Shown here in pieces: positions 1 to 64,000 of a stretch of 64,000 nucleotides of DNA (positions are counted from its first letter, which is position 1; each line of letters begins with the position of its first letter). The stretch is from contig NW_004457737.1 of NCBI RefSeq assembly GCF_000203815.1, positions 1,798,001 to 1,862,000 of the forward strand, given 5' to 3'. Below the pieces are notes generated by a model. That model searched no databases and was not told the origin of the DNA. It was given only the letters and a program-made list of their open reading frames with translations. Source of the stretch: Cavenderia fasciculata (taxonomy: Eukaryota > Evosea > Eumycetozoa > Acytosteliales > Cavenderiaceae). The translations under genes and the position numbers were made by a program.

Positions 1-507
1 TCATTTTCTCAAATCATAATAATAATATCGTTAATATATAATGATCATTGGTGAATAGAGAAGGATGGCAACAGCAATTTATGTTGTATATCATAATCAA
101 AGAATGGATATGTCGTAGATGATGAAGATCATACCCACACCGACAATCGTTTACGAAAAACTAACCACCCTTCAAAACTAAACACCCAATCTACTAACCT
201 GCCAACAGATAATCTATGTTGGTCGTTGGGTGGTGAGGGGGTGTAGACTACTACAAATATTGGGAGTATACTCAACTTGTCCCTCTTGTATTACTATTAT
301 ATTGAATTGTTTCCGTTCAAACAAGTTATTCATTTAATTTTATGGTGGCGGTAAATATTAAATTAAATTATTATTATTATTTATTATTAGTATTATTATT
401 ATTATTATGTAGTCAATACTAATATTAATATTTATTTATTTTAGTTCACTATATAAATTATAATTATATAGTTAATTATAATTAACTATTTATATTGAAT
501 AGAAAAA
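1..507. other. gene-free left edge and promoter of the ankyrin gene
   Basis: No coding exon is seen on either strand. The last 150 bases are extremely AT-rich (ATT repeats, TATA-like runs), as expected of a dictyostelid promoter and 5' leader. A perfect 22-bp palindrome lies just upstream of the ankyrin start codon. Confidence 0.6.
468..489. repeat. perfect 22-bp palindrome in the ankyrin-gene leader
   Basis: The sequence ATAGTTAATTA followed by TAATTAACTAT reads the same on both strands and lies 18 bp before the ATG at 508. It could be a protein-binding site, a hairpin in the leader, or chance in an AT-rich stretch. Confidence 0.6.
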
Positions 508-2238
508 ATGGAGACATTATTATTTTTTAATGTTTTCAAGAATCAATTTCTAAGATTTAAATTATTTAAATCAGTTCACGATATTTCAATAATTGAATAC
601 AACTCTTTTGATTATACAGAGAGTAATCGAATCCAACTCAACCCATTCTCATTCAACAACAACTATTACTTTGCCAATGAAAAGCACCAAGAAGTCAGGA
701 GACTGGATTTTATCAAGGGTAGAGACTTGATCAAGCAGCACAGTAGTAATAATAATAATGATCAACGATCATTGGAATTGATTGGAAAATATGCAATGCC
801 ATGGTCATTTATCAAACATTATCTACCATCAAAGGACCGTTTCGACAGCACTACAAGGGAGAAGGCAATCAAGCGATACTGCACCCATCCCAATGCAACA
901 CTTGGTTGTTTGAGACGGTTGTTGGACTGGTCGCCAGACATTAACGCCGACGCAGAGTTGTTGGCTGATGTTGCCAAGGCTGGACACTTGGATATCCTCA
1001 TGTTTTTACAGGGTCGGTTCCAAGGAATCGAAGTGTCACCCAAAGCAATGGATATTACTGCTTTTCACGGCCATTTGCATATACTAGAGTATTTGCATTC
1101 GAGTGACAATGATTGCACGAAAAATGCAATGGATTGGGCTGCTTTTAATGGTCATTTGGATTGCGTTGCTTTTTTGCATTTCAATCGAACCGAGGGCTGC
1201 AGTCAGCTGGCTCTAGAGTACGCAGCGATCAACGGACACTTGTCCGTAGTGGAATTCCTCGACAAGAACCGTACTGAAGGATGCAACTACGTAAACTCAA
1301 TGGACTATGCAGCAAGCAACGGTCATTTGCCAATCGTCGACTACCTCAACCACAACCGCAGTGAAGGGTGCACTGTGCAAGCCATGGATGGGGCCAGCAA
1401 AAATAACCATATGGATGTAGTCGAATACCTCCATTTCAATCGTACAGAGGGGTGCTCAATAAACGCCTTGGATTCGGCTGCGGAAGGAGGCCATATTGAA
1501 ATAGTATCATTCCTAAATGACCATCGCACAGAAGGGTGTAGTATCCGAGCCATTGATTATACTGCAAGGGTCGGACACCTTTTAATCATCCAATTCCTAT
1601 CTCAACATCGTACAGAAGGATGTACAACCTATGCCATGGATTGGGTAAGTAGTAAAGTAATCCAAAAGTATACAACACAATATGTGAGAAGTCAAAACAA
1701 CTGTGCTGGGTTTTTCGCAACGAGTTTTGATTTTTAACATATGTAACATTACAATCAATCAACCATTCTAACAATCAGAATTCTCTATCTTTATCTATTT
1801 ATTTAGGCATCTGAAGGAGGATATTTACCAATTGTAGAATACTTACATTTCAATAGAAATGAAGGATGTACTCACAATGCTCTAGATAATGCGTCTAAAT
1901 ATGGATTCCTTCCAATTGTCATTTTCTTGAATGAGCATCGAACAGAGGGAGCTACGGTACAGGCTATGGACGAGGCCAGTGCAAACGGCCACATCGAGGT
2001 GGTTCAATACCTTAAAAGATACCGTCATGAGGGGTGTACAGAGAAAGCTATGACCATGGCCGCTCAAAACGGACATCTTCCAGTCGTCAAATTCCTGAGA
2101 GAGGAACTAGTCCAAGAAATATTTGACCTTGAAGCTGCTATCCGTGCAGCAAATCAAAATGGTCACCAATCAATCGTTCATTATCTCCAACATGACATTG
2201 AACAAGATCTTGATGAAGAACAACCCAATATCTGGTAG
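508..2238 (+). CDS. ankyrin-repeat protein, RTEGC-spacer family
   Basis: Two exons, 508-1644 and 1807-2238, joined in phase 0 (donor GTAAGT, acceptor TTTAG), give 522 residues. Residues 1 to about 130 are a helical N-terminus starting METLLFFNVFKNQF, a pattern I associate with a large dictyostelid ankyrin family. The rest is about twelve ankyrin-type repeats of about 33-35 residues with cores such as GHLPIVDYL. They are joined by an unusual spacer resembling NRTEGCS or HRTEGCT, and this regularity across the splice supports the intron. No catalytic or membrane segment is visible. The function is unknown; by family it is a protein-interaction scaffold. The intron carries a small inverted-repeat element. 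A start further upstream is excluded by stop codons and AT-rich leader. Confidence 0.9.
1683..1739. mobile_element. short TIR element (MITE-like), copy 1, inside an intron
   Basis: A 57-bp unit begins TGTGAGAAGTCAAAAC and ends GTTTTGATTTTTAACA. The two ends are inverted repeats matching at 13 of 16 positions. It is flanked by TA on both sides (1681-1682 and 1740-1741), the target duplication of Tc1/mariner-type elements. A longer relative lies at 58670-58770, also in an intron. No coding capacity; by structure it would need a transposase supplied elsewhere. Confidence 0.65.
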
Positions 2239-2495
2239 CTAGTAACTTAACCTATACCTATCTACCCTCCACGTGCCTAACCAACATCCAATAACATATA
2301 ATAATAATTTAATACTAATACCAATCAACCAACCAACCAGCCACTTTTACTTCACTCTTGAAAATATATTTTAATCAAATCAAATAAATAATAGTACTAA
2401 CTAGTTTAACCTATGTTTGATGAATAATGGGATATGCTGAAATAAAGTTTAATAAAATTAATTGTTCTTGATCCTTGATATCTATTATTGTTAAT

Positions 2496-5400
2496 TTATT
2501 GTTTCTCTGCAGCATCTTCAAGTTTTGCAATGAGCTGAATCATGGTAGGTCTCTTTTTGGGATTATGGCTTAGACACTCTTTGATGAGTGATGTAATAAA
2601 GTGATTGGTGCCACTTGGAAGCTTGGGCTTTAGTTTCTTTTCATAGACAGTCTTTACTAGATCGACGATTGTTTGAATTTCGGGGTAAGGTTCGCTGGCT
2701 GTGACCATTTCATAGAGCATCATACCAAAGCTGTACACATCGGCGGCCGAAGTATAGAGATCACCTGCCAAACATTCGGGTGCCTCCCATTTGGGTGTAC
2801 CAGCGACTGCAGTCATATTGAGCTGAGTGACACGACTGAGACCAAAGTCACCGACCTTGGCATTGTCATACTTGTCAATGAGAATGTTGGCTGCCTTGAT
2901 ATCACGATGAATAATATCGATCGAATGAAGATAGGCCAAGCCCTTGGCAACCGAAACAGCGTATTTAATGACCAATTGGAGTGACAATGGGTGGTTCTTT
3001 TTAACGACGTCCCACAGTGTACCCTTGTGCATGATTTCAGTGACAATCATAAAGATAGAGTCTACTGATCTTGGAATAATACAAGCACCCTCTAATTTTA
3101 GCAGATTGGGGTGTTGGATGAGACCCATGATGGCAACCTCTTTTAAAAAGTCTTCCAATCTAAAGGTAAATGACACCTCACTAAATATCTTGATGGCAAC
3201 CTCTTTTCCATTCCACAATCCCCTATTCACACGAGCCAATGCACCAGCTCCCAAAAATTCTCCAATCACCAAATCAGATTCTTCAATCTTTATATGTGAA
3301 AATACTGCTCCATGTTTACAAATCTCTAAAATGTGTGATAATGATCCCTTATTTTTTAATTCTACAAGATTTTCATCTAAATTTAAAAAATAAATGGAAA
3401 TGGTAAATAAATAAATAAAGTTTCTTTTGTTTTTTTTCTTTTACATACAAGAATACTTTGCCAAATAAATTAAAATTTGAGCAGATTGAATTCTTAAACT
3501 TTCAGCACTTGGTCTATTTGCTTTTGTACAATTATTACTCTTGTCCAACATTTCAATAAAGTTTTGTAGTGGAAACAAATCTGAAAATTCCCTTTTTGAT
3601 TGAGTCGATAGACTTGGATAAATATTTGTCAAAAACAAACAAAAGTTTGGTGAAAATGTATAAGCATCATCCTTTAAAGATATATCCATAAATATTTTAA
3701 GATTATCTTTATATTGTTGGAATAATTCATCTTTTTCTTTGTCTAAAAAAAAATAAATTAAAATTAGTAAAAATAAATATTTATGAATATTTTTTTTCTT
3801 TTGATTTGTTTTTGATACAATACAAATTTTTGATAATTGAGCAATTGATTTAAATACTTCGGTTCTATAAGATTTAAATTGACAACAAACAGCACTTTTA
3901 AGTAAAATATTAACCAAATGTTGAGTTGATTCATCTGACTTGTCCTTTAAATTTGATCTAGTCTCTGCTAGAATGCTACCAAGAAAAGTTACCAACAACT
4001 CATCTCCACAAGATGATAATAGTATAATATGTTGATAGTTTCCATGAATGATTTCCTTTGAAATCTTGTGTAATGGTGATAATATAATAACACTATCCTC
4101 TTGACTTGTTGTTGTTGTTGTATTTCCTGATTGATTAGCACCATTTGGTTCAGTAGTAGAAGTAGAAGAAGAGGAAGAAGAAGAAGATGATAAAGAAGTG
4201 GGCGTAGGTGTGACAGAAGAAGAAGAAGAAGAGGTAGAAGGTTCAGATGTATAATTTCTTTTACCAAGAACCATACCCATAAACCCATTAAGGAATGATG
4301 TTGAAGTGGGTTGTTGTTGAACCAATTGTTGTAAACTTTGTTGTTGTTGTTGTGATAATTGTTGTGGTGATGAACTAATCGATAATTGATTAACTGATTT
4401 TAATAATGAAAATATATTATTATTTTGTTCTAAAAATGATTTTATAGAATCTGATATATCTAAAATAATTAAATCAAAAAGGTTAATAAATTATATTCCT
4501 TTTCTTTATCTTTTTCTTTTTTCTATTTTTTTACCTTTATCAATTTGAATAGTAATATTTGTTGTAATTGATTGAATTTTCATAACAATATTATGAACAT
4601 GTTTAATAAAACGAACGATATAATCTTTTGGTAAAAGATTAAAGTTTTCCGATTGTTTGATTCGATTGATAAATTGAACGGCAAGAGTGAGACGTCCAAT
4701 GGTGATTCTAACAAGATGACGATATAAAAGAATAAATAGTTTGTCAAAGGTTCGCATGGTTTGATCAAATAGTTCCACTTCTTTTTCCTGAGAGACGATA
4801 AAGTTTTCAATCTCTTGATCCTTTGTCTTTAGATAATCGCTATAGGATGACTTTGATCGTGTTGCTCCAATTTTGATTGGTTCCACCTCTTGGTTACTGA
4901 TACCCTTACTTTCTTTGAATAGATTGATCTTGGTGAGCATGATTTGTTTGATAACACCAATATTCTTTGACACCTTTTTCAATAGATCGACCGACGACTC
5001 AAGGGCATTTGGAATAAAGTCAAATGTCTCTTTAAATAGGTAGAATATGTACTCTAGTACAATTGGATCGAGTAGTGCAAGTGATAGATCAACAAAATTG
5101 GATTGCTTATTGTTTGATTGAATGTCATAGTATTTGTTGATATTATCAATTGTCGATTGCTTTTGGAATTGATTCTTTAGATTATTGGCAATTGGTTGTT
5201 GTTGTTTTAATTGATTTTGAATAGAATTGACATTATTTGAATTGGTTTTTGATAATGATGGTTGTTGTTGTTGTTGTTGTTGCAATTGTTGTTTTAATTG
5301 TTGTTGTTGTTGTTGATTGGTTCTAACTCCAGTGGTTGTTGATGATAAACTACTTGGTTGTTTTTGTAGGATTGGTGGTGTACCTCCTCCACTTGCAGCA

Positions 5401-7337
5401 GCAGATCTTGGTGTTGTAGCTGTAGATGATAAATTACTGGAAGATGTAGATGAAATTCCATTACTACCATTTAAAGCTGTTCTAGGTGACATTTGTCGAT
5501 TTAGATTGATTTTGGAGAGTAATAGGATAAACTGCTCCTGGATTTGTTTGAAGCGTTTGGTGAGGTTGTAAGTCTCGAATGGTTTTTCTTTTTAAATACA
5601 GATACTATGTCACAGATATGATGTACAAGGAATACAGGAATGTTGTCGAAATTGTCGATTGCCTTTGTGAAATGTTTGAGTGTGGCGATGATTGGCTCGA
5701 CAACGTGCTTGGAATTGGCTGCATCCTCAATGTCGAGCTCGAGTGAGAAGGGTAGTAGCTTGTACAACTCGTTCTCTTCTGGTGTCGGGATGATCGAATG
5801 AGCTTGACCTTGACCCTGACCCTGATGAGCTGCCGCTGCTTCTGGTTCGAGCATAACATTATTCTTGGTGAGTGGATCGGTCAACAACTTGAACACCATC
5901 TTTTCAACAATGGTAGATTGCATTACGAGTGTTGAGAGTGTGACAAACGAACCAGACTCTAAATCAGGTACGACAATCATAAAATTAGATGGAGTGTATC
6001 CATTATCACTACCGCTGCCTGGTAAATCCGATGCTCTACTAATCAATGGCAACTCCCAAATCGAAATGAATCGAAGCAGTGTAACGAAAAACTTGTCCTC
6101 TTGTTCCAACCGATTCTTTAAATATCTCGAAGTGACCACTCCAAAAGCTTGCTTCAAACTTCCGTTTCCATTGGCGTTTGATTGGATCGATGAAGAAACA
6201 CTTGGTGACGAAATAGATGACGACAGACCCGACGACACTGACGAAGCAGTCGATGAAGATGATGTCAAAAACTCGCCAACCTTGTTTGGTGATCGAATCA
6301 TTGGACGTCTCAAATCGTTGTTATCGTCCTCATTGGGATGAAGGTTCTGAGCTGTCGTACCGTTGGTGAATGTAGTAGTACTCGCACTTCCCAAGTATGG
6401 CTTGGCAATTGGGAAATCATCAAACGTCCCTACAACCACTTTCCAATCATCCAACATTCTCTTTAACTCATCATTTTGTGGTAATGTACCTGTTGCCAAA
6501 CTACTTGACATTGATTGTGGTGATTGTGGTGGTAGAGGTTGTGATTGTGATTGTTGTTGTTGTTGTCTTGGTGATTTTTGTGGTGGTGATGAAGGTAATT
6601 GTTGTGTTTGCAGTTGATTAGATTTATCGATACTTGAATCTATCAATTTCAATAGTTGATTTTCATTGTTATAGTATCGAATGGCTACACCATTTCTCCA
6701 AAACTCTTCTTGAACTGTTTTGTTTTTTGCAAAGTGAAATGATCCGATACCATTTGCTCGACTACTCGCCCATTTACCTTGGTAATAGTCACGTGTCGAC
6801 AAATACTCTGGCGTCTGTACCTTGACAATGACAGAATCAACCAATGTAAACGATTGGTTGGTCTTGCTCTTTGTCTGATAGTTTTGGTTTCCAGGACCAT
6901 TAATAATGACTTGATTCTCGAGTGACCCTGTTGTCTTGAACCCTACGTCTTTGTTGGCCGATATAACGGCGGTGGGAGGGATGATACTCGATAGTTCTTG
7001 GAATGTCTTGTATCCATCATTGACTATCAATATGCCATCACCACACTTTTGGTCATTCTTCCACTCTCCGACATAGGTACAGGTTGGATGCAAGAATACA
7101 CCTTCACCTTCCTTGTACATTGAATCATCTATTTTACCTTGATAGAATCCATAATTTGAATGAATCTAAAATGTAGATATTTAATGAACAAAAGCAGCAA
7201 CAGCTGATTATTAATAAATAGTATGGTGTGTGTTGTCGACATGAAAGAGGATGAATACATACACTAGCCTTTTCATTATTTGATTTAATGATAACATCAT
7301 ATGAATACGATGGTGGTCTAATAACATCAAAATCCAT
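2496..7337 (-). CDS. MORN-armadillo-like-TKL protein kinase (one frame break)
   Basis: Exons in transcript order: 7337-7263, 7165-4535, 4459-3824, 3742-3449, 3376-2496; all junction phases agree, giving about 1505 residues. Residues 26-70 carry MORN-like motifs (YGFYQGK, YVGEWKNDQKCGDG). A long Ser/Gln-rich and helical, armadillo-like middle follows. The last about 270 residues are a complete kinase: glycine loop GEFLGAGALARVNRG, VAIK lysine in KEVAIKIF, catalytic loop HRDIKAANIL, DFGLSRV and GTPKWEAPE. The residues needed for phosphotransfer are present, so an active Ser/Thr or dual-specificity kinase of the TKL group is likely. At 5583-5593 (A5-G-A5 on the coding strand) the frame changes by one base; adding one A rejoins two otherwise open frames. 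It is most likely a base-calling error. Substrate unknown. Confidence 0.8.
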
Positions 7338-8638
7338 CTTGACCTATAGTTTAAACTTACTATCTATCTTTTTATAGATAGGGTATAGTTGTTGTTACCA
7401 ATAATTATTGTTGTGTAAAGATTGTTTTGTGTCAACTAAATCAAAAGGTTTATAATATCTTGAATTAATAAACTAGTATATATATATAGTCGTTGTACAA
7501 TGATTGAGATTGATTGATTGATCTTTTGCAGCTATAATAATAATTGATTGGTTTGCTTGTGACTTCTTCTGATATCTGATGATAATAATATGTTTTGGTG
7601 AAGAGATGTTATATAATAATAAATAATATAATAATACAATGAAGATGAATATACTACAGTAGATTGATAGATAGGATAGAGATACTTGTTTACACAGTTA
7701 TCAAAAGAAATATCAAAGGTAGGATTTTTCAACAAGCTTGTTGTTTATTCTTTTGATGATGAATTCTTTTAAAATTTTTGATTAATCCAAACTCCGCACA
7801 TAATATATTATATGTGTGGGTGGGGATGTCCTAGCTAGGAATAGCGAAACGTCACCCCATACTACAATGTACTATACTACTACTCATCAATCATTGAATA
7901 TTCCCAAATAGCTGCTATTATTTAAATATAGCAATTTAATTGATTGATTGATATATCTTACCTTTTTGTAATTAAGTTCTTTTTGTTTTTTTTCTCTCTA
8001 TAGATCTATCTATCTATCTTGATAATAATTATATAGGTTTGAAATAAAGTGATGAATATTATTTGTTTTGATTGAAAAGAAAAGAGAACTGGACTGACTG
8101 ATTGAAACAAAAAGGGGTGGGTTCAAGATAGAGACATACAGACAGACAGACAGACAGATAGACACGCCAACACATTTAAAATGTGATCAATCGTAACAGC
8201 AAAAATGGTAACCATCATCCTATATTGGTGGTTCTGGTATATCCATTTAACAACAACAACCATCATACACATCATAGGGAGCAAAGGAAAAATGGAGGGA
8301 AAACGTGTTGATGATGATTGATTGATTGTAGTTGTGGTGTTGGAGAGAGGTAGTGTGTGTGGTTGGTTGTAAAATAAACCATCATCATCATCATCAACAA
8401 TGGTGGTGTAGGTGATCGATTGTCGTGTAGCAGACAACTTCACTATAGGTGTGAAGGTGGAATTTATTCATTGTTTAGGTTGGTTGATCCTCCTGCAGAA
8501 AGCAAACCCACCAACACCACCAAGTTTAGGGTTGAGGTGTCAGAGTTTTCTTGTTCATTGCTGCACTAAACTAACTCTTACTTGTTGGTTGGTATTAAAA
8601 TACAATACAATATATTATATTATATTATACTTTTAGTT
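7338..8638. other. gene-free interval, 1.3 kb
   Basis: AT-rich DNA with GACA, GATT and ATCT microsatellites. It should hold the kinase-gene promoter (right-to-left) and the 3' end of the synthetase-like gene. A short arm pair (CACATA / TATGTG) near 7797-7816 could form a hairpin. Open frames here are short and low in complexity; I support none as genes. Confidence 0.6.
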
Positions 8639-9734
8639 TTAATAATGATCTTTATAACGTCTATCATAATTCATATTTGGATTAAATAATAATCTTCCAA
8701 AATCTTGAAGTGGAGAACAAGCAGCTACGAGGAGATCATAGTTTAAGCTAAACCCTCCATTGTAGGGATTTCCATAGGACAGTTGATTGAGGATTGATGG
8801 ATCCAAGGGTACCTGTTCTCTATTGATCCTACTTTTCAATCTTTTTTCAATTTCGATTGGGTCGTTTAATCTTTGTGATCCACTTGCAACTAGCCATCCA
8901 TTTAAAAGCACCCAAAAGAGTTGAGCTTCTCCAGTGACGGGATCGATCATAGCCAAACTATCAGATGTTGGGATACCTTGATCAGATTGGATGATCTCGT
9001 TTTGAATGACGACCATATTGACACCAAATCTCTCTCTCACTGCCGACGAGATTTGATTAGGACTTGCAAACATTTTCATCACATCATCTTCTTGCAACAA
9101 TTTTGCTATTTGATGTGGATTCAATGTTAAAATAGTGCCATCCTTTAATAGACACCCATTTCCACTAAAGGGTGCGTAGTCTGTTGATCCTCCAAAGTTG
9201 ATGCACGCCTTTTCAGCCCAAAACGGTGATTTCTCGATATGGTTTAGACACTCTATCACCAATCTTTTACAACTATCTAGAATCTCTGACATGTCGTTGT
9301 ACAGAGTACTCGTTGAAACGAATATTTTGGTAGAGTTGCATAGTTTTCTTGAAACTCCCCATGTAGTGGTGATGGTCGATTGCTGCACCACCTCGAATAC
9401 CTTGTCAAAGATACCAACCAACATGATATGGTATACCGACGGATCAATTGAATACGCAAGATTGTATCCAGCATCTGCCGTGTAATGTTCGGTTGGATGA
9501 CCAGGATAATGGGTGTAACAGGCAACCGTTGTCAATGTAGGTGAATGAACCTCCATAAACGAGTCTTTTACGAGGTACTGGTAGACAAACGATTCCAACG
9601 ATGCTTTTAATCTAACCGTTGCCTGATGTAATGGTAATCGATTACAAAATGTTTCTGCCACTGGATACAAAGATGAAGCTGGTACCATTGGATACCAAAA
9701 TACATTCTTGTCTTTTTGATTTTTTTGGTCTGTA

Positions 9735-9774
<40 letters not shown>

Positions 9775-10536
9775 CTTTTACTACTACAACTGCTCCTCCA
9801 CTATTATCATATAGTTTCTCGTCTCGATGAAGAATATGTCTATATCCATTGTCATGGTCAAGGGGAGGATAGGAAATAGCGATTGAATTGTGATTTCGGT
9901 AAACACTCGGGTTGGTTGGTTGAGAAACCACTTTGAATGCAATGACTTTAAGCTCCAACGATCGGTTTGTTAGAGGATTGATACGAAGATGACCACCTGG
10001 TGGACTAGCCTCTACCATAGCTTGTATCTCTACCAATGACTCTGGTAGTAATTTTGACCAAATCTTTAATGTCTGTTGATCAATATAACAATTTGATGAT
10101 TTAGCAATACAATCTAATATCTCTTTAAGTAAATACCGATTCTTGAATACAAAAGTAAATAACTTTGTTGAATATTCATTGTGTATTGGTGTTGGTCCCA
10201 ATGGAAGATATAATTCGTTTGTTGTTGTTTCAATAGGACCACTACCACTAGCAGCAATATGATCTTTATATATATTGAATGCTTTTGTTTGATTGAGTAG
10301 TTGAGATTGAATGGTTGAATAGATTGGTGATGATGGATCTCTAAGTATACTGAGTGTCAATTTACCCAATGATCTTGTTGATTGTATTCTAGCACGTGTA
10401 ACTATAACTCTACCAAGATGCAATGATTCATCTAATCGATGAATTGGTACAAATGAATCCCATTTTGGTGTGATTGATGATCTTTCACTTGGGTATTTCT
10501 TGGTTGTATAATTTTTAAATGGTGATAATACTATAA

Positions 10537-10606
<70 letters not shown>

Positions 10607-10612
10607 TGACAT
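8639..10612 (-). CDS. aspartyl/asparaginyl-tRNA synthetase-like protein, catalytic motifs degenerate
   Basis: Single exon, 657 residues, opening with about 24 Asn. Residues about 65-110 resemble the OB-fold anticodon-binding domain of AsxRS (GRVIVTRARIQSTRSLGKL). From about 320 on a class II synthetase fold follows: motif-1-like VRLKASLESFVYQYLVKDSF then EVHSPTL, a segment like the AspRS core (YHIMLVGIFDKVFEVVQQ), and a C-terminus with GSQRLNDP then YGNPYNGGFSLNYDLLV. In active AspRS or AsnRS the motif 2 FRxE and the motif 3 arginine (GxGxxR type) bind ATP. Here the FRxE is absent and motif 3 reads NGGFSLNYD without its arginine. It is therefore probably not an aminoacylating enzyme but a paralogue with another role. 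The reading frame is intact, so it is presumably functional. Confidence 0.8.
10538..10606. repeat. (ATT)n tract encoding poly-Asn
   Basis: An uninterrupted trinucleotide run encodes the Asn-rich N-terminus of the synthetase-like protein. Such runs are typical of dictyostelid genomes and probably vary in length. Confidence 0.9.
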
Positions 10613-10864
10613 ATTTACTATTACAATGTTTATGTTATGACTCTCTTGTATGTCTATTCATATTCTAACACTCCACTCCTTTCTTTACATCATGTGACGA
10701 ACGACTTGACTTGACCTACTCCAAAAGATATCCAAAACGTGCATGAACCCATGGGTTTACAAAAAATCAGTAAAAAACAAGAAATAATAACTTTAGGTTA
10801 ATATTTATTTATTTTCTTTTCTTTTTAATATATATAATAAATATATATATATATTATATTTATA

Positions 10865-12036
10865 TTAAAATGAATAAAGGAACCAAGAATTATAAGGGAA
10901 ATTATTATTGGATTGAATTGATTTGTATTGTAGGTTGGAAAGATTAATAGTTGTTAGAGTTGTAGTGACGTTGTTGGTCGAGGTAAATAATGTTAGATAA
11001 TTGGAATCACTCGATGATAATACATATGGAATACTTTGTGGTGGGTATGGGTTATTGATTTGTAATAATGATTTGAATTGGCCACTATTGTTACTATCGT
11101 CTAATTCAATTTGTAGTAGTGTTAATTGTTGTCCAACTTGTGTGATACCATATAATTGTGGTGCTTCTCCTCCTTGTTGTTGTGTTGGTGATATTAAAAA
11201 TACTGTTGATGATATTGTTGAACTTGGTATCCAAGTACTCAAGATATAATCTACATATTGATTGGTTGTAGTGTTGTAGGTGAGAATACGGTGTAGTTGA
11301 GTGTCTTGATCGACAAAATGTGTGTAATAGGTAGAGGAGTGAAGATTGTATGCTCCAGTTGGAAAGGAACTATTGTCAAAGGCGTACTGGTCGTTAAATG
11401 AAATAGGGATCTCTTGTTTCTCTGGGAACTTCCATTCCATCAATGTGACTGTATTGTTTTCCAAATTGGTCACTGCCGTTATAATCATTTCCTTACTTTC
11501 ATCATATCCCATTGGTATAGTATCGATAAAACAATTTGATTGTAATGGTAATGCTTTGATTTTAGTTAATTGTTTTTTCTACCCAAAAAGACATAATAAA
11601 ATGATTAGTAATTTGTTGATCATAATATATATATTATGATCACCATCATCATGATGATGTTTACATACATTAATATCAAATGAACCAATTGTATTGGCAA
11701 CATTCTTATCATTTAAATACAATACAAGGAATTGTTGAGAGGTGGCATTGAAATCCAAGATACCAATTAAACTTTGGTATTTAAAAGGGACGACAAATTG
11801 ATTGACAGGTTCCAATTGGTTGTAATCATAAACAGTCACATTCCAATTGGATGATTGATCTATCAATATTGAATATAAATATTGTGGTGCTTGTGATTCT
11901 ACCTAAAATATTATCAATCTAGATTAGCATTGGATTAAGGATGATGAACGAATGAATGAATGAATGAATGAATACATACATAATAAAATGTAGATATCAT
12001 CAAGACTATGAAGTATAGGACAAGTGACTTTATCAT
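10865..12036 (-). CDS. secreted protein of unknown function
   Basis: Exons in transcript order: 12036-11980, 11902-11669, 11578-10865; both introns are phase 0 with GTATGT donors, giving 334 residues. The first exon is a signal peptide (MIKSLVLYFIVLMISTFYY) and the second begins VESQAPQYLYSILID. The mature part is rich in Thr, Asn, Tyr and N-glycosylation sequons (NAT, NNT, NVT) with alternating hydrophobic beta-type strands and no second membrane segment. This suggests a secreted or lumenal glycoprotein. I do not recognise the family. A small coding-like exon upstream (12358-12417) could be an alternative 5' exon, because the frame stays open across the region between. Confidence 0.75.
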
Positions 12037-12357
12037 TTCTATCTTATCTGTACTACACCTGAATGTATGTGCAATGAAACTAAAACATGGGATGGATGAC
12101 AAATTAATAATAATAAACTGGGGCTGCAGACAGATGATTCGTTTGAAACGAGTAGACCAAGCAAAGCAAAGAACCAGAACCTTTATTATTGCTTTATTTT
12201 CTAAATATCTTCAAGATATTTGTATTGATCTTTCTCTCTTGCAAAAGAATAAACAGAGCGCTACAGCTGAAGTGATGGTAAACCAAGAAAGAGATTAAAC
12301 AAATATTAAATATTTAATATTTTAACAGAGAGAAGGGTTGGTTGGTTGGTTACTCAC

Positions 12358-12417
12358 CATCACGACGATCAAGTTCACCCGTTGCTGTGGGTTAAAATCA
12401 TACAACACCGCTTCCAT
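12358..12417 (-). CDS. possible orphan first exon
   Basis: On the minus strand an ATG at 12417 opens 20 codons, MEAVLYDFNPQQRVNLIVVM, followed directly by a GTGAGT donor. The stretch is GC-richer than its surroundings. A CTGCAG acceptor near 12125 would continue in frame (phase 0) into the signal peptide at 12036. It could be an alternative 5' exon of the secreted-protein gene, a relic, or chance. Confidence 0.25.
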
Positions 12418-13079
12418 CACAGAGACGGAAGTTCACAGCCCTAAAAAATATGCAAGAGCTCTTGCAATGAATTGAAGTAATTTGATTATGTGTAACAAAC
12501 AATATTGTCTGTCTCGTTCAACGTTATTTATATAATCAGATTTAATACCCTTTTCCGAAATGACAGACAGAAGATATAAAACGGCGCACCTAGGCGTCTC
12601 CCAACATTTTAGATTCACCGAATTTCGATGATTCGACGTACAGTAATAATTTACGATAATGGATCGGTCCAGCAAGGCATGCACGTACAATGTCCTTGAA
12701 GTCCCATTACAAGATACTTTTTTCAACAACAACAACAATAATAATCAATACATAAAAGATCGATGAATCTGCTACGGAGAAAAGGAAAGAAAGGTGTTTG
12801 AAATTCAATTCAAGTATTATTATTATTATTTAGAACAAGCAAACACAATATTGTATTTGTTTAATACATCAATCAATCACTCAATCAAAGCAGAATCCAT
12901 TCAAAACTTGAAAAGTCCTTTCACTTTAAATTGGCTTTCTCTCTCTTGTTTGGTACAATCACGTGTATAATCAATCAATAACAAAACAATACTACTTCTT
13001 TAATTTACGAATATACATTTAAAGAAGAACAAAGATTTGTGTAAGTATTCAGTGTTTTGTACAAACAAATAATAGATAT

Positions 13080-13095
13080 GTACGCGTGCGCGTAC
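13080..13095. repeat. CpG-rich inverted repeat
   Basis: GTACGCG and CGCGTAC arms flank a central TG, in otherwise AT-rich DNA 218 bp before the ATG of the F-box-like gene. The composition contrast suggests a binding site. It is unproven. Confidence 0.5.
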
Positions 13096-13312
13096 GATGC
13101 TATACCTCTTCAGGAAAAAGCGATACGAACCAACCCAACTTTTTGTTGAAATATGGTTTAGCAATCAATTCAATATGTTTGTTCGCTTTTTTTTTTCAAT
13201 CATTATTATTTACGGATACCAATTCCAATTAGATATAAATATTAATCTTCTTTTATTATAATTATTACTATTATTATTATTACTATTATTCTTTAAAGAA
13301 ATACAACAAACT

Positions 13313-15142
13313 ATGAAATCATTGAAAAGTCTTTATTTTTCACTTACAACTTCAAACAAAAAATTAAATGAAAATACGGTATCTAATTTAGATCAAGATG
13401 ACCACCAAGATCAAGAGGACGGTAGTGGTGGAGATGGTAGTGAACATACAAATACCTCCAAAAATTATTCAAAATCCTCAAGGAGTAGATACAAAAAAGG
13501 CCATGAAAGAACATTATCGGGAAATGAAATCAATGTTGAAGAGTTGGTATACCGAGAAGAGGAAAGGAAAAGACTGGAAATATTAAACCAAGAAGAAGAG
13601 GAAAATAGATTGTCGGTATTACCATGGATCATTCAATGTTATATCATTGAATTGTTTATGCATGCACCTTCAGAGGTGAGGACCGACCGTCTTGGAAAGA
13701 TTACATTCAACAAACTAAACACTCGTAATCCATTGATATATGTCTGTCGTAAATGGTTTGGTCAATGTTCAAAGATATTCCAACGAGACGGTGCTATACC
13801 CTTTAGACCGACAATGAGTGTCACCGAGTTTTCGACACACTTTGCCTCGGTCAATTGTCTAGCCAACCATATCAACACCTTGGTCCTAACCAACGAGTAT
13901 GAACCACCCGTCCAACCCCGAGCCAAGTTTTTCAATCCACAACGAAGAACCAGTCGCACAGACTATCTCTCGAGGACAGGTCCCAAGGACGGCGACTTTT
14001 ACGCCAAGGTCAGACACCTAGTCATCGAAGAGAACGAGTCTGTTATTAGTGATATGATGTGTAATACTTTGGTAGTTCTTTTTGGCACTAAAGATATATG
14101 GATACAGTCGATCACTTTGTACAGCTCATTATACGTGCCAATGGTCGCACCGTACCTTGGTAGTGTCCAGTCGCTCACTATTACCCTCACCACTCTTTCA
14201 TGCCAACACACATTACTCGAAGCACTCCAAATCGCCGAGTCATTGACCCATCTCACCGTCATTGTTGACATGGGTGGACAACTGTCATCCGACTTTTTCC
14301 TCCAACTTCCCACCACTCTGCGCTCACTGCAAGTCCAGACCACCTCGAGACATCGTACCAACTATCTGATGAACTCTCTTGACCTATGTAACTTTGTCCA
14401 ATTCTCAAGATACCCAAATCTCAACCGTCTCTCCTTGTCTCCCAAAGTCGTATTTGACCCTTCCAATCTAATCACCCATCTCAACAAAGACACAACCCAA
14501 ATCACAGATTTATCTGAGTTTATGCTAGAGTTTACACCAGAGGTTCACTCACTCTTGAAAACTCAACCCAAGATTACACACTTTAATATCTTTGTATCGA
14601 CCAACAGCATAGCAGATAGTAGTGTCGACATTTTAAACAACAACTCTACAAACCATCATTTTACCATTAGTTCAATGCCAACCGTTTCTTGTTTTGAACC
14701 TATAACAATACATGACAAGATTCAAACTCTTAAAATCGTTTCATTTGGTCTGTCTGACGAATCAAAGCTTATAGTCTCAAATATTCTAGATAGTTTACAC
14801 AATCATAGAGATTTGTATTCGTTGTATTTGGAAGTAGGACAAATCAATGAATCTATACTCAATTCATTGGTTAGACTATTAGACAAGAATCGGTCTATTA
14901 CACGTCTATATTTGTTGCCCAAAGGTGCATCGGATGATATTCCACTAACTGGATTTTTCAACCAACTTCCAAGAGACCATCTATTGAATCTTCTCCAAAT
15001 CATTGCAACCACCAAAACAATCAATACCGTCATTATGCCATCCAACCTAATTTCACACAAAGATCCAATCAACAATGAATTACCAAAACAATTTGATTTT
15101 GTAAATAGTTTTTGGTTTACAGTTTTAATTAGATATAAATAA
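13313..15142 (+). CDS. F-box-like / leucine-rich orphan protein
   Basis: A single exon of 609 residues. The N-terminus is charged and disordered (about residues 15-95). A segment LSVLPWIIQCYIIELFMHAP near residue 100, followed by ICRKWF-like VCRKWFGQC, resembles an F-box helix pair. The rest consists of repeated leucine-rich units (for example SLTHLTVIVDMG, TLRSLQVQTT). This is the layout of the many dictyostelid F-box/LRR-like orphans, which would link a substrate to an SCF ubiquitin ligase; that role is inferred. A second gene of similar layout is at 55865. The 3' end is 57 bp from the convergent kinase-like gene. Confidence 0.75.
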   Translation: MKSLKSLYFSLTTSNKKLNENTVSNLDQDDHQDQEDGSGGDGSEHTNTSKNYSKSSRSRYKKGHERTLSGNEINVEELVYREEERKRLEILNQEEEENRLSVLPWIIQCYIIELFMHAPSEVRTDRLGKITFNKLNTRNPLIYVCRKWFGQCSKIFQRDGAIPFRPTMSVTEFSTHFASVNCLANHINTLVLTNEYEPPVQPRAKFFNPQRRTSRTDYLSRTGPKDGDFYAKVRHLVIEENESVISDMMCNTLVVLFGTKDIWIQSITLYSSLYVPMVAPYLGSVQSLTITLTTLSCQHTLLEALQIAESLTHLTVIVDMGGQLSSDFFLQLPTTLRSLQVQTTSRHRTNYLMNSLDLCNFVQFSRYPNLNRLSLSPKVVFDPSNLITHLNKDTTQITDLSEFMLEFTPEVHSLLKTQPKITHFNIFVSTNSIADSSVDILNNNSTNHHFTISSMPTVSCFEPITIHDKIQTLKIVSFGLSDESKLIVSNILDSLHNHRDLYSLYLEVGQINESILNSLVRLLDKNRSITRLYLLPKGASDDIPLTGFFNQLPRDHLLNLLQIIATTKTINTVIMPSNLISHKDPINNELPKQFDFVNSFWFTVLIRYK

Positions 15143-15199
15143 TTTAATAAATAATTTAATGTTTGTAATTGTAATTGTAATTAACTATCTTTTCTTTAT

Positions 15200-16563
15200 T
15201 TATAAAATTTTACAACATTTATAACATGTTGGTTTTTTAACAATCTTCTTCTTCTTCATATTTAACTTCTTTGTCATCTTCTTTTGTTTCTTCTCTTCAT
15301 TTTTTTCCTCATCTAAAGAAAATTCTAGTCTAAGAGATTTAATGTCTGTTCTAGAATATTTTATGAGGTCTCTAAAGAATTGAGGCAATTCTATTTCCCT
15401 CCAAGATTTTAAAACAAGGTCTGGTCGATCAGACTCGATTGAAAGTATAGTTGATCGGATTGCTGGACAAGACATTAAGATGAAGGTCTTTACAAATGAC
15501 TCATTGTCATCAAATTTGGTGGCAAATATTAATTTCCCGTGATCCATTAGATCTAGAATCCTGTCTGAAGCAGTATAGTATGTTCCAGTGTAAACCTCCT
15601 GATCCTGTTTATCCTCAAAAACAGCTGAACCCCAATCAATGAGAATTGGCATTCCAAAAGGATCAATGATAATGTTTGATGCTCTGACATCTCGATGAAT
15701 GATACCTTTTTTATGAATTCTTCCTAGAGTGTCTAAAATCTAAGTTGAAGTTGGATATTGCAACCATGGGATTATTGGTTAGTACCTAAAGATATGCTCA
15801 AACCTTTTTAAAATCTTACAGTTGAGAAATGAAAAAAGGAATAGTTTTCAATAGTGAAAGGTTCTCCAACAGGTTGAGTAGCTATCCAATTGTAACCATG
15901 ATCAATGAGTTTTGGAACATATATAATATTATTATTGTCAATAATCGCCTCCATTATTGAAAGTTCATGATCTTTGGCCGTAGTGGTCTGGAAAATTTTG
16001 AGTATATACTTCTTTGTCTTTTTTGTTGGTGATTGACAAGACCAGACCTGAAATGCCAGATCCAAGGAGATGGATGTTTTCATGCATCAATGGCCCTGGA
16101 TATTCTTTTTTAAGACTCTTTTTCAATCTTCTGGACTTTTGGGTTGTTGGTGTTGTAGATTCTAGATCTATTAAAATAGAAATAGAAATAACATAATTTA
16201 GTTTAAATTATAATTAAATCTGTTTAAATAAGATGATAATTTTAATTTCTACATACAATGTATTATTGCCAACATGGGGTAATCAATTCTTTGACGTTGA
16301 TTGGTTTCTTTTTCATTTAAAACTTTAACTTCAATTTCTTTTAAACTCTTGTCTATTTTACTTTCCAGTTCTAACAAGACCATGTCTTCACCTTGTTTTA
16401 AACGATTGTATAAAAGAATACGATTGTTGGCAGGGACTTGTAGTAGAATGCTTTTTCTAATTGGTCTGATTAGGTCATAGTTGTGTTTAACATCAACAAA
16501 TTCTATTTTGGCGAAATGATTTCTACAATACACATAACCTATGAATGTTATTGGTTCATCCAT
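15200..16563 (-). CDS. header-domain / protein-kinase-like protein (one frame break)
   Basis: Exons in transcript order: 16563-16257, 16167-15820, 15739-15200; about 397 residues if one base is removed at a T6 run (16019-16024). Exon 1 encodes an N-terminal module with VYCRNHFAKIEFVDV at residues 11-25. The same module begins the genes at 34065 and 58359, and in all three it ends at a phase-1 intron. Exons 2-3 encode a kinase fold: glycine loop LLGSGISGLV, probable beta-3 lysine in YILKIF, catalytic loop HRDVRASN, DWG in place of DFG (LIDWGSA), then GTYYTASDRIL. The key Lys, Asp and Asn are present, so activity is possible despite divergence. The C-terminus is Lys-rich (KKMTKKLNMKKKK). A ubiquitin-like header joined to a kinase recalls Crinkler-type proteins; that link is inference. 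Confidence 0.7.
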
Positions 16564-16916
16564 GACAATAGTAATATATAATAACTACAATTACTATATG
16601 TAGCATTTTGAGTGTTTCTCTTTTGTTCAAAAATGTATTAATTATTATTGTATACCTCCTCCTTTTTTTTTTTGATTACAATAATAAATCGTCAGTCCCT
16701 TTTTTTAAAAAAAAATCAAGACCAAAAGATTAGATTCCACAAATCAACATGATACTAAATATTTTTTAATTTTTTTCTATTTTTTTTATTTTTAAATAAT
16801 TATTATTAAAATACCTTTTTTAATTTACCAATATATATGTTCAAAATATTTGTGTTTTGTTCTTTACTATTATTATTATTTCTATTCTTATTATTATTAA
16901 TATTTTTTTTTTAAAA
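16564..16916. other. gene-free interval, 353 bp
   Basis: Very AT-rich with long T and A runs. It serves as promoter of the header-kinase gene and 3' region of eIF3c. No coding exon is seen. Confidence 0.7.
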
Positions 16917-19668
16917 TTATTTCTTTCTATTTTGTTGTTTACGTTGGTGATGATTGTTATTGTGGTGGTGATTGTTATTGTGGTGGTGTGAAGTAGCGCC
17001 AGATGGACCAGAAGAGGTTTGGGCAGCACCGGCATTTGTATTGATTTCATCAAACTTTTTGTTACGGAAACTGCCAAACTTGATATCGTAGATTCTTTCG
17101 TTTTGTTCGACAAAGTTGATGAGCGACTCTGAGTAGTTGAGGGCGAGGTGTTGTAACTTGGTTTGTTCGGAACGATGGAAGGTGATGGTTTCGGTCGAGT
17201 GTTCCCAAGAGGCAGAGATGTCGTGGTTGGCCATCATCTTGGAGACGACAGAGTGGACATGGTTCTTTGGTAGACTGAAACGCTCGGCCAATTCGTCGAG
17301 ACGCATAGTGTCATAGTAGACCGAGTAGGTGTAGAGGAAAGTCTTGAGACTGACTTCTTGAACGATACGCTTGAGACGCTCGAGTACCTTTTCTCCGTCT
17401 TGGATGACGGTCCACAACTTGAGGGTCGAGAGCAACTTGATGGTGGTTTGGTAGTCGCCAGTGGCGAGGGCCTTGGACGAGGCATAGATGATGTCCTTGA
17501 AGGTGTCGGGTGGTGGGATAAAGACTTGCTTGTCGAGGTGATCCATGTGACGTTGGTAGAATTTACAGATCTTGAGCTTCGAGTCAAATGGACGCGAGGC
17601 ACTTTGTGGCACGGCAATCAACATACCAGAGATGAGGTTGACAGTCTCGATAACGTCGAATGGGATGTGCATGTGTCCTGGCAACACTCTTTGCTTCTCT
17701 TCAATCTCACGGAGTGGCTCCTTTTCGTGGAACTTGGTGTAGGCAGAGAGACCTTGAGCGAGCAACTCCTTACGCAAACCGGAAAACTCGGCCAAACAGT
17801 TTTGAGCTTCGGCAATGTAGCCGTTTCTAAAGGCACAGAGACCGACTTGGACCATAGCACGATTGAAGAGGATTTGGGCTTGGATGTCCATCAAGGTGGG
17901 GTTGTCTTGGAGATGGGACATGAGCATCATATCACGGGCTTCATGGAAACGGTTGTGGATGGCGTTAAAGTAGATGTTGAGCAAGATGGTACGGGCGTTG
18001 AGACGCATGTCACCATGTTGGTAGATAAAGGCACTCAACTTTTTGATGGTCGATTCTTGGTCGATACCGAGATGGTAGATGTGTTCGAGACGACGGATGG
18101 CAGCACGTGCAGCCTTGTCGTTTTGGTTACCTTGTTCGAGGTAGGTTTGAACGGCGGCACCAATCTCGAGGAGGATTGACTCGTCGGCAAGACGCTCAGT
18201 GTACTCGGCCGATGGGAAGGTCAAGTGTTGGAGCGACTTGTTGAGCTCTTCATCGAGACGCTCAAAGAGCGAGAGAAGGTTGCCACGGATGTAGACGTTG
18301 CCTGGGACACGGTTTGGCTCGTCTTGTTCGCTGATGAGTACAAATTGTTTGTTCTTTTCCAACAAGCTGATGATGAGTTTGATGTTGGAGGCGGCACGCT
18401 TCCAGGCTGGACTGGCCATCGACACTTGGATGGTTGGGGCAAGATCAAACAAGGCGTTGACGACGTTGTACAAGATGCTAAAGGTGTCTTCGTCTTCCTT
18501 GACGTGCACCAAGAGACCCTCCAAAAGGTCGATTTGGATGTTGGCATTGGTACCCTTCTTACCACGTTGGTTGAGGATGTCCTTGAGCTTTTGGTGGACT
18601 TCAGCACGTGACAATTGCTTTTGACCGGCGGTTTCGGCTGGGGCGGCGGCGGCGGGCGACGAGGCAGCCTTTTCTTGCTTGAGCTTGGCCTTTTGGTCAT
18701 CATTCTTACGTTTGGTGGTGGTGGCGACCTTCTTGTCGGTCTTGGTGTCGGTCTTTTTCATCCAACGCTTAGACTTGTCAACCTCTTCGCCAACGTCAGA
18801 GTCGTCGCTCGAATCACTGTCGTCACTGTCGTCGCTGTAGTCGTCAGAGTCGTCTTCAGAGTCGTCTTCAGAAGAAGAGTCTGATGCGGCGGCACCACCC
18901 GACTTGAACCAGCCATTCTTGGCAGCGGCCTTTTTGGCGGCGCCAGCAGCTGGCTTCTTTGGAGCAGCCTTCTTTGGGCCGTCGCTGTCGTCGTCAGACT
19001 CACTCTCGCTCAAGTCAGAGTCGTCGCTCAAATCACTCTCTGAGTCGTCGCTGTCCTTGTTGGCACTCTTTAACAAGTCGGGGTTGTCTCTGTAGACCTT
19101 GACTTGAGCCTCGTAGGCTGGTAATGTCTTTTTCAACTTTTGCTTCAAGGTTTGATGTGCCTTGACGTTCTTGCTGTTCATCTTCTTCTTGCTCGATTCA
19201 TCCAAATTCAAAGATGTTTCAATTAAATATAATGCCTTGACTAATCCTGGTGGTACACCTTCCTTTTTGATAACATTGGTTGATTTTTCAATAAACTTGA
19301 TCATATTTTCAAAATCTACAAAATAATAATAAAAAGAAGATGGTTAATCATCATTAGCGTCCTAAAGATCCCGAATCTGTGTACACAGTCCCAATTTGTT
19401 CTGTATAGAGGTATATTTTACCATTCAAGATTGCGCTCCAATCGTTCATGTTGATATGATTCTTAATGTCGTTGAAACTCTTGTCTAATTGTTCCCATGT
19501 CTTGTCCTTGGCAGACTTTACAACTCTCTTGACTTCAACCTCATCTTCAGAAGAAGAGGCAGCGAAACGATTTACTCTCTTTTGTTGTTGGGCTGCGCCT
19601 GAATCTGATGATGATGACTCTGAATCACTATCTGATTCTGAATCTGATCTTTGAAAGAAACGTGACAT
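16917..19668 (-). CDS. eif3C: eukaryotic translation initiation factor 3 subunit C
   Basis: Two exons, 19668-19422 and 19315-16917 (phase 1 junction), give 881 residues, close to the usual eIF3c length. The protein is a core subunit of eIF3, which bridges the 40S subunit, eIF1 and eIF5 during start-site selection. The start MSRFFQRSDSESDSDSESSS is the conserved eIF3c opening. A low-complexity acidic Ser/Asp region follows (about residues 180-280), then the conserved helical body. The C-terminal PCI/winged-helix domain includes LDELAERFSLPKNHVHSVVS. The tail is Asn/His-rich. Codon use is GC-rich, as expected of a highly expressed gene, and this creates long antisense open frames that are not genes. 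Confidence 0.96.
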
Positions 19669-20438
19669 CTTTTCTAGAAAGTAAATTTATCTATATAAAT
19701 AAAAATAACAATAGTATAAGAATAGAATAGAATTGGAGTTAATAACAATTGGATAGATCTAAACAATCCATCAATCCATCCATCCATCAATCCATCAACC
19801 AAATCACCATATTATTGCTACTACCACACAATAAAAGACGACACTGACGACAACCTGTTTATGAAAAGTTTGTTCACAAGTAGTCGTGTACAAATAGTAT
19901 AATGTTATCTTGTTTGTCATCTGCTATACTATCTGTCCTGTTGTCTGTCTATCTGTTGTTTGTGTTTGAATATATGTCTTTGGAATGGTTGATGGAAGGA
20001 GGTGCACAATTGATTGTGTGATTGATTCTTTCTTCCTATAGTCAACGATTTGTATGACATACATAATAATATTAATCGGATCGGGTATACTGATTAAAAC
20101 TAAACTTGAATTGATTGGATAAGAGAGATATATAGAGGATGACTGTCTTCTTTTCTCTTTCTTTAATACTTCTCAACAACTACAAGCCTGTTATTATTAC
20201 TACTATATAAAATTACCTGTCTTCATGATCGTTTTTGATGCTCACTACAAAAAAAAAAAAAAAAAAAACAATTTTTTTCAATTTTCTTCTGAAGGGCGAA
20301 CAAGACGACACAGAGAGGATCCACACAAAATGACAGACGATCGGAGTAAGATTGAGAAAACGATAGGATCTATTGGTTGTATTTGTTTGTTTCTATTTAT
20401 AATATTATTATTATTTATTTTGTTCCATTTCTATTTAT
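19669..20438. other. gene-free interval, 770 bp
   Basis: Promoter of eIF3c followed by the 3' region of nup205. Contains CCAT/ATCC microsatellite-like DNA near 19767-19800 and an A19 run near 20250. No coding exon is supported. Confidence 0.65.
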
Positions 20439-23400
20439 TTATTTATTAAAAATATCTTGTAATTTTTTAATTAATAATTCAATCATTAGAGTTTTGTTTG
20501 GCATATTGTGAAGACAGTCGAAAAGTCTCTTGTGGAAAGCTGGAACCTCAGTGTCAAAACTAGTCCAGAGTTTGGTTAAAAAGTCTTTGGCTTCAACTGG
20601 TGATAACTCTCCTTCTTGTTGTTGTTGAATCATTGATTTGATAAAACTGGAATTATTAAATGATGATTGATTAAGTGCGGCCGCATTATTATATGGAACT
20701 ACTTGAGAGTTATTATTATTATTATTATTAGTATTGTTGTTGTTGTTATTATTGTTATTTGTAACTCCCTTTAAATATGAAAATACTGATGACATGAATT
20801 TACCAGTTGATGATTGTTGTTGATCATTATTATTATTTAAAAATATATCTTGTTGTTTTTTGTTGTTGTTGTTGTTGTTGTTTGATAATTCATTTAAGTT
20901 GAGGATTGGTTGTTGTTGGCTTACAAAAGATGATGAGAATGTAGATGATGATAATAATGGTGAAGTAGTATTATTATTATTATTGGACAATGATGATGCA
21001 TTAGTCATTAGACCATGAATAAATAGACCTTGTACCGAGACTGTAAAGTGGTAGGCATGGGTAACAATGACTAATAACAAAGTCTCAATAACCTCTTTTA
21101 ACAAATCACTATTGTGGTGTCTAAATGCCAAACGTTCTGTGAGCTTCTTGATGACCATTTGGTTGCGCTGCGACACTTCAAGGTCTTGGTAGGACTGGTC
21201 GTCATGCAAGATTTGCTTTAATTGGTAGTTGGACAGATTGTCTACATTTTCAATCGAGTGTTTCAAAAACTCTACAATTTCCAATGACTTGGAATACGAC
21301 ACCAAACACTCCTTCATATATTTGATTGGTACATCTAAACTTGGTAAAACAGAGTTTTGTAATGTTCCATTTCCTGATAATAATGTAGATTTAATAGTTG
21401 AACCAAAACATGCTGATCCGAATTTTGAGTCTAGACAAATAATAAATTAATTAATTAATAAATAAATATTTTCATTTTTTGATTTGTTTTCTTTTCTTTT
21501 CTTTTCTTACTTTGAATAATTGAAACTCTTCTACAATATAAAATAATGTCACGACAGATAAGAGTAATGAGATGGTTCATTTCAACGTCAAAGATGGTTG
21601 GTTGTTCCTTTTGGTTTGTGAAATCGACACTTTGGTAAGAGGCTATTTCATCTTCGTCGAGGTTACTATCGTCTCTGTCCTCTTTGATCTTTGATTTCAA
21701 ATGTCTGCTGTACTTGCCAAAGAGAGAGAGGATGGCTGAGTGGAAACGGGTAAAGTGGGCCTGTGTCTTTTCAGACTGGTAGTTTTGGGCAATCAACTTG
21801 CTGTTTTGTGACAAGAGGTGGACAGAGAGCTGGAGGATGGTCAACGAGGTGTTGGATGGAGGATGGGCATCTTGGAGAATAAACTTAAAGAGGTCGGAAT
21901 GCTCGGCCATGAGTGATTGGACTTGTGCATAGATATCGACACGTTCATGTGGGAAGTTGAACAGAGAGACGAGTAGACGGAACAAAGGGATGATGAGTGA
22001 GGCGTATGGCGACATGGAAAGATCCGATGGGACGTGTGACAGGAATGAACAGGCTGAAAACGAGGCAACAATGTTGGAAGCCATCAATAATCGGATACCG
22101 TCAATGTTTTGGGCCACTCGGATCAATAGAGACATTTGACTGTCATAGACACGAAGGTCGCGGGCATCCAATTGCTCCCATCTCTGAAGGGTGTTTGTGC
22201 ATTGACCAATAATCGAAACAATGGCATTGCGATCATCCAATGCTCTGAGTGTCTTGTTTGATCTAATACCATCCAAAGCTACCAAAAGCTCCATACAACT
22301 GGTAGCAGCAATCTTCCAACCACCAGAGAATGAACTGCAATCAGAGATTAACAATCTAACAAATCTATCATCAACCTTGTTCAACAATAATATATTATGT
22401 TTTTCAATTGATTTTATATTATGAATGGTTGTATTATTACCATTTAAATCATTTGTTTTGTTTTGATCAAATGAATGAGTTAAACTAGAAAAAAAAAATT
22501 AAATTAATTAATTATATTATTAATAATTTTCTTTTTGTTTACTTACGTCAAATATTTAATGATACAAGTATAAGCAATACCTCTAATTGGTTGATAAGAA
22601 GATCTAAGGATAGTTTGAATTAAACCTTCGAAAATTCCTTTAACCTTTGATTCCAAGATATCATTGAAATTGTTTGATAGTTGGAAAGTATCCTTTTTCA
22701 TCTTGAGAACATAAAACAATGTCAAAATGGTATAACCCAAAGAGATTCCACATGTAATTGGATATTTTTCATTTGAAAATTCCATTACCAATCTTTGTAA
22801 TAATGTTAATGGTATCATTTCATTCATTGATCTAAAAATAAATAGGATAGAATATTAATATTTTAACAATCATTAATCATTTTTCTTTTTTTCTTTTTTT
22901 CTTTTTCTTCTTTTTCTTCTTTTTTTTTAACATACATTAAAGTATCAACTTGTAATAAAGCTTCATTTACAAATAATTTCCAACCTTCGAGAGCACGAGT
23001 TTTAGAATCTACCAAAGTGATGGTTGCATTGAGACGAGCACAAATTTCCAATTCTCTGTCAATGTCTTGAACGTTGGTGAAACGTGGATCAGACTCTAGA
23101 TGCTTGCGGACGAGTGGAAGATTGACGATTTGACAATCACGGTAATTGACCAAGCAAGAGGCTTCGAGGACAGGGATGAGTTCGAAAATACGTGGTTTCT
23201 GGAGCTCGGCAAACTCAAACTCAATGGCATTGAATACTTGGAGAATCTCGAGTGCGTTGCTGTTGTAGGTGTTGCCGTTGCCACCACGACCGTCTCCGCC
23301 GACCAACAAACTCATAAAGTAGTTTTTGATAAGTGGGTCGGATCCGCAGTGCATGGTGGTGGCCATGGTCTTGAGCAACCACGACAACGCCGAGATGTGT

Positions 23401-26400
23401 GCGTCCTTTAGCTTCTCATTGCGACATTGTTGCAAGCATGATTTGAGTAGGGCAATGTTTTCCTTAAAATAAGAGACTGGCAAAAAGTTTATAATGGGTT
23501 TGGTGGTGGCCGGAGTCGACACCATGCAGTTGATGATTTGGTGGTAGCAGTCGTTGAGGTGAGGGAAACGTGTGACAAAGTCGACGTCAGATACCTTGCG
23601 CAGCAGAACGGTTAGGCAAGTACGCGAGTGCTTTTCAAAGTCGATCGACAGGTCATAGACGGAGGGACACCCGAGCAAAAAGTGTCCGAGTGTGTAGCGG
23701 TTGGCGTTGCCCGAGCCGACGACACCGCCAAAGCTCGTCTTGGATGCTGCGGCACCGCTGCTCGCGCTGCGGTCGATACAGTAGAGGATGAGCTGTGCGA
23801 TGGTCCATTGAATCGATCCCTTGGCGTAGCGAGAGAACTGCTCCTCTTGATCGAGGTACAGTGTGGCGGCATGCATGCGGTGGGCGCCGCTTGAGGTCAT
23901 CTCGCTCTCTTGCTCGACACATTCCATGACACGCACAAATCGCTCGAGCAGTGCGTCGGGTGCAGCGGACGCCAAAAACAGCGAGCTAATGCGTTGTGTG
24001 TACACTTCGAAAGAGTAGATTAGACGCAGCGCCTTGAGACCAATATCGCGGTTCTCATGGTCGACGAGCTTGGCAATCGCGATGATGGGTGACGATGTGG
24101 CGGGTGCAGCCGACAACTGAGTGACGATCGACTTGGCATCGTCGACCCCAAACACGTTGCTGTCCGACACGAGCAGAACAATCTCGAGACATCTCTCCAA
24201 AGTATTTTGAAAGAGGTCGTTTTGGACGCCGAGCAACTCCTGGTCGTCGGCGCTGTCTGATGCAGCGGCGGCGGTCACGATAATGCCAACGATGGTCTGG
24301 AGTGTGTGGTGGTGTGCCATCTTGGTGACTTCAGCATACAATGGATACACTGGATGACGACGGTCAATCACGCGGTTCGACACACCGCCCGTCTTGAACT
24401 GGTTGAGACAGTACATAAAGATATTGAGGATAGTTAGCGTGAAACGCCACTTGTCGAGGATATGGTTGAATGCCTTGTTGTTGAACGACTGGAACAACTC
24501 CATGATATGGTCCAAGTACTGACGCAACGTGTTGTCGTTGCTGCGGTCAAACAAGAACGGCGACACTTGTAACAACTGGTAAAACAACTCCAAAAATTGT
24601 TGTGTGAATGGGAACTCTCCGTGCTCTGAGCTCTGTGACTCCATTCTCAAACCAGCCGGGAAGATCTTGGAATCAATCAACAACTTCCAGATATCTGGTA
24701 CATAGATGGGGTAACGGGCACAGGCAGCGATCGCACGCAGTGTAGTTGACTTTAGCGACACGGATACTGGCGACGTGATGAATCTAAAGAATAAAAAGAC
24801 GAGCTGCACATTTCGGGCTAGCATCTGAGCCAACTGTGGTGCATAGCTGATCGTCTCTGTGATGAGACATAGGATGGCGTTGAGTGCCTCTGTGTCGGCC
24901 GGACTAATCTCACTATTTGGTTGGTTGAGTGCGTCGACATAGATTTGCAAGTGTTGAATAATCTTGTTCCATGTAAAGTGACTACTGTCCTTTGTAAAGA
25001 AATTGTACACCTCTATACCATTGCTAATCGACAATGATGCCATCATGTGGAACGAACTAACAATCAATCCATTGGGAATTTGCATCCACAATGATTTCAA
25101 GAATCCACTCGTTTCACAACACTCCCAAAATCTCTTTGAACTTGTACTACCATCTTTATAAATTGATACCAAAAAATTATTAAAATTATTTAAAAATGAT
25201 ATTTCTAAACAAATAAAAATAGAAAGGAAAGGTAAGTAAAATAATCAAATTATACTTATTTGTTATATTGTTGTTTCTTACGATTATTTTTTTCAGTTGA
25301 AATTGGAAATAATTCAACAATTGAACAAGCATAATCATCAAGAATGAATTGATATAGATTCTTTAAAGATGAATTTTTAAATTCCTTGGATTCAACAATC
25401 TTTACCAAAAATTCCATTCCATTTCTATCCTTTGGGAATGCTTTACTCTTGTAATTATTCTCAACTCCACTACCACCTTCAACTTTTAATTTAAATATAT
25501 AAAATAATGTTAACAAACTTGATTGAATTGATATATCTAGAAATTAAAATAGAAAAGATTAATTAATTTGTCTGTCTACTACTACTTATTATTATTTATG
25601 TGCACATACTATGTTCCCATTCATTTTCGATATCAGACAATACTGATGATAAAAAGGTTTGATTTGATAGACAATTGTTGGTGGTTGGTTTCTTTTCGGT
25701 TGGGTTCATTAATACCACCTTTGGTTCTTCAAACAATACAAAGATTGTCAATAAAAGAGTATAGGTGATTTGGAATAATTGATGATAGAGCGTAGTATCG
25801 ATTTGTTGATTTGAGAATAATTTTGAACATTCTTTTAATTTTAATAATATAGCTTTAATTGATTCCTCTTTAACTATAAACTAAAAGAAAATAAAAGTAA
25901 AAGTAAGTACTTGGTGGAAATTGATTGATCGATCAATAAGATATTCAATTTTCCCAATTTAACAACATACTTGGAAACAAATTAAATATAAACATTCAAC
26001 TATTCTTTGACACTCTATAATTCTATATTTGAATTCTTTTTGGTTGGTTGGAACGGTAATGTTTTGAATCTTTTCTTCAAACAACTTTAATAGAATGGAT
26101 ACTAAATTGTTGGTGCCTCCAGACAACAATTCACATATAAACATTTGAAGTACATCTCTTTTACTTTTATCAATCTCTGAATTTAAATACTATCAAAAAT
26201 GAACACATTAATATTTATATCCAATATTAATATAATAATATCAATTTGAGAAGACTTACACTTAGGATTTCCTTTAAAGTATTAAGATAACATGATCTAG
26301 TTTGATAAACAAAATCTTCACATAATATTAATAATTGTGAATTATCTCTTATTGATGTCTATATATAAATAATAATAAATGAAATGTGGATGTAAGTAAA

Positions 26401-26844
26401 AGACTAATTAATATATCTATCTCGATTGATATATACCAAATTTAATACATGAGCCAATACTTGACATGCAAGGTATTCATCAATATTTAACTTGTCTGAT
26501 AGTTGAAAGGCTATTTGAATAAAGTCGTCGACGACTTCGATAATATCACCTTTCATGATGAACTGCTTTCTCGCTTTGATCTCGTTTCTTCGTGTCTCTG
26601 ATTCAGTAGCAGACTTTGGTCTGAGACGACAAAGACGTTCGGAGAAGTTGTGTTTCTGTGACCACAAGAATTGTGCCAAGTCTTGAGTCACTGCTGGTAA
26701 TGATAATGCATACTTGTTGCCATTGCTACCTCCTCTATCGGCTGCACCACCACCAGCACCACCACTCGAAGCCAACGAATCATCAAATGATCGAACATGT
26801 GATACCAACTTATTGTATGGATCACTAAATAAGTCTTCCTCCAT
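20439..26844 (-). CDS. nup205: nuclear pore scaffold protein Nup205
   Basis: Nine exons in transcript order: 26844-26437, 26358-26260, 26189-25971, 25880-25610, 25536-25282, 25204-22936, 22831-22547, 22484-21511, 21430-20439. All phases agree, giving 1923 residues, near the about 2000 of the Nup205/Nup192 family. This inner-ring subunit is an alpha-helical solenoid linking pore scaffold parts. The N-terminus (DLAQFLWSQKHNFSERLCRL, then LSDKLNIDEYLACQVLAHVL) and the C-terminal part (YDSQMSLLIRVAQNIDGIRL) match family signatures as I remember them. The whole protein is helical with no membrane segment. The C-terminal region has Asn/Gln-rich insertions, typical of the lineage. Introns cluster in the first quarter of the gene. 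Confidence 0.85.
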
Positions 26845-27490
26845 TTCTATCTATCTATCTTCTTTGTCTAATCTATCTAATCGAATCTAATCTATATCTA
26901 TATATATATATATCTAAATGTATTATGTATCGTATATTTCTTCAACTACTAGTAGACGATGAACAATTCCAAATTGATCAATGTTATTCTACTAACTAGA
27001 TGTGTGATGTTGTTGTGTATGTAATATATAGTATAGATATAGAAATAGACTCAATTCCTATTGCGGAAGATAATGCATGAATGATCATACCTCATCACAG
27101 AAATGATGATCAGCAGCAGTCGTTAATTTTTTTTGAATATTTTCAAATTTTCTCAATGGGCCACCAAAGGGAGGGAACATATCTTAGATATAAGTAAACT
27201 ATAGTCTATTAATACCTTGAATACAAATGATGATTTCATTTGTTATTAATAATCAGTCAATTTAAAACTATAGTTTACTATAGGACATTTATGGCTTTCA
27301 TACAAGTTTGATGAATGGAACCGAAAAATGTAAAGTTTTTTGTTTTTTTTTTGGGATCACAAAAGAGATAAATACTTTTTTTTGAACAAATAAATAAAGA
27401 TTTGATTTAGATGTGTAATTACTTTATACAAATTATGATAATGTTATTTATTATAATCGGCTTTTAAAACTATAGTTTACTATAGGACAT
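26845..27490. other. interval between nup205 promoter and ndk 3' end
   Basis: Holds the nup205 promoter (ATCT repeats next to the ATG), then a partial copy of the ndk 3' end (27261-27319). No intact gene. Confidence 0.65.
27261..27319. repeat. partial duplicate of the ndk 3' end
   Basis: About 59 bp nearly identical to 27463-27522. It carries the last few ndk codons in the same orientation plus about 28 bp of 3' flank. A single-base deletion (CTTTCAT against CTTTTCAT) breaks the coding frame. It is a relic of a tandem duplication or a conserved 3' processing signal. Confidence 0.7.
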
Positions 27491-27522
27491 TTATGGCTTT
27501 TCATACAAGTTTGATGAACGGA
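27463..27522. repeat. parent copy of the ndk 3'-end repeat
   Basis: Overlaps the ndk stop codon and last codons. It includes AAACTATAGTTT, itself a 12-bp palindrome, just past the stop codon. Confidence 0.7.
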
Positions 27523-28097
27523 CTACTTCGGTCAAAAGTTCGCAGGATTTGAACCAAAGGGCGATCTCTCTCTTGGCAGAATCGGCGGAATCAGAACCGT
27601 GGATGATGTTACGACCAACATCAACACCAAAGTCACCACGGATGGTGCCTGGAGCAGAGGCGAGTGGGTTGGTAGCACCGATCATAGCACGAGCCATGGC
27701 GATGGAACCCTTACCTTCCCAGACCATAGCGACGACTGGACCAGAGGTAATGAAAGAGACGAGACCACTAAAGAATGGACGTTCCTTGTGTTCTTCATAG
27801 TGGGATTCAGCGAGGTCCTTGCTTGGGACAACTTGCTTGAGACCAACGAGGGTGTATCCCTTTCTTTGGAAACGGGAGATGATTTCACCAACTAATAAAT
27901 TGATCAAATAAAAAAGAGAGAAGAAGAAAGCAGAACAAGTAGAGTCGGAGAGAGAGAGAGTATTAGAATTTGAATTATAATTATTAAATGTTGGTTGATC
28001 ATATTTGTTGATCAACATCTGATGATGATAACATACCGAGACCACGGGCAACACCGTCTGGCTTGATAGCAATGAAAGTTCTTTCGTCGTTTGACAT
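27491..28097 (-). CDS. ndk: nucleoside diphosphate kinase
   Basis: Two exons, 28097-28037 and 27891-27491 (phase 1), give 153 residues, the usual size of a cytosolic NDK. It transfers the gamma-phosphate between NTPs and NDPs through a phospho-histidine. Visible signatures are [20 protein letters not shown] at the N-terminus, [20 protein letters not shown], the [20 protein letters not shown] block and the active-site histidine in NIIHGSDS. There is no targeting extension, so it is the cytosolic form. High GC at third positions suggests high expression. The 3' end is partly duplicated downstream. Confidence 0.97.
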
Positions 28098-28389
28098 CTT
28101 AATATTCTCTGGTTATAGATAAACTGTAAAGAGTTTGAAAGACAACTTTTTTTTTGTGAACAGGTCAGCAGAGGTGTTCACTGTTCGTCAAAAAAAATAC
28201 GAAAAAAATTCAAAAAAATGAAAAAGAAATGAAATTTTTTGTTGTTCATCCGTGATGGAGATGGTGTTTCCTTATTTAATACGCGTTGCAGTTCCGATTT
28301 ACAACCCCTAAAACTAAATCACAATAATTAAATTAAATTAAAAAAATATTGAATAATTATGGATGGTATCGATAGATGTTGTTGGTTTA

Positions 28390-31300
28390 TTAAACTTTTG
28401 GATGATGAAAATCACTCGTTTGTGCTGCTATAGTACTATTACTACTACTACTGCTACTATTATTATTATTGTTGTTATTGTCAACCTTATTATTATTATC
28501 GTTGTTATTGCCAATTCTATTTCTTTCCTTGTTGGCATGTGAAATTTGTTTTTTGATACAATAAAAAATGGCAAATAATATGGAGAGTAAAAGTATTGAT
28601 CCTGCTACAATGGCAGAGATGACACCTGCAGACATTGATTTACTACCAAAGCTAGATATTGCAGAATCTTTAGAGACAACAGACACCATACATTGTTTAA
28701 AAGAGACAGTGACAGAGTCTAAACTACTTTGAACTCTTATATTACAAGATATTGGAACTGAAACATCTTGTTTTTGATTTCGGTAGTTGTACACCATGAT
28801 ATCAGTACTGAAATTGACCATATTTGACATAAAACTATTTAAATTGATTATTTCGAAATTTCCATCACCAAATAATAAATCTGAATTAATCTTTATCATT
28901 AACTTTGAATTTGGTAGTGAAACATTTGATTTAAAATTCACTAATAAATAAATAAAAATGATAAATAAAGATACTTGGTTTTTACTTTCTTTTTTTAGTT
29001 CTCTTACAATTTGTAAAATTTGAAATAGAATCAATATAAATAAGAATAGTTGAATGATTTCCAAATTCTACAGGTTTAATAAATTGGAGTTTAGTTTTAG
29101 ATTGTGGTATACCAATTGTCGAGGATTGACCAATGTACATTTCAGCGTCAATAGTGCCTTCTCCACCAATCGATCCATTTGCTATATTTACAAGATACTT
29201 TGATCTAATCGTACTATTATAATTTAATTTAACAGCACTATATTTGTTTTGTGATTGTTCGATACGAATTGAAGATAAATCTCCATTAATATGTAAATAA
29301 CCATTATTTTCAATTATTGGCTAAATAAACAAAAAAAAAAAATTAGTTAAAAGGATAAATACAATTATTTAAATTATAATTATTTTTTTTTCTTACAGTT
29401 ATAAAATCATCTATTGAATTTTTTGGTTTTTGAAAAGTAATATTATTAATCCCCATTACAACATTATTAATGATTCTACTTGTTGTATTTGCACTTTTAG
29501 AATCATAGATAATGATTGGAATTTCATAAAGTTGGAGAATATTATTATTGATAATGATCGAGTCGTTTAAATAGATACAGTTTGTTGTTTGTGAAGAACC
29601 ACTTTGTTGTTGTTGTTGTTGTTGTTGTTGTGAAAAGGTTCTTGGTTGTTCGATTTGAAGTGTAGACTCTTTTAAGAAAATGGAAATATCATCAAGTTGA
29701 TTTCTTTCACTATGATCCAAAAAGAAAGAATGCCTTGAAAGTTTTAATAATCCACCCTAAACAAATAAAAAAATAAATAAATAAATAATATAAATTCCTT
29801 TTTTTCTCTTAATGTTTTGTTTTTCGTTTACCTTTAAAGATTTAAAACTACCACTAAATTCATTAATAGTAATTCCAAATAGATATAATTCTTTAAATGA
29901 TATAGTTCCATTTGATTTAATATCACTTCGATAGAATGATAGAGAATAGGATGAATCAATCGTAGAGTCATTGTCCATTCTAATTTTTGCATCATTAAAA
30001 GTTAAACTTTCAAACGAACCACTACTTTTAAAAGTTGAATTGTACAGAGTGATCCTAGATCGATTAATATCATGTAGTTGATTATATTCTCCTCCATTTT
30101 TACTACCAATTGAAAAGGTTTCAAATATTGAGTTTCTAAATAAAAATGTTGAATTGTATGTATCTATTGTTGTTGAATTCTTTAAAAAGTAAAAAAATAA
30201 AAAAAATAAAAAAATAAGTATACATATATATTTTAATCTTCTTGCTAATAGTTACAGCAAAAAAAGTAGCAGAATTTAAATTAAAAGTACTATTTTCAAT
30301 ATTCATCCAAGTATTTAATAATTCCATTCTACCATTATATTTTCTCTTTTTTAGCTCATCAAATGAATTGATATAAGTATCTGACCATTCAAATTGTTGA
30401 AATGGATGTTTATCTTTACCATCATTTGGATATTCTTTTTGAATATAATATTTTGAATTTATAATATCAATTCCTCCATCCTAAATAAAATAAAATAAAT
30501 TGAATTAATAAATGACTCTTTCTATTTCTTTTTCTTTCTTCTTTTTTTAGACATACAGTTACAATTAAATGATTAAATTGAATTCTATTTGCATTTTTAA
30601 AATATAGTTTTGATTTTGTTGTATTCATGATGGTTGAATATAGCTCGGAACCACTTGTTATTCTTAGAATGGAATATTGTTGCATGATCATATCGGATAT
30701 GGTAATGATTTTAGAGTGACTAGATGCTACCAATTCAGAACCAGACCTTATTTCAATTGGACCATAATCACTTGATAGAAACTTGGCAGACGAATTATTT
30801 ATAATAAAAGTTGCCTGATTATCTAAAATAAAAGATGGTGATACAAATATTGATGAATCTATAGTGTACAAAAAGGAATATGTAAGAAAATGGTAGTAGA
30901 GAGAGAGACTATAGTAATATTTAATAATAATTACATAATTCAAAAGTTGATGATAAACCAGAAACTAAAAGCCTAGAATTGGCAGGTGATAAGAATAATC
31001 TTGACTTTTGGCTGATAAATGATCCCATTATGATCATTTCTTTGGAAAAATAATAAGTTGTTGCGTTGTAATCGTTGTTGATGATCATGATGGATGGACT
31101 ATAGACAATGGTGGATTCGGTGTTAAAGATGGTTATATTTCGGATGACTAGTTTAGAGACAATGGTGGAGTCGTTTCGACTTCCGATTTCGAGGTCATTG
31201 AGATAGTATGGAAATTGGTAGGATGGAAGGATGGTCTGAACCGTCACATTGGTGTTGATGTATACATAATTGTTAAAGGGATAGAATCCAGTCGGTGTGC

Positions 31301-31481
31301 ATGACCATGGTGTGGTGTCATTCTCGTTTGGTTCAAACATTCCTCCATCGGGTGCTGCATATGTACAATTATTATTAATCTCTTGTGGAAGTACAAATGC
31401 CAAAGTACAACAACAAGACCAACAACTCAAATAAATCATCAATACCAATATTGATTTTATCATTCGACAATCAACAATCAT
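28390..31481 (-). CDS. type I membrane protein with beta-helix-like ectodomain
   Basis: Seven exons in transcript order: 31481-30935, 30858-30557, 30480-30256, 30179-29832, 29756-29397, 29320-29008, 28940-28390; phases agree, 881 residues. A signal sequence (MIKSILVLMIYLSCWSCC) is followed by a Cys-poor, Asn/Ser/Thr-rich ectodomain. It is built of short strands of the style STFLFRNSIFETFSIGS, typical of right-handed beta-helix or pectin-lyase-like proteins. Near the C-terminus a single membrane helix (SAIVAGSILLLSILFAIFY) is followed by basic residues and an Asn/Ser-rich cytosolic tail. Many N-glycosylation sequons are present. By layout it is a surface adhesion or recognition protein; the family was not recognised. 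A start seven residues downstream (second Met) is possible. Confidence 0.8.
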
Positions 31482-31917
31482 ATCTAATCCTGATCAACCA
31501 AAACAATTATAATTTAACCTTTCCATCCACAAACAAATTAAATAATATTTAGTTAGTTTAAATGAGTGAACTTGGCTTGGAGATATAAATAAATAGATAG
31601 ATAGATAGATAGATTTAGTTACCTTTTATTATAGTTCCTATAGTTGATCTTGATTGTGAAGATGTTGATGTTGTTGTGCTGCGCAAGATGATCGTTGTTG
31701 TTCTTTCATGAGCGTTGTTGTTTAAACCAAAATAACTCTCTTTATTTTATAAAATAACTACTAGTTCTTCTTAACCTCAATAAATAATATTAATATAGTA
31801 TTATTAAATAAAGAGAGAGAGAGAGAGAAAGAAAGAAAGAGAGAAAGTTATTCAAACAAAAACAACTGGTTATAACAACTGCTGATATTAATATTCATCA
31901 TGACCTCTTTCTGATTA

Positions 31918-31950
<33 letters not shown>

Positions 31951-32712
31951 GGTGGGTGTTATCATTATTATGTACATGACAGCAGTAGTATTGTAGTAGG
32001 TACTACTGCTCCTTCTTCTTTTGTTGTTGCTGTTTTACTACTAACATTATTTCCTTCTTTTATGCAACTACTTATTATTAATTATCGTCAGTCAGCATAT
32101 ATATATACTCCATGTCGTACATCTTATCTTATCTTTTCAATCATAACACCTCCTCCTTATCCTCTCCTCTCCCACCCTCCCTCCTTCCATCAGATAGATA
32201 CAACAACAACATTATTATTATTATTATGATTATTATTATGTCGATTATTTAAATAATAATCATAATAATGTGTTTAATTGTGGTTGTTTTGTGTACACCA
32301 AACCACAAAAATTCAAATCTGTTAATTTATTTGATGATTCTATAATTCAATCGACATTTACAACCAAAGGAGAGAGGGAGAGAGATATACACCACTGATC
32401 CATAAAAGTTAGTGATGATGGATTCTTTAAATAACAAAAAGTCAACCAGTCGAGAGAGTTAGATCGATACTTTCTGATTGACTTTCATTTCCATATCCAT
32501 CAACACTAATAATAATAAATTAATGGGTTGGACCCGACTGGATTGGCAGATCTGTCAATTGATTGATTGATCATTTACTCTTGTTATTAATCAATCACAG
32601 ATTGGATAAATATTAAATAATTTAATCTTTTTAATTATAATTAATCATTTAATCATTTAATTATCTTTTTGATTTAAAATATATTATATATGCGGATTAT
32701 TTAATAAATTAT
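31482..32712. other. gene-free interval, 1.2 kb
   Basis: Promoter of the membrane-protein gene, GAGA-, GATA- and GATT-type microsatellites, and the 3' region of the next minus-strand gene. No exon is supported. Confidence 0.6.
31917..31949. repeat. (GATT)n microsatellite
   Basis: A perfect tetranucleotide run of about eight units in intergenic DNA. Confidence 0.9.
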
Positions 32713-34065
32713 TTATTTATCGTTTTTGCTTACATAATAAGGATATTGTGTAGTTGAATTGGATGTGGTGGTGGATGGTGTAAATGGAACCGACGACGCA
32801 GACAATTGTTTTGTTGGGATATATTTGAAAATGGCTGGTGACTGTGGAGGTGGAGGTGGTGGAGATGAGGTAAAGTGCGGAAAATGATGTTCCTTGGAAT
32901 GACTACAATACCTAACACCACATGCTTTTCTATAAGTTACTCTATGAAAATCTGGGCATGTACATCCTTTAAAATGACACGGTGATATTAATGGTGATTC
33001 ATGAATTTGATTTTGGTTATTATTATTTTGATTATTAAATTCCCATTTAGTACCACTACTACTACTACTTCCAATATTTGATGTTGAAGTAGTAGTAGTT
33101 GTACTAGTCGTCGTTGTACTGGTCGGATTATTTTTAATGATCGGATTATTATTATTATTATTATTTTTAGTATTATTTCTACTACTAGATCTATAATAAT
33201 AAAATTTAATTGAAATTTAATTAATTAATAAATAGGTTTCCAGAATTCATAATTTCTTTGTTATTACCAAAATAAATTCATTCAACTTACTTTGCCAACA
33301 AAGTATTATTATTTTGTTGTTGTTGTATTTGAGGTGGCGGTGGATGTAATTGTAATGGTTCATTATTAATATTATGATTATTTTGATTATTTTGATTATT
33401 TTGATTATTTTGATTATTTTGATTATTATTAAAATTAATATTATTAATTGTTAATTTTAAATGTGCATTTTCATCTTCAAGTCGTTTTAATTTCTTAAAT
33501 ACATCTACTTCATCCAATGATGAATGATCATTTAGTCCAACATCTCCATGTTCCAATTCTCTTTTAATTACTAAAACAATCAATCAATCAATCAATTATT
33601 TTTGGTTAGTTAGTTATTATTATCCATATTATTGATTATCCATTTTTACCTACATAAAGAATCATGGTATTGAGATGATAATTCAACATAAATATTATCA
33701 CCATTATTTAGTGTGATGGCAGACAATGGGTCCAAGGGGACACGATGGACATTGTTATTGTCAGAGGGTGGATCGACATAGAGTCGCAGTGCAAATGGAG
33801 GTACGCGAAGAAAAAAGTCGTCCCTGATGTGTCGTAACAGGTCATCGCAATCGTGCACATTGCCAAAGGTGATTTTGGTCAAGTCATCTTGGTAGTGCAC
33901 AACCAATACTATCGTTCTACCATGGTCGTGTTCAGGTGCCACTGTTTCAGTGTTGCTCGTCGTCGTCGTTGTTTGTACATTGAGTGACAATGATGATGAT
34001 GTCGATGTCGATGTAGATGTCGATGTTGATGTTGATGGCGTTGTATCGGTGAATGATGAAGACAT
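32713..34065 (-). CDS. header-domain / coiled-coil / Cys-His-rich protein
   Basis: Exons in transcript order: 34065-33654, 33570-33291, 33190-32713; 389 residues. After a Ser/Thr-rich start, residues about 51-135 form the module shared with the genes at 16563 and 58359 (VHYQDDLTKITFGNV at 56-70). It again ends at a phase-1 intron (donor GTAGGT). Exon 2 encodes a short coiled coil (VDVFKKLKRLEDENAHLKL) and an Asn/Gln-rich linker. Exon 3 encodes a cluster CHFKGCTCPDFHRVTY then CGVRYCSHSKEHH that could bind zinc, and a Pro-rich tail. I do not recognise the Cys-His motif. A GTAAGC near the stop (32725-32731) could be another donor, so a further exon is possible. Confidence 0.7.
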
Positions 34066-34586
34066 CGTACGTAGTCTTCGACGTAGGTTAATAGTTAATC
34101 TCTCTCTCTCTTTCTCTTTAATCTCTCTCTCTATCTAGTTACTAGCTAGTAGTCTAATAACCAACAACTATACGTCTGCTGCTATATCATCAGTCTACTT
34201 CTCATCAATCAACAACCAATCACCTACAATGTTTACTCTCTTCTCGTGCGTGTGTGTATGTGTTGAGGAAGAGGAGGAGGAGGAGGAGGAAGAGGAAGAT
34301 GATTCTGATCCTCAACAACTATACCCTGCTGCTGCTGCTGTTGCTGCTGCTACTCTATACTATAGTGAATTGGTGGGTAGAGAGAGATATATAATAATAA
34401 TATCTGAAATTGTGATGAGAGGGGAGGGAGGGATGTGATTTAAATGAGAGAGTGTAAAAGAAGAAGGGATGACTCTAGGGTGAGAGGATATATGCCAGGG
34501 GAGGAGCCTATTATGGGTTGGCAATTGTCAACCTCAACCAGCCGACTATAAAAGTTCCCATACGATTTCCTTTTTGGTTTTCGCAG

Positions 34587-34621
<35 letters not shown>

Positions 34622-35498
34622 ATGGTTGACCGGTATATCAGTTTGAAGAACAAAGAAACAAACAATTAACACCTACATCTACAGGTTAGTGCTACTATTA
34701 TGTGTTTTGATATTATCATAATTATAAATACTCTTCTTCTTATTTTTAGTTGATCTGGTCACTCTAGTTGAGTGTGTGGTAGGTAGCAAGTATACTTGGT
34801 GGGTGTTAATCTGCTAGGGTATATATAAATCCAACCACCATCTATTGCTGCTACACAAACGACGATGACGATCATACCAATCTAATCTATCCCTTCTTCT
34901 ATCATTGATTACTCATGTTTTCTCACACCCCCTCCCCCATAACAGTTATAATTAATTAATTAAATTGTTGTACCTTTTATAATTCCTTCTCTCTTCTCTC
35001 TCTCTCTCTCTTATCTTATCCCAACATTGTATTATCTCAATATTGGAGAAACTATTAGTGGAGCTTATTTCCAAAAGCCACTTTTCAAAGATTCCGCCCA
35101 ATTTAATTTACAGTTTGTCACTTTCGGCCTGCATCCAAAATATCTATTTTTTTGTGAACTTCATTGATTCATTTAATTTAAAATTATTAGTTGATACCAA
35201 ATATAGAGTGCGACGGTTTTTCTATCTGGATGAACAGACATAGGTGACTTTATTGGTGATACCACAGAGATTGGAACCAGCTTGAATATAGATATAACCA
35301 AGCAGGACAGTGACTTTGAAAAAAAAAAAAAATCATTTTATGAAAAACAAAATGTTAAAAGTTCCAAAGAAATAGACTTGAATAAAGAGATGTGTACCAA
35401 GACTCGATTTATTTAATTATAAATACAACATTGTATAGATTGATTATATTGTACTTTGTAGTTTTAGTTTCAAGTGGATTTAAATTACTAAAGTTGAT
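34066..35498. other. interval with a protease-gene fragment and a possible short transcript
   Basis: Contains CT and GAGGA microsatellites and a TATA-like TATAAAAG at 34547. This is followed by a CAA-rich leader and a 15-residue open frame (34622-34669), then a GTTAGT/TTTTTAG pair that could be an intron. A broken 3' copy of the downstream protease is at 35222-35306. No full gene is seen. Confidence 0.5.
35222..35306 (-). pseudogene. 3' fragment of a cathepsin L-like protease gene
   Basis: These 85 bp match 35533-35619 of the neighbouring intact protease with three substitutions and a 2-base deletion that breaks the frame. They correspond to the C-terminal strand around IYIQAGSNLCGITNEV. The orientation is the same as the parent. 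It is a remnant of a tandem duplicate or gene conversion. Confidence 0.8.
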
Positions 35499-36524
35499 TT
35501 AGTGCATTTTATGGTAGTTGACAGTGTTGCTGCTATCTGGATGAACGGATACATAGGTAACTTCATTGGTGATACCACAGAGATTGGAACCAGCTTGAAT
35601 ATAGATATAACCAAGCAGGCCCCAGTCAGTTCCCCAAGAGTTACGTACAATAAAGTAAGGGGTCTTGGAAGTGGCATCGGTATCATATCCAACGATTTGG
35701 ACACAATGGTCGAGGTCATCGGAACAGGTGGAACTAAAGATACCGGATTGGTAACTCATCCATGGCTCGGCATTGACGCAGATAGAGAGTGGGCCGCGAG
35801 CAGCCATGGCCTCTCTGAGTTGGGTTTCATTTCCTTGGCTGGAAGCATAACCAAAAGCGGTGACTTGGACGGCAGGAGCGGTAGAGTTGGCATAACAGGC
35901 ACCGTTGGCAGCAGTGTATGGATAGGTGACGTTGAGGGTGAGACCACCGTTGTTTTGGACATACTGGTAGGCGGTATATGGATCACCTCCACCACAACCT
36001 CCATCGTATGGATCACAATCGACGATTTGTTGTTCAGAGAGATACTCGACTTGACCACCAGCCATAATGTTGGCAGTTTCAATTTGCTCGGTTGCAGAGA
36101 ATGCCCAACATGATCCACACATCAATTGGTTCTTGACGGGGGTGACGTAACCCTTGGTTCTCCAGTCGAGAGTGGCTGGGATGTTGGATGGATAGTTGAA
36201 GGTCTCCTTGGTGACACGTGCCTTTGGCTTGTAGTTGGGCATCAAGTAGTGCTTCTTGAATTCATCGAGCGAGAGATCAGAGAATTTGTTGAGACCAAAG
36301 GTGGCGGTTCTTCCATACTGTCTGTTCATCTTTTCAATGGAATGGATGTTTCTGATAAAGTTGGAGAGACGAAGATAGAATTCCTCCTCCTCATGGTACA
36401 TCTTGTTGTGTTCGACCATCCAAGTCTTGAATCTAGTTGTATAGTCATCGGCAGTAGAAAGACGAACATTGTATGCTGATACGACAGCAAGCATGATTGC
36501 TATCAATGCTAAATATCTCCACAT
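35499..36524 (-). CDS. cathepsin L-like cysteine protease (papain family C1A)
   Basis: Single exon, 341 residues, a normal length for a preproenzyme. Signal peptide at 1-17 (MWRYLALIAIMLAVVSA). The I29 propeptide carries a full ERFNIN pattern (E-x3-R-x3-F-x2-N-x3-I-x3-N, about 48-67) and GLNKFSD. The mature enzyme starts near LDWRTKGYVTPVKNQ. Catalytic residues are Gln133 (oxyanion), Cys139 in CGSCWAF, His273 in LDHCVQIVGY and Asn295 in VRNSWGTDWG. This predicts a lysosomal or secreted endopeptidase used in digestion of bacteria. His is followed by Cys where most family members have Ala. A broken copy of the 3' end lies about 190 bp beyond the stop codon. Confidence 0.95.
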   Translation of the reverse strand: MWRYLALIAIMLAVVSAYNVRLSTADDYTTRFKTWMVEHNKMYHEEEEFYLRLSNFIRNIHSIEKMNRQYGRTATFGLNKFSDLSLDEFKKHYLMPNYKPKARVTKETFNYPSNIPATLDWRTKGYVTPVKNQLMCGSCWAFSATEQIETANIMAGGQVEYLSEQQIVDCDPYDGGCGGGDPYTAYQYVQNNGGLTLNVTYPYTAANGACYANSTAPAVQVTAFGYASSQGNETQLREAMAARGPLSICVNAEPWMSYQSGIFSSTCSDDLDHCVQIVGYDTDATSKTPYFIVRNSWGTDWGLLGYIYIQAGSNLCGITNEVTYVSVHPDSSNTVNYHKMH

Positions 36525-37952
36525 TTTTTTTAATTATTAAAGTTTGTTATAAATAAAATACTGGAAAAAAAGAAAAAAAGAAATAATTAATTAATATTTT
36601 TATAAAAGTACAACAAATAAAAGATAGATAAATAGATAGAGAAAAAGATTGGGATGATTGTTTAAATAAAAAGAGAGAGATGGATTTGGAGTAGGATGGT
36701 TATGATCAGTTGGGTTGGGTGGTTGATTGGATGGATTAGGGATGATCAACAAACTTTTTTTAAAAAGGAATAAAAAAGAATAGATAGATAGATTCCGTTA
36801 ACTTCCAAACAAAGTACTAAATTCATCTACTAGCTAGCCAATAGATGCTCTTGTAATATTGTGTATTGCCATGTTGAATTATTTAAAAAATTATTATTAT
36901 TATTATTTAAATAATTATAACGACGGGATGAGATGTTGGTGCCAATGTTGTGTTGACTGTTCAAAAGGGGTGGGTGGTGAGAGTAAAAGTAGTAGTTGGT
37001 ATGTGGTTATTTCCCTCGTTTTGTTTGATGATTGGTTTAAACCGTAGTATGATCACTCACACCACAATTGGTTTTTTTAGAGTGTGTTTGTGGGAGTGTT
37101 TTGTTTTTTTTTTTTGATTGGTGGGGGGATCAAAACAATTACAATTATTTTTTTAAGGAGATTTAAAAAAAAAGATAGATAGATAAAGAAAATAAATTAT
37201 ACATTTTAAATTACTTACAAAATATGTTTTAGATTAAGATGGCGATCGTGCGATGTTGATAATGATGGTGATGATGATGATGGTGATTGTTCCAAATAAA
37301 TGAATAAATATTTAAATAGAGATAAATAAAGGAGGTGATGGTTTAATTGATAGAGTTAAAGTCAGCCTAATTTATAGAGCTCAAGAATAAAATAAACCTT
37401 TAATAAAAATCAATTGCACCTCTATTTTAAATACCATTGCACCAATAATAAGCCAGTTGATTGCATGTCAATCATTCGATTGGTCAATCACATCCAACTT
37501 TTTGATTTTTCACCACAGATTGTTCATTGTGTTCCACTAAGAATCCACAGATTGGGTGAGAGTCCAATATGGACTACACATTTATACCACCACATGTGCT
37601 GCTGCAAATGATCACACCATCTGCCTCTATCGATATGTGACTTATCCATCCAATCCAATCTATATTGAAAATATTCCTTTGAATATTCTTCCTTTCTATT
37701 CCCCCCAGGTCTGTATGAGTGTATGTTATGTAGCCACCTGTGGATATTTATTTAAATGTTGTCCAACATTCTAATTTTAGGGGTAGTGATATGTTGTTGA
37801 TTGGATGTAGTGATTCGATAGGTTGAACAATATAATATCTATCTTTTATATCTCTCATCGGTTTTATTTGTTTGATATTATTTGATTTAGAGTCCAACCA
37901 AAAAAAAAACGATCGACCAACATCTCTATGAATATATGTGATTCAGTTGTGA
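36525..37952. other. gene-free interval, 1.4 kb
   Basis: Protease promoter, AGAT and ATG microsatellites. A stretch at 37550-37700 has plus-strand coding-like composition (for example CLYRYVTYPSNPIYIEN), but no start, partner exon or family was found. It may be a relic. Confidence 0.5.
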
Positions 37953-38594
37953 TCAATTATCTAAACTCCAATAAGAAGGACTAGTAACAAATTTAGAGAA
38001 TGAAAAGATGACGGCATGAGAATAAACATGATCACGATGCAATAGACCATTGGTAAAAATACCCATAGCACCTTCATTTGATCTAACATCAGTCTTTGAT
38101 GTTATTTGGTCCATGACCTCTGCCAATTCCTTGCCATTGTCGATGATCTCATTCATGACTAACTTTGGCATTTCGAATCTTGATGTACTTGAAATACCCG
38201 TTCTACCATTACGATCAACCGTTACAATCCATCCACATTCAAACCATTTATCACCTATTTTATGTACTCCTCCTAATAATTATATTATTATATTAATTAA
38301 TTAATTAATTGGTTTTATAATAATAACTAAATAGTTGTATTTCATTTCAATTCATTGCTTACCCTCCAAACCAACACCATAAAGGGCAGTTGGTTCCTTT
38401 TCAAGAGCCACCTTTGCACGATGCTCAGCACCTTTTATAGCTTCGTCATCGTCCATTGGTTGAGCAGACACACTCGATTCAACAGAAACTGCTAACACTT
38501 GATGTGTCTGTTCTAATGGGAACACCTGTTCCAATGCAATTTGTACAGCACGGATTTTAGACTTGTTTGTAGATCCAACTGCGACAATCACCAT
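37953..38594 (-). CDS. inosine/xanthosine triphosphatase
   Basis: Two exons, 38594-38363 and 38272-37953 (phase 1, GTAAGC donor), give 183 residues, the usual size. The family hydrolyses ITP and XTP to keep non-canonical purines out of nucleic acids. Visible signatures are VIVAVGSTNKSKIRAVQIAL at the N-terminus, the block DDDEAIKGAEHRAKVALE, YGVGLEGGVHKIGDKWFECG across the splice, and the C-terminal SNEGAMGIFTNGLLHRDHVY. No targeting signal, so cytosolic. Confidence 0.93.
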
Positions 38595-38745
38595 TCTCTT
38601 CTCTCTTTTGATTAACTAACTAATGAAACCTTTTTGTCTGAAAATGCCTTTAAAGGATCGATATCTGTTATCTTGATCTATGAATCGTTGATTGATTGAT
38701 TGTTGATTCAATATCAATAATTAAATAACGTCAAAGCATGCTAGC

Positions 38746-38769
38746 AGAGGAGCGGTGTTTGTCTCCTCT
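38746..38769. repeat. GC-rich hairpin
   Basis: AGAGGAG and CTCCTCT arms form a perfect 7-bp stem with a 10-base loop. It is unusual against the AT-rich background. It could be part of a non-coding RNA or a terminator-like structure. Confidence 0.5.
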
Positions 38770-38902
38770 ACTTTTCAATTAAACAATCAAGCGCTACAAA
38801 CGAATAAAAATAATTAATTAATTGAAATGAATCACCCTTGATGCGAGGATGGAGCCAAGCCATCAGAATCGTTCTTCTTGTTATTCCCAGATCTGCATTA
38901 CC

Positions 38903-38917
38903 CCCGCTAAATGCGGG
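38903..38917. repeat. small GC hairpin
   Basis: CCCGC and GCGGG arms with loop TAAAT, in the same GC-richer island as the previous hairpin. Confidence 0.45.
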
Positions 38918-39667
38918 AAGTCAATACCACCCGGTTTGATCGTTGATCTATTCAACAAACAACACCTGGGTGCCCACATACTTTATGCCACCCCTACTTA
39001 TTCGAATTTCGAACAAACCAATAATGCATTGCCCCATTAAAGTGTTCATAATCACTACATGTGATTGTGATGGTGATTCTAATGACAGAGAGTGAGTGAG
39101 TGAGTAATGAATGAGGATGTCTGGTAACACTTTCTCTCTTGTTCTTGTTCTTCTTCTTCTTTTATTCTATTCCTTTAATTTTATTAGCAATTTATTTATT
39201 TAATTTATTAGTAAACCAGCTAAGCTTTACTATCCCATTGTCAACCCAATCCAACCCAACCCAACTATACAGAATATTGTATTGTAGTAGTTATAACTAC
39301 TTTCATCATTTCTATCTGCCTGTTGTCCACAGATATAATATATATTCTCCCACACACACACACACACACATTTCATTCATCTATTTAATCATCTACCTGT
39401 AAATATTTACTTAGTGTACATACATACATATAATCATTTCATTCAGTCAGTGCTCTATTCATCTATCTGACTCTTCATTATAAACCAAAATAATCACCCT
39501 TAACCCTCAACCTCACACCACACAATAACAATAATAACTATTAAACCTCGCACCCACCACCATCATCATCATCAGCATAATAAGTTTATTTTAAAATAAA
39601 CTTTGGAAAGAAGCAGTAATAATAATAATAACAGCGCTGACACTTGTGTAATACTAATTTAATTTAC

Positions 39668-39693
39668 TTGGAATTATAATATTATAATTCCAA
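39668..39693. repeat. perfect 26-bp palindrome
   Basis: TTGGAATTATAAT followed by ATTATAATTCCAA is identical on both strands. It lies about 720 bp upstream of the PB1-domain gene. Length and perfection make chance less likely than for the shorter AT palindromes. Candidate regulatory or cruciform site. Confidence 0.65.
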
Positions 39694-40412
39694 CCGCCTC
39701 TGACATATTACCATATACACGTAAATTGTAAGTTTTCTTTCTTTGATAGTAGCAAAGCAACCAAACCACAAACAAACAAACAAGAGTTTGTTGTTTTAAA
39801 ATAACAGACAGAGAGACACCGACACGAATGATGATTAAAATTATATAGTATTACTCATAATCAACCCATCCACTAATCTAATTTATTATTTTCAATCCAT
39901 CAAACAAACACCAACCAATATTTAATTTTTAAAATCATTTTCCATTCATTCCATCTATCTATCTTTTCTTCTCCTCACACTCTTTCTCTTTATTATTATA
40001 TATTTATTTATATATTTCACGCCTCCTTCCTTCTTACTACTCCACTCTACTCAATATTATTATATTTACATAGCATCAATCAAAATTTTGATTGAAACAC
40101 AACTCGGGATTAGATTGAATCATTTAAAAGAATTTAAAAAGAGAAAAGAGAATCAATATTACAATTACAATTATAATTATTGGATGAATAATCATTATCA
40201 ATCAATCAATCAACAATCAATCCATAATCCATAATCAATCTTTTAAAACTATAGAGGTAGTTTGTTGGTTGATCCTTTTTTTTCTGTTTTTTTTTAATTC
40301 CATTCTTTATTTCTACTCAACATTCATTTCAATTGTATATATTTATTTAAATAAGAAGTTGTAAATATATTTTTATAAATAATCATAATAATACAAATAT
40401 CAACAACAAAAA

Positions 40413-42072
40413 ATGTTATTCAAATCACAATTTGGAGAAGATAAAAGAAGATTTAGGATAAAGGAACCTAGCTTTCCTTGTCTTTGCTATACCATTTCAT
40501 CATTGTATTGCTTTGACAACAATGATTTCATATATACCATTTTCTATTTGGACGATGAAAATGAATGGATCACTCTATCTTCAACAGAAGATTTAAAAGA
40601 AGCTTTCACAATTTCTCCAAAAATAGTTAGATTACTTGGTAATTATTAAATAGAGAATCATAAATCTAATTTAAAACTAAACCTCTCTCTCTCTCTATTT
40701 AATAGTAAATAAATTAGATTCACCAAATAAATTAAAATATAATAATAATAATAACCAAAATCAAAATACTAATCAACAATCACAACAACAACAACAAAAT
40801 AATGGATCAACATCATCATTTACAATTGAAAATATTGCAATGAATATATTATCAAATCAAAAATTAATGTTTGGAATCAATTCTTTGATTAGTCAATCAT
40901 TGACTGACAATCTACCACAAATAATCAATTCAACCGTTCCATATGCCATTCCATTATTGGTATCCTCAATATCTACTTTGAAAAATGAACAACAAAATGA
41001 AAATGATGATAATATCGACAACAAATCTTTGGATACTAAACAAGTTTTGGAAAATAATAATAATAATAATGATAATAATATCAACAAAACAACAACACTT
41101 GCAAGTAATGTTTCTTTTGTACCATTTACTTGTACAGAGGAGAAATGGTTGAATATCGATTTACCAACTTCTTCCATTGTCACATCGGCATCATCCACCT
41201 CGATATCATCAGCGTGTTCTTCAGCGTGTTCGTCTGCTTCCAATAGCGCTATTCTACCACCACTCACAAGCAATAGTACTATGGTCAAACCAATCGCTAC
41301 ACCATCCACCACTACCACCACCATACCTGGTAATAATATGGGAATGTCACTCCACATGACCATGCCATCCAATTTATCGGCATTATCACAATCATTGCCA
41401 TCGTTTGCCTACTCACTTCCACCACCTCCGTCTGCTACACCAGACATTTTCTATGTTCCCAATTCACCAACTTTGAAGGACTCTAAAGATGATATTCCTC
41501 AACAACCTCAACCTCAACCTCAGCAACCACAACCTCAACAATCTGCCGCTGCAAGAAAAACATCTTCACCTTTACCATTTTTATTTGGAAGTGGCAGCAG
41601 CAGTAATAGTAGTAATAGTGGAAACAATAGTAACAACAACACACCAACCAAAGCAACTGCAGTGAGTGAATTGTCAGAGTCAAATGGGTTCCGACCAATC
41701 TCACCAGTTACAACTGAATTGAGTGAATCTGGTGCAATTAAAAAGAGAACCTTAAAAGGTTTCTTTTCATCCATTTTAAATAGTAATAATAATAATAACA
41801 ATAATAATAATAATAATAATAATAATAGTAATGAATTAACATCATCAAAGATGATTTTCCCGCCATCATCTTCACCAATTACAATTAATCCATTATCATC
41901 TTCAACTAGTTTAAATAATAATAGTAGTAGTAGTAATAGTTCCACTTCACCAACCAAACAACAAGGATCATCTGATAGTAGTAGTGGTATATCACCAACT
42001 CAAATGACCAATATTACTACTACCAATCCATATATCACTGCCACAGCCGACACTATCGAACAATTATCGTAG
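40413..42072 (+). CDS. PB1-domain protein with low-complexity tail
   Basis: Two exons, 40413-40638 and 40706-42072 (phase 1), give 530 residues. Residues about 10-78 form a PB1 domain: basic start KRRFRIKE, then the acidic OPCA-type loop FYLDDENEWITLSSTEDLKE, so it can pair with other PB1 proteins through both faces. Residues about 140-240 include a helical segment (NILSNQKLMFGINSLISQSL). The rest is Ser/Thr/Asn/Pro-rich and probably disordered. Architecture alone suggests an adaptor; no NBR1 or p62 zinc finger, LIR or UBA domain is apparent. The 3' end is 65 bp from the convergent FIG4 gene. Confidence 0.8.
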
Positions 42073-42137
42073 ATTTAAATAAATAATAAAACAATGAATC
42101 AATTAGATTATCTATCTATTTTTAAACATTTATTTAT

Positions 42138-42358
42138 TTACAAAAGGGATGGATGAATAGAGTTTTTATAAAACTCTTCATTCTCACTAGTTACACTGTA
42201 TAAATTGGAATGTGAATGATTATTAACATATGATTGGAAAATTAATGATTGTATATCTCTTCTCGTAAACTCTTGGAAACTTTTTTCTTTTTGTTGTTGA
42301 TGGTGTTGGTCATGATGATGATTATTATGATGATGATGATGATGATGATTAGTATGAC

Positions 42359-42409
<51 letters not shown>

Positions 42410-45400
42410 GATTATTAATCTTTTGATTTAATGGATTTAATTTGTTATAGAAATTAAAATCATCTTCTTGATTTCTAATATTAATATTTCCAGCTAGATT
42501 TTTAGTGTCTTGTTCAACTTGATAGGAAGTTTTTAAATAGGTTCGATAATATTTGTTGTTGTAGATTTCTTGAGAGCCATATTGAGATTGATAGATACAT
42601 AGACTCTGTTGTAAAGGTTTGGTATAGTCGACGAAAACATCCTTTTCGACCTTGTCAGTTCCGAGTTCCAATCCAAATTGTTTGAATGGTTGATAGTCAT
42701 AGATGGCAGATACGTTGGTGGCTGTCTGCTTGGTGCTCTCCCCCTTTTTGCCACTCTCGTCTTTGTTGTCTTGCCCAGACTTGGTTACACTCTGAGGCGT
42801 GTTTTTACGCGATAGAGAGAGTACCCATTTTTTAATGTCGTATCGGTTGGCCTCGCTGGTGGAGCTAGATACCGTCTGTGAGCTGGCCGGGCTCTTGGGC
42901 TTGTTCTTGGCGGCGTCGCTACCGACAATGATGAGGGGTGACGGCGTTCTAAAGCGGACAGGGTCGTTAAAGCGATATTGAAAGTGTTTGTCGAGCAATG
43001 AGATGGTGTCAGCTTTGAAAAACTCGTCTTCAAATTCATAGGCTCGTGCACGTGCCTTTTTCATGTCGATGAGGGAACGTCGGGCAGGCAGAGAAAAAGT
43101 AAGAGATGTGCGGGCAAAGTCAGAAAGTGGGTTGGACCACCAGTCGGTGTGTGCGAGCAGCTTGTGTTGGGGACGGTAGCTCTTGTTGTGCATGTAATAG
43201 TCAGTCTCGAGGTCCCAAAGGGGGACGGGCTCGATGGCACGGCTCGGCACATAGTAGCCGAGGAACAAGTTGATCGAGTGCTGCTTGTCAACATCGATAA
43301 ACGAGTTGGAAATGTACCGCTTGATCGTGGTCATGAGATCACGCGACTGTGAAGACAACGAGTTTTTAGTGTAGGTCTTGATCGTGTTGGCGAGCTCTGA
43401 CCCACCATACTGCAGCGCAATCTGGTTACCGCACGCTTCATACATCTCGATGAGTAGGTCAACCAACCCACTCCCAAACTCTAGTGTCGTGCTATCCATT
43501 ATACCCATCGCGTACAACTGGTGTCCCAACGCACACTTTCCAATACAAAACTGTGCAGAGTTGGTTCTATCCAACGAATCGATACAATTGGTTCGAGCCA
43601 CTCCAATCTGTTCACACCCATTATCAATGTATCCATTACTCAAATTCCTCTTTATAAATGGGTGTGGTCTGTTTCTTTGTTTGTATTCTTCATCCTCTTC
43701 ACCTTCCTGTTGTTGCTGTTGTTGCTGTTGTTGATTTTCACGCAATGTAGTACAATATAGTTTCTTGGACGAGTGGAATATACCAGTTTTGAGAATAGTT
43801 TGTTGCGCAAACTGATCCAACCAACCCATATGATCATCGTCTTTAGACTTGGCAGCCTGATGGAAATCCCATGCACAATAGTCTATCTGATACTGTGGTG
43901 GCAGCATTTCATTGAGTGCATTCATACAAGTAGTAAACTCGTTTCTCAAAATCGACTCTCTCGGTTTCTTTTCATTGGATTTGACAAGATTAAGAATGAT
44001 GATGGGTGCACCATATTTCCTAAACAAGTGTTGAAAGTGAAGGATGGTGGCTCCATAGAATGGATCATGTCGTTGCATTTGAATGGGTGGTTTGGGTGTA
44101 ATAATATTATTGTCCTGTTCCCAAAACAATGGGATCGACCCACGAATCTGCACAAACGACGAGAACTGAGCCTGTCTTGAGTTTCCAGACAATGGTTCCT
44201 GAACAATCTGCTCAGTCTCTACATCATTGGCAACATGTCCGTCTTGATTAATACCACGTTTAAGAAATCTTGCACCTGCATAATATCTACTTCTTCTTGC
44301 TATTAATATTAAATCAATTGCTTTACCAAATATATCAATTTCTAAAAACAAATAAACAAAAAGTAAGTATAAGTATCATTCAATCTCTTTTTCATTCTCT
44401 TTGTATGTTTTTCTTTCGTTCTTACTCTCTTGAATATAGAAACCATGAATGATTGGTAATGTCCAATTCCAAGTTTGAGATTGTTCAACGAGTGGAGTTA
44501 GGAGGAATTGATTCCAAGCAAATTGTTCGTTATAACATAGTTTGGCAGCATTTGTTTTAGGGTCACGTTGTATGACAGTGTGAGTTGGATTGTGGAAATA
44601 ACGTGTCATGTTATATTGGAGTGTTCGTGTGATATCATAGGTATAGGAGAAATAAAAGTCTTTGGTGAGATCGAGTCCGAGAAACAGACCCTTGTACCTT
44701 GTCTCATCGGCAAAGTCGGGTGCATTGGTTCGTGGTACAGTGGTTGGTATGTAGACATAGGTAGTGTCATCGATACCATAGATAGTGTGTGTTCCAATAA
44801 TACCAACCTTTCTTCGACGTGTAATCAAAATGATATAGTATCCATGCAAGAATTGGATGAATCCCAATATACCATAGGCCGAGCATACACGTGACAAACC
44901 TTCCTTGTTGGCATTACCAATCATTGTCAACAAGTCTTGTAACTGTGTCTTGTTGTATTCCGTTGGATCCTCTGCAATGACAACCTCATCTTCATAAGTT
45001 CTATCAATCTTTAATAATCTAAATCTATTCTTTGTTCTATTTGATCCTACTATATAGAATCTCTAGAGATATCAATTTGTTAGTATCTGTATATCACATA
45101 TCTATACATATCCATATCTATTATATCTATATTTATATTTATATTTACATACAGTTTTAGTTTCGTATAATACAAATTTCTGCATAGAGAATGAAGTGAT
45201 TGGCATTACAAAGTCACCTTCAATGGTAGATGATTTGTTCTTTGGTACATTGCTATTGCTACTATTGCTGCTACTCGAGTCACCAGAGTTGAGATCCTTC
45301 CAAAACGACTTGATCTCTATCTTTTCGACGCTGTCTCTTGACGACGTAGATAGAGGTGATGAAGGTACAGATGATAAAGTTGGTGAACTCACCAAAGGTG

Positions 45401-45431
45401 GTGTCGAATAACTATTATTGTTATAACTCAT
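42138..45431 (-). CDS. fig4: SAC-domain phosphoinositide 5-phosphatase FIG4
   Basis: Exons in transcript order: 45431-45153, 45062-44426, 44341-42138; phases agree, 1039 residues. FIG4 acts in the PIKfyve-Vac14 complex on endolysosomes and removes the 5-phosphate of PI(3,5)P2. The N-terminal SAC region has QKFVLYETKT then RFYIVGSNRTKNRFRLLKID. The conserved LILIARRSRYYAGARFLKRG follows, and the catalytic Cys-x5-Arg loop is intact in ARTNCIDSLDRTNSAQF (around residue 555). LWDLETDYYMHN is also family-typical. The C-terminal about 250 residues are variable with long Asn and His runs. FIG4 rather than Sac1 is favoured because no membrane helices are present. Confidence 0.9.
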
Positions 45432-45799
45432 CCCTTCCTCCTTCTCTTTCTCCTTCTGATCTAACCAATCTAATAATAATTATACATATGAATGATATAT
45501 AAATAGATATAGATAGATAGATAGAAGATAGATAGATATATTAAACAACGTTCTAATTAAAGTAAACAAATCAAACTATCTATCTTGTCTAACCTTGCAC
45601 CAAACCAGACTCTGCACAAGAAAATTCCTTTTTTTTAAATGATGGTGACACCAAAATAGAAGTAGCCTTTTTGAAATTGTAAATTGCTTAACGAAGCATA
45701 CTACGTCATACAGATAGAGATAGATAGAGATAATATAATAGAGAGAGAGAGAGATAGAGAGACAGAGGTTGTGATAGATGAACATATAAATATAAATAG
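45432..45799. promoter_or_regulatory. bidirectional promoter region, fig4 / PQ-loop gene
   Basis: 368 bp between divergent start codons, with GATA and GAGA microsatellites. It presumably serves both genes. No specific box is assigned. Confidence 0.5.
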
Positions 45800-46749
45800 A
45801 TGGGAGTAGACAACATTGTCAGCAGCACATCTGTTGCTGCGCCACCATCATCACTGACATCGACGTCGACATCAACCTATTACTTGTTTGGAATGTTGGC
45901 AACAGGATGCTTTGTATTACAATATATACCTCAAATGTATCTAAATTACTCGAGAAAGTCTGTCCAAGGATTCTCATTGCACAGCGTTGTCATCAAACTG
46001 ATAGGTGCTGCTTTTTTATTTGTTAATAGTTCTCTAACTGGAGGTATGTTAAATAGAAATAGAATATAACAGTCTGATACTAACATTATTTAATTCTTTA
46101 TTTAGAAACGATCCCAGTTATATTATATGGTCTTTTTAATGTATTACAACATACAATCTTTATTTTTCAGTAAGTAGAGAGATGTATATTCACACATCTT
46201 GGAAATATATATATATATGAATATTAATGGATCTATTTTCTATTCTATTCTATTCTATAGATTCTCTATATATTCAAAAGAATCATCGAATTCAAGTCTA
46301 CCATTTATAGGTTTTCCAGCCATACCGTATTTAATAGGATATTTATATCCACAATCATTGTGTATGTTGAGGTGTTTGGAAACATCTATCCATTAATTTA
46401 TATGGAAAGTTGATTGGATTGATTTACTTATTTAATTTAATTTTAATTTTTAGATATAACAAATAGTATTAAACCATTAACTCAATTATTTAGTCATATT
46501 CCCCAAGCCGTTTTATGTGTGAGGGACAAGACAACAACAGGAGTTTCTCTTTCATCTCAATACCTTAATTTTTTCGGTGGCATTGCCGGAGCCATAATGT
46601 GTTATGGCATACCTCCAGTATCCTTTTTAACATACCTCATCTATTATAACAGTGTATTACAGGCAGCATCGATTTTTATACTTTACTTTTATTACGACTA
46701 CAATAAACTAATACACACTGGCGTCAAAGATGATAAATCTTTTGTCTAA
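45800..46749 (+). CDS. PQ-loop membrane protein (MPDU1/SWEET-like fold)
   Basis: Four exons, 45800-46043, 46106-46169, 46261-46361, 46454-46749, phases agreeing, give 234 residues. Two PQ-loop motifs are visible: LQYIPQMYLNYSRKSVQGFS and FSHIPQAVLCVRDKTTTGVS, each at the end of a membrane helix. About seven hydrophobic segments fit the 3-1-3 layout of the family. The spacing and GFSLHSV following the first motif resemble MPDU1 (dolichol-phosphate-mannose use in the ER). Cystinosin-like lysosomal transporters are an alternative. Substrate not assigned. Confidence 0.85.
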
Positions 46750-46932
46750 ATATAATATAATATCAAAAAAAAGAAATGAGTATACACATCAATTTGGATT
46801 GAATCTTTAATTGGGATTTCTTTCTTTTTGTTTGTTTGGTTATTATTAATGTACATCATTGAAATACATAAATTATTAATTTGAATTTATTTGGGGGATA
46901 CATAGTTTTTTTTAAAGATACTATTTCTTTTG

Positions 46933-46974
<42 letters not shown>

Positions 46975-47086
46975 GTTGGCAATTGATTGATTCGATTGAA
47001 TGGGGATGGTTGAAATAAATAAATGGTGATATTGATATTATTATTATTTAATATTAAATATTATTAATTTGTTAATATATTATGAT
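46750..47086. other. convergent 3' interval, 337 bp
   Basis: AT-rich 3' flanks of two convergent genes with an (ATT)n run at 46933-46974. Nothing else is seen. Confidence 0.7.
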
Positions 47087-50000
47087 TTAACCTCTATGTG
47101 AAGAAATCATTGATCTTCTATCAAATAGATCATTCTTTTTAAAGACGAATCTATCGATTTTATCTTCTGCTTCAAGAAGAATTTCATCATCATCGAGGAC
47201 ACGTTCCAAACCGTCTCTGACAATATGTAGCGAGTATTCTGCTTCTTCTTCACCTGTCACCTTCATCTTTTTAACTACCATCTGTCTAACCTTTCCACAA
47301 AGAGTATCATATCCAATAGCAAATGAACAGAATAATACATCTCCAAATCCTTCAAGACAAATTCTAACTACCACCTTGCCACGATTTTCTTCTGGTTGAG
47401 GTGTTTGTTCTGATTGTTGTTGTGATTGTTGTAAATTATTATTATTATTATTATTATTATTATTTTGACTACGAGGTGAACCTGGAGGTGAAGGCATTAA
47501 TTCACTCAATTCTTTCAAATTGGATGTTGATTTGGTCGATGATTTGGTTTCTTTTTCATTTTCTCTTGATATATTAGCTCCATCCATTTCATCATCTTGT
47601 TGTTCATATTTTTCATCATCTACATATTCCAATTCTTGTTGTTTTTTCTCTGATTCATCTGATGATTCATTTTCATCCGATTCATCTGATTTATCCTTTT
47701 GATTTTGATTTTCATTTGGTTTAAATGATAAAGATGACATTGGATTTGATAATTCTTCATCCAATTTATCAAATATATTCATAATGGAAGCTCTTTCATT
47801 GATTAATTTGTTGTTGTTTGAGCCAAGAGATCTTGCATCACGTCTTTGACGTTCTTGTTCCTCTTCTTGTCTGAGTTGTTCCAATTCCTCTTCCTCTTCT
47901 TCCAATAAACGTCGTCTGTCATCTTCTTCTCTTTGTTCTTGTTGGAGTTCTCGGAGACGTATTTGATTGTCAATGTCTTCTTGGGCCTGTCTGAGCTCTT
48001 CGTCTTGGTGCTCCTGTTGGGATTCTCATTTGCTCCCATTCGTCTTGTTCTGCTTGAGCACGGCGCATCTCGTCCAACTCCCATTGCACATCGTCGTCTT
48101 GTTGTTCTCTCTGCTCGCGCTCTCTCAGTTCTCTTAAGCGCTCCTCTTGCTCGAGACGCTCCAATTCCTGGCGTTCTTCTTGTTCCTTCTTTTCGCGCTC
48201 GATCTTTTCTCGCTTGTCTCGCTCTTCTTGGTCCTTTTGTTCACGTTGCTTGCGGAGTCGCTCGCGTTGGTCCTCTTCGGCCTTGGTCTTGTCCTTTTGC
48301 ACCTGAGCGACGCGGTTCTGGCGCTCGCGCTCTGCGTCGGCACGTTTCTTGTCGTCGTCGGCCTTTCGGGCCTCGGCGTCACGCATGACACGCACGCGGT
48401 CTGCTTCCTCGCGCTTCTTTCTCTCTTCGTCGTCGCGACGTGTCTTTTCGACAAGTTCGCGTTTCTTGCGTGCCTCTTCCTCGATTTGCTCGCGCTTGAG
48501 TTTGTCCTCTTCGTCCTTTTCGCGCATAGCCTTGAGTTGCTTGTCACGTGCGCTCATCATATTCTCTGGTTGGATCGGTTGTTTGGCAGAGACACATCCG
48601 CGATAGATCGCTGCCTTGTCGCCGTCCTGTCCCGACAACAAGTAATAAAAGCACGACAAGTAGATCATGTAAGAGCGCTCGTCCATCGAGTCCTCGTCCC
48701 ACGCCGACGCCTTGAGAATCTTGGGGATCTGCTTGGCATTAAACGCAGCGTCTAGCACAGTCTGTGCCTGCTGGGTCTTGCTCTTTTGGCCGGCCACTGA
48801 CTGATAGTCGATCGCGCCAGGACTGCATTTACTCAACAACGCAGCAAACACCAATGGATTCGACAGGCCCGACGGACCATCGACCACCAACGCCTTACTA
48901 ACCTCTCCAACTCTTGCATTACACCAACCAATTAATTTATCTTTTACAACATATTCTTTTTCTAAAAATTAAATTAAACCAAATAAATCAAAATAACATT
49001 AATATTAAAAAATCCATCTATTTTCTTTTCCCCTTTTTTTTCCTTTCCCTTTTTACAACATACCACCATTTGAAATAAAAGCAATAAATATTGACCAAAT
49101 AACACGATGAATTATCTTTGCTACTTTACATTCTACGATATCTTGGGATAGTAGTTTACCAAAATCAGCTCCAACTTGTTGTAGAGCTTCGAGGACTGCA
49201 TCGATATTGTATTGCATTTCATAGACTGATTTTCCTTTTCTATATTTCAAGGTACGACCAAACAACTCTTCAATGAGATTGATGAGGACGAGACCGTCGC
49301 TGTAGACACTGAGAATGTCACCGCCATTGGACGACAAACCACGACCAGAGACAAGGTAGTCGGTCCAAGCCACATAAGCAGCGCTTTGAGTCTCGGAACA
49401 CTCCAACTTGGCATTGAGTTTTCTTGCATTGAGGTCACGACTAGTTGGCACAAATGCCATGGCTGGAGTGGCAGTACGTGTGGTTTGAACGGCCGTGTAG
49501 GCAGTAGTTGCTTGTAATTCAGTAGCCCATGCTTGCAAATCACCTTCCTTTTCAGCGGCCAATGTGTGACGCTCGCTATTAGACGTTGTCACAACAATAA
49601 ACGAACCCAATTGGCTAACCTTTAGTTCAATGACTGCATTCTCCAACGACAACTCTATGATGGGTGTATCCTCTTGTTCGTTGTGATAGAAACTAATATA
49701 TTTGTCTTTGGAGATGGCCCATACCTTGTCAAACTTGTTTGCCTTTTTTCTTAGTAGAAATCCACTCATTCCCTTGGTTGGTTTGATGGTATTGATATTT
49801 GGTTGGGGTGGTTCTCTAACTGGAGCAGATGTTGATTGTTTTCCTGGTTGAGGTGGTTCACGTGCAGGAGCACCAGTTCCAGCACGTCCACCAGTTGCAG
49901 CACTTGTCAATTGACTTGCCATCTTGTCTTGGAAACTCATAAATTCACCCTTTGAATTTAGGAAATAAAACTTGTAATCCTTCTTTTCATTTTTAATTAT

Positions 50001-50110
50001 ATAATCAAATGGGAAATCTGTCATTTTTAATGATTGTTTTACTAAAAGTAAAACAAAATAAAATATAAAATAAAAGAAAATGAATTAATTAATATTAATC
50101 AAATATTAAA

Positions 50111-50145
<35 letters not shown>

Positions 50146-50333
50146 TTTCTTTACATACCTCCACCTTCAAAAAAGAATAAACCAAATTGTTCCATATCAC
50201 CTTCCTTCATGAAATACTTTTTACCAAGTTTCTCACATACCTCTCCGGCAGGTGTACGTGATTCAACTGCCATGGATTTATACAATCCATCCTTATCATA
50301 TACTTTTAATACTTTTTTAATGATTGGTTCCAT
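47087..50333 (-). CDS. RA-PH-CH-CH-coiled-coil-RA protein (one frame break)
   Basis: Exons in transcript order: 50333-50159, 50041-49064, 48961-47087; about 1008 residues after removing one base at a GGG run (48019-48021, CCC on the coding strand). Residues 1-100 look like a Ras-association domain. About 140-240 is a PH domain (GFLLRKKANKFDKVWAIS to DLQAWATELQ). Two calponin-homology domains follow, with signatures YVAWTDYLVSGRGLSS then SDGLVLINLIEELFG, and DKLIGWCNARVG then SYMIYLSCFYYLLSG; tandem CH domains bind F-actin. A long, highly charged coiled coil comes next, and the C-terminus has a second RA-like fold (VVVRICLEGFGDVLFCSFAI). The layout predicts a Ras/Rap-regulated, phosphoinositide-sensing actin linker. 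I do not know a characterised protein with this exact order. Confidence 0.8.
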
Positions 50334-51493
50334 TCTTTCTTTTTTTTTGTTAAATATCTATAGAACTATCTTTGTGTCTAAATAGATCAAAGATATATGA
50401 TTGATATATAATATATGTGTGGGTTGTGTATAGGTGTGTAACAATGATTCACAGCACAAAGTGTGTGTGCTTATTCTAAATATACAACTGTCTCTATCTA
50501 TATTATTATTGTCTATCAATTCTATTATTATTATTGTTATTGTATAAAGGTGCAATTGTTATCTATATATCTATCTATCTATCTATCTGTATCTATTAGC
50601 TCTACTATCTATCTATTATCTGTTTAGAGAGAGAAACGAAATTGAACCGAAAAGAAAAGTCGTAATTAGTAAACAGGAAGCAATGGTTGGATGTGTTGTG
50701 TTTGGTGAATTCCCTTCTTTTCGGAGGGTGTGATCGCACAATCGTCGTCGGATGTTGGGGGTGGTTGATTGATGGTTTTCGCCCCTCCTCTCCTAATCGA
50801 CGATTCCATTCCCACGCACACCTCCCCAATACATTGATGATCTTTTTCAAACTTTAAAACCTACGTGTTATGTGTGTATCTGTCTCTCTCCCTCTTGTCT
50901 GTTGCTCTTTCTATCTATCTCTTTTTTTTTAATCCTAATTTCTGTTTACTGGTAGTAGTTAGTATCTTGATTGTTTGTGTTATTAATGATGAATCTAAAC
51001 AAGAGCCTAGATTTGCTGGCAAAAAAACCCAAATTAACAACAATAAAAATCTTTCCCCAACTGCTGCAAAAGGTGTTTCTTTTTCTCTTTATGCTACATA
51101 CTGCTACACTTTATTCTGAGCTCGAAATTGTTTTCACGTCGTTCAATGTCGTAAGCAAAGGTCGTACGTGCGCGATCTTATCGATAAGATAGTTGATACA
51201 AAATTAAGGTGCAAAGTTATATACTTTAGTTCTTTTTGCAAATATATTGACTGTTGATATAAATAAATAAAAAGACAAATGACAAAGAAATCAGAGGGGG
51301 GCTAAACGGCTTATCACTTCTATTATTGTTATTCAACTCCAAAGGCGATTGTTGTAAAAACCTCCCCACAAAATTGCCATCGGAGAAAAAGGTTAAAATA
51401 TCTATTTTTTTTTTTGTCATTCAATTAATTGTTTTATTTACAAGCGGGATGGTTTAGGGTGATCCTTTATTACCCTTACTACTACTATTGCTA
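50334..51493. other. gene-free interval, 1.16 kb
   Basis: Promoter of the RA-PH-CH gene, ATCT microsatellites (50562-50588), and an AT-rich 3' flank for Cap-G. A plus-strand stretch around 50980-51085 looks weakly coding but lacks a start, splice partners or similarity. Confidence 0.55.
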
Positions 51494-54400
51494 CTAATAG
51501 AAATGAACTGGAGGTGGAGTGTAACCCGAGGAATGGAATCTGACTCTCTTTGTTGGTTGTTTAATTGCCGTTGTGGCGTTGGTAGTGGCAGTTTCCAACA
51601 TGTCATGTTGATCACGTTTCTTGAGGATGGATCTAACAGTCTTTTTTGATGGTTTGTCAATAGATTGTTGGAATTCGGATGCTCCTCTAAATTTAAATGG
51701 TCCCCAATTTTTGAATTCTTCATCGTCCGATTCTTGTGAACTCACGGTCTTTTGTTGTTGTTGTTGTTGTTGTGATGGTATATTATTGAGGCGTTGGTGT
51801 TTGGGACTATTATTATTATTATTATTTACATTTAATTTTGAAGATAGTATTTGACGAACACTTATTTGTTCATCATCACCACCAAATCCACCATTATTAT
51901 GGTCATTGATAGATTGACTAATACCATTACCATTTTTGTTGTTGTTGTTGTTTGATTGTTGTGATTTAATTGGAGTAAATGTTGTTTCAACAATTGGTTT
52001 TTCATTTTGTTGATGTTCATAGGTCTTGTTGATGGTTTCTACAGTATCAAATAACTTCTTTTGATTTTGAAAGAATGCTTTCAAACTACTTGGATCGTAC
52101 TTTGCCTTTTTGTTAATGTCATAATTGACACGACCCTTTTTATCAACTACCACATCTCCATCGCCTTGACTACCGCAAGTGTCGGTCGAACCACCAAACA
52201 TATCCTTTTTAGGTTTCTTTGCAGAGGAGGATGGAGTTGAGGGAGACTTTGTTGTCTTGGTTGGTGTTTTCAATCCCCCCTTGACTGGAGTTTTCTTTGT
52301 TGGAGTTGTTGTTGTTGTTGATTTGTTATTTTGAGGAAACCCAACAATATTCTCATACTGTGTGCCATATTCTTCCTTTACATGTACGTGTTTCGAAGTG
52401 TTTGTAGCACTTGTTGGTTCTGAATCATTGATTCCACTGAAATCGAGTGTGTCTGGGTCTCTGTTGGTACCACTCTTGATCAATGCACGCACCGACTCTT
52501 GGAACTGGGTGATGTGGGGGTCGACAAAGAGGACGGTCAGCTTGTCGAGCATTTGGTAGATCTTGGCCAAATGGGTTTGATGTTGGAACTTGTCAAAACG
52601 GAGAAGGGGGAGTACCTTGGTGAGCTCTTTGGTCTCACCTCTAAAACATGATATCAGTTCCTGACAGATTTGGATGGCTATCTGTGGATGGATGTCCTCC
52701 ACCTTGAATGTTTCGACTTGCGACACTGTCATTTGTGACGATTGCACAATGAGATCAGAGGTACGTCGCGACAAGCTGCTGATGGTGGTCTTGACCTGAG
52801 CGGCGTTTTTGCATGGCTTGTCAAACAAGTACAAAAGGAATTTGGTGAGGTCAATCAAATTGATCAGCGCATAATTCGATCCCTTGACCGACTGTACGAC
52901 CGATTTTAAAATAGGCAACGTACTATTAAACAATAGAATCTTGTTTTCCAATGAATCGGCAACATATGCTTGGAAAAATAAATATAAACATTTTCTCAAC
53001 TCTAATAAATCTTTTGTTGCTGGTGACATTAATTCTAAAAATAAAAATATTAATATCTAAAATAAATAGAAATAGAGTTAATAAATAGTTTGATTTAGTT
53101 TTTCTTATTATTATTATTTTTTTTTTTTACCTTTTGATCTTGAACAATACCAGAATATAATAATTTAACAAAACCTTCAATACAAATAATTTTTGTTTCA
53201 TCATTGGTTGAAACTTGTGAATATTTTCGAATCATTTTGTAAAGTGGTACAGTTTCTTTTGGAATGGTTTTGGGTGATCCAAATACCAATATAATATCAA
53301 ATACAACCCTTAAACAAGCTAGTTGAATTTCAGGTGTATCAGTTTCTAAAATCTTTTCAAATAAATTTAAATAATTTAATGCTGCATTCTATAAAAATAA
53401 ATAATTAATTGTTAATATATGATTTCTAGTTTCTTTTTGTTTCTTTTTACTTACACGTCTATGTAAACAAAAAATACCAAGATTTTGAACACCTAATTTA
53501 CGTAGATTTGGTAGTGGATGTTGAATACTTGGTAGAATGACCAATTGCAAGAGACCATCGATTTCTGGTGAATTTGAGAATTTCTTTGCATTGAGCAATA
53601 GGTAATGAGTAATGATGGAGCATTTTAAAATGGCTTGTGTTTTACTACTTTGAATGATTTGTTTGAGTTGATTGATTTGAGTTTGAATGGTTTGCCATTC
53701 CTTTTTGTTTTTGATACTTTTCTTGTCAATCGCTTCCAACTCTTCCAATTTGGTAATGTTTGGATCGACTTCTAATGGGTCAAGTAGATCAGATAGCAAC
53801 TCTACCATTTGCAATATAAAAGTTCTTTCTATTCCAATAACCAATGAAAGACAAGATAGAGTTTGTTTGATGAGTTGAAATTCTTTTTCAGCCGATGATT
53901 CGTCCACACCTTGGCATTTAACAACTCGTAATATTTGTAGTAGAAATACTTCCATATTTGTACGACCGACTTCGTCACCAAAGTCCAAGCTTTGCAAAGC
54001 TTCTAGTAGTTGTCCAAGCACATAAAACTCTCCTAAATGTGCAAGCAATATATCACGATATTCGGTGAGTGTTGGTAGTAGCTCGTCCAATCGCTCCATC
54101 AATAAGTATTTTGAGGCATTTGGTACGGACACCGAGGTCAAATGGTGTACTGTCAACTTGTGGTGGAATGCCTGTTCGTTGGTAATGTCTTTTCGGCAGA
54201 GTCGTAGGGCGAAATCATCCAAACCAGCCTTTTCATAGACTGCCAATAACGATCGTTCGAGGAATGGCCCATTCTCGACGACATCGATCTTTTCGAGATA
54301 GATGTATAGGTAGTGATTGGGATTCTCTGATTTGAGTTTGTTGAGCCAACTAGTGAGAAGATCGAGTGAAGCTTCTTTGACCTTTGGTTCAGGGTCGTTT

Positions 54401-55441
54401 AATCCTTGACTGATCACTTCAATAATTTGTTCGCTTGTAAAGTCATCCATCTTGTACCATTTGCTTAGGATGTTGTAGGCTGTCGATCTGACCTCTAGTT
54501 TAATGTCTTTGGTACGACGAATAACATGTTGAATCAAATCCAATGTATCAAATTTAACAGCCACTGCAAAGGGAACAATCTGCTTGAGCAACGTGTTTCT
54601 AATATTCCAAACTGAATCACTGTCCATCATTTCGAGCACTTCTTCAAAGTAGGACTGATCCTTTTTGTTCATATAGTATTTAACCGTTACATTGACTGCA
54701 GACAACCGAATATTCACATTTTTATCTATACATCTTGTATCCAATATTGATTTTATATCCATATAATTTGATTTTTTATCAATATCAAATAATCTAAAAA
54801 AGAAAAACAAAAGTAAACAAGTTAGAGAGAGTGAGGGAGAAGGAGAGAGATAGAGATTATATAATCTTTACATACTCTGTTTTAGTATCAGGATCTGATA
54901 ATATATTATTTAATAATTGAAGTGATCTATGTCTAACTACAGTTTCTTTGGAATCCAATACAGTATATAGAAATGATAAAACTGCATCCTTAGATTGTCT
55001 CTTTTTTTGTTTAATCAATTCAATGTTTTTGTTATTATTATTATTATTATTATTAGCAGTATTATTATTTGTTGTTGTTGATTGTGAAGATGTTGATATA
55101 GAAGAAGATGATGAATTATAAAGATAAACTAAATATTTTGATATAAATCTGCAAGTTGCAGTTGTTTTTGAATCTTTTGAACTTGGACAACAGAGATATA
55201 GTTTGATTGGATAGATAAATGATTCTGCAAATTCATTTGCATCTCTTGATCGCATCAAAGCTTTATCCAATTGAATAAACGATGATGTAAACGTTGATTT
55301 CAATCCCAGTTCTGATGCTTCTCCAACTGTCTCTTTGAATATTTCACATATCGTTTTTAATGTTTGATTCTGATTATTACTATTACTATTGTTATTGTTA
55401 TTACTTGTTGTTTGTTGTGATGTTAGTGATTTTCTTGCCAT
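51494..55441 (-). CDS. ncapg: condensin complex subunit Cap-G
   Basis: Exons in transcript order: 55441-54876, 54793-53455, 53388-53131, 53056-51494; phases agree, 1241 residues. It is the HEAT-repeat subunit of condensin I that, with Cap-H and Cap-D2, binds DNA and regulates the SMC2/SMC4 motor. Signatures as I remember them in the family: RHRSLQLLNNILSDPDT, NVNIRLSAVNVTVKYY, WNIRNTLLKQIVPFA, RRTKDIKLEVRSTAYNILSK, and LLYSGIVQDQ followed by the LELRKCLYLFFQAY block that reads across the last splice. That continuity chose the acceptor at 53057. The C-terminal about 350 residues are Ser/Thr/Gln-rich with possible phosphorylation sites. MARKSLT was chosen as start; an upstream Met at 55459 is possible. 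Confidence 0.88.
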
Positions 55442-55661
55442 TTCTTTATGTATGTACAAAGCAAGAGAGATAGATATCTATATATTTCGATAATATTAAA
55501 ATGTTCATAATGAACACCCCTCCTCAATGAGCAATACCAAAACCTTCGAAGTTCTTAGAATTCACACTTTTTTCAAATTTTTGAACTCCGAGTTTGGAGT
55601 TTATTTTTTTTATATTCGACTCGAAAAAATCTAACTTGATGAACATGTTGATGGTCTTTGA

Positions 55662-55678
55662 AATCGGTCAGTCACCCT
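55662..55678 (+). repeat. 17-bp direct repeat, copy 1
   Basis: AATCGGTCAGTCACCCT, repeated identically 64 bp downstream. It lies about 200 bp before the F-box-like start codon, so it is a candidate regulator-binding site. Confidence 0.7.
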
Positions 55679-55725
55679 TAGATACGAGTTAGGTTGAGTG
55701 AGAGATAGTAAAGAGAGGGATGTAG

Positions 55726-55742
55726 AATCGGTCAGTCACCCT
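55726..55742 (+). repeat. 17-bp direct repeat, copy 2
   Basis: Second identical copy. Its end also forms an inverted repeat GTCACC-CTA-GGTGAC (55735-55749). Confidence 0.7.
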
Positions 55743-55864
55743 AGGTGACACAAGCTATATAACAGAGCTGCTCTCACCATGTGAATTCATTCAACCAAGC
55801 ACACCTCCTCTACCTCTACCTACCTCCTACCTATCTTCACAACAAAGTTATTATTATCTCTTTC

Positions 55865-57436
55865 ATGTCAACTACTACTACTTCAATTGCACTACCACCT
55901 TCATGCTTACTACCACTGGTCTTTAGTACTACTGACTCATTATTTGGCTATTTGTCTGTTGCTGTCTCTGCTGCCTCTGCCTCTGCCTCTGCCTCCCAGT
56001 CTCTGTCTGTCTGTTTTGATCCGTCTTCGTTGAGTTATTATCCTTATAGCTATCCCGACTGTGCTGGCCGCCAAGACCTACTCGTCTCTCCTACTACTGT
56101 TACTAGAGTAGTGGAAGAAGAGGAAGAGTATGATCACGAAGTAATGGGTGCTGATAATGATAATGACGGTTCCATCGGCATGGCTATCGACACCAATATC
56201 TATTTAGTGCCTAGTATCTATGAATCTGAATCAGGAGCAGGGCCATCGTCACCATTGTCACCAATGTCCCCAGGCTTGGTTAGATGTAGTTCCTTTTGTA
56301 ATGGAAATCGTCGGTTGGAGTGTGTCCACTGTGCCCATTTAGAGTTGGGTTGTTCTCTGCTGACTCCTTGTGTCTCTCTGTCCAAGCAAGAGTCATTACC
56401 ATTGCCATTCTCTGATCTAGATGATGTGTTGGATAATGATATTGTTGTAGTCGTCAAACAACCAAACAACCCGGCCAAGTCAGGGTTCGAGTCAGAGTCA
56501 GAGTCAAAGGTGACACTACCAAAGTTTTGTTTGAGTATTATTCTCAAACATCTCTGGGATTCAATGTCTGACGAACCTCTCTACACCAAGTTATCAGTGC
56601 TGCCATACGTGAGCCATTACTTTTTCGCATGTGTCAAGTCTCTTAACTGTAACCTCAAGCTGACACTGACCAACCAATGTTGCCAAAGATTGATGCGTTG
56701 TTTCACTGGCCGTCCACAATACACCCGTTCTCAACTCACTATTCTAAAGGACAGAGTAATGACCAACAACAATAATAATAGTAGTACCGAGCAAGACAAC
56801 AGTAACAACTCAACAACGGTTGGAAGATGGAATTTAATCAATTCTATTTCATCAATTACATTGGTACAAGATGGTAGTACTAGTTGTATTGGTAGTGTTG
56901 AAAGTTTGTTTGTGTGTCCACCGTTCCGTAGGATGATTGATATGTCGCTCGAGGATATCAATACCACCGATCAGAGTGTCCACAATCTGGTTAGTGCCAT
57001 TCCCACCATCAAGTCATGCACAGTTACCTGTTATCTCGACCAGATCCCACGATTCTCTACACATTTTGATCGAGTATCTGCACACCTGGTAGTACAAGTC
57101 GCCCAAAAGAGAAGGAGAGTGTCATCGGTCGTACCACAATCGTTGATTGACAGTTTCAATCATGTTGCTCGTATTCATATACGATTCTCTTATTCACCCG
57201 ACCACTCGAGCAACCATTCACACGAAGCAGCCTATGAGTTTGTATTGCAACTCATCAAAGCCAATCATGCCTCCACCGAAATTCACCTGGAATTGGATAT
57301 CGTCCAAGGAAACACCGACGATGAACAATCATCATCATTGTACAACGATAAAAAAGATAAAAAGATACAAACATTACGTAGAACATTATCTAATCGTAAA
57401 CATCTTTTAAATCATACCATTTCAATAAATAATTAA
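55865..57436 (+). CDS. F-box-like orphan protein
   Basis: Single exon, 523 residues from the ATG at 55865; the open frame extends upstream but without an ATG. Residues 1-190 are low-complexity (Ser/Ala/Glu). A helical segment VTLPKFCLSIILKHLWDSMS (about 215-240) then LSVLPYVSHYFFACVKSLNC resembles the F-box region of dictyostelid orphans such as the gene at 13313. The remainder is leucine-rich with weak repeats. A role as SCF adaptor is inference only. The stop is 154 bp before the kish start, leaving little room for a promoter between them. Confidence 0.7.
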   Translation: MSTTTTSIALPPSCLLPLVFSTTDSLFGYLSVAVSAASASASASQSLSVCFDPSSLSYYPYSYPDCAGRQDLLVSPTTVTRVVEEEEEYDHEVMGADNDNDGSIGMAIDTNIYLVPSIYESESGAGPSSPLSPMSPGLVRCSSFCNGNRRLECVHCAHLELGCSLLTPCVSLSKQESLPLPFSDLDDVLDNDIVVVVKQPNNPAKSGFESESESKVTLPKFCLSIILKHLWDSMSDEPLYTKLSVLPYVSHYFFACVKSLNCNLKLTLTNQCCQRLMRCFTGRPQYTRSQLTILKDRVMTNNNNNSSTEQDNSNNSTTVGRWNLINSISSITLVQDGSTSCIGSVESLFVCPPFRRMIDMSLEDINTTDQSVHNLVSAIPTIKSCTVTCYLDQIPRFSTHFDRVSAHLVVQVAQKRRRVSSVVPQSLIDSFNHVARIHIRFSYSPDHSSNHSHEAAYEFVLQLIKANHASTEIHLELDIVQGNTDDEQSSSLYNDKKDKKIQTLRRTLSNRKHLLNHTISINN

Positions 57437-57590
57437 AATTAAATAATTAAATAAATAAAATGTATTAATAAAATCGGATGAATCATCAAAAAATCAATAT
57501 TATTAATATTACTTTTGAACTCATAATTTTAGAGTACTTACTATTTTTGTATATATATATATATATTTATTTTGATTATCATGGTAAGTT

Positions 57591-57968
57591 ATATATATAT
57601 AAGAAGAGAAGAGAAGAAAAGATAGATGAGTTTGAATCTAACAATCAATCATGTTGTTCATCTATTTATTTATAGTCAGCAATCTTTAATTTTCAAAGTT
57701 TACTAGTGGTAATATTACTCTTTATCTGTACATGTACTTATATTAGAGCTTCATATCCAAAGCTATTAGAAGTTAGAAATAAACATAGGTATGTTGATTG
57801 ATTGATTGTTTGTTTGTTACCAATAACACAATACAATACTAATCAATGAATGATTTCATATATAGTATATCAGGGTTACCTTGGAAAGCAGCAAGAATAG
57901 GTGAAAGATTAAGTCCTTGGGTTTCAGCATCATGTATAATAATGGGAGCAGTTCTTTTATTTTGGTAG
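57591..57968 (+). CDS. tmem167: Kish protein (TMEM167 family)
   Basis: Three exons, 57591-57593, 57676-57788, 57866-57968, give 72 residues, the family's usual length. Exon 1 is only the ATG, followed at once by GTAAGT. The protein starts [20 protein letters not shown], continues [20 protein letters not shown], then [20 protein letters not shown] and a final hydrophobic helix ending in LLFW. This matches Kish, a small Golgi membrane protein of the secretory pathway with an N-terminal membrane helix, a conserved RIGER loop and a second helix. Each exon is too short to appear as an obvious open frame, so the gene is easily missed. Confidence 0.95.
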
Positions 57969-58358
57969 ATTTCTTTGTACTTTGAATAGAAAGAAATATT
58001 GGTATCAATCGATCTATAGATCACTAGTGTAGTGATACAAAAAGAAAGTTTAATAAAAAAAATTTAATAATATATCAAAGGGAAGAGTTCGAAGACACAT
58101 TATAATTCTAATATATTAATACATCAACATTTCTCTCATCACAAATTTTAGTAAACGTAAAGTGATTAACATCTATCAGTGATTCATTTCAAGACATCAC
58201 CTCCATCAAGAACCTCGCTTTAATTTATTATAATATTTGTTGTATACATTTTAATTATAAATCACACTCATTCTATAGTCTTTAATCCCATCTAGTCTAT
58301 TTTCATTGTCATTTATACATTCATTCATTTATTCATTAATTACTATCAATTTTTTGGA
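57969..58358. other. gene-free interval, 390 bp
   Basis: AT-rich 3' flank of kish and promoter of the header-domain gene. No exon is seen. Confidence 0.7.
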
Positions 58359-59185
58359 ATGGCTGATCATGTTGCAGCTGTTCGTCGAAATATGACTCTT
58401 TTAGTTCACTATGGTTCTGATGTCACCGAGATTGAATTTATAAATGTTGGTACATATGACCACCTCCGTCAGGTCATTGCAAGAGATCCAGTGCTCAACA
58501 TTCCCTCTGGCAGGATACTACTCTTTTTGGCACCCCAATCCATTGACACCAGTTATGTTCGAGTCCTTCCGTTGTCTCCAATCCCTCTCCCCAACCCTAC
58601 GGACATTTATGTACAAGTTGAAGAACAAAGTATGTATTAAGTTAATGCTCCAATATAATACCAAGTATATGTGAGAAGTCAAAACAACTGCGCTGGGTTT
58701 TTCGCAAAACTCATATAAATTTGTGAGAGACTGCAAAATTCTCTCACACAGAGTGTTTTGATTTTTAACATATTAATAACTATTTTTTTCTATAGCACCT
58801 GAGATTAGAATATATTCAACAGATTTGTCTGTCCTTAATCGTGAATTTATGATAGAAATAGGAGTGAAAGAAAGACTTAAAAGCTTTGGGGAGCCCACAA
58901 ATCAAGAGAGGGTCCGGATGCGTCTGGACTCGGAAAGTGATCTTGACCATCATCCAAACACCCACTGTTCCTGGAGACTATGTCGTGGTCGTCGGACCAA
59001 AAACAAAGTTTACAGTCAATTATTCATTGACCACTTTTCCATTTAACATTTGGACAACATCTGCAGAATTTGAAATTCCAGTTTTAGGGGATGAAGCAAA
59101 TTGGAAAAAGTATATTATTATTATAATGATATCGTTATCATGTAGAGAAGGTTCTTTAGTGTGTCCAATATATCCTAGAGAATAA
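58359..59185 (+). CDS. header-domain protein with beta-rich C-terminus (one frame break)
   Basis: Two exons, 58359-58629 and 58796-59185, about 219 residues after removing one G from a G4 run at 58888-58891. Exon 1 is the module shared with the genes at 16563 and 34065 (VHYGSDVTEIEFINV at residues 16-30, then DHLRQVIARDPVLNIPSGRI). It ends at a phase-1 intron as in the other two. Exon 2 continues PEIRIYSTDLSVLNREFMIE and, past the frame break, VILTIIQTPTVPGDYVVVVG and EFEIPVLGDEANWKKY. This is a strand-rich region of unknown family. The intron contains the second TIR element. Without the repair the protein would be cut short at about residue 148. Confidence 0.6.
58670..58770. mobile_element. 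short TIR element (MITE-like), copy 2, inside an intron
   Basis: A 101-bp relative of 1683-1739 with the same ends (TGTGAGAAGTCAAAAC, GTTTTGATTTTTAACA), TA on both flanks (58668-58669, 58771-58772) and the shared core GCTGGGTTTTTCGCAA. It has about 45 extra bases forming an internal hairpin (TGTGAGAGA / TCTCTCACA). Copy 1 looks like an internally deleted form, or this copy gained the hairpin. Confidence 0.65.
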
Positions 59186-59396
59186 TTAATTAAAAAATTC
59201 AACGATCCAACCTAAAAGATCAGTTAGTGTGAAATAAAGTATTGGATTTTGAACAATATTACTCACCCAAGGTAAATATAGAGAGTATACACCACCATCA
59301 ACGATGGACTCTCTGTTGATTAGGACCTGTTTGTTGTTAGCATCCATCAGAATCGAGTGTGCGCCAGGAGTTTGACCAAACTTGTTGTGAACAATT
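59186..59396 (-). CDS. unassigned coding-like segment, possible terminal exon
   Basis: On the minus strand a good acceptor (CTCTTGTAG) leads into about 69 codons of complex sequence (HNKFGQTPGAHSILMDANNK, then SIVDGGVYSLYLPW) ending at a stop. No upstream exon with matching phase was found, so the gene is incomplete, broken, or the frame is chance. It directly abuts the stop of the header-domain gene. Confidence 0.3.
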
Positions 59397-59740
59397 CTAC
59401 AAGAGTAGGAAAAAAGACATTGATTAATTAACACACGTCATCAGAAATCATTCGACCTATTGGATGTATATTCGTTCCTCCTCACCAGTAGCTGACCAAC
59501 CTTCACAATTGGAAGTCACCAGGCAAGCATCAAACAGAAAAGCACGTCGAATAACAAAATATGGTCATACTAATTGATTTATTATTAAAAGATAAATACA
59601 ACTCGGCGAACATTATTGAAGATGATCCATTTATTTTCATCAGTGACTAATCACATAATATTAAAGTATTATAAGATGGGTGGATGCATTGCATTGCATT
59701 GTATGGTAAAAGCTATCTGTACAAAAGTTGTTTATTATTA

Positions 59741-60517
59741 TCATTGCGATATTGTTGTCAATGGTGGTGGATCGATTTGTTGTTGTTGTTTGGTCATTGT
59801 CGCCGTCGTCGTAGTCATCGTCAATGTACCAATAGAAACAATAGAATCACCTTTTATAAACAATTGACCATAATGTCGTTTCACACGAACCTTATTTCTT
59901 TGGTTATTATTATTATTATTATTATTGGAACTATAATGATCAATGATCGAGTACTCTTCATCAACATCTTTGAGGATGACATTAAAATGTTTATCGAATC
60001 CAATAATGTAGCCAGTGCAATGACCTCTTATAGTCTTTGCACCTCTAATCACTATTTTTACTTTGGTTCTTGTCTCTAGACACCTTCGTAAAAGGCTCAA
60101 TGGGCCCTCTACAAACCTTGATGCCATATTCTTTAGCACCCTATGTTTATCTTTTTCTTCTTTTTTATCTTGTTCCTTCTTTTTTAATTGTTCTTCATTA
60201 GGGTCAACCAAAGAACTACTACTACTCGATGGTTGTTGTTGTTGTTGGTTTGGTTGCGATGGAGCAGAGGAAGGAGCAGACTTTCTAGCAACCATGTAAT
60301 TTGGATCATTGGGTGGTAGTAACTGTCTGCATTTATGTATATTATCCAATGGCTGTATCTTTGGGTACAACAATTTCACTTGCGATGAGTTGTATAGTGC
60401 GTACAGAGGATCAAATGACTCTGACAACAAGTTTAATCGAGGATCATCACTACTACTACTATTCTTATTATTATTGTTATTATTATTATTACTCTTTAGG
60501 TGATTATTATTTGACAT
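59741..60517 (-). CDS. lsm11: LSM11-like Sm protein (U7 snRNP)
   Basis: Single exon, 258 residues. An N-terminal motif SESFDPLYALYNSSQVKLLY corresponds to the conserved FDPLxALY segment of metazoan LSM11. Residues about 135-225 form an Sm fold: GPLSLLRRCLETRTKVKIVI, then TIRGHCTGYIIGFDKHFNVI and LKDVDEEY; Sm motif 2 is in YGQLFIKGDSIVSIG. An Asn-rich insertion separates the two Sm motifs, as in LSM11. LSM10 and LSM11 replace SmD1 and SmD2 in the U7 snRNP that processes replication-dependent histone mRNA 3' ends. The tail is Thr/Gln-rich. An ordinary SmD2 is excluded by the FDPLYALY segment and length. Confidence 0.85.
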   Translation of the reverse strand: MSNNNHLKSNNNNNNNNKNSSSSDDPRLNLLSESFDPLYALYNSSQVKLLYPKIQPLDNIHKCRQLLPPNDPNYMVARKSAPSSAPSQPNQQQQQPSSSSSSLVDPNEEQLKKKEQDKKEEKDKHRVLKNMASRFVEGPLSLLRRCLETRTKVKIVIRGAKTIRGHCTGYIIGFDKHFNVILKDVDEEYSIIDHYSSNNNNNNNNQRNKVRVKRHYGQLFIKGDSIVSIGTLTMTTTTATMTKQQQQIDPPPLTTISQ

Positions 60518-60805
60518 CAGATCTGATGATAGATAGACTGACTCCTCCTACCAAGTTGTAAATGATAGGTTAGATATCTCGGGTTAAAGCCTGTTGCATG
60601 AATGATGAAGTGGAAGAGGAAAATTCAAAGTCCCGATGCGAGCAATCTGTTGATTAAATGTTTTAAGCAATCATTCGCTGGGTGGTTAAACAGCTGTTTA
60701 ATGAAAAATCTTGAGCTCTAAAAGATCGAGAGATTATTAATACTATTATTTATATTAGTAGTACAAGTACAAGTACTAATAAATAATAATAATAATAATA
60801 ATACA
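60518..60805. promoter_or_regulatory. bidirectional promoter region, lsm11 / iron transporter
   Basis: 288 bp between divergent start codons, with AT-rich leader and an (AAT)n run just before the plus-strand ATG. Confidence 0.5.
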
Positions 60806-61911
60806 ATGTCTCATTCAATTAATAATACATATGAAGATATAAATCAACGACAAGAGGAAGAGGAGGAAGAGGAAGAGGAAGTAGATAGCAATGTCATGGG
60901 AGTAATCATAGCAACACCAGAATCTAGTCATGGAGGTACCTCACCTCTTATTCCACAAAATGAAAGAGATGGTTCAGATGCAGAGTATGAAGCTGCCAAT
61001 AATGATAATGATAACAATGACGATGACAATAATACAAATAAGAGAAAGAATAATAATATTAGACAAGGTTTCAAAGATGGTCTATCTAAAGTAAAATCTA
61101 TAAATAGAGATGATTTAAAGTTAGAGTATGTTGTTAATAACTATTAATAAAAGATTGATATATTAATACTTTCTATCTATGTAGTACATCAAAATATTTA
61201 AAGAGTATAATTTATGGAGGTATGGATGGATTAGTTAGTATATTTGTATCTGTGGCAGTTGTAGCAAGTGGAGATGCACCAATATCAGTTTTACTAGTGA
61301 TTGCAGTGGCCAAGTTGATAGCAGGTGCCATTTCAATGGGAATGGGTGATTATTTGGGTACACAAGCAGACGTTGATTTTGCCAAAGGAGAACGTCAAAG
61401 AGAGACATGGGAGGTGGAATACTACATAGAGGGAGAAAAGAAAGAGATGGTAGAGATTTACTGTGAAAAGGGTATTCCAGAGGAGATCGCCACCGAAGTG
61501 GTCAATATTCTTGCCACTAACACAAAGGGATTCGTCGATGTTATGATGGTCGAAGAATTGGGTATCACACCAGACGCTGAAGGCGAAGTCGCATGGAAGA
61601 ATGGTATGGTCAATTTTGTATCTTTTCTCATCTTTGGTATTATCCCCCTACTCCCCTATCTCGTCTATTTGGCAGTAGCCTCTGTTCGTCATAGTGGATA
61701 TCGTGACAATCTACCAACCTTTATCAGTGTCATTGGTGTTGCCATTGTCACACTCTTTGGAATGGGTATCTTTAAGGCCAAGAGTACACAAACCAGTCTC
61801 TGGAAAAACGGTCTCTCCACCGTATTCTTTGGTTGCATTGGTGCTGGTGCTGGTATTGCCACCGTTGAAATTATTAAAGCTATTAATCCTGATATTGATA
61901 TCAATGGTTAA
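60806..61911 (+). CDS. VIT1/CCC1-family vacuolar iron (or manganese) transporter
   Basis: Two exons, 60806-61125 and 61185-61911 (phase 2), give 348 residues. The first about 100 residues are acidic and Asn-rich (cytosolic). Five membrane helices follow in the family layout: IIYGGMDGLVSIFVSVAVVA opens helix 1, then GAISMGMGDYLGTQADVDFA at helix 2. A long charged helical hairpin rich in Glu (EEIATEVVNILATN) corresponds to the cytosolic metal-binding domain between helices 2 and 3. Three C-terminal helices follow (FLIFGIIPLLPYLVYLA and later). Such proteins load Fe2+ or Mn2+ into vacuoles in exchange for protons. Located on a vacuolar or endolysosomal membrane by family. Confidence 0.92.
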
Positions 61912-62258
61912 ATTTAAATTAGATAACATAACAACAACAATAAAATTATATTATTTTAAAACAAAAAGGGTAGCAAAGTTGCCCATAAATAATCTAAGTC
62001 ATTCCATTGTTTTTCTTTTTAATTTATATTCAACAAAGAATTCTTTGCTTGTTCAACAAATATTATGTATGATCAAGAAAGTCAGACTCAGATAATAACA
62101 TAGCATCGATAAATTCAACACACTACTAGTATTAGTACTATACGAGAAATATAAATATTATTTTATTATTATTTGTATTTGTATTTGTTATTGTTTCATT
62201 GTATATATAGTCTTTTTTAATTAATATTAATATTTTAACCAACCTCTCATTTCAAGAA
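61912..62258. other. gene-free interval, 347 bp
   Basis: AT-rich 3' flank of the transporter and promoter/leader of the RNF10-like gene. No exon is seen. Confidence 0.7.
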
Positions 62259-64000
62259 ATGAGCAACTCTACTTCTTCATCTTCCTCATCTTCTTCTTCA
62301 TCATCATCTTCTTCATCATCATCTTTGCCTATACCTATTATAACTACATCAACAACAACATCAACTGCACCACCAAACAAAGCACATCATCCTAAAAGTA
62401 ATAATAATCATAATAATCATAACAACAACAAGAATAAAATAGAGAATGAAGGAAAAGTAGGAGGAGGAGGATCAAGAGGAGGGAGATCAGAAAGAGGTAG
62501 AGGAAGAGGTGGAGGTGGAAGAGGAAGAGGAAGAGAAGATTCTGGACCACGTGGTATTCGTACCTCAGATGATAAAGACTTTCAAGCTGAATTGGAACTT
62601 GCTATTGCTCTTAGTCAATCAGAGCATGATGCATCATCATCATCATCATCAACACCAACAGCATCTACCGCTACATCCAAGAATAACAACAAACAAAAGA
62701 AAGCAAATAACAAGGTTGATATGACTCACTTGATTCAATTTCAATATAAACCTTCAAGTGATCCTGTTAGAGGTTTTCTTACAAACTCTGGAGGTGGCAC
62801 AAGATCTCATCATCATAATAATAATCATCATAATAATCATCATAATAGAAATAGTGGTCGTGGAAGAGGAGGTGGAGGTGGAACTTCTACTTCTTCTACA
62901 ACTACCAACAGTAAGCCAAGATATAATAATCATAGTACTCCAAGACCAAGTAATTTCCTTCAAGCAAAGTATGAATCTTAAATTTAAGAAACAAACAAAT
63001 GATTATGGTTTATTAAACTCTTTTTCTCCTCCTCCTCCTCTTAATCTAGTTATTTATTCCAAATTAATTCATATGGAAATTATACAACAAGTTTAACCAA
63101 TTCTGATTCAATTGTTTCATGGACCAAAATTGAACAAGTAGTTTATTTACACGATTCTGATGAAGATTATCTTTGCCCTATTTGTTTTGAACCACCTTTT
63201 GCTGCGTAACTATCTATCAAACAAACGAAATATTTAATATATTATCAGATTGTTAATTTAATTTATTTTATAGCAAGGTAACAAAATGTGGACATATTAC
63301 ATGTTATGGTTGTATATTAAGAAGTTTATCACATTCACCTAAATGTCCACTTTGTCTAAGAGTGACTGATAAAGAAGAGCTAAAAAGTGTGATCATTTCC
63401 AAATCAATTAATTTCAGAGAAGGAGATGATATTACTCTTCAACTTGTCAAATACCGTGAAGGAACAACGGTTCCATTTCTAGATTCTCAACCAATCGACG
63501 AAGTCATTTCATTCCCAGATAAAGGCAAACCCAATTCTGTTTTTTCAAGATTTTCCATCATCAGAGATATCACATCCATCTTGGAGCGTGAAAGATCTGA
63601 ACTATTGATTGCCAAAGAGGCTGCAATGAGCGAAGGTGAATGGGAGGGTTCTAGTTATTTGGCAAGTGGCGAAAAAGAGGTGGCCACTCGAGAAATAGAA
63701 TTTAACAAATTAAAAGAATCTAGAAAGGTAGAGTACAGCTCTGTGACAGTTTCCTCTATTCCAAAGAAAAATTCTCCTTCTCCCAACAACAATGGCAATA
63801 TCAATCTACCTCAATTCTCACCCTATCAATACAGTAACAACACTGATATTAAAGCAGCTTTGGCAGATTACTATAATGATGAAGATGATTATGATATTTC
63901 ATCTCCTGATCTTTCAACTACTTTGGCAAACAAATTAAATTTAATTAAAGAAATTGATAATAATAATGATATTAATACGACAACTACCACAACTACTTCA
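62259..64000 (+). CDS. rnf10: RNF10-like RING-finger protein, cut by window end
   Basis: Exons 62259-62968, 63050-63205 and 63274 to the window edge, phases agreeing, give at least 531 residues. The N-terminus is Ser-, Asn- and Arg/Gly-rich. Residues about 107-124 read DFQAELELAIALSQSEHD, which fits a ubiquitin-interacting motif (Ala and Ser at the key positions). The RNF10-type segment THLIQFQYKP and later FLQAKYLFQIN (across a splice) precedes a RING domain starting CPICFEPPFAA, then CGHITCYGC and CPLC. The FLQAN-type segment is what points to RNF10, a presumed E3 ligase. A family role beyond E3 activity is not claimed. The gene continues past 64000. Confidence 0.85.

Follow-up and report, generated by a model that had tools for sequence, protein, structure and literature searches.

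A predicted ubiquitin-like first-exon header joined to different C-termini in Cavenderia fasciculata: a family probably of Crinkler-RHS-type design

It is chiefly as effectors of plant-pathogenic oomycetes that Crinklers are known; what they do in free-living organisms is presented as open in the parts of PMC5289972 that bear on this point. The same parts describe Crinkler-RHS-type (CR) proteins as a ubiquitin-like (Ubl) or other header followed by NTPase-REase, kinase-REase or further C-termini, rule out signal peptides in them, and report them from free-living eukaryotes. Oomycete and chytrid Crinkler cases appear in excerpts of two further sources (PMC11064341; PMC5364385), and conserved LKxxI and LxL positions are given for fungal CRN headers in an excerpt of PMC6131194. 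Among the literature matches listed, whose coverage is partial, none links Crinklers to dictyostelids. Here we analyzed a 64,000-nucleotide stretch of the Cavenderia fasciculata genome (contig NW_004457737.1, positions 1,798,001 to 1,862,000 of the forward strand; hereafter the window), in which an original prediction had proposed that three genes, here called W1, W2 and W3, share an N-terminal module encoded by the first exon and carry different C-termini. All three first exons were found where it had placed them, with translations as described (Table 1). They probably belong to a family of at least 16 members that has a Ubl header, exchangeable payloads and the general design of CR proteins.

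The genome (31.0 Mb, 21 contigs) is dictyostelid-like in base composition, Asn/Gln runs and style of intron. It was searched with different headers and only the best candidates were scored, so the resulting 16 places with a header module are a lower bound. Three of them lie in the window and 13 elsewhere (L034/L042, L035/L043, L044, L045, L046, L047, L048, L049, L050, L051, L052, L053 and L040). L051, L052 and L053 were first picked up at E 0.016-0.055 with a consensus query; the L052 header as query gave L051 at E 4e-29, L053 at 8e-14 and the newly added L040 at 6e-10. A tree of the 16 headers contains clade I (W1, L042, L043; support 100/98), clade II (W2, W3, L044-L050; 92/92) and clade III (L051, L052, L053, L040; 90/84), the clade I branch being the sole one of 13 inner branches that passes both support limits. 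The three window modules, from two header clades, fall within about 42 kb of the window (15200-59185); an even spread would give 0.03 modules per 64 kb, a figure to be read with the window itself having been singled out for these modules. The L050 header (1103-1588 of its region, turned) has a long Thr/Ser-rich insertion between header strands; its first part gave a weak DUF7188 match (E 0.048), and one of 12 scanned members matched at E 0.0065.

With Crinkler and CR proteins this family has in common an N-terminal Ubl header, as predicted here, diverse C-termini that include P-loop NTPases and a kinase, the organization as a multigene family, and recombination near the header end. It differs from them in that the header is a single exon mostly ending in a phase-1 intron, and in its small non-enzymatic tails and the putative nature of its nuclease part. 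The full LxLFLAK, LFLAK, DWL and HVLxxP motifs are absent from the modules. Moreover, PF20147, the Crinkler header profile with which a comparison had been proposed, had no match in the 14 modules scanned out of 16 (12 members at E<=10, L040 and L051 at E<=1; all but the L052 and L053 headers), a result to be read with HMMER filters dropping very weak matches. A PF20147 search of the genome likewise gave no match, and neither did its controls, so this result carries little weight. Because the modules scanned lack a PF20147 match, we do not class the family as CRN proper. An LxxxI helix followed by [ILM]xL[FY] is present in 16/16 modules compared with 63/16000 shuffles, the pattern having been written after the modules had been seen. 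The [ILM]-x-L-[FY] part lies at the third strand, where CRNs have LxLFLAK; this short form is generic for Ubl domains.

A ubiquitin-like beta-grasp had been expected as the fold of the header. The W3 model, the one on which this point depends, is Ubl-like at moderate confidence, and a structure search with it (Foldseek) returned PB1, UBX and TBCE-type ubiquitin-like folds among the matches. The model of the W1 header was uninformative (pLDDT 49.8, with unrelated low-scoring matches). Comparison with PB1, which had also been proposed, gave no Pfam PB1 match in the 12 members scanned, though PB1 folds appeared in the W3 structure search. The family resembles PB1, UBX and TBCE-type Ubl domains in the fold of the W3 model, its scanned members have no Pfam match to these sequence families, and a likeness of fold alone says nothing of function. 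A search of PDB sequences with the header profile gave chance-level ABC-transporter matches only.

In pairwise comparison, the headers of W2 (34.0 kb) and W3 (58.4 kb) are 39% identical over 83 residues, and the header of W1 (16.5 kb) is weakly similar to these two (blastp E 1e-4 and 0.008, the database holding just three sequences). The profile HMM test that had been suggested was carried out with a held-out HMM of the 13 non-window copies against 1063 window ORFs of at least 30 residues. The three modules took ranks 1-3 (E values in Table 1), and the fourth-ranked ORF had E 0.42. The 13 copies had themselves been found with the window headers, so profiles leaving out whole clades were added. 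Without clade I, the profile found W1 at E 5.6e-8; without clade II, it found W2 at E 6.7e-6 and W3 at E 7.8e-6; in both cases the three modules were ranked 1-3. Clade II copies alone found W1 at E 5.1e-7. The smallest profiles were weaker: clade III alone gave W3 at E 5.7e-5, W1 at 0.001 and W2 at 0.068, and two clade I copies alone gave W1 at E 1.1e-16, W2 at 6.2e-4 and W3 at 1.7 (rank 4). Since held-out and leave-clade-out profiles both recover the window modules, the shared module is real and chance likeness of the three exons is ruled out; judged by sequence, they are one homologous exon module. That independent ubiquitin-like first exons converged in sequence without a common origin might be suggested by the L-x3-I and [ILM]-x-L-[FY] motifs, which are generic for beta-grasp domains, but we consider this extremely improbable given that the profiles recover modules even with their own clade left out, that the copies have an intron phase in common, and that several copies share sequence identity at the DNA level.

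All splice junctions discussed here were derived from DNA alone; automatic gene models overran genes widely and were used solely as a second opinion on first introns. When donors are limited to common forms, a GT donor in phase 1 follows the module in 12 of the 16 copies (W1, W2, W3, L040, L044, L046, L048, L049, L050, L051, L052 and L053), which agrees with the intron phase proposed for the three window genes. As the copies are related, this common phase is one inherited fact and not 12 independent ones. An overlapping phase-2 donor is also present in W2, L044, L049 and L053; in the last three the frame beyond the acceptor, with the DNA read by eye, favours phase 1, and in W2 both fit. L042 and L045 were left out of the count, having donors in several phases, including 1, and no intron leading to a tail, and L043 and L047 have no donor after the module. 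Regarding the proposal that the module ends at a phase-1 intron in all three window genes, W1 is clear, W3 agrees with either of its acceptors, and W2 agrees in having a fitting phase-1 donor, with the phase-2 donor as a second possibility. In L040 (1700-1800, turned), the last codons of the header recur inverted in the next intron, so that the splice donor carries a short inverted repeat.

Table 1. Features of the three header genes of the window (positions are those of the window; E values are from the held-out header profile).
Gene	Feature	Position	Strand	Phase	Details
W1	Exon 1, Ubl header, clade I	16257..16563	-	Ends in phase 1	102 aa; HMM E 6.6e-15
W1	Intron 1	16168..16256	-	1	GTATGT...TAG; 89 nt
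W1	Kinase region, N-terminal half	15808..16167	-		By eye
W1	Kinase region, C-terminal half	15200..15739	-		HRDVRASN, DWG, end CKIL; Pkinase match
W2	Exon 1, Ser/Thr-rich leader and Ubl header, clade II	33654..34065	-		HMM E 2.2e-26
W2	Donors	33653; 33649	-	1; 2	Phase-2 donor overlapping, 4 nt on
W2	Exon 2, short presumed coil and Asn/Gln-rich stretch	33291..33570	-		Coil by eye
W2	Exon 3, Cys-His cluster and Pro-rich tail	32713..33190	-		CHFKGCTCPDF ... CSHSKEHH
W3	Exon 1, Ubl header, clade II	58359..58629	+	Ends in phase 1	90 aa; HMM E 1.2e-24; modelled
W3	Intron 1	58630..58795	+	1	GTATGT...TAG; automatic model extends to 58883, also phase 1
W3	C-terminal region	58796..59185	+		Competing acceptors 58796 and 58884, both phase 1

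The kinase proposed as the partner of the W1 header was recovered, the ORF with the catalytic loop matching Pkinase (PF00069) at 33.8 bits against a cut-off of 31.7 (E 3e-8). In the upstream part of the kinase region, the ORF 15808-16086, which lies in another frame, had no kinase match in Pfam. The reading frame is broken after the glycine-rich loop, inside the kinase region, through decay, an intron there, or an assembly error, and the automatic gene model skips the N-terminal half of the region. Given this break, W1 may be decaying. W1 (15200-15260, minus strand) and the second exon of L050 have the CaaX-like ends CKIL and CTIC, each after a Cys-rich run; in these two genes of different clades, such ends are possible lipid anchors.

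The Cys-His cluster proposed for W2 is present as well, and it recurs in the paralogue L044, where its halves lie in two frames without a visible intron between them (blastp E 4e-10 and 6e-7 for W2 against the L044 halves, each compared with a single sequence). As read, W2 has an open frame in all three exons, and its second donor is also used by the automatic gene model. The second exon of W3 is short and has two alternative readings: from the acceptor at 58796 the frame stops at 59046, and from that at 58884 it is open to 59185. The beta-rich region attributed to W3 therefore stands as the frame from the 58884 acceptor only, and not as that from 58796. Neither frame gave a Pfam match of note. 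A C-terminal domain common to W3 and L049 had been suspected by eye and was rejected (best blastp E 0.70, phmmer 0.099).

Headers were assigned to partners from exon order and frame. P-loop motifs occur in the ORFs behind the header at 6 of the 16 loci (L040, L043, L048, L051, L052 and L053), and the P-loop NTPase partners are of four sequence types. L040 and L043 carry homologous NTPases (E 1.5e-38, 36% identity over 228 codons), those of L051 and L052 form one type (73% identical), and L042, which has no P-loop behind its header, weakly resembles the L053 type (E 1e-4, 17 bits, one of three short stretches fitting). Comparison of the four types by hhalign revealed no clear relation (best probability 38.7 for C-D; 16.9 for A-B). 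In L046 and L050, short tails follow the header. L051 and L052 have a conserved tail (E 9.8e-62) that lies in its own ORF and would need an intervening intron to be joined to the NTPase. Pfam recognized none of the suspected nuclease tails, and hhalign found no profile relation among them; we infer that the tails of L048, L051, L052 and L053 are putative nucleases. The divergent neighbour gene at L044 (117-715) and L045 (1-597; both turned, with the header on the plus strand) was copied along with the header, with 92% DNA identity between the two loci; it encodes a Lys-rich protein with no Pfam match over the cut-off.

Library searches placed some of these NTPases near described groups, below curated cut-offs. 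The best matches of the spliced L048 NTPase were to RHS families, TIGR01631 (E 0.0062; 14.8 bits versus a cut-off of 89.75) and the RHSP family PF07999 (E 0.024; 14.5 versus 25 bits), whose curated cut-offs were far from reached. For the first L048 ORF alone, Pfam gave KaiC ATPase only, and TIGR01631 had E 0.063; against PDB sequences the spliced NTPase gave nothing at E<=1. The L040 NTPase was most similar in Pfam to nSTAND_NTPase5 (1.2e-5), DAP3 (6e-5) and NACHT (5e-4), all under cut-off, and its best PDB sequence match was a DAP3/mS29 chain (E 0.0077). STAND-like Pfam matches, also under cut-off, were obtained for L043. Both differ from nSTAND and DAP3-type NTPases in being fused behind a predicted Ubl header. 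The L051, L052 and L053 NTPases had no informative library match. Relatives of the L048 and L040/L043 NTPases in viral contigs, and of the L051/L052 and L040/L043 NTPases in prokaryote genomes, were sought by scans that need short near-identical peptides, and none was confirmed. Of five proteins submitted to PADLOC, only L053 had a match, a weak one to Drt4 (E 4.5e-4).

The suggestion that the header was exchanged between different C-termini by exon shuffling holds up, both in NTPase types that span header clades and in breaks at the DNA level. The L040/L043 type occurs in both of the header clades split by the 100/98 branch, as does the L053/L042 type if the weak L042 match is accepted. Each of these two labels needs two changes on the header tree, and one change suffices in 0% of 200 bootstrap trees. 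The Cys-His label also needs two changes, with the supported branches still allowing one. At the DNA level, L042 and L043 share a block of 268 columns with 85% identity, which starts about 20 nt ahead of the header ORF and reaches the last strand, and beyond the header only simple repeats and one 44-column stretch elsewhere are alike. For L044 and L045, 399 aligned columns of 5' flank and header have 97% identity; the likeness stops about 17 nt short of the L044 donor, beyond which the two are unlike, and further upstream they are 92% identical over 614 columns. As read from these alignments, both pairs look like one header and its promoter side attached to two different tails. Taken together, all six tail labels need 6 changes compared with a shuffled mean of 7.8, a value as low being reached in 9/200 shuffles; this low number indicates that tails have also partly been inherited with their headers.

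Six copies look broken or rearranged, with frame breaks, stops, lost introns or truncated tails (L042, L043, L044, L045, L047 and partly W1), and L045 and L047 are degenerate; decay could thus account for some of the diversity seen. Such copies, together with the two competing frames in the W3 second exon, would be expected if this were a decaying multigene family, in which the headers are what remains of a single NTPase family and the unusual partners (coil, Cys-His cluster, short or beta-rich tails) are functionless chance fusions or pseudogene read-through. Against this stand the recurrence of the Cys-His cluster in W2 and L044, even if in two frames in the latter, the phase-1 donors retained in most copies, and Nei-Gojobori dN/dS values, which for paralogous headers, NTPases and one tail came to 0.32-0.70 in 8 of 9 comparisons (the ninth was saturated). 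These values show constraint, loosely held, and we regard general decay as an improbable account of the family.

The original prediction had likened the three genes to Crinkler-type proteins, and this likeness of design is supported because paralogues join the same header to P-loop NTPases. The repertoire of NTPase-(REase) and kinase partners fits the CR description in the available parts of PMC5289972. In the CR-type reading of the family, the header would be encoded by its own first exon, in most copies ending at a phase-1 intron, and recombination at or near the end of this exon would have attached the payloads, namely four NTPase types, a kinase, a Cys-His cluster and short tails. The Ubl header would be the constant docking or targeting part, and we infer that it serves as an address, not as a modifier or dimeriser. 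The payload would act on nucleic acid or signalling proteins; in the NTPase members, the P-loop domain may be an NTP-driven switch of a C-terminal effector domain. The proteins would presumably serve in conflict with other organisms or invading elements.

A different function would follow if this were a lineage-specific intracellular signalling family, in which a Ubl/PB1-like header provides oligomerization or docking for the organism's own kinases and STAND-like NTPases, serving innate immunity or the programmed death of the amoeba's own cells without passing to other cells. The ranking of PB1 and UBX domains by Foldseek is consistent with such a family, as are the nSTAND_NTPase5, DAP3 and NACHT matches nearest to the L040 NTPase, all under cut-off, and the lack of an obvious signal peptide in the headers as judged by eye; the CaaX-like ends of W1 and L050 would suit the inner side of a membrane. 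However, the turnover of tails, the broken copies and the RHS-type best matches of L048 suit a conflict family better, and Pfam PB1 is not matched by the members scanned. We hold the signalling family to be possible but rather doubtful. For the CR-type family, a more specific and tentative proposal is that it may be the social amoeba's own polymorphic Crinkler-like arsenal, in which a family-wide Ubl address exon would exchange its payloads (NTPase, kinase, metal cluster and short ones) across an intron, and which would serve conflicts among amoebae or with their bacteria or mobile DNA.

Dictyostelids include cultured, genetically tractable species, in which the function of the header, the activity of the payloads and any delivery from cell to cell could be tested with no pathogen involved. 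The one-exon header also makes this family a clear natural example of exon shuffling, with two neat pairs in which near-alike headers carry different tails.
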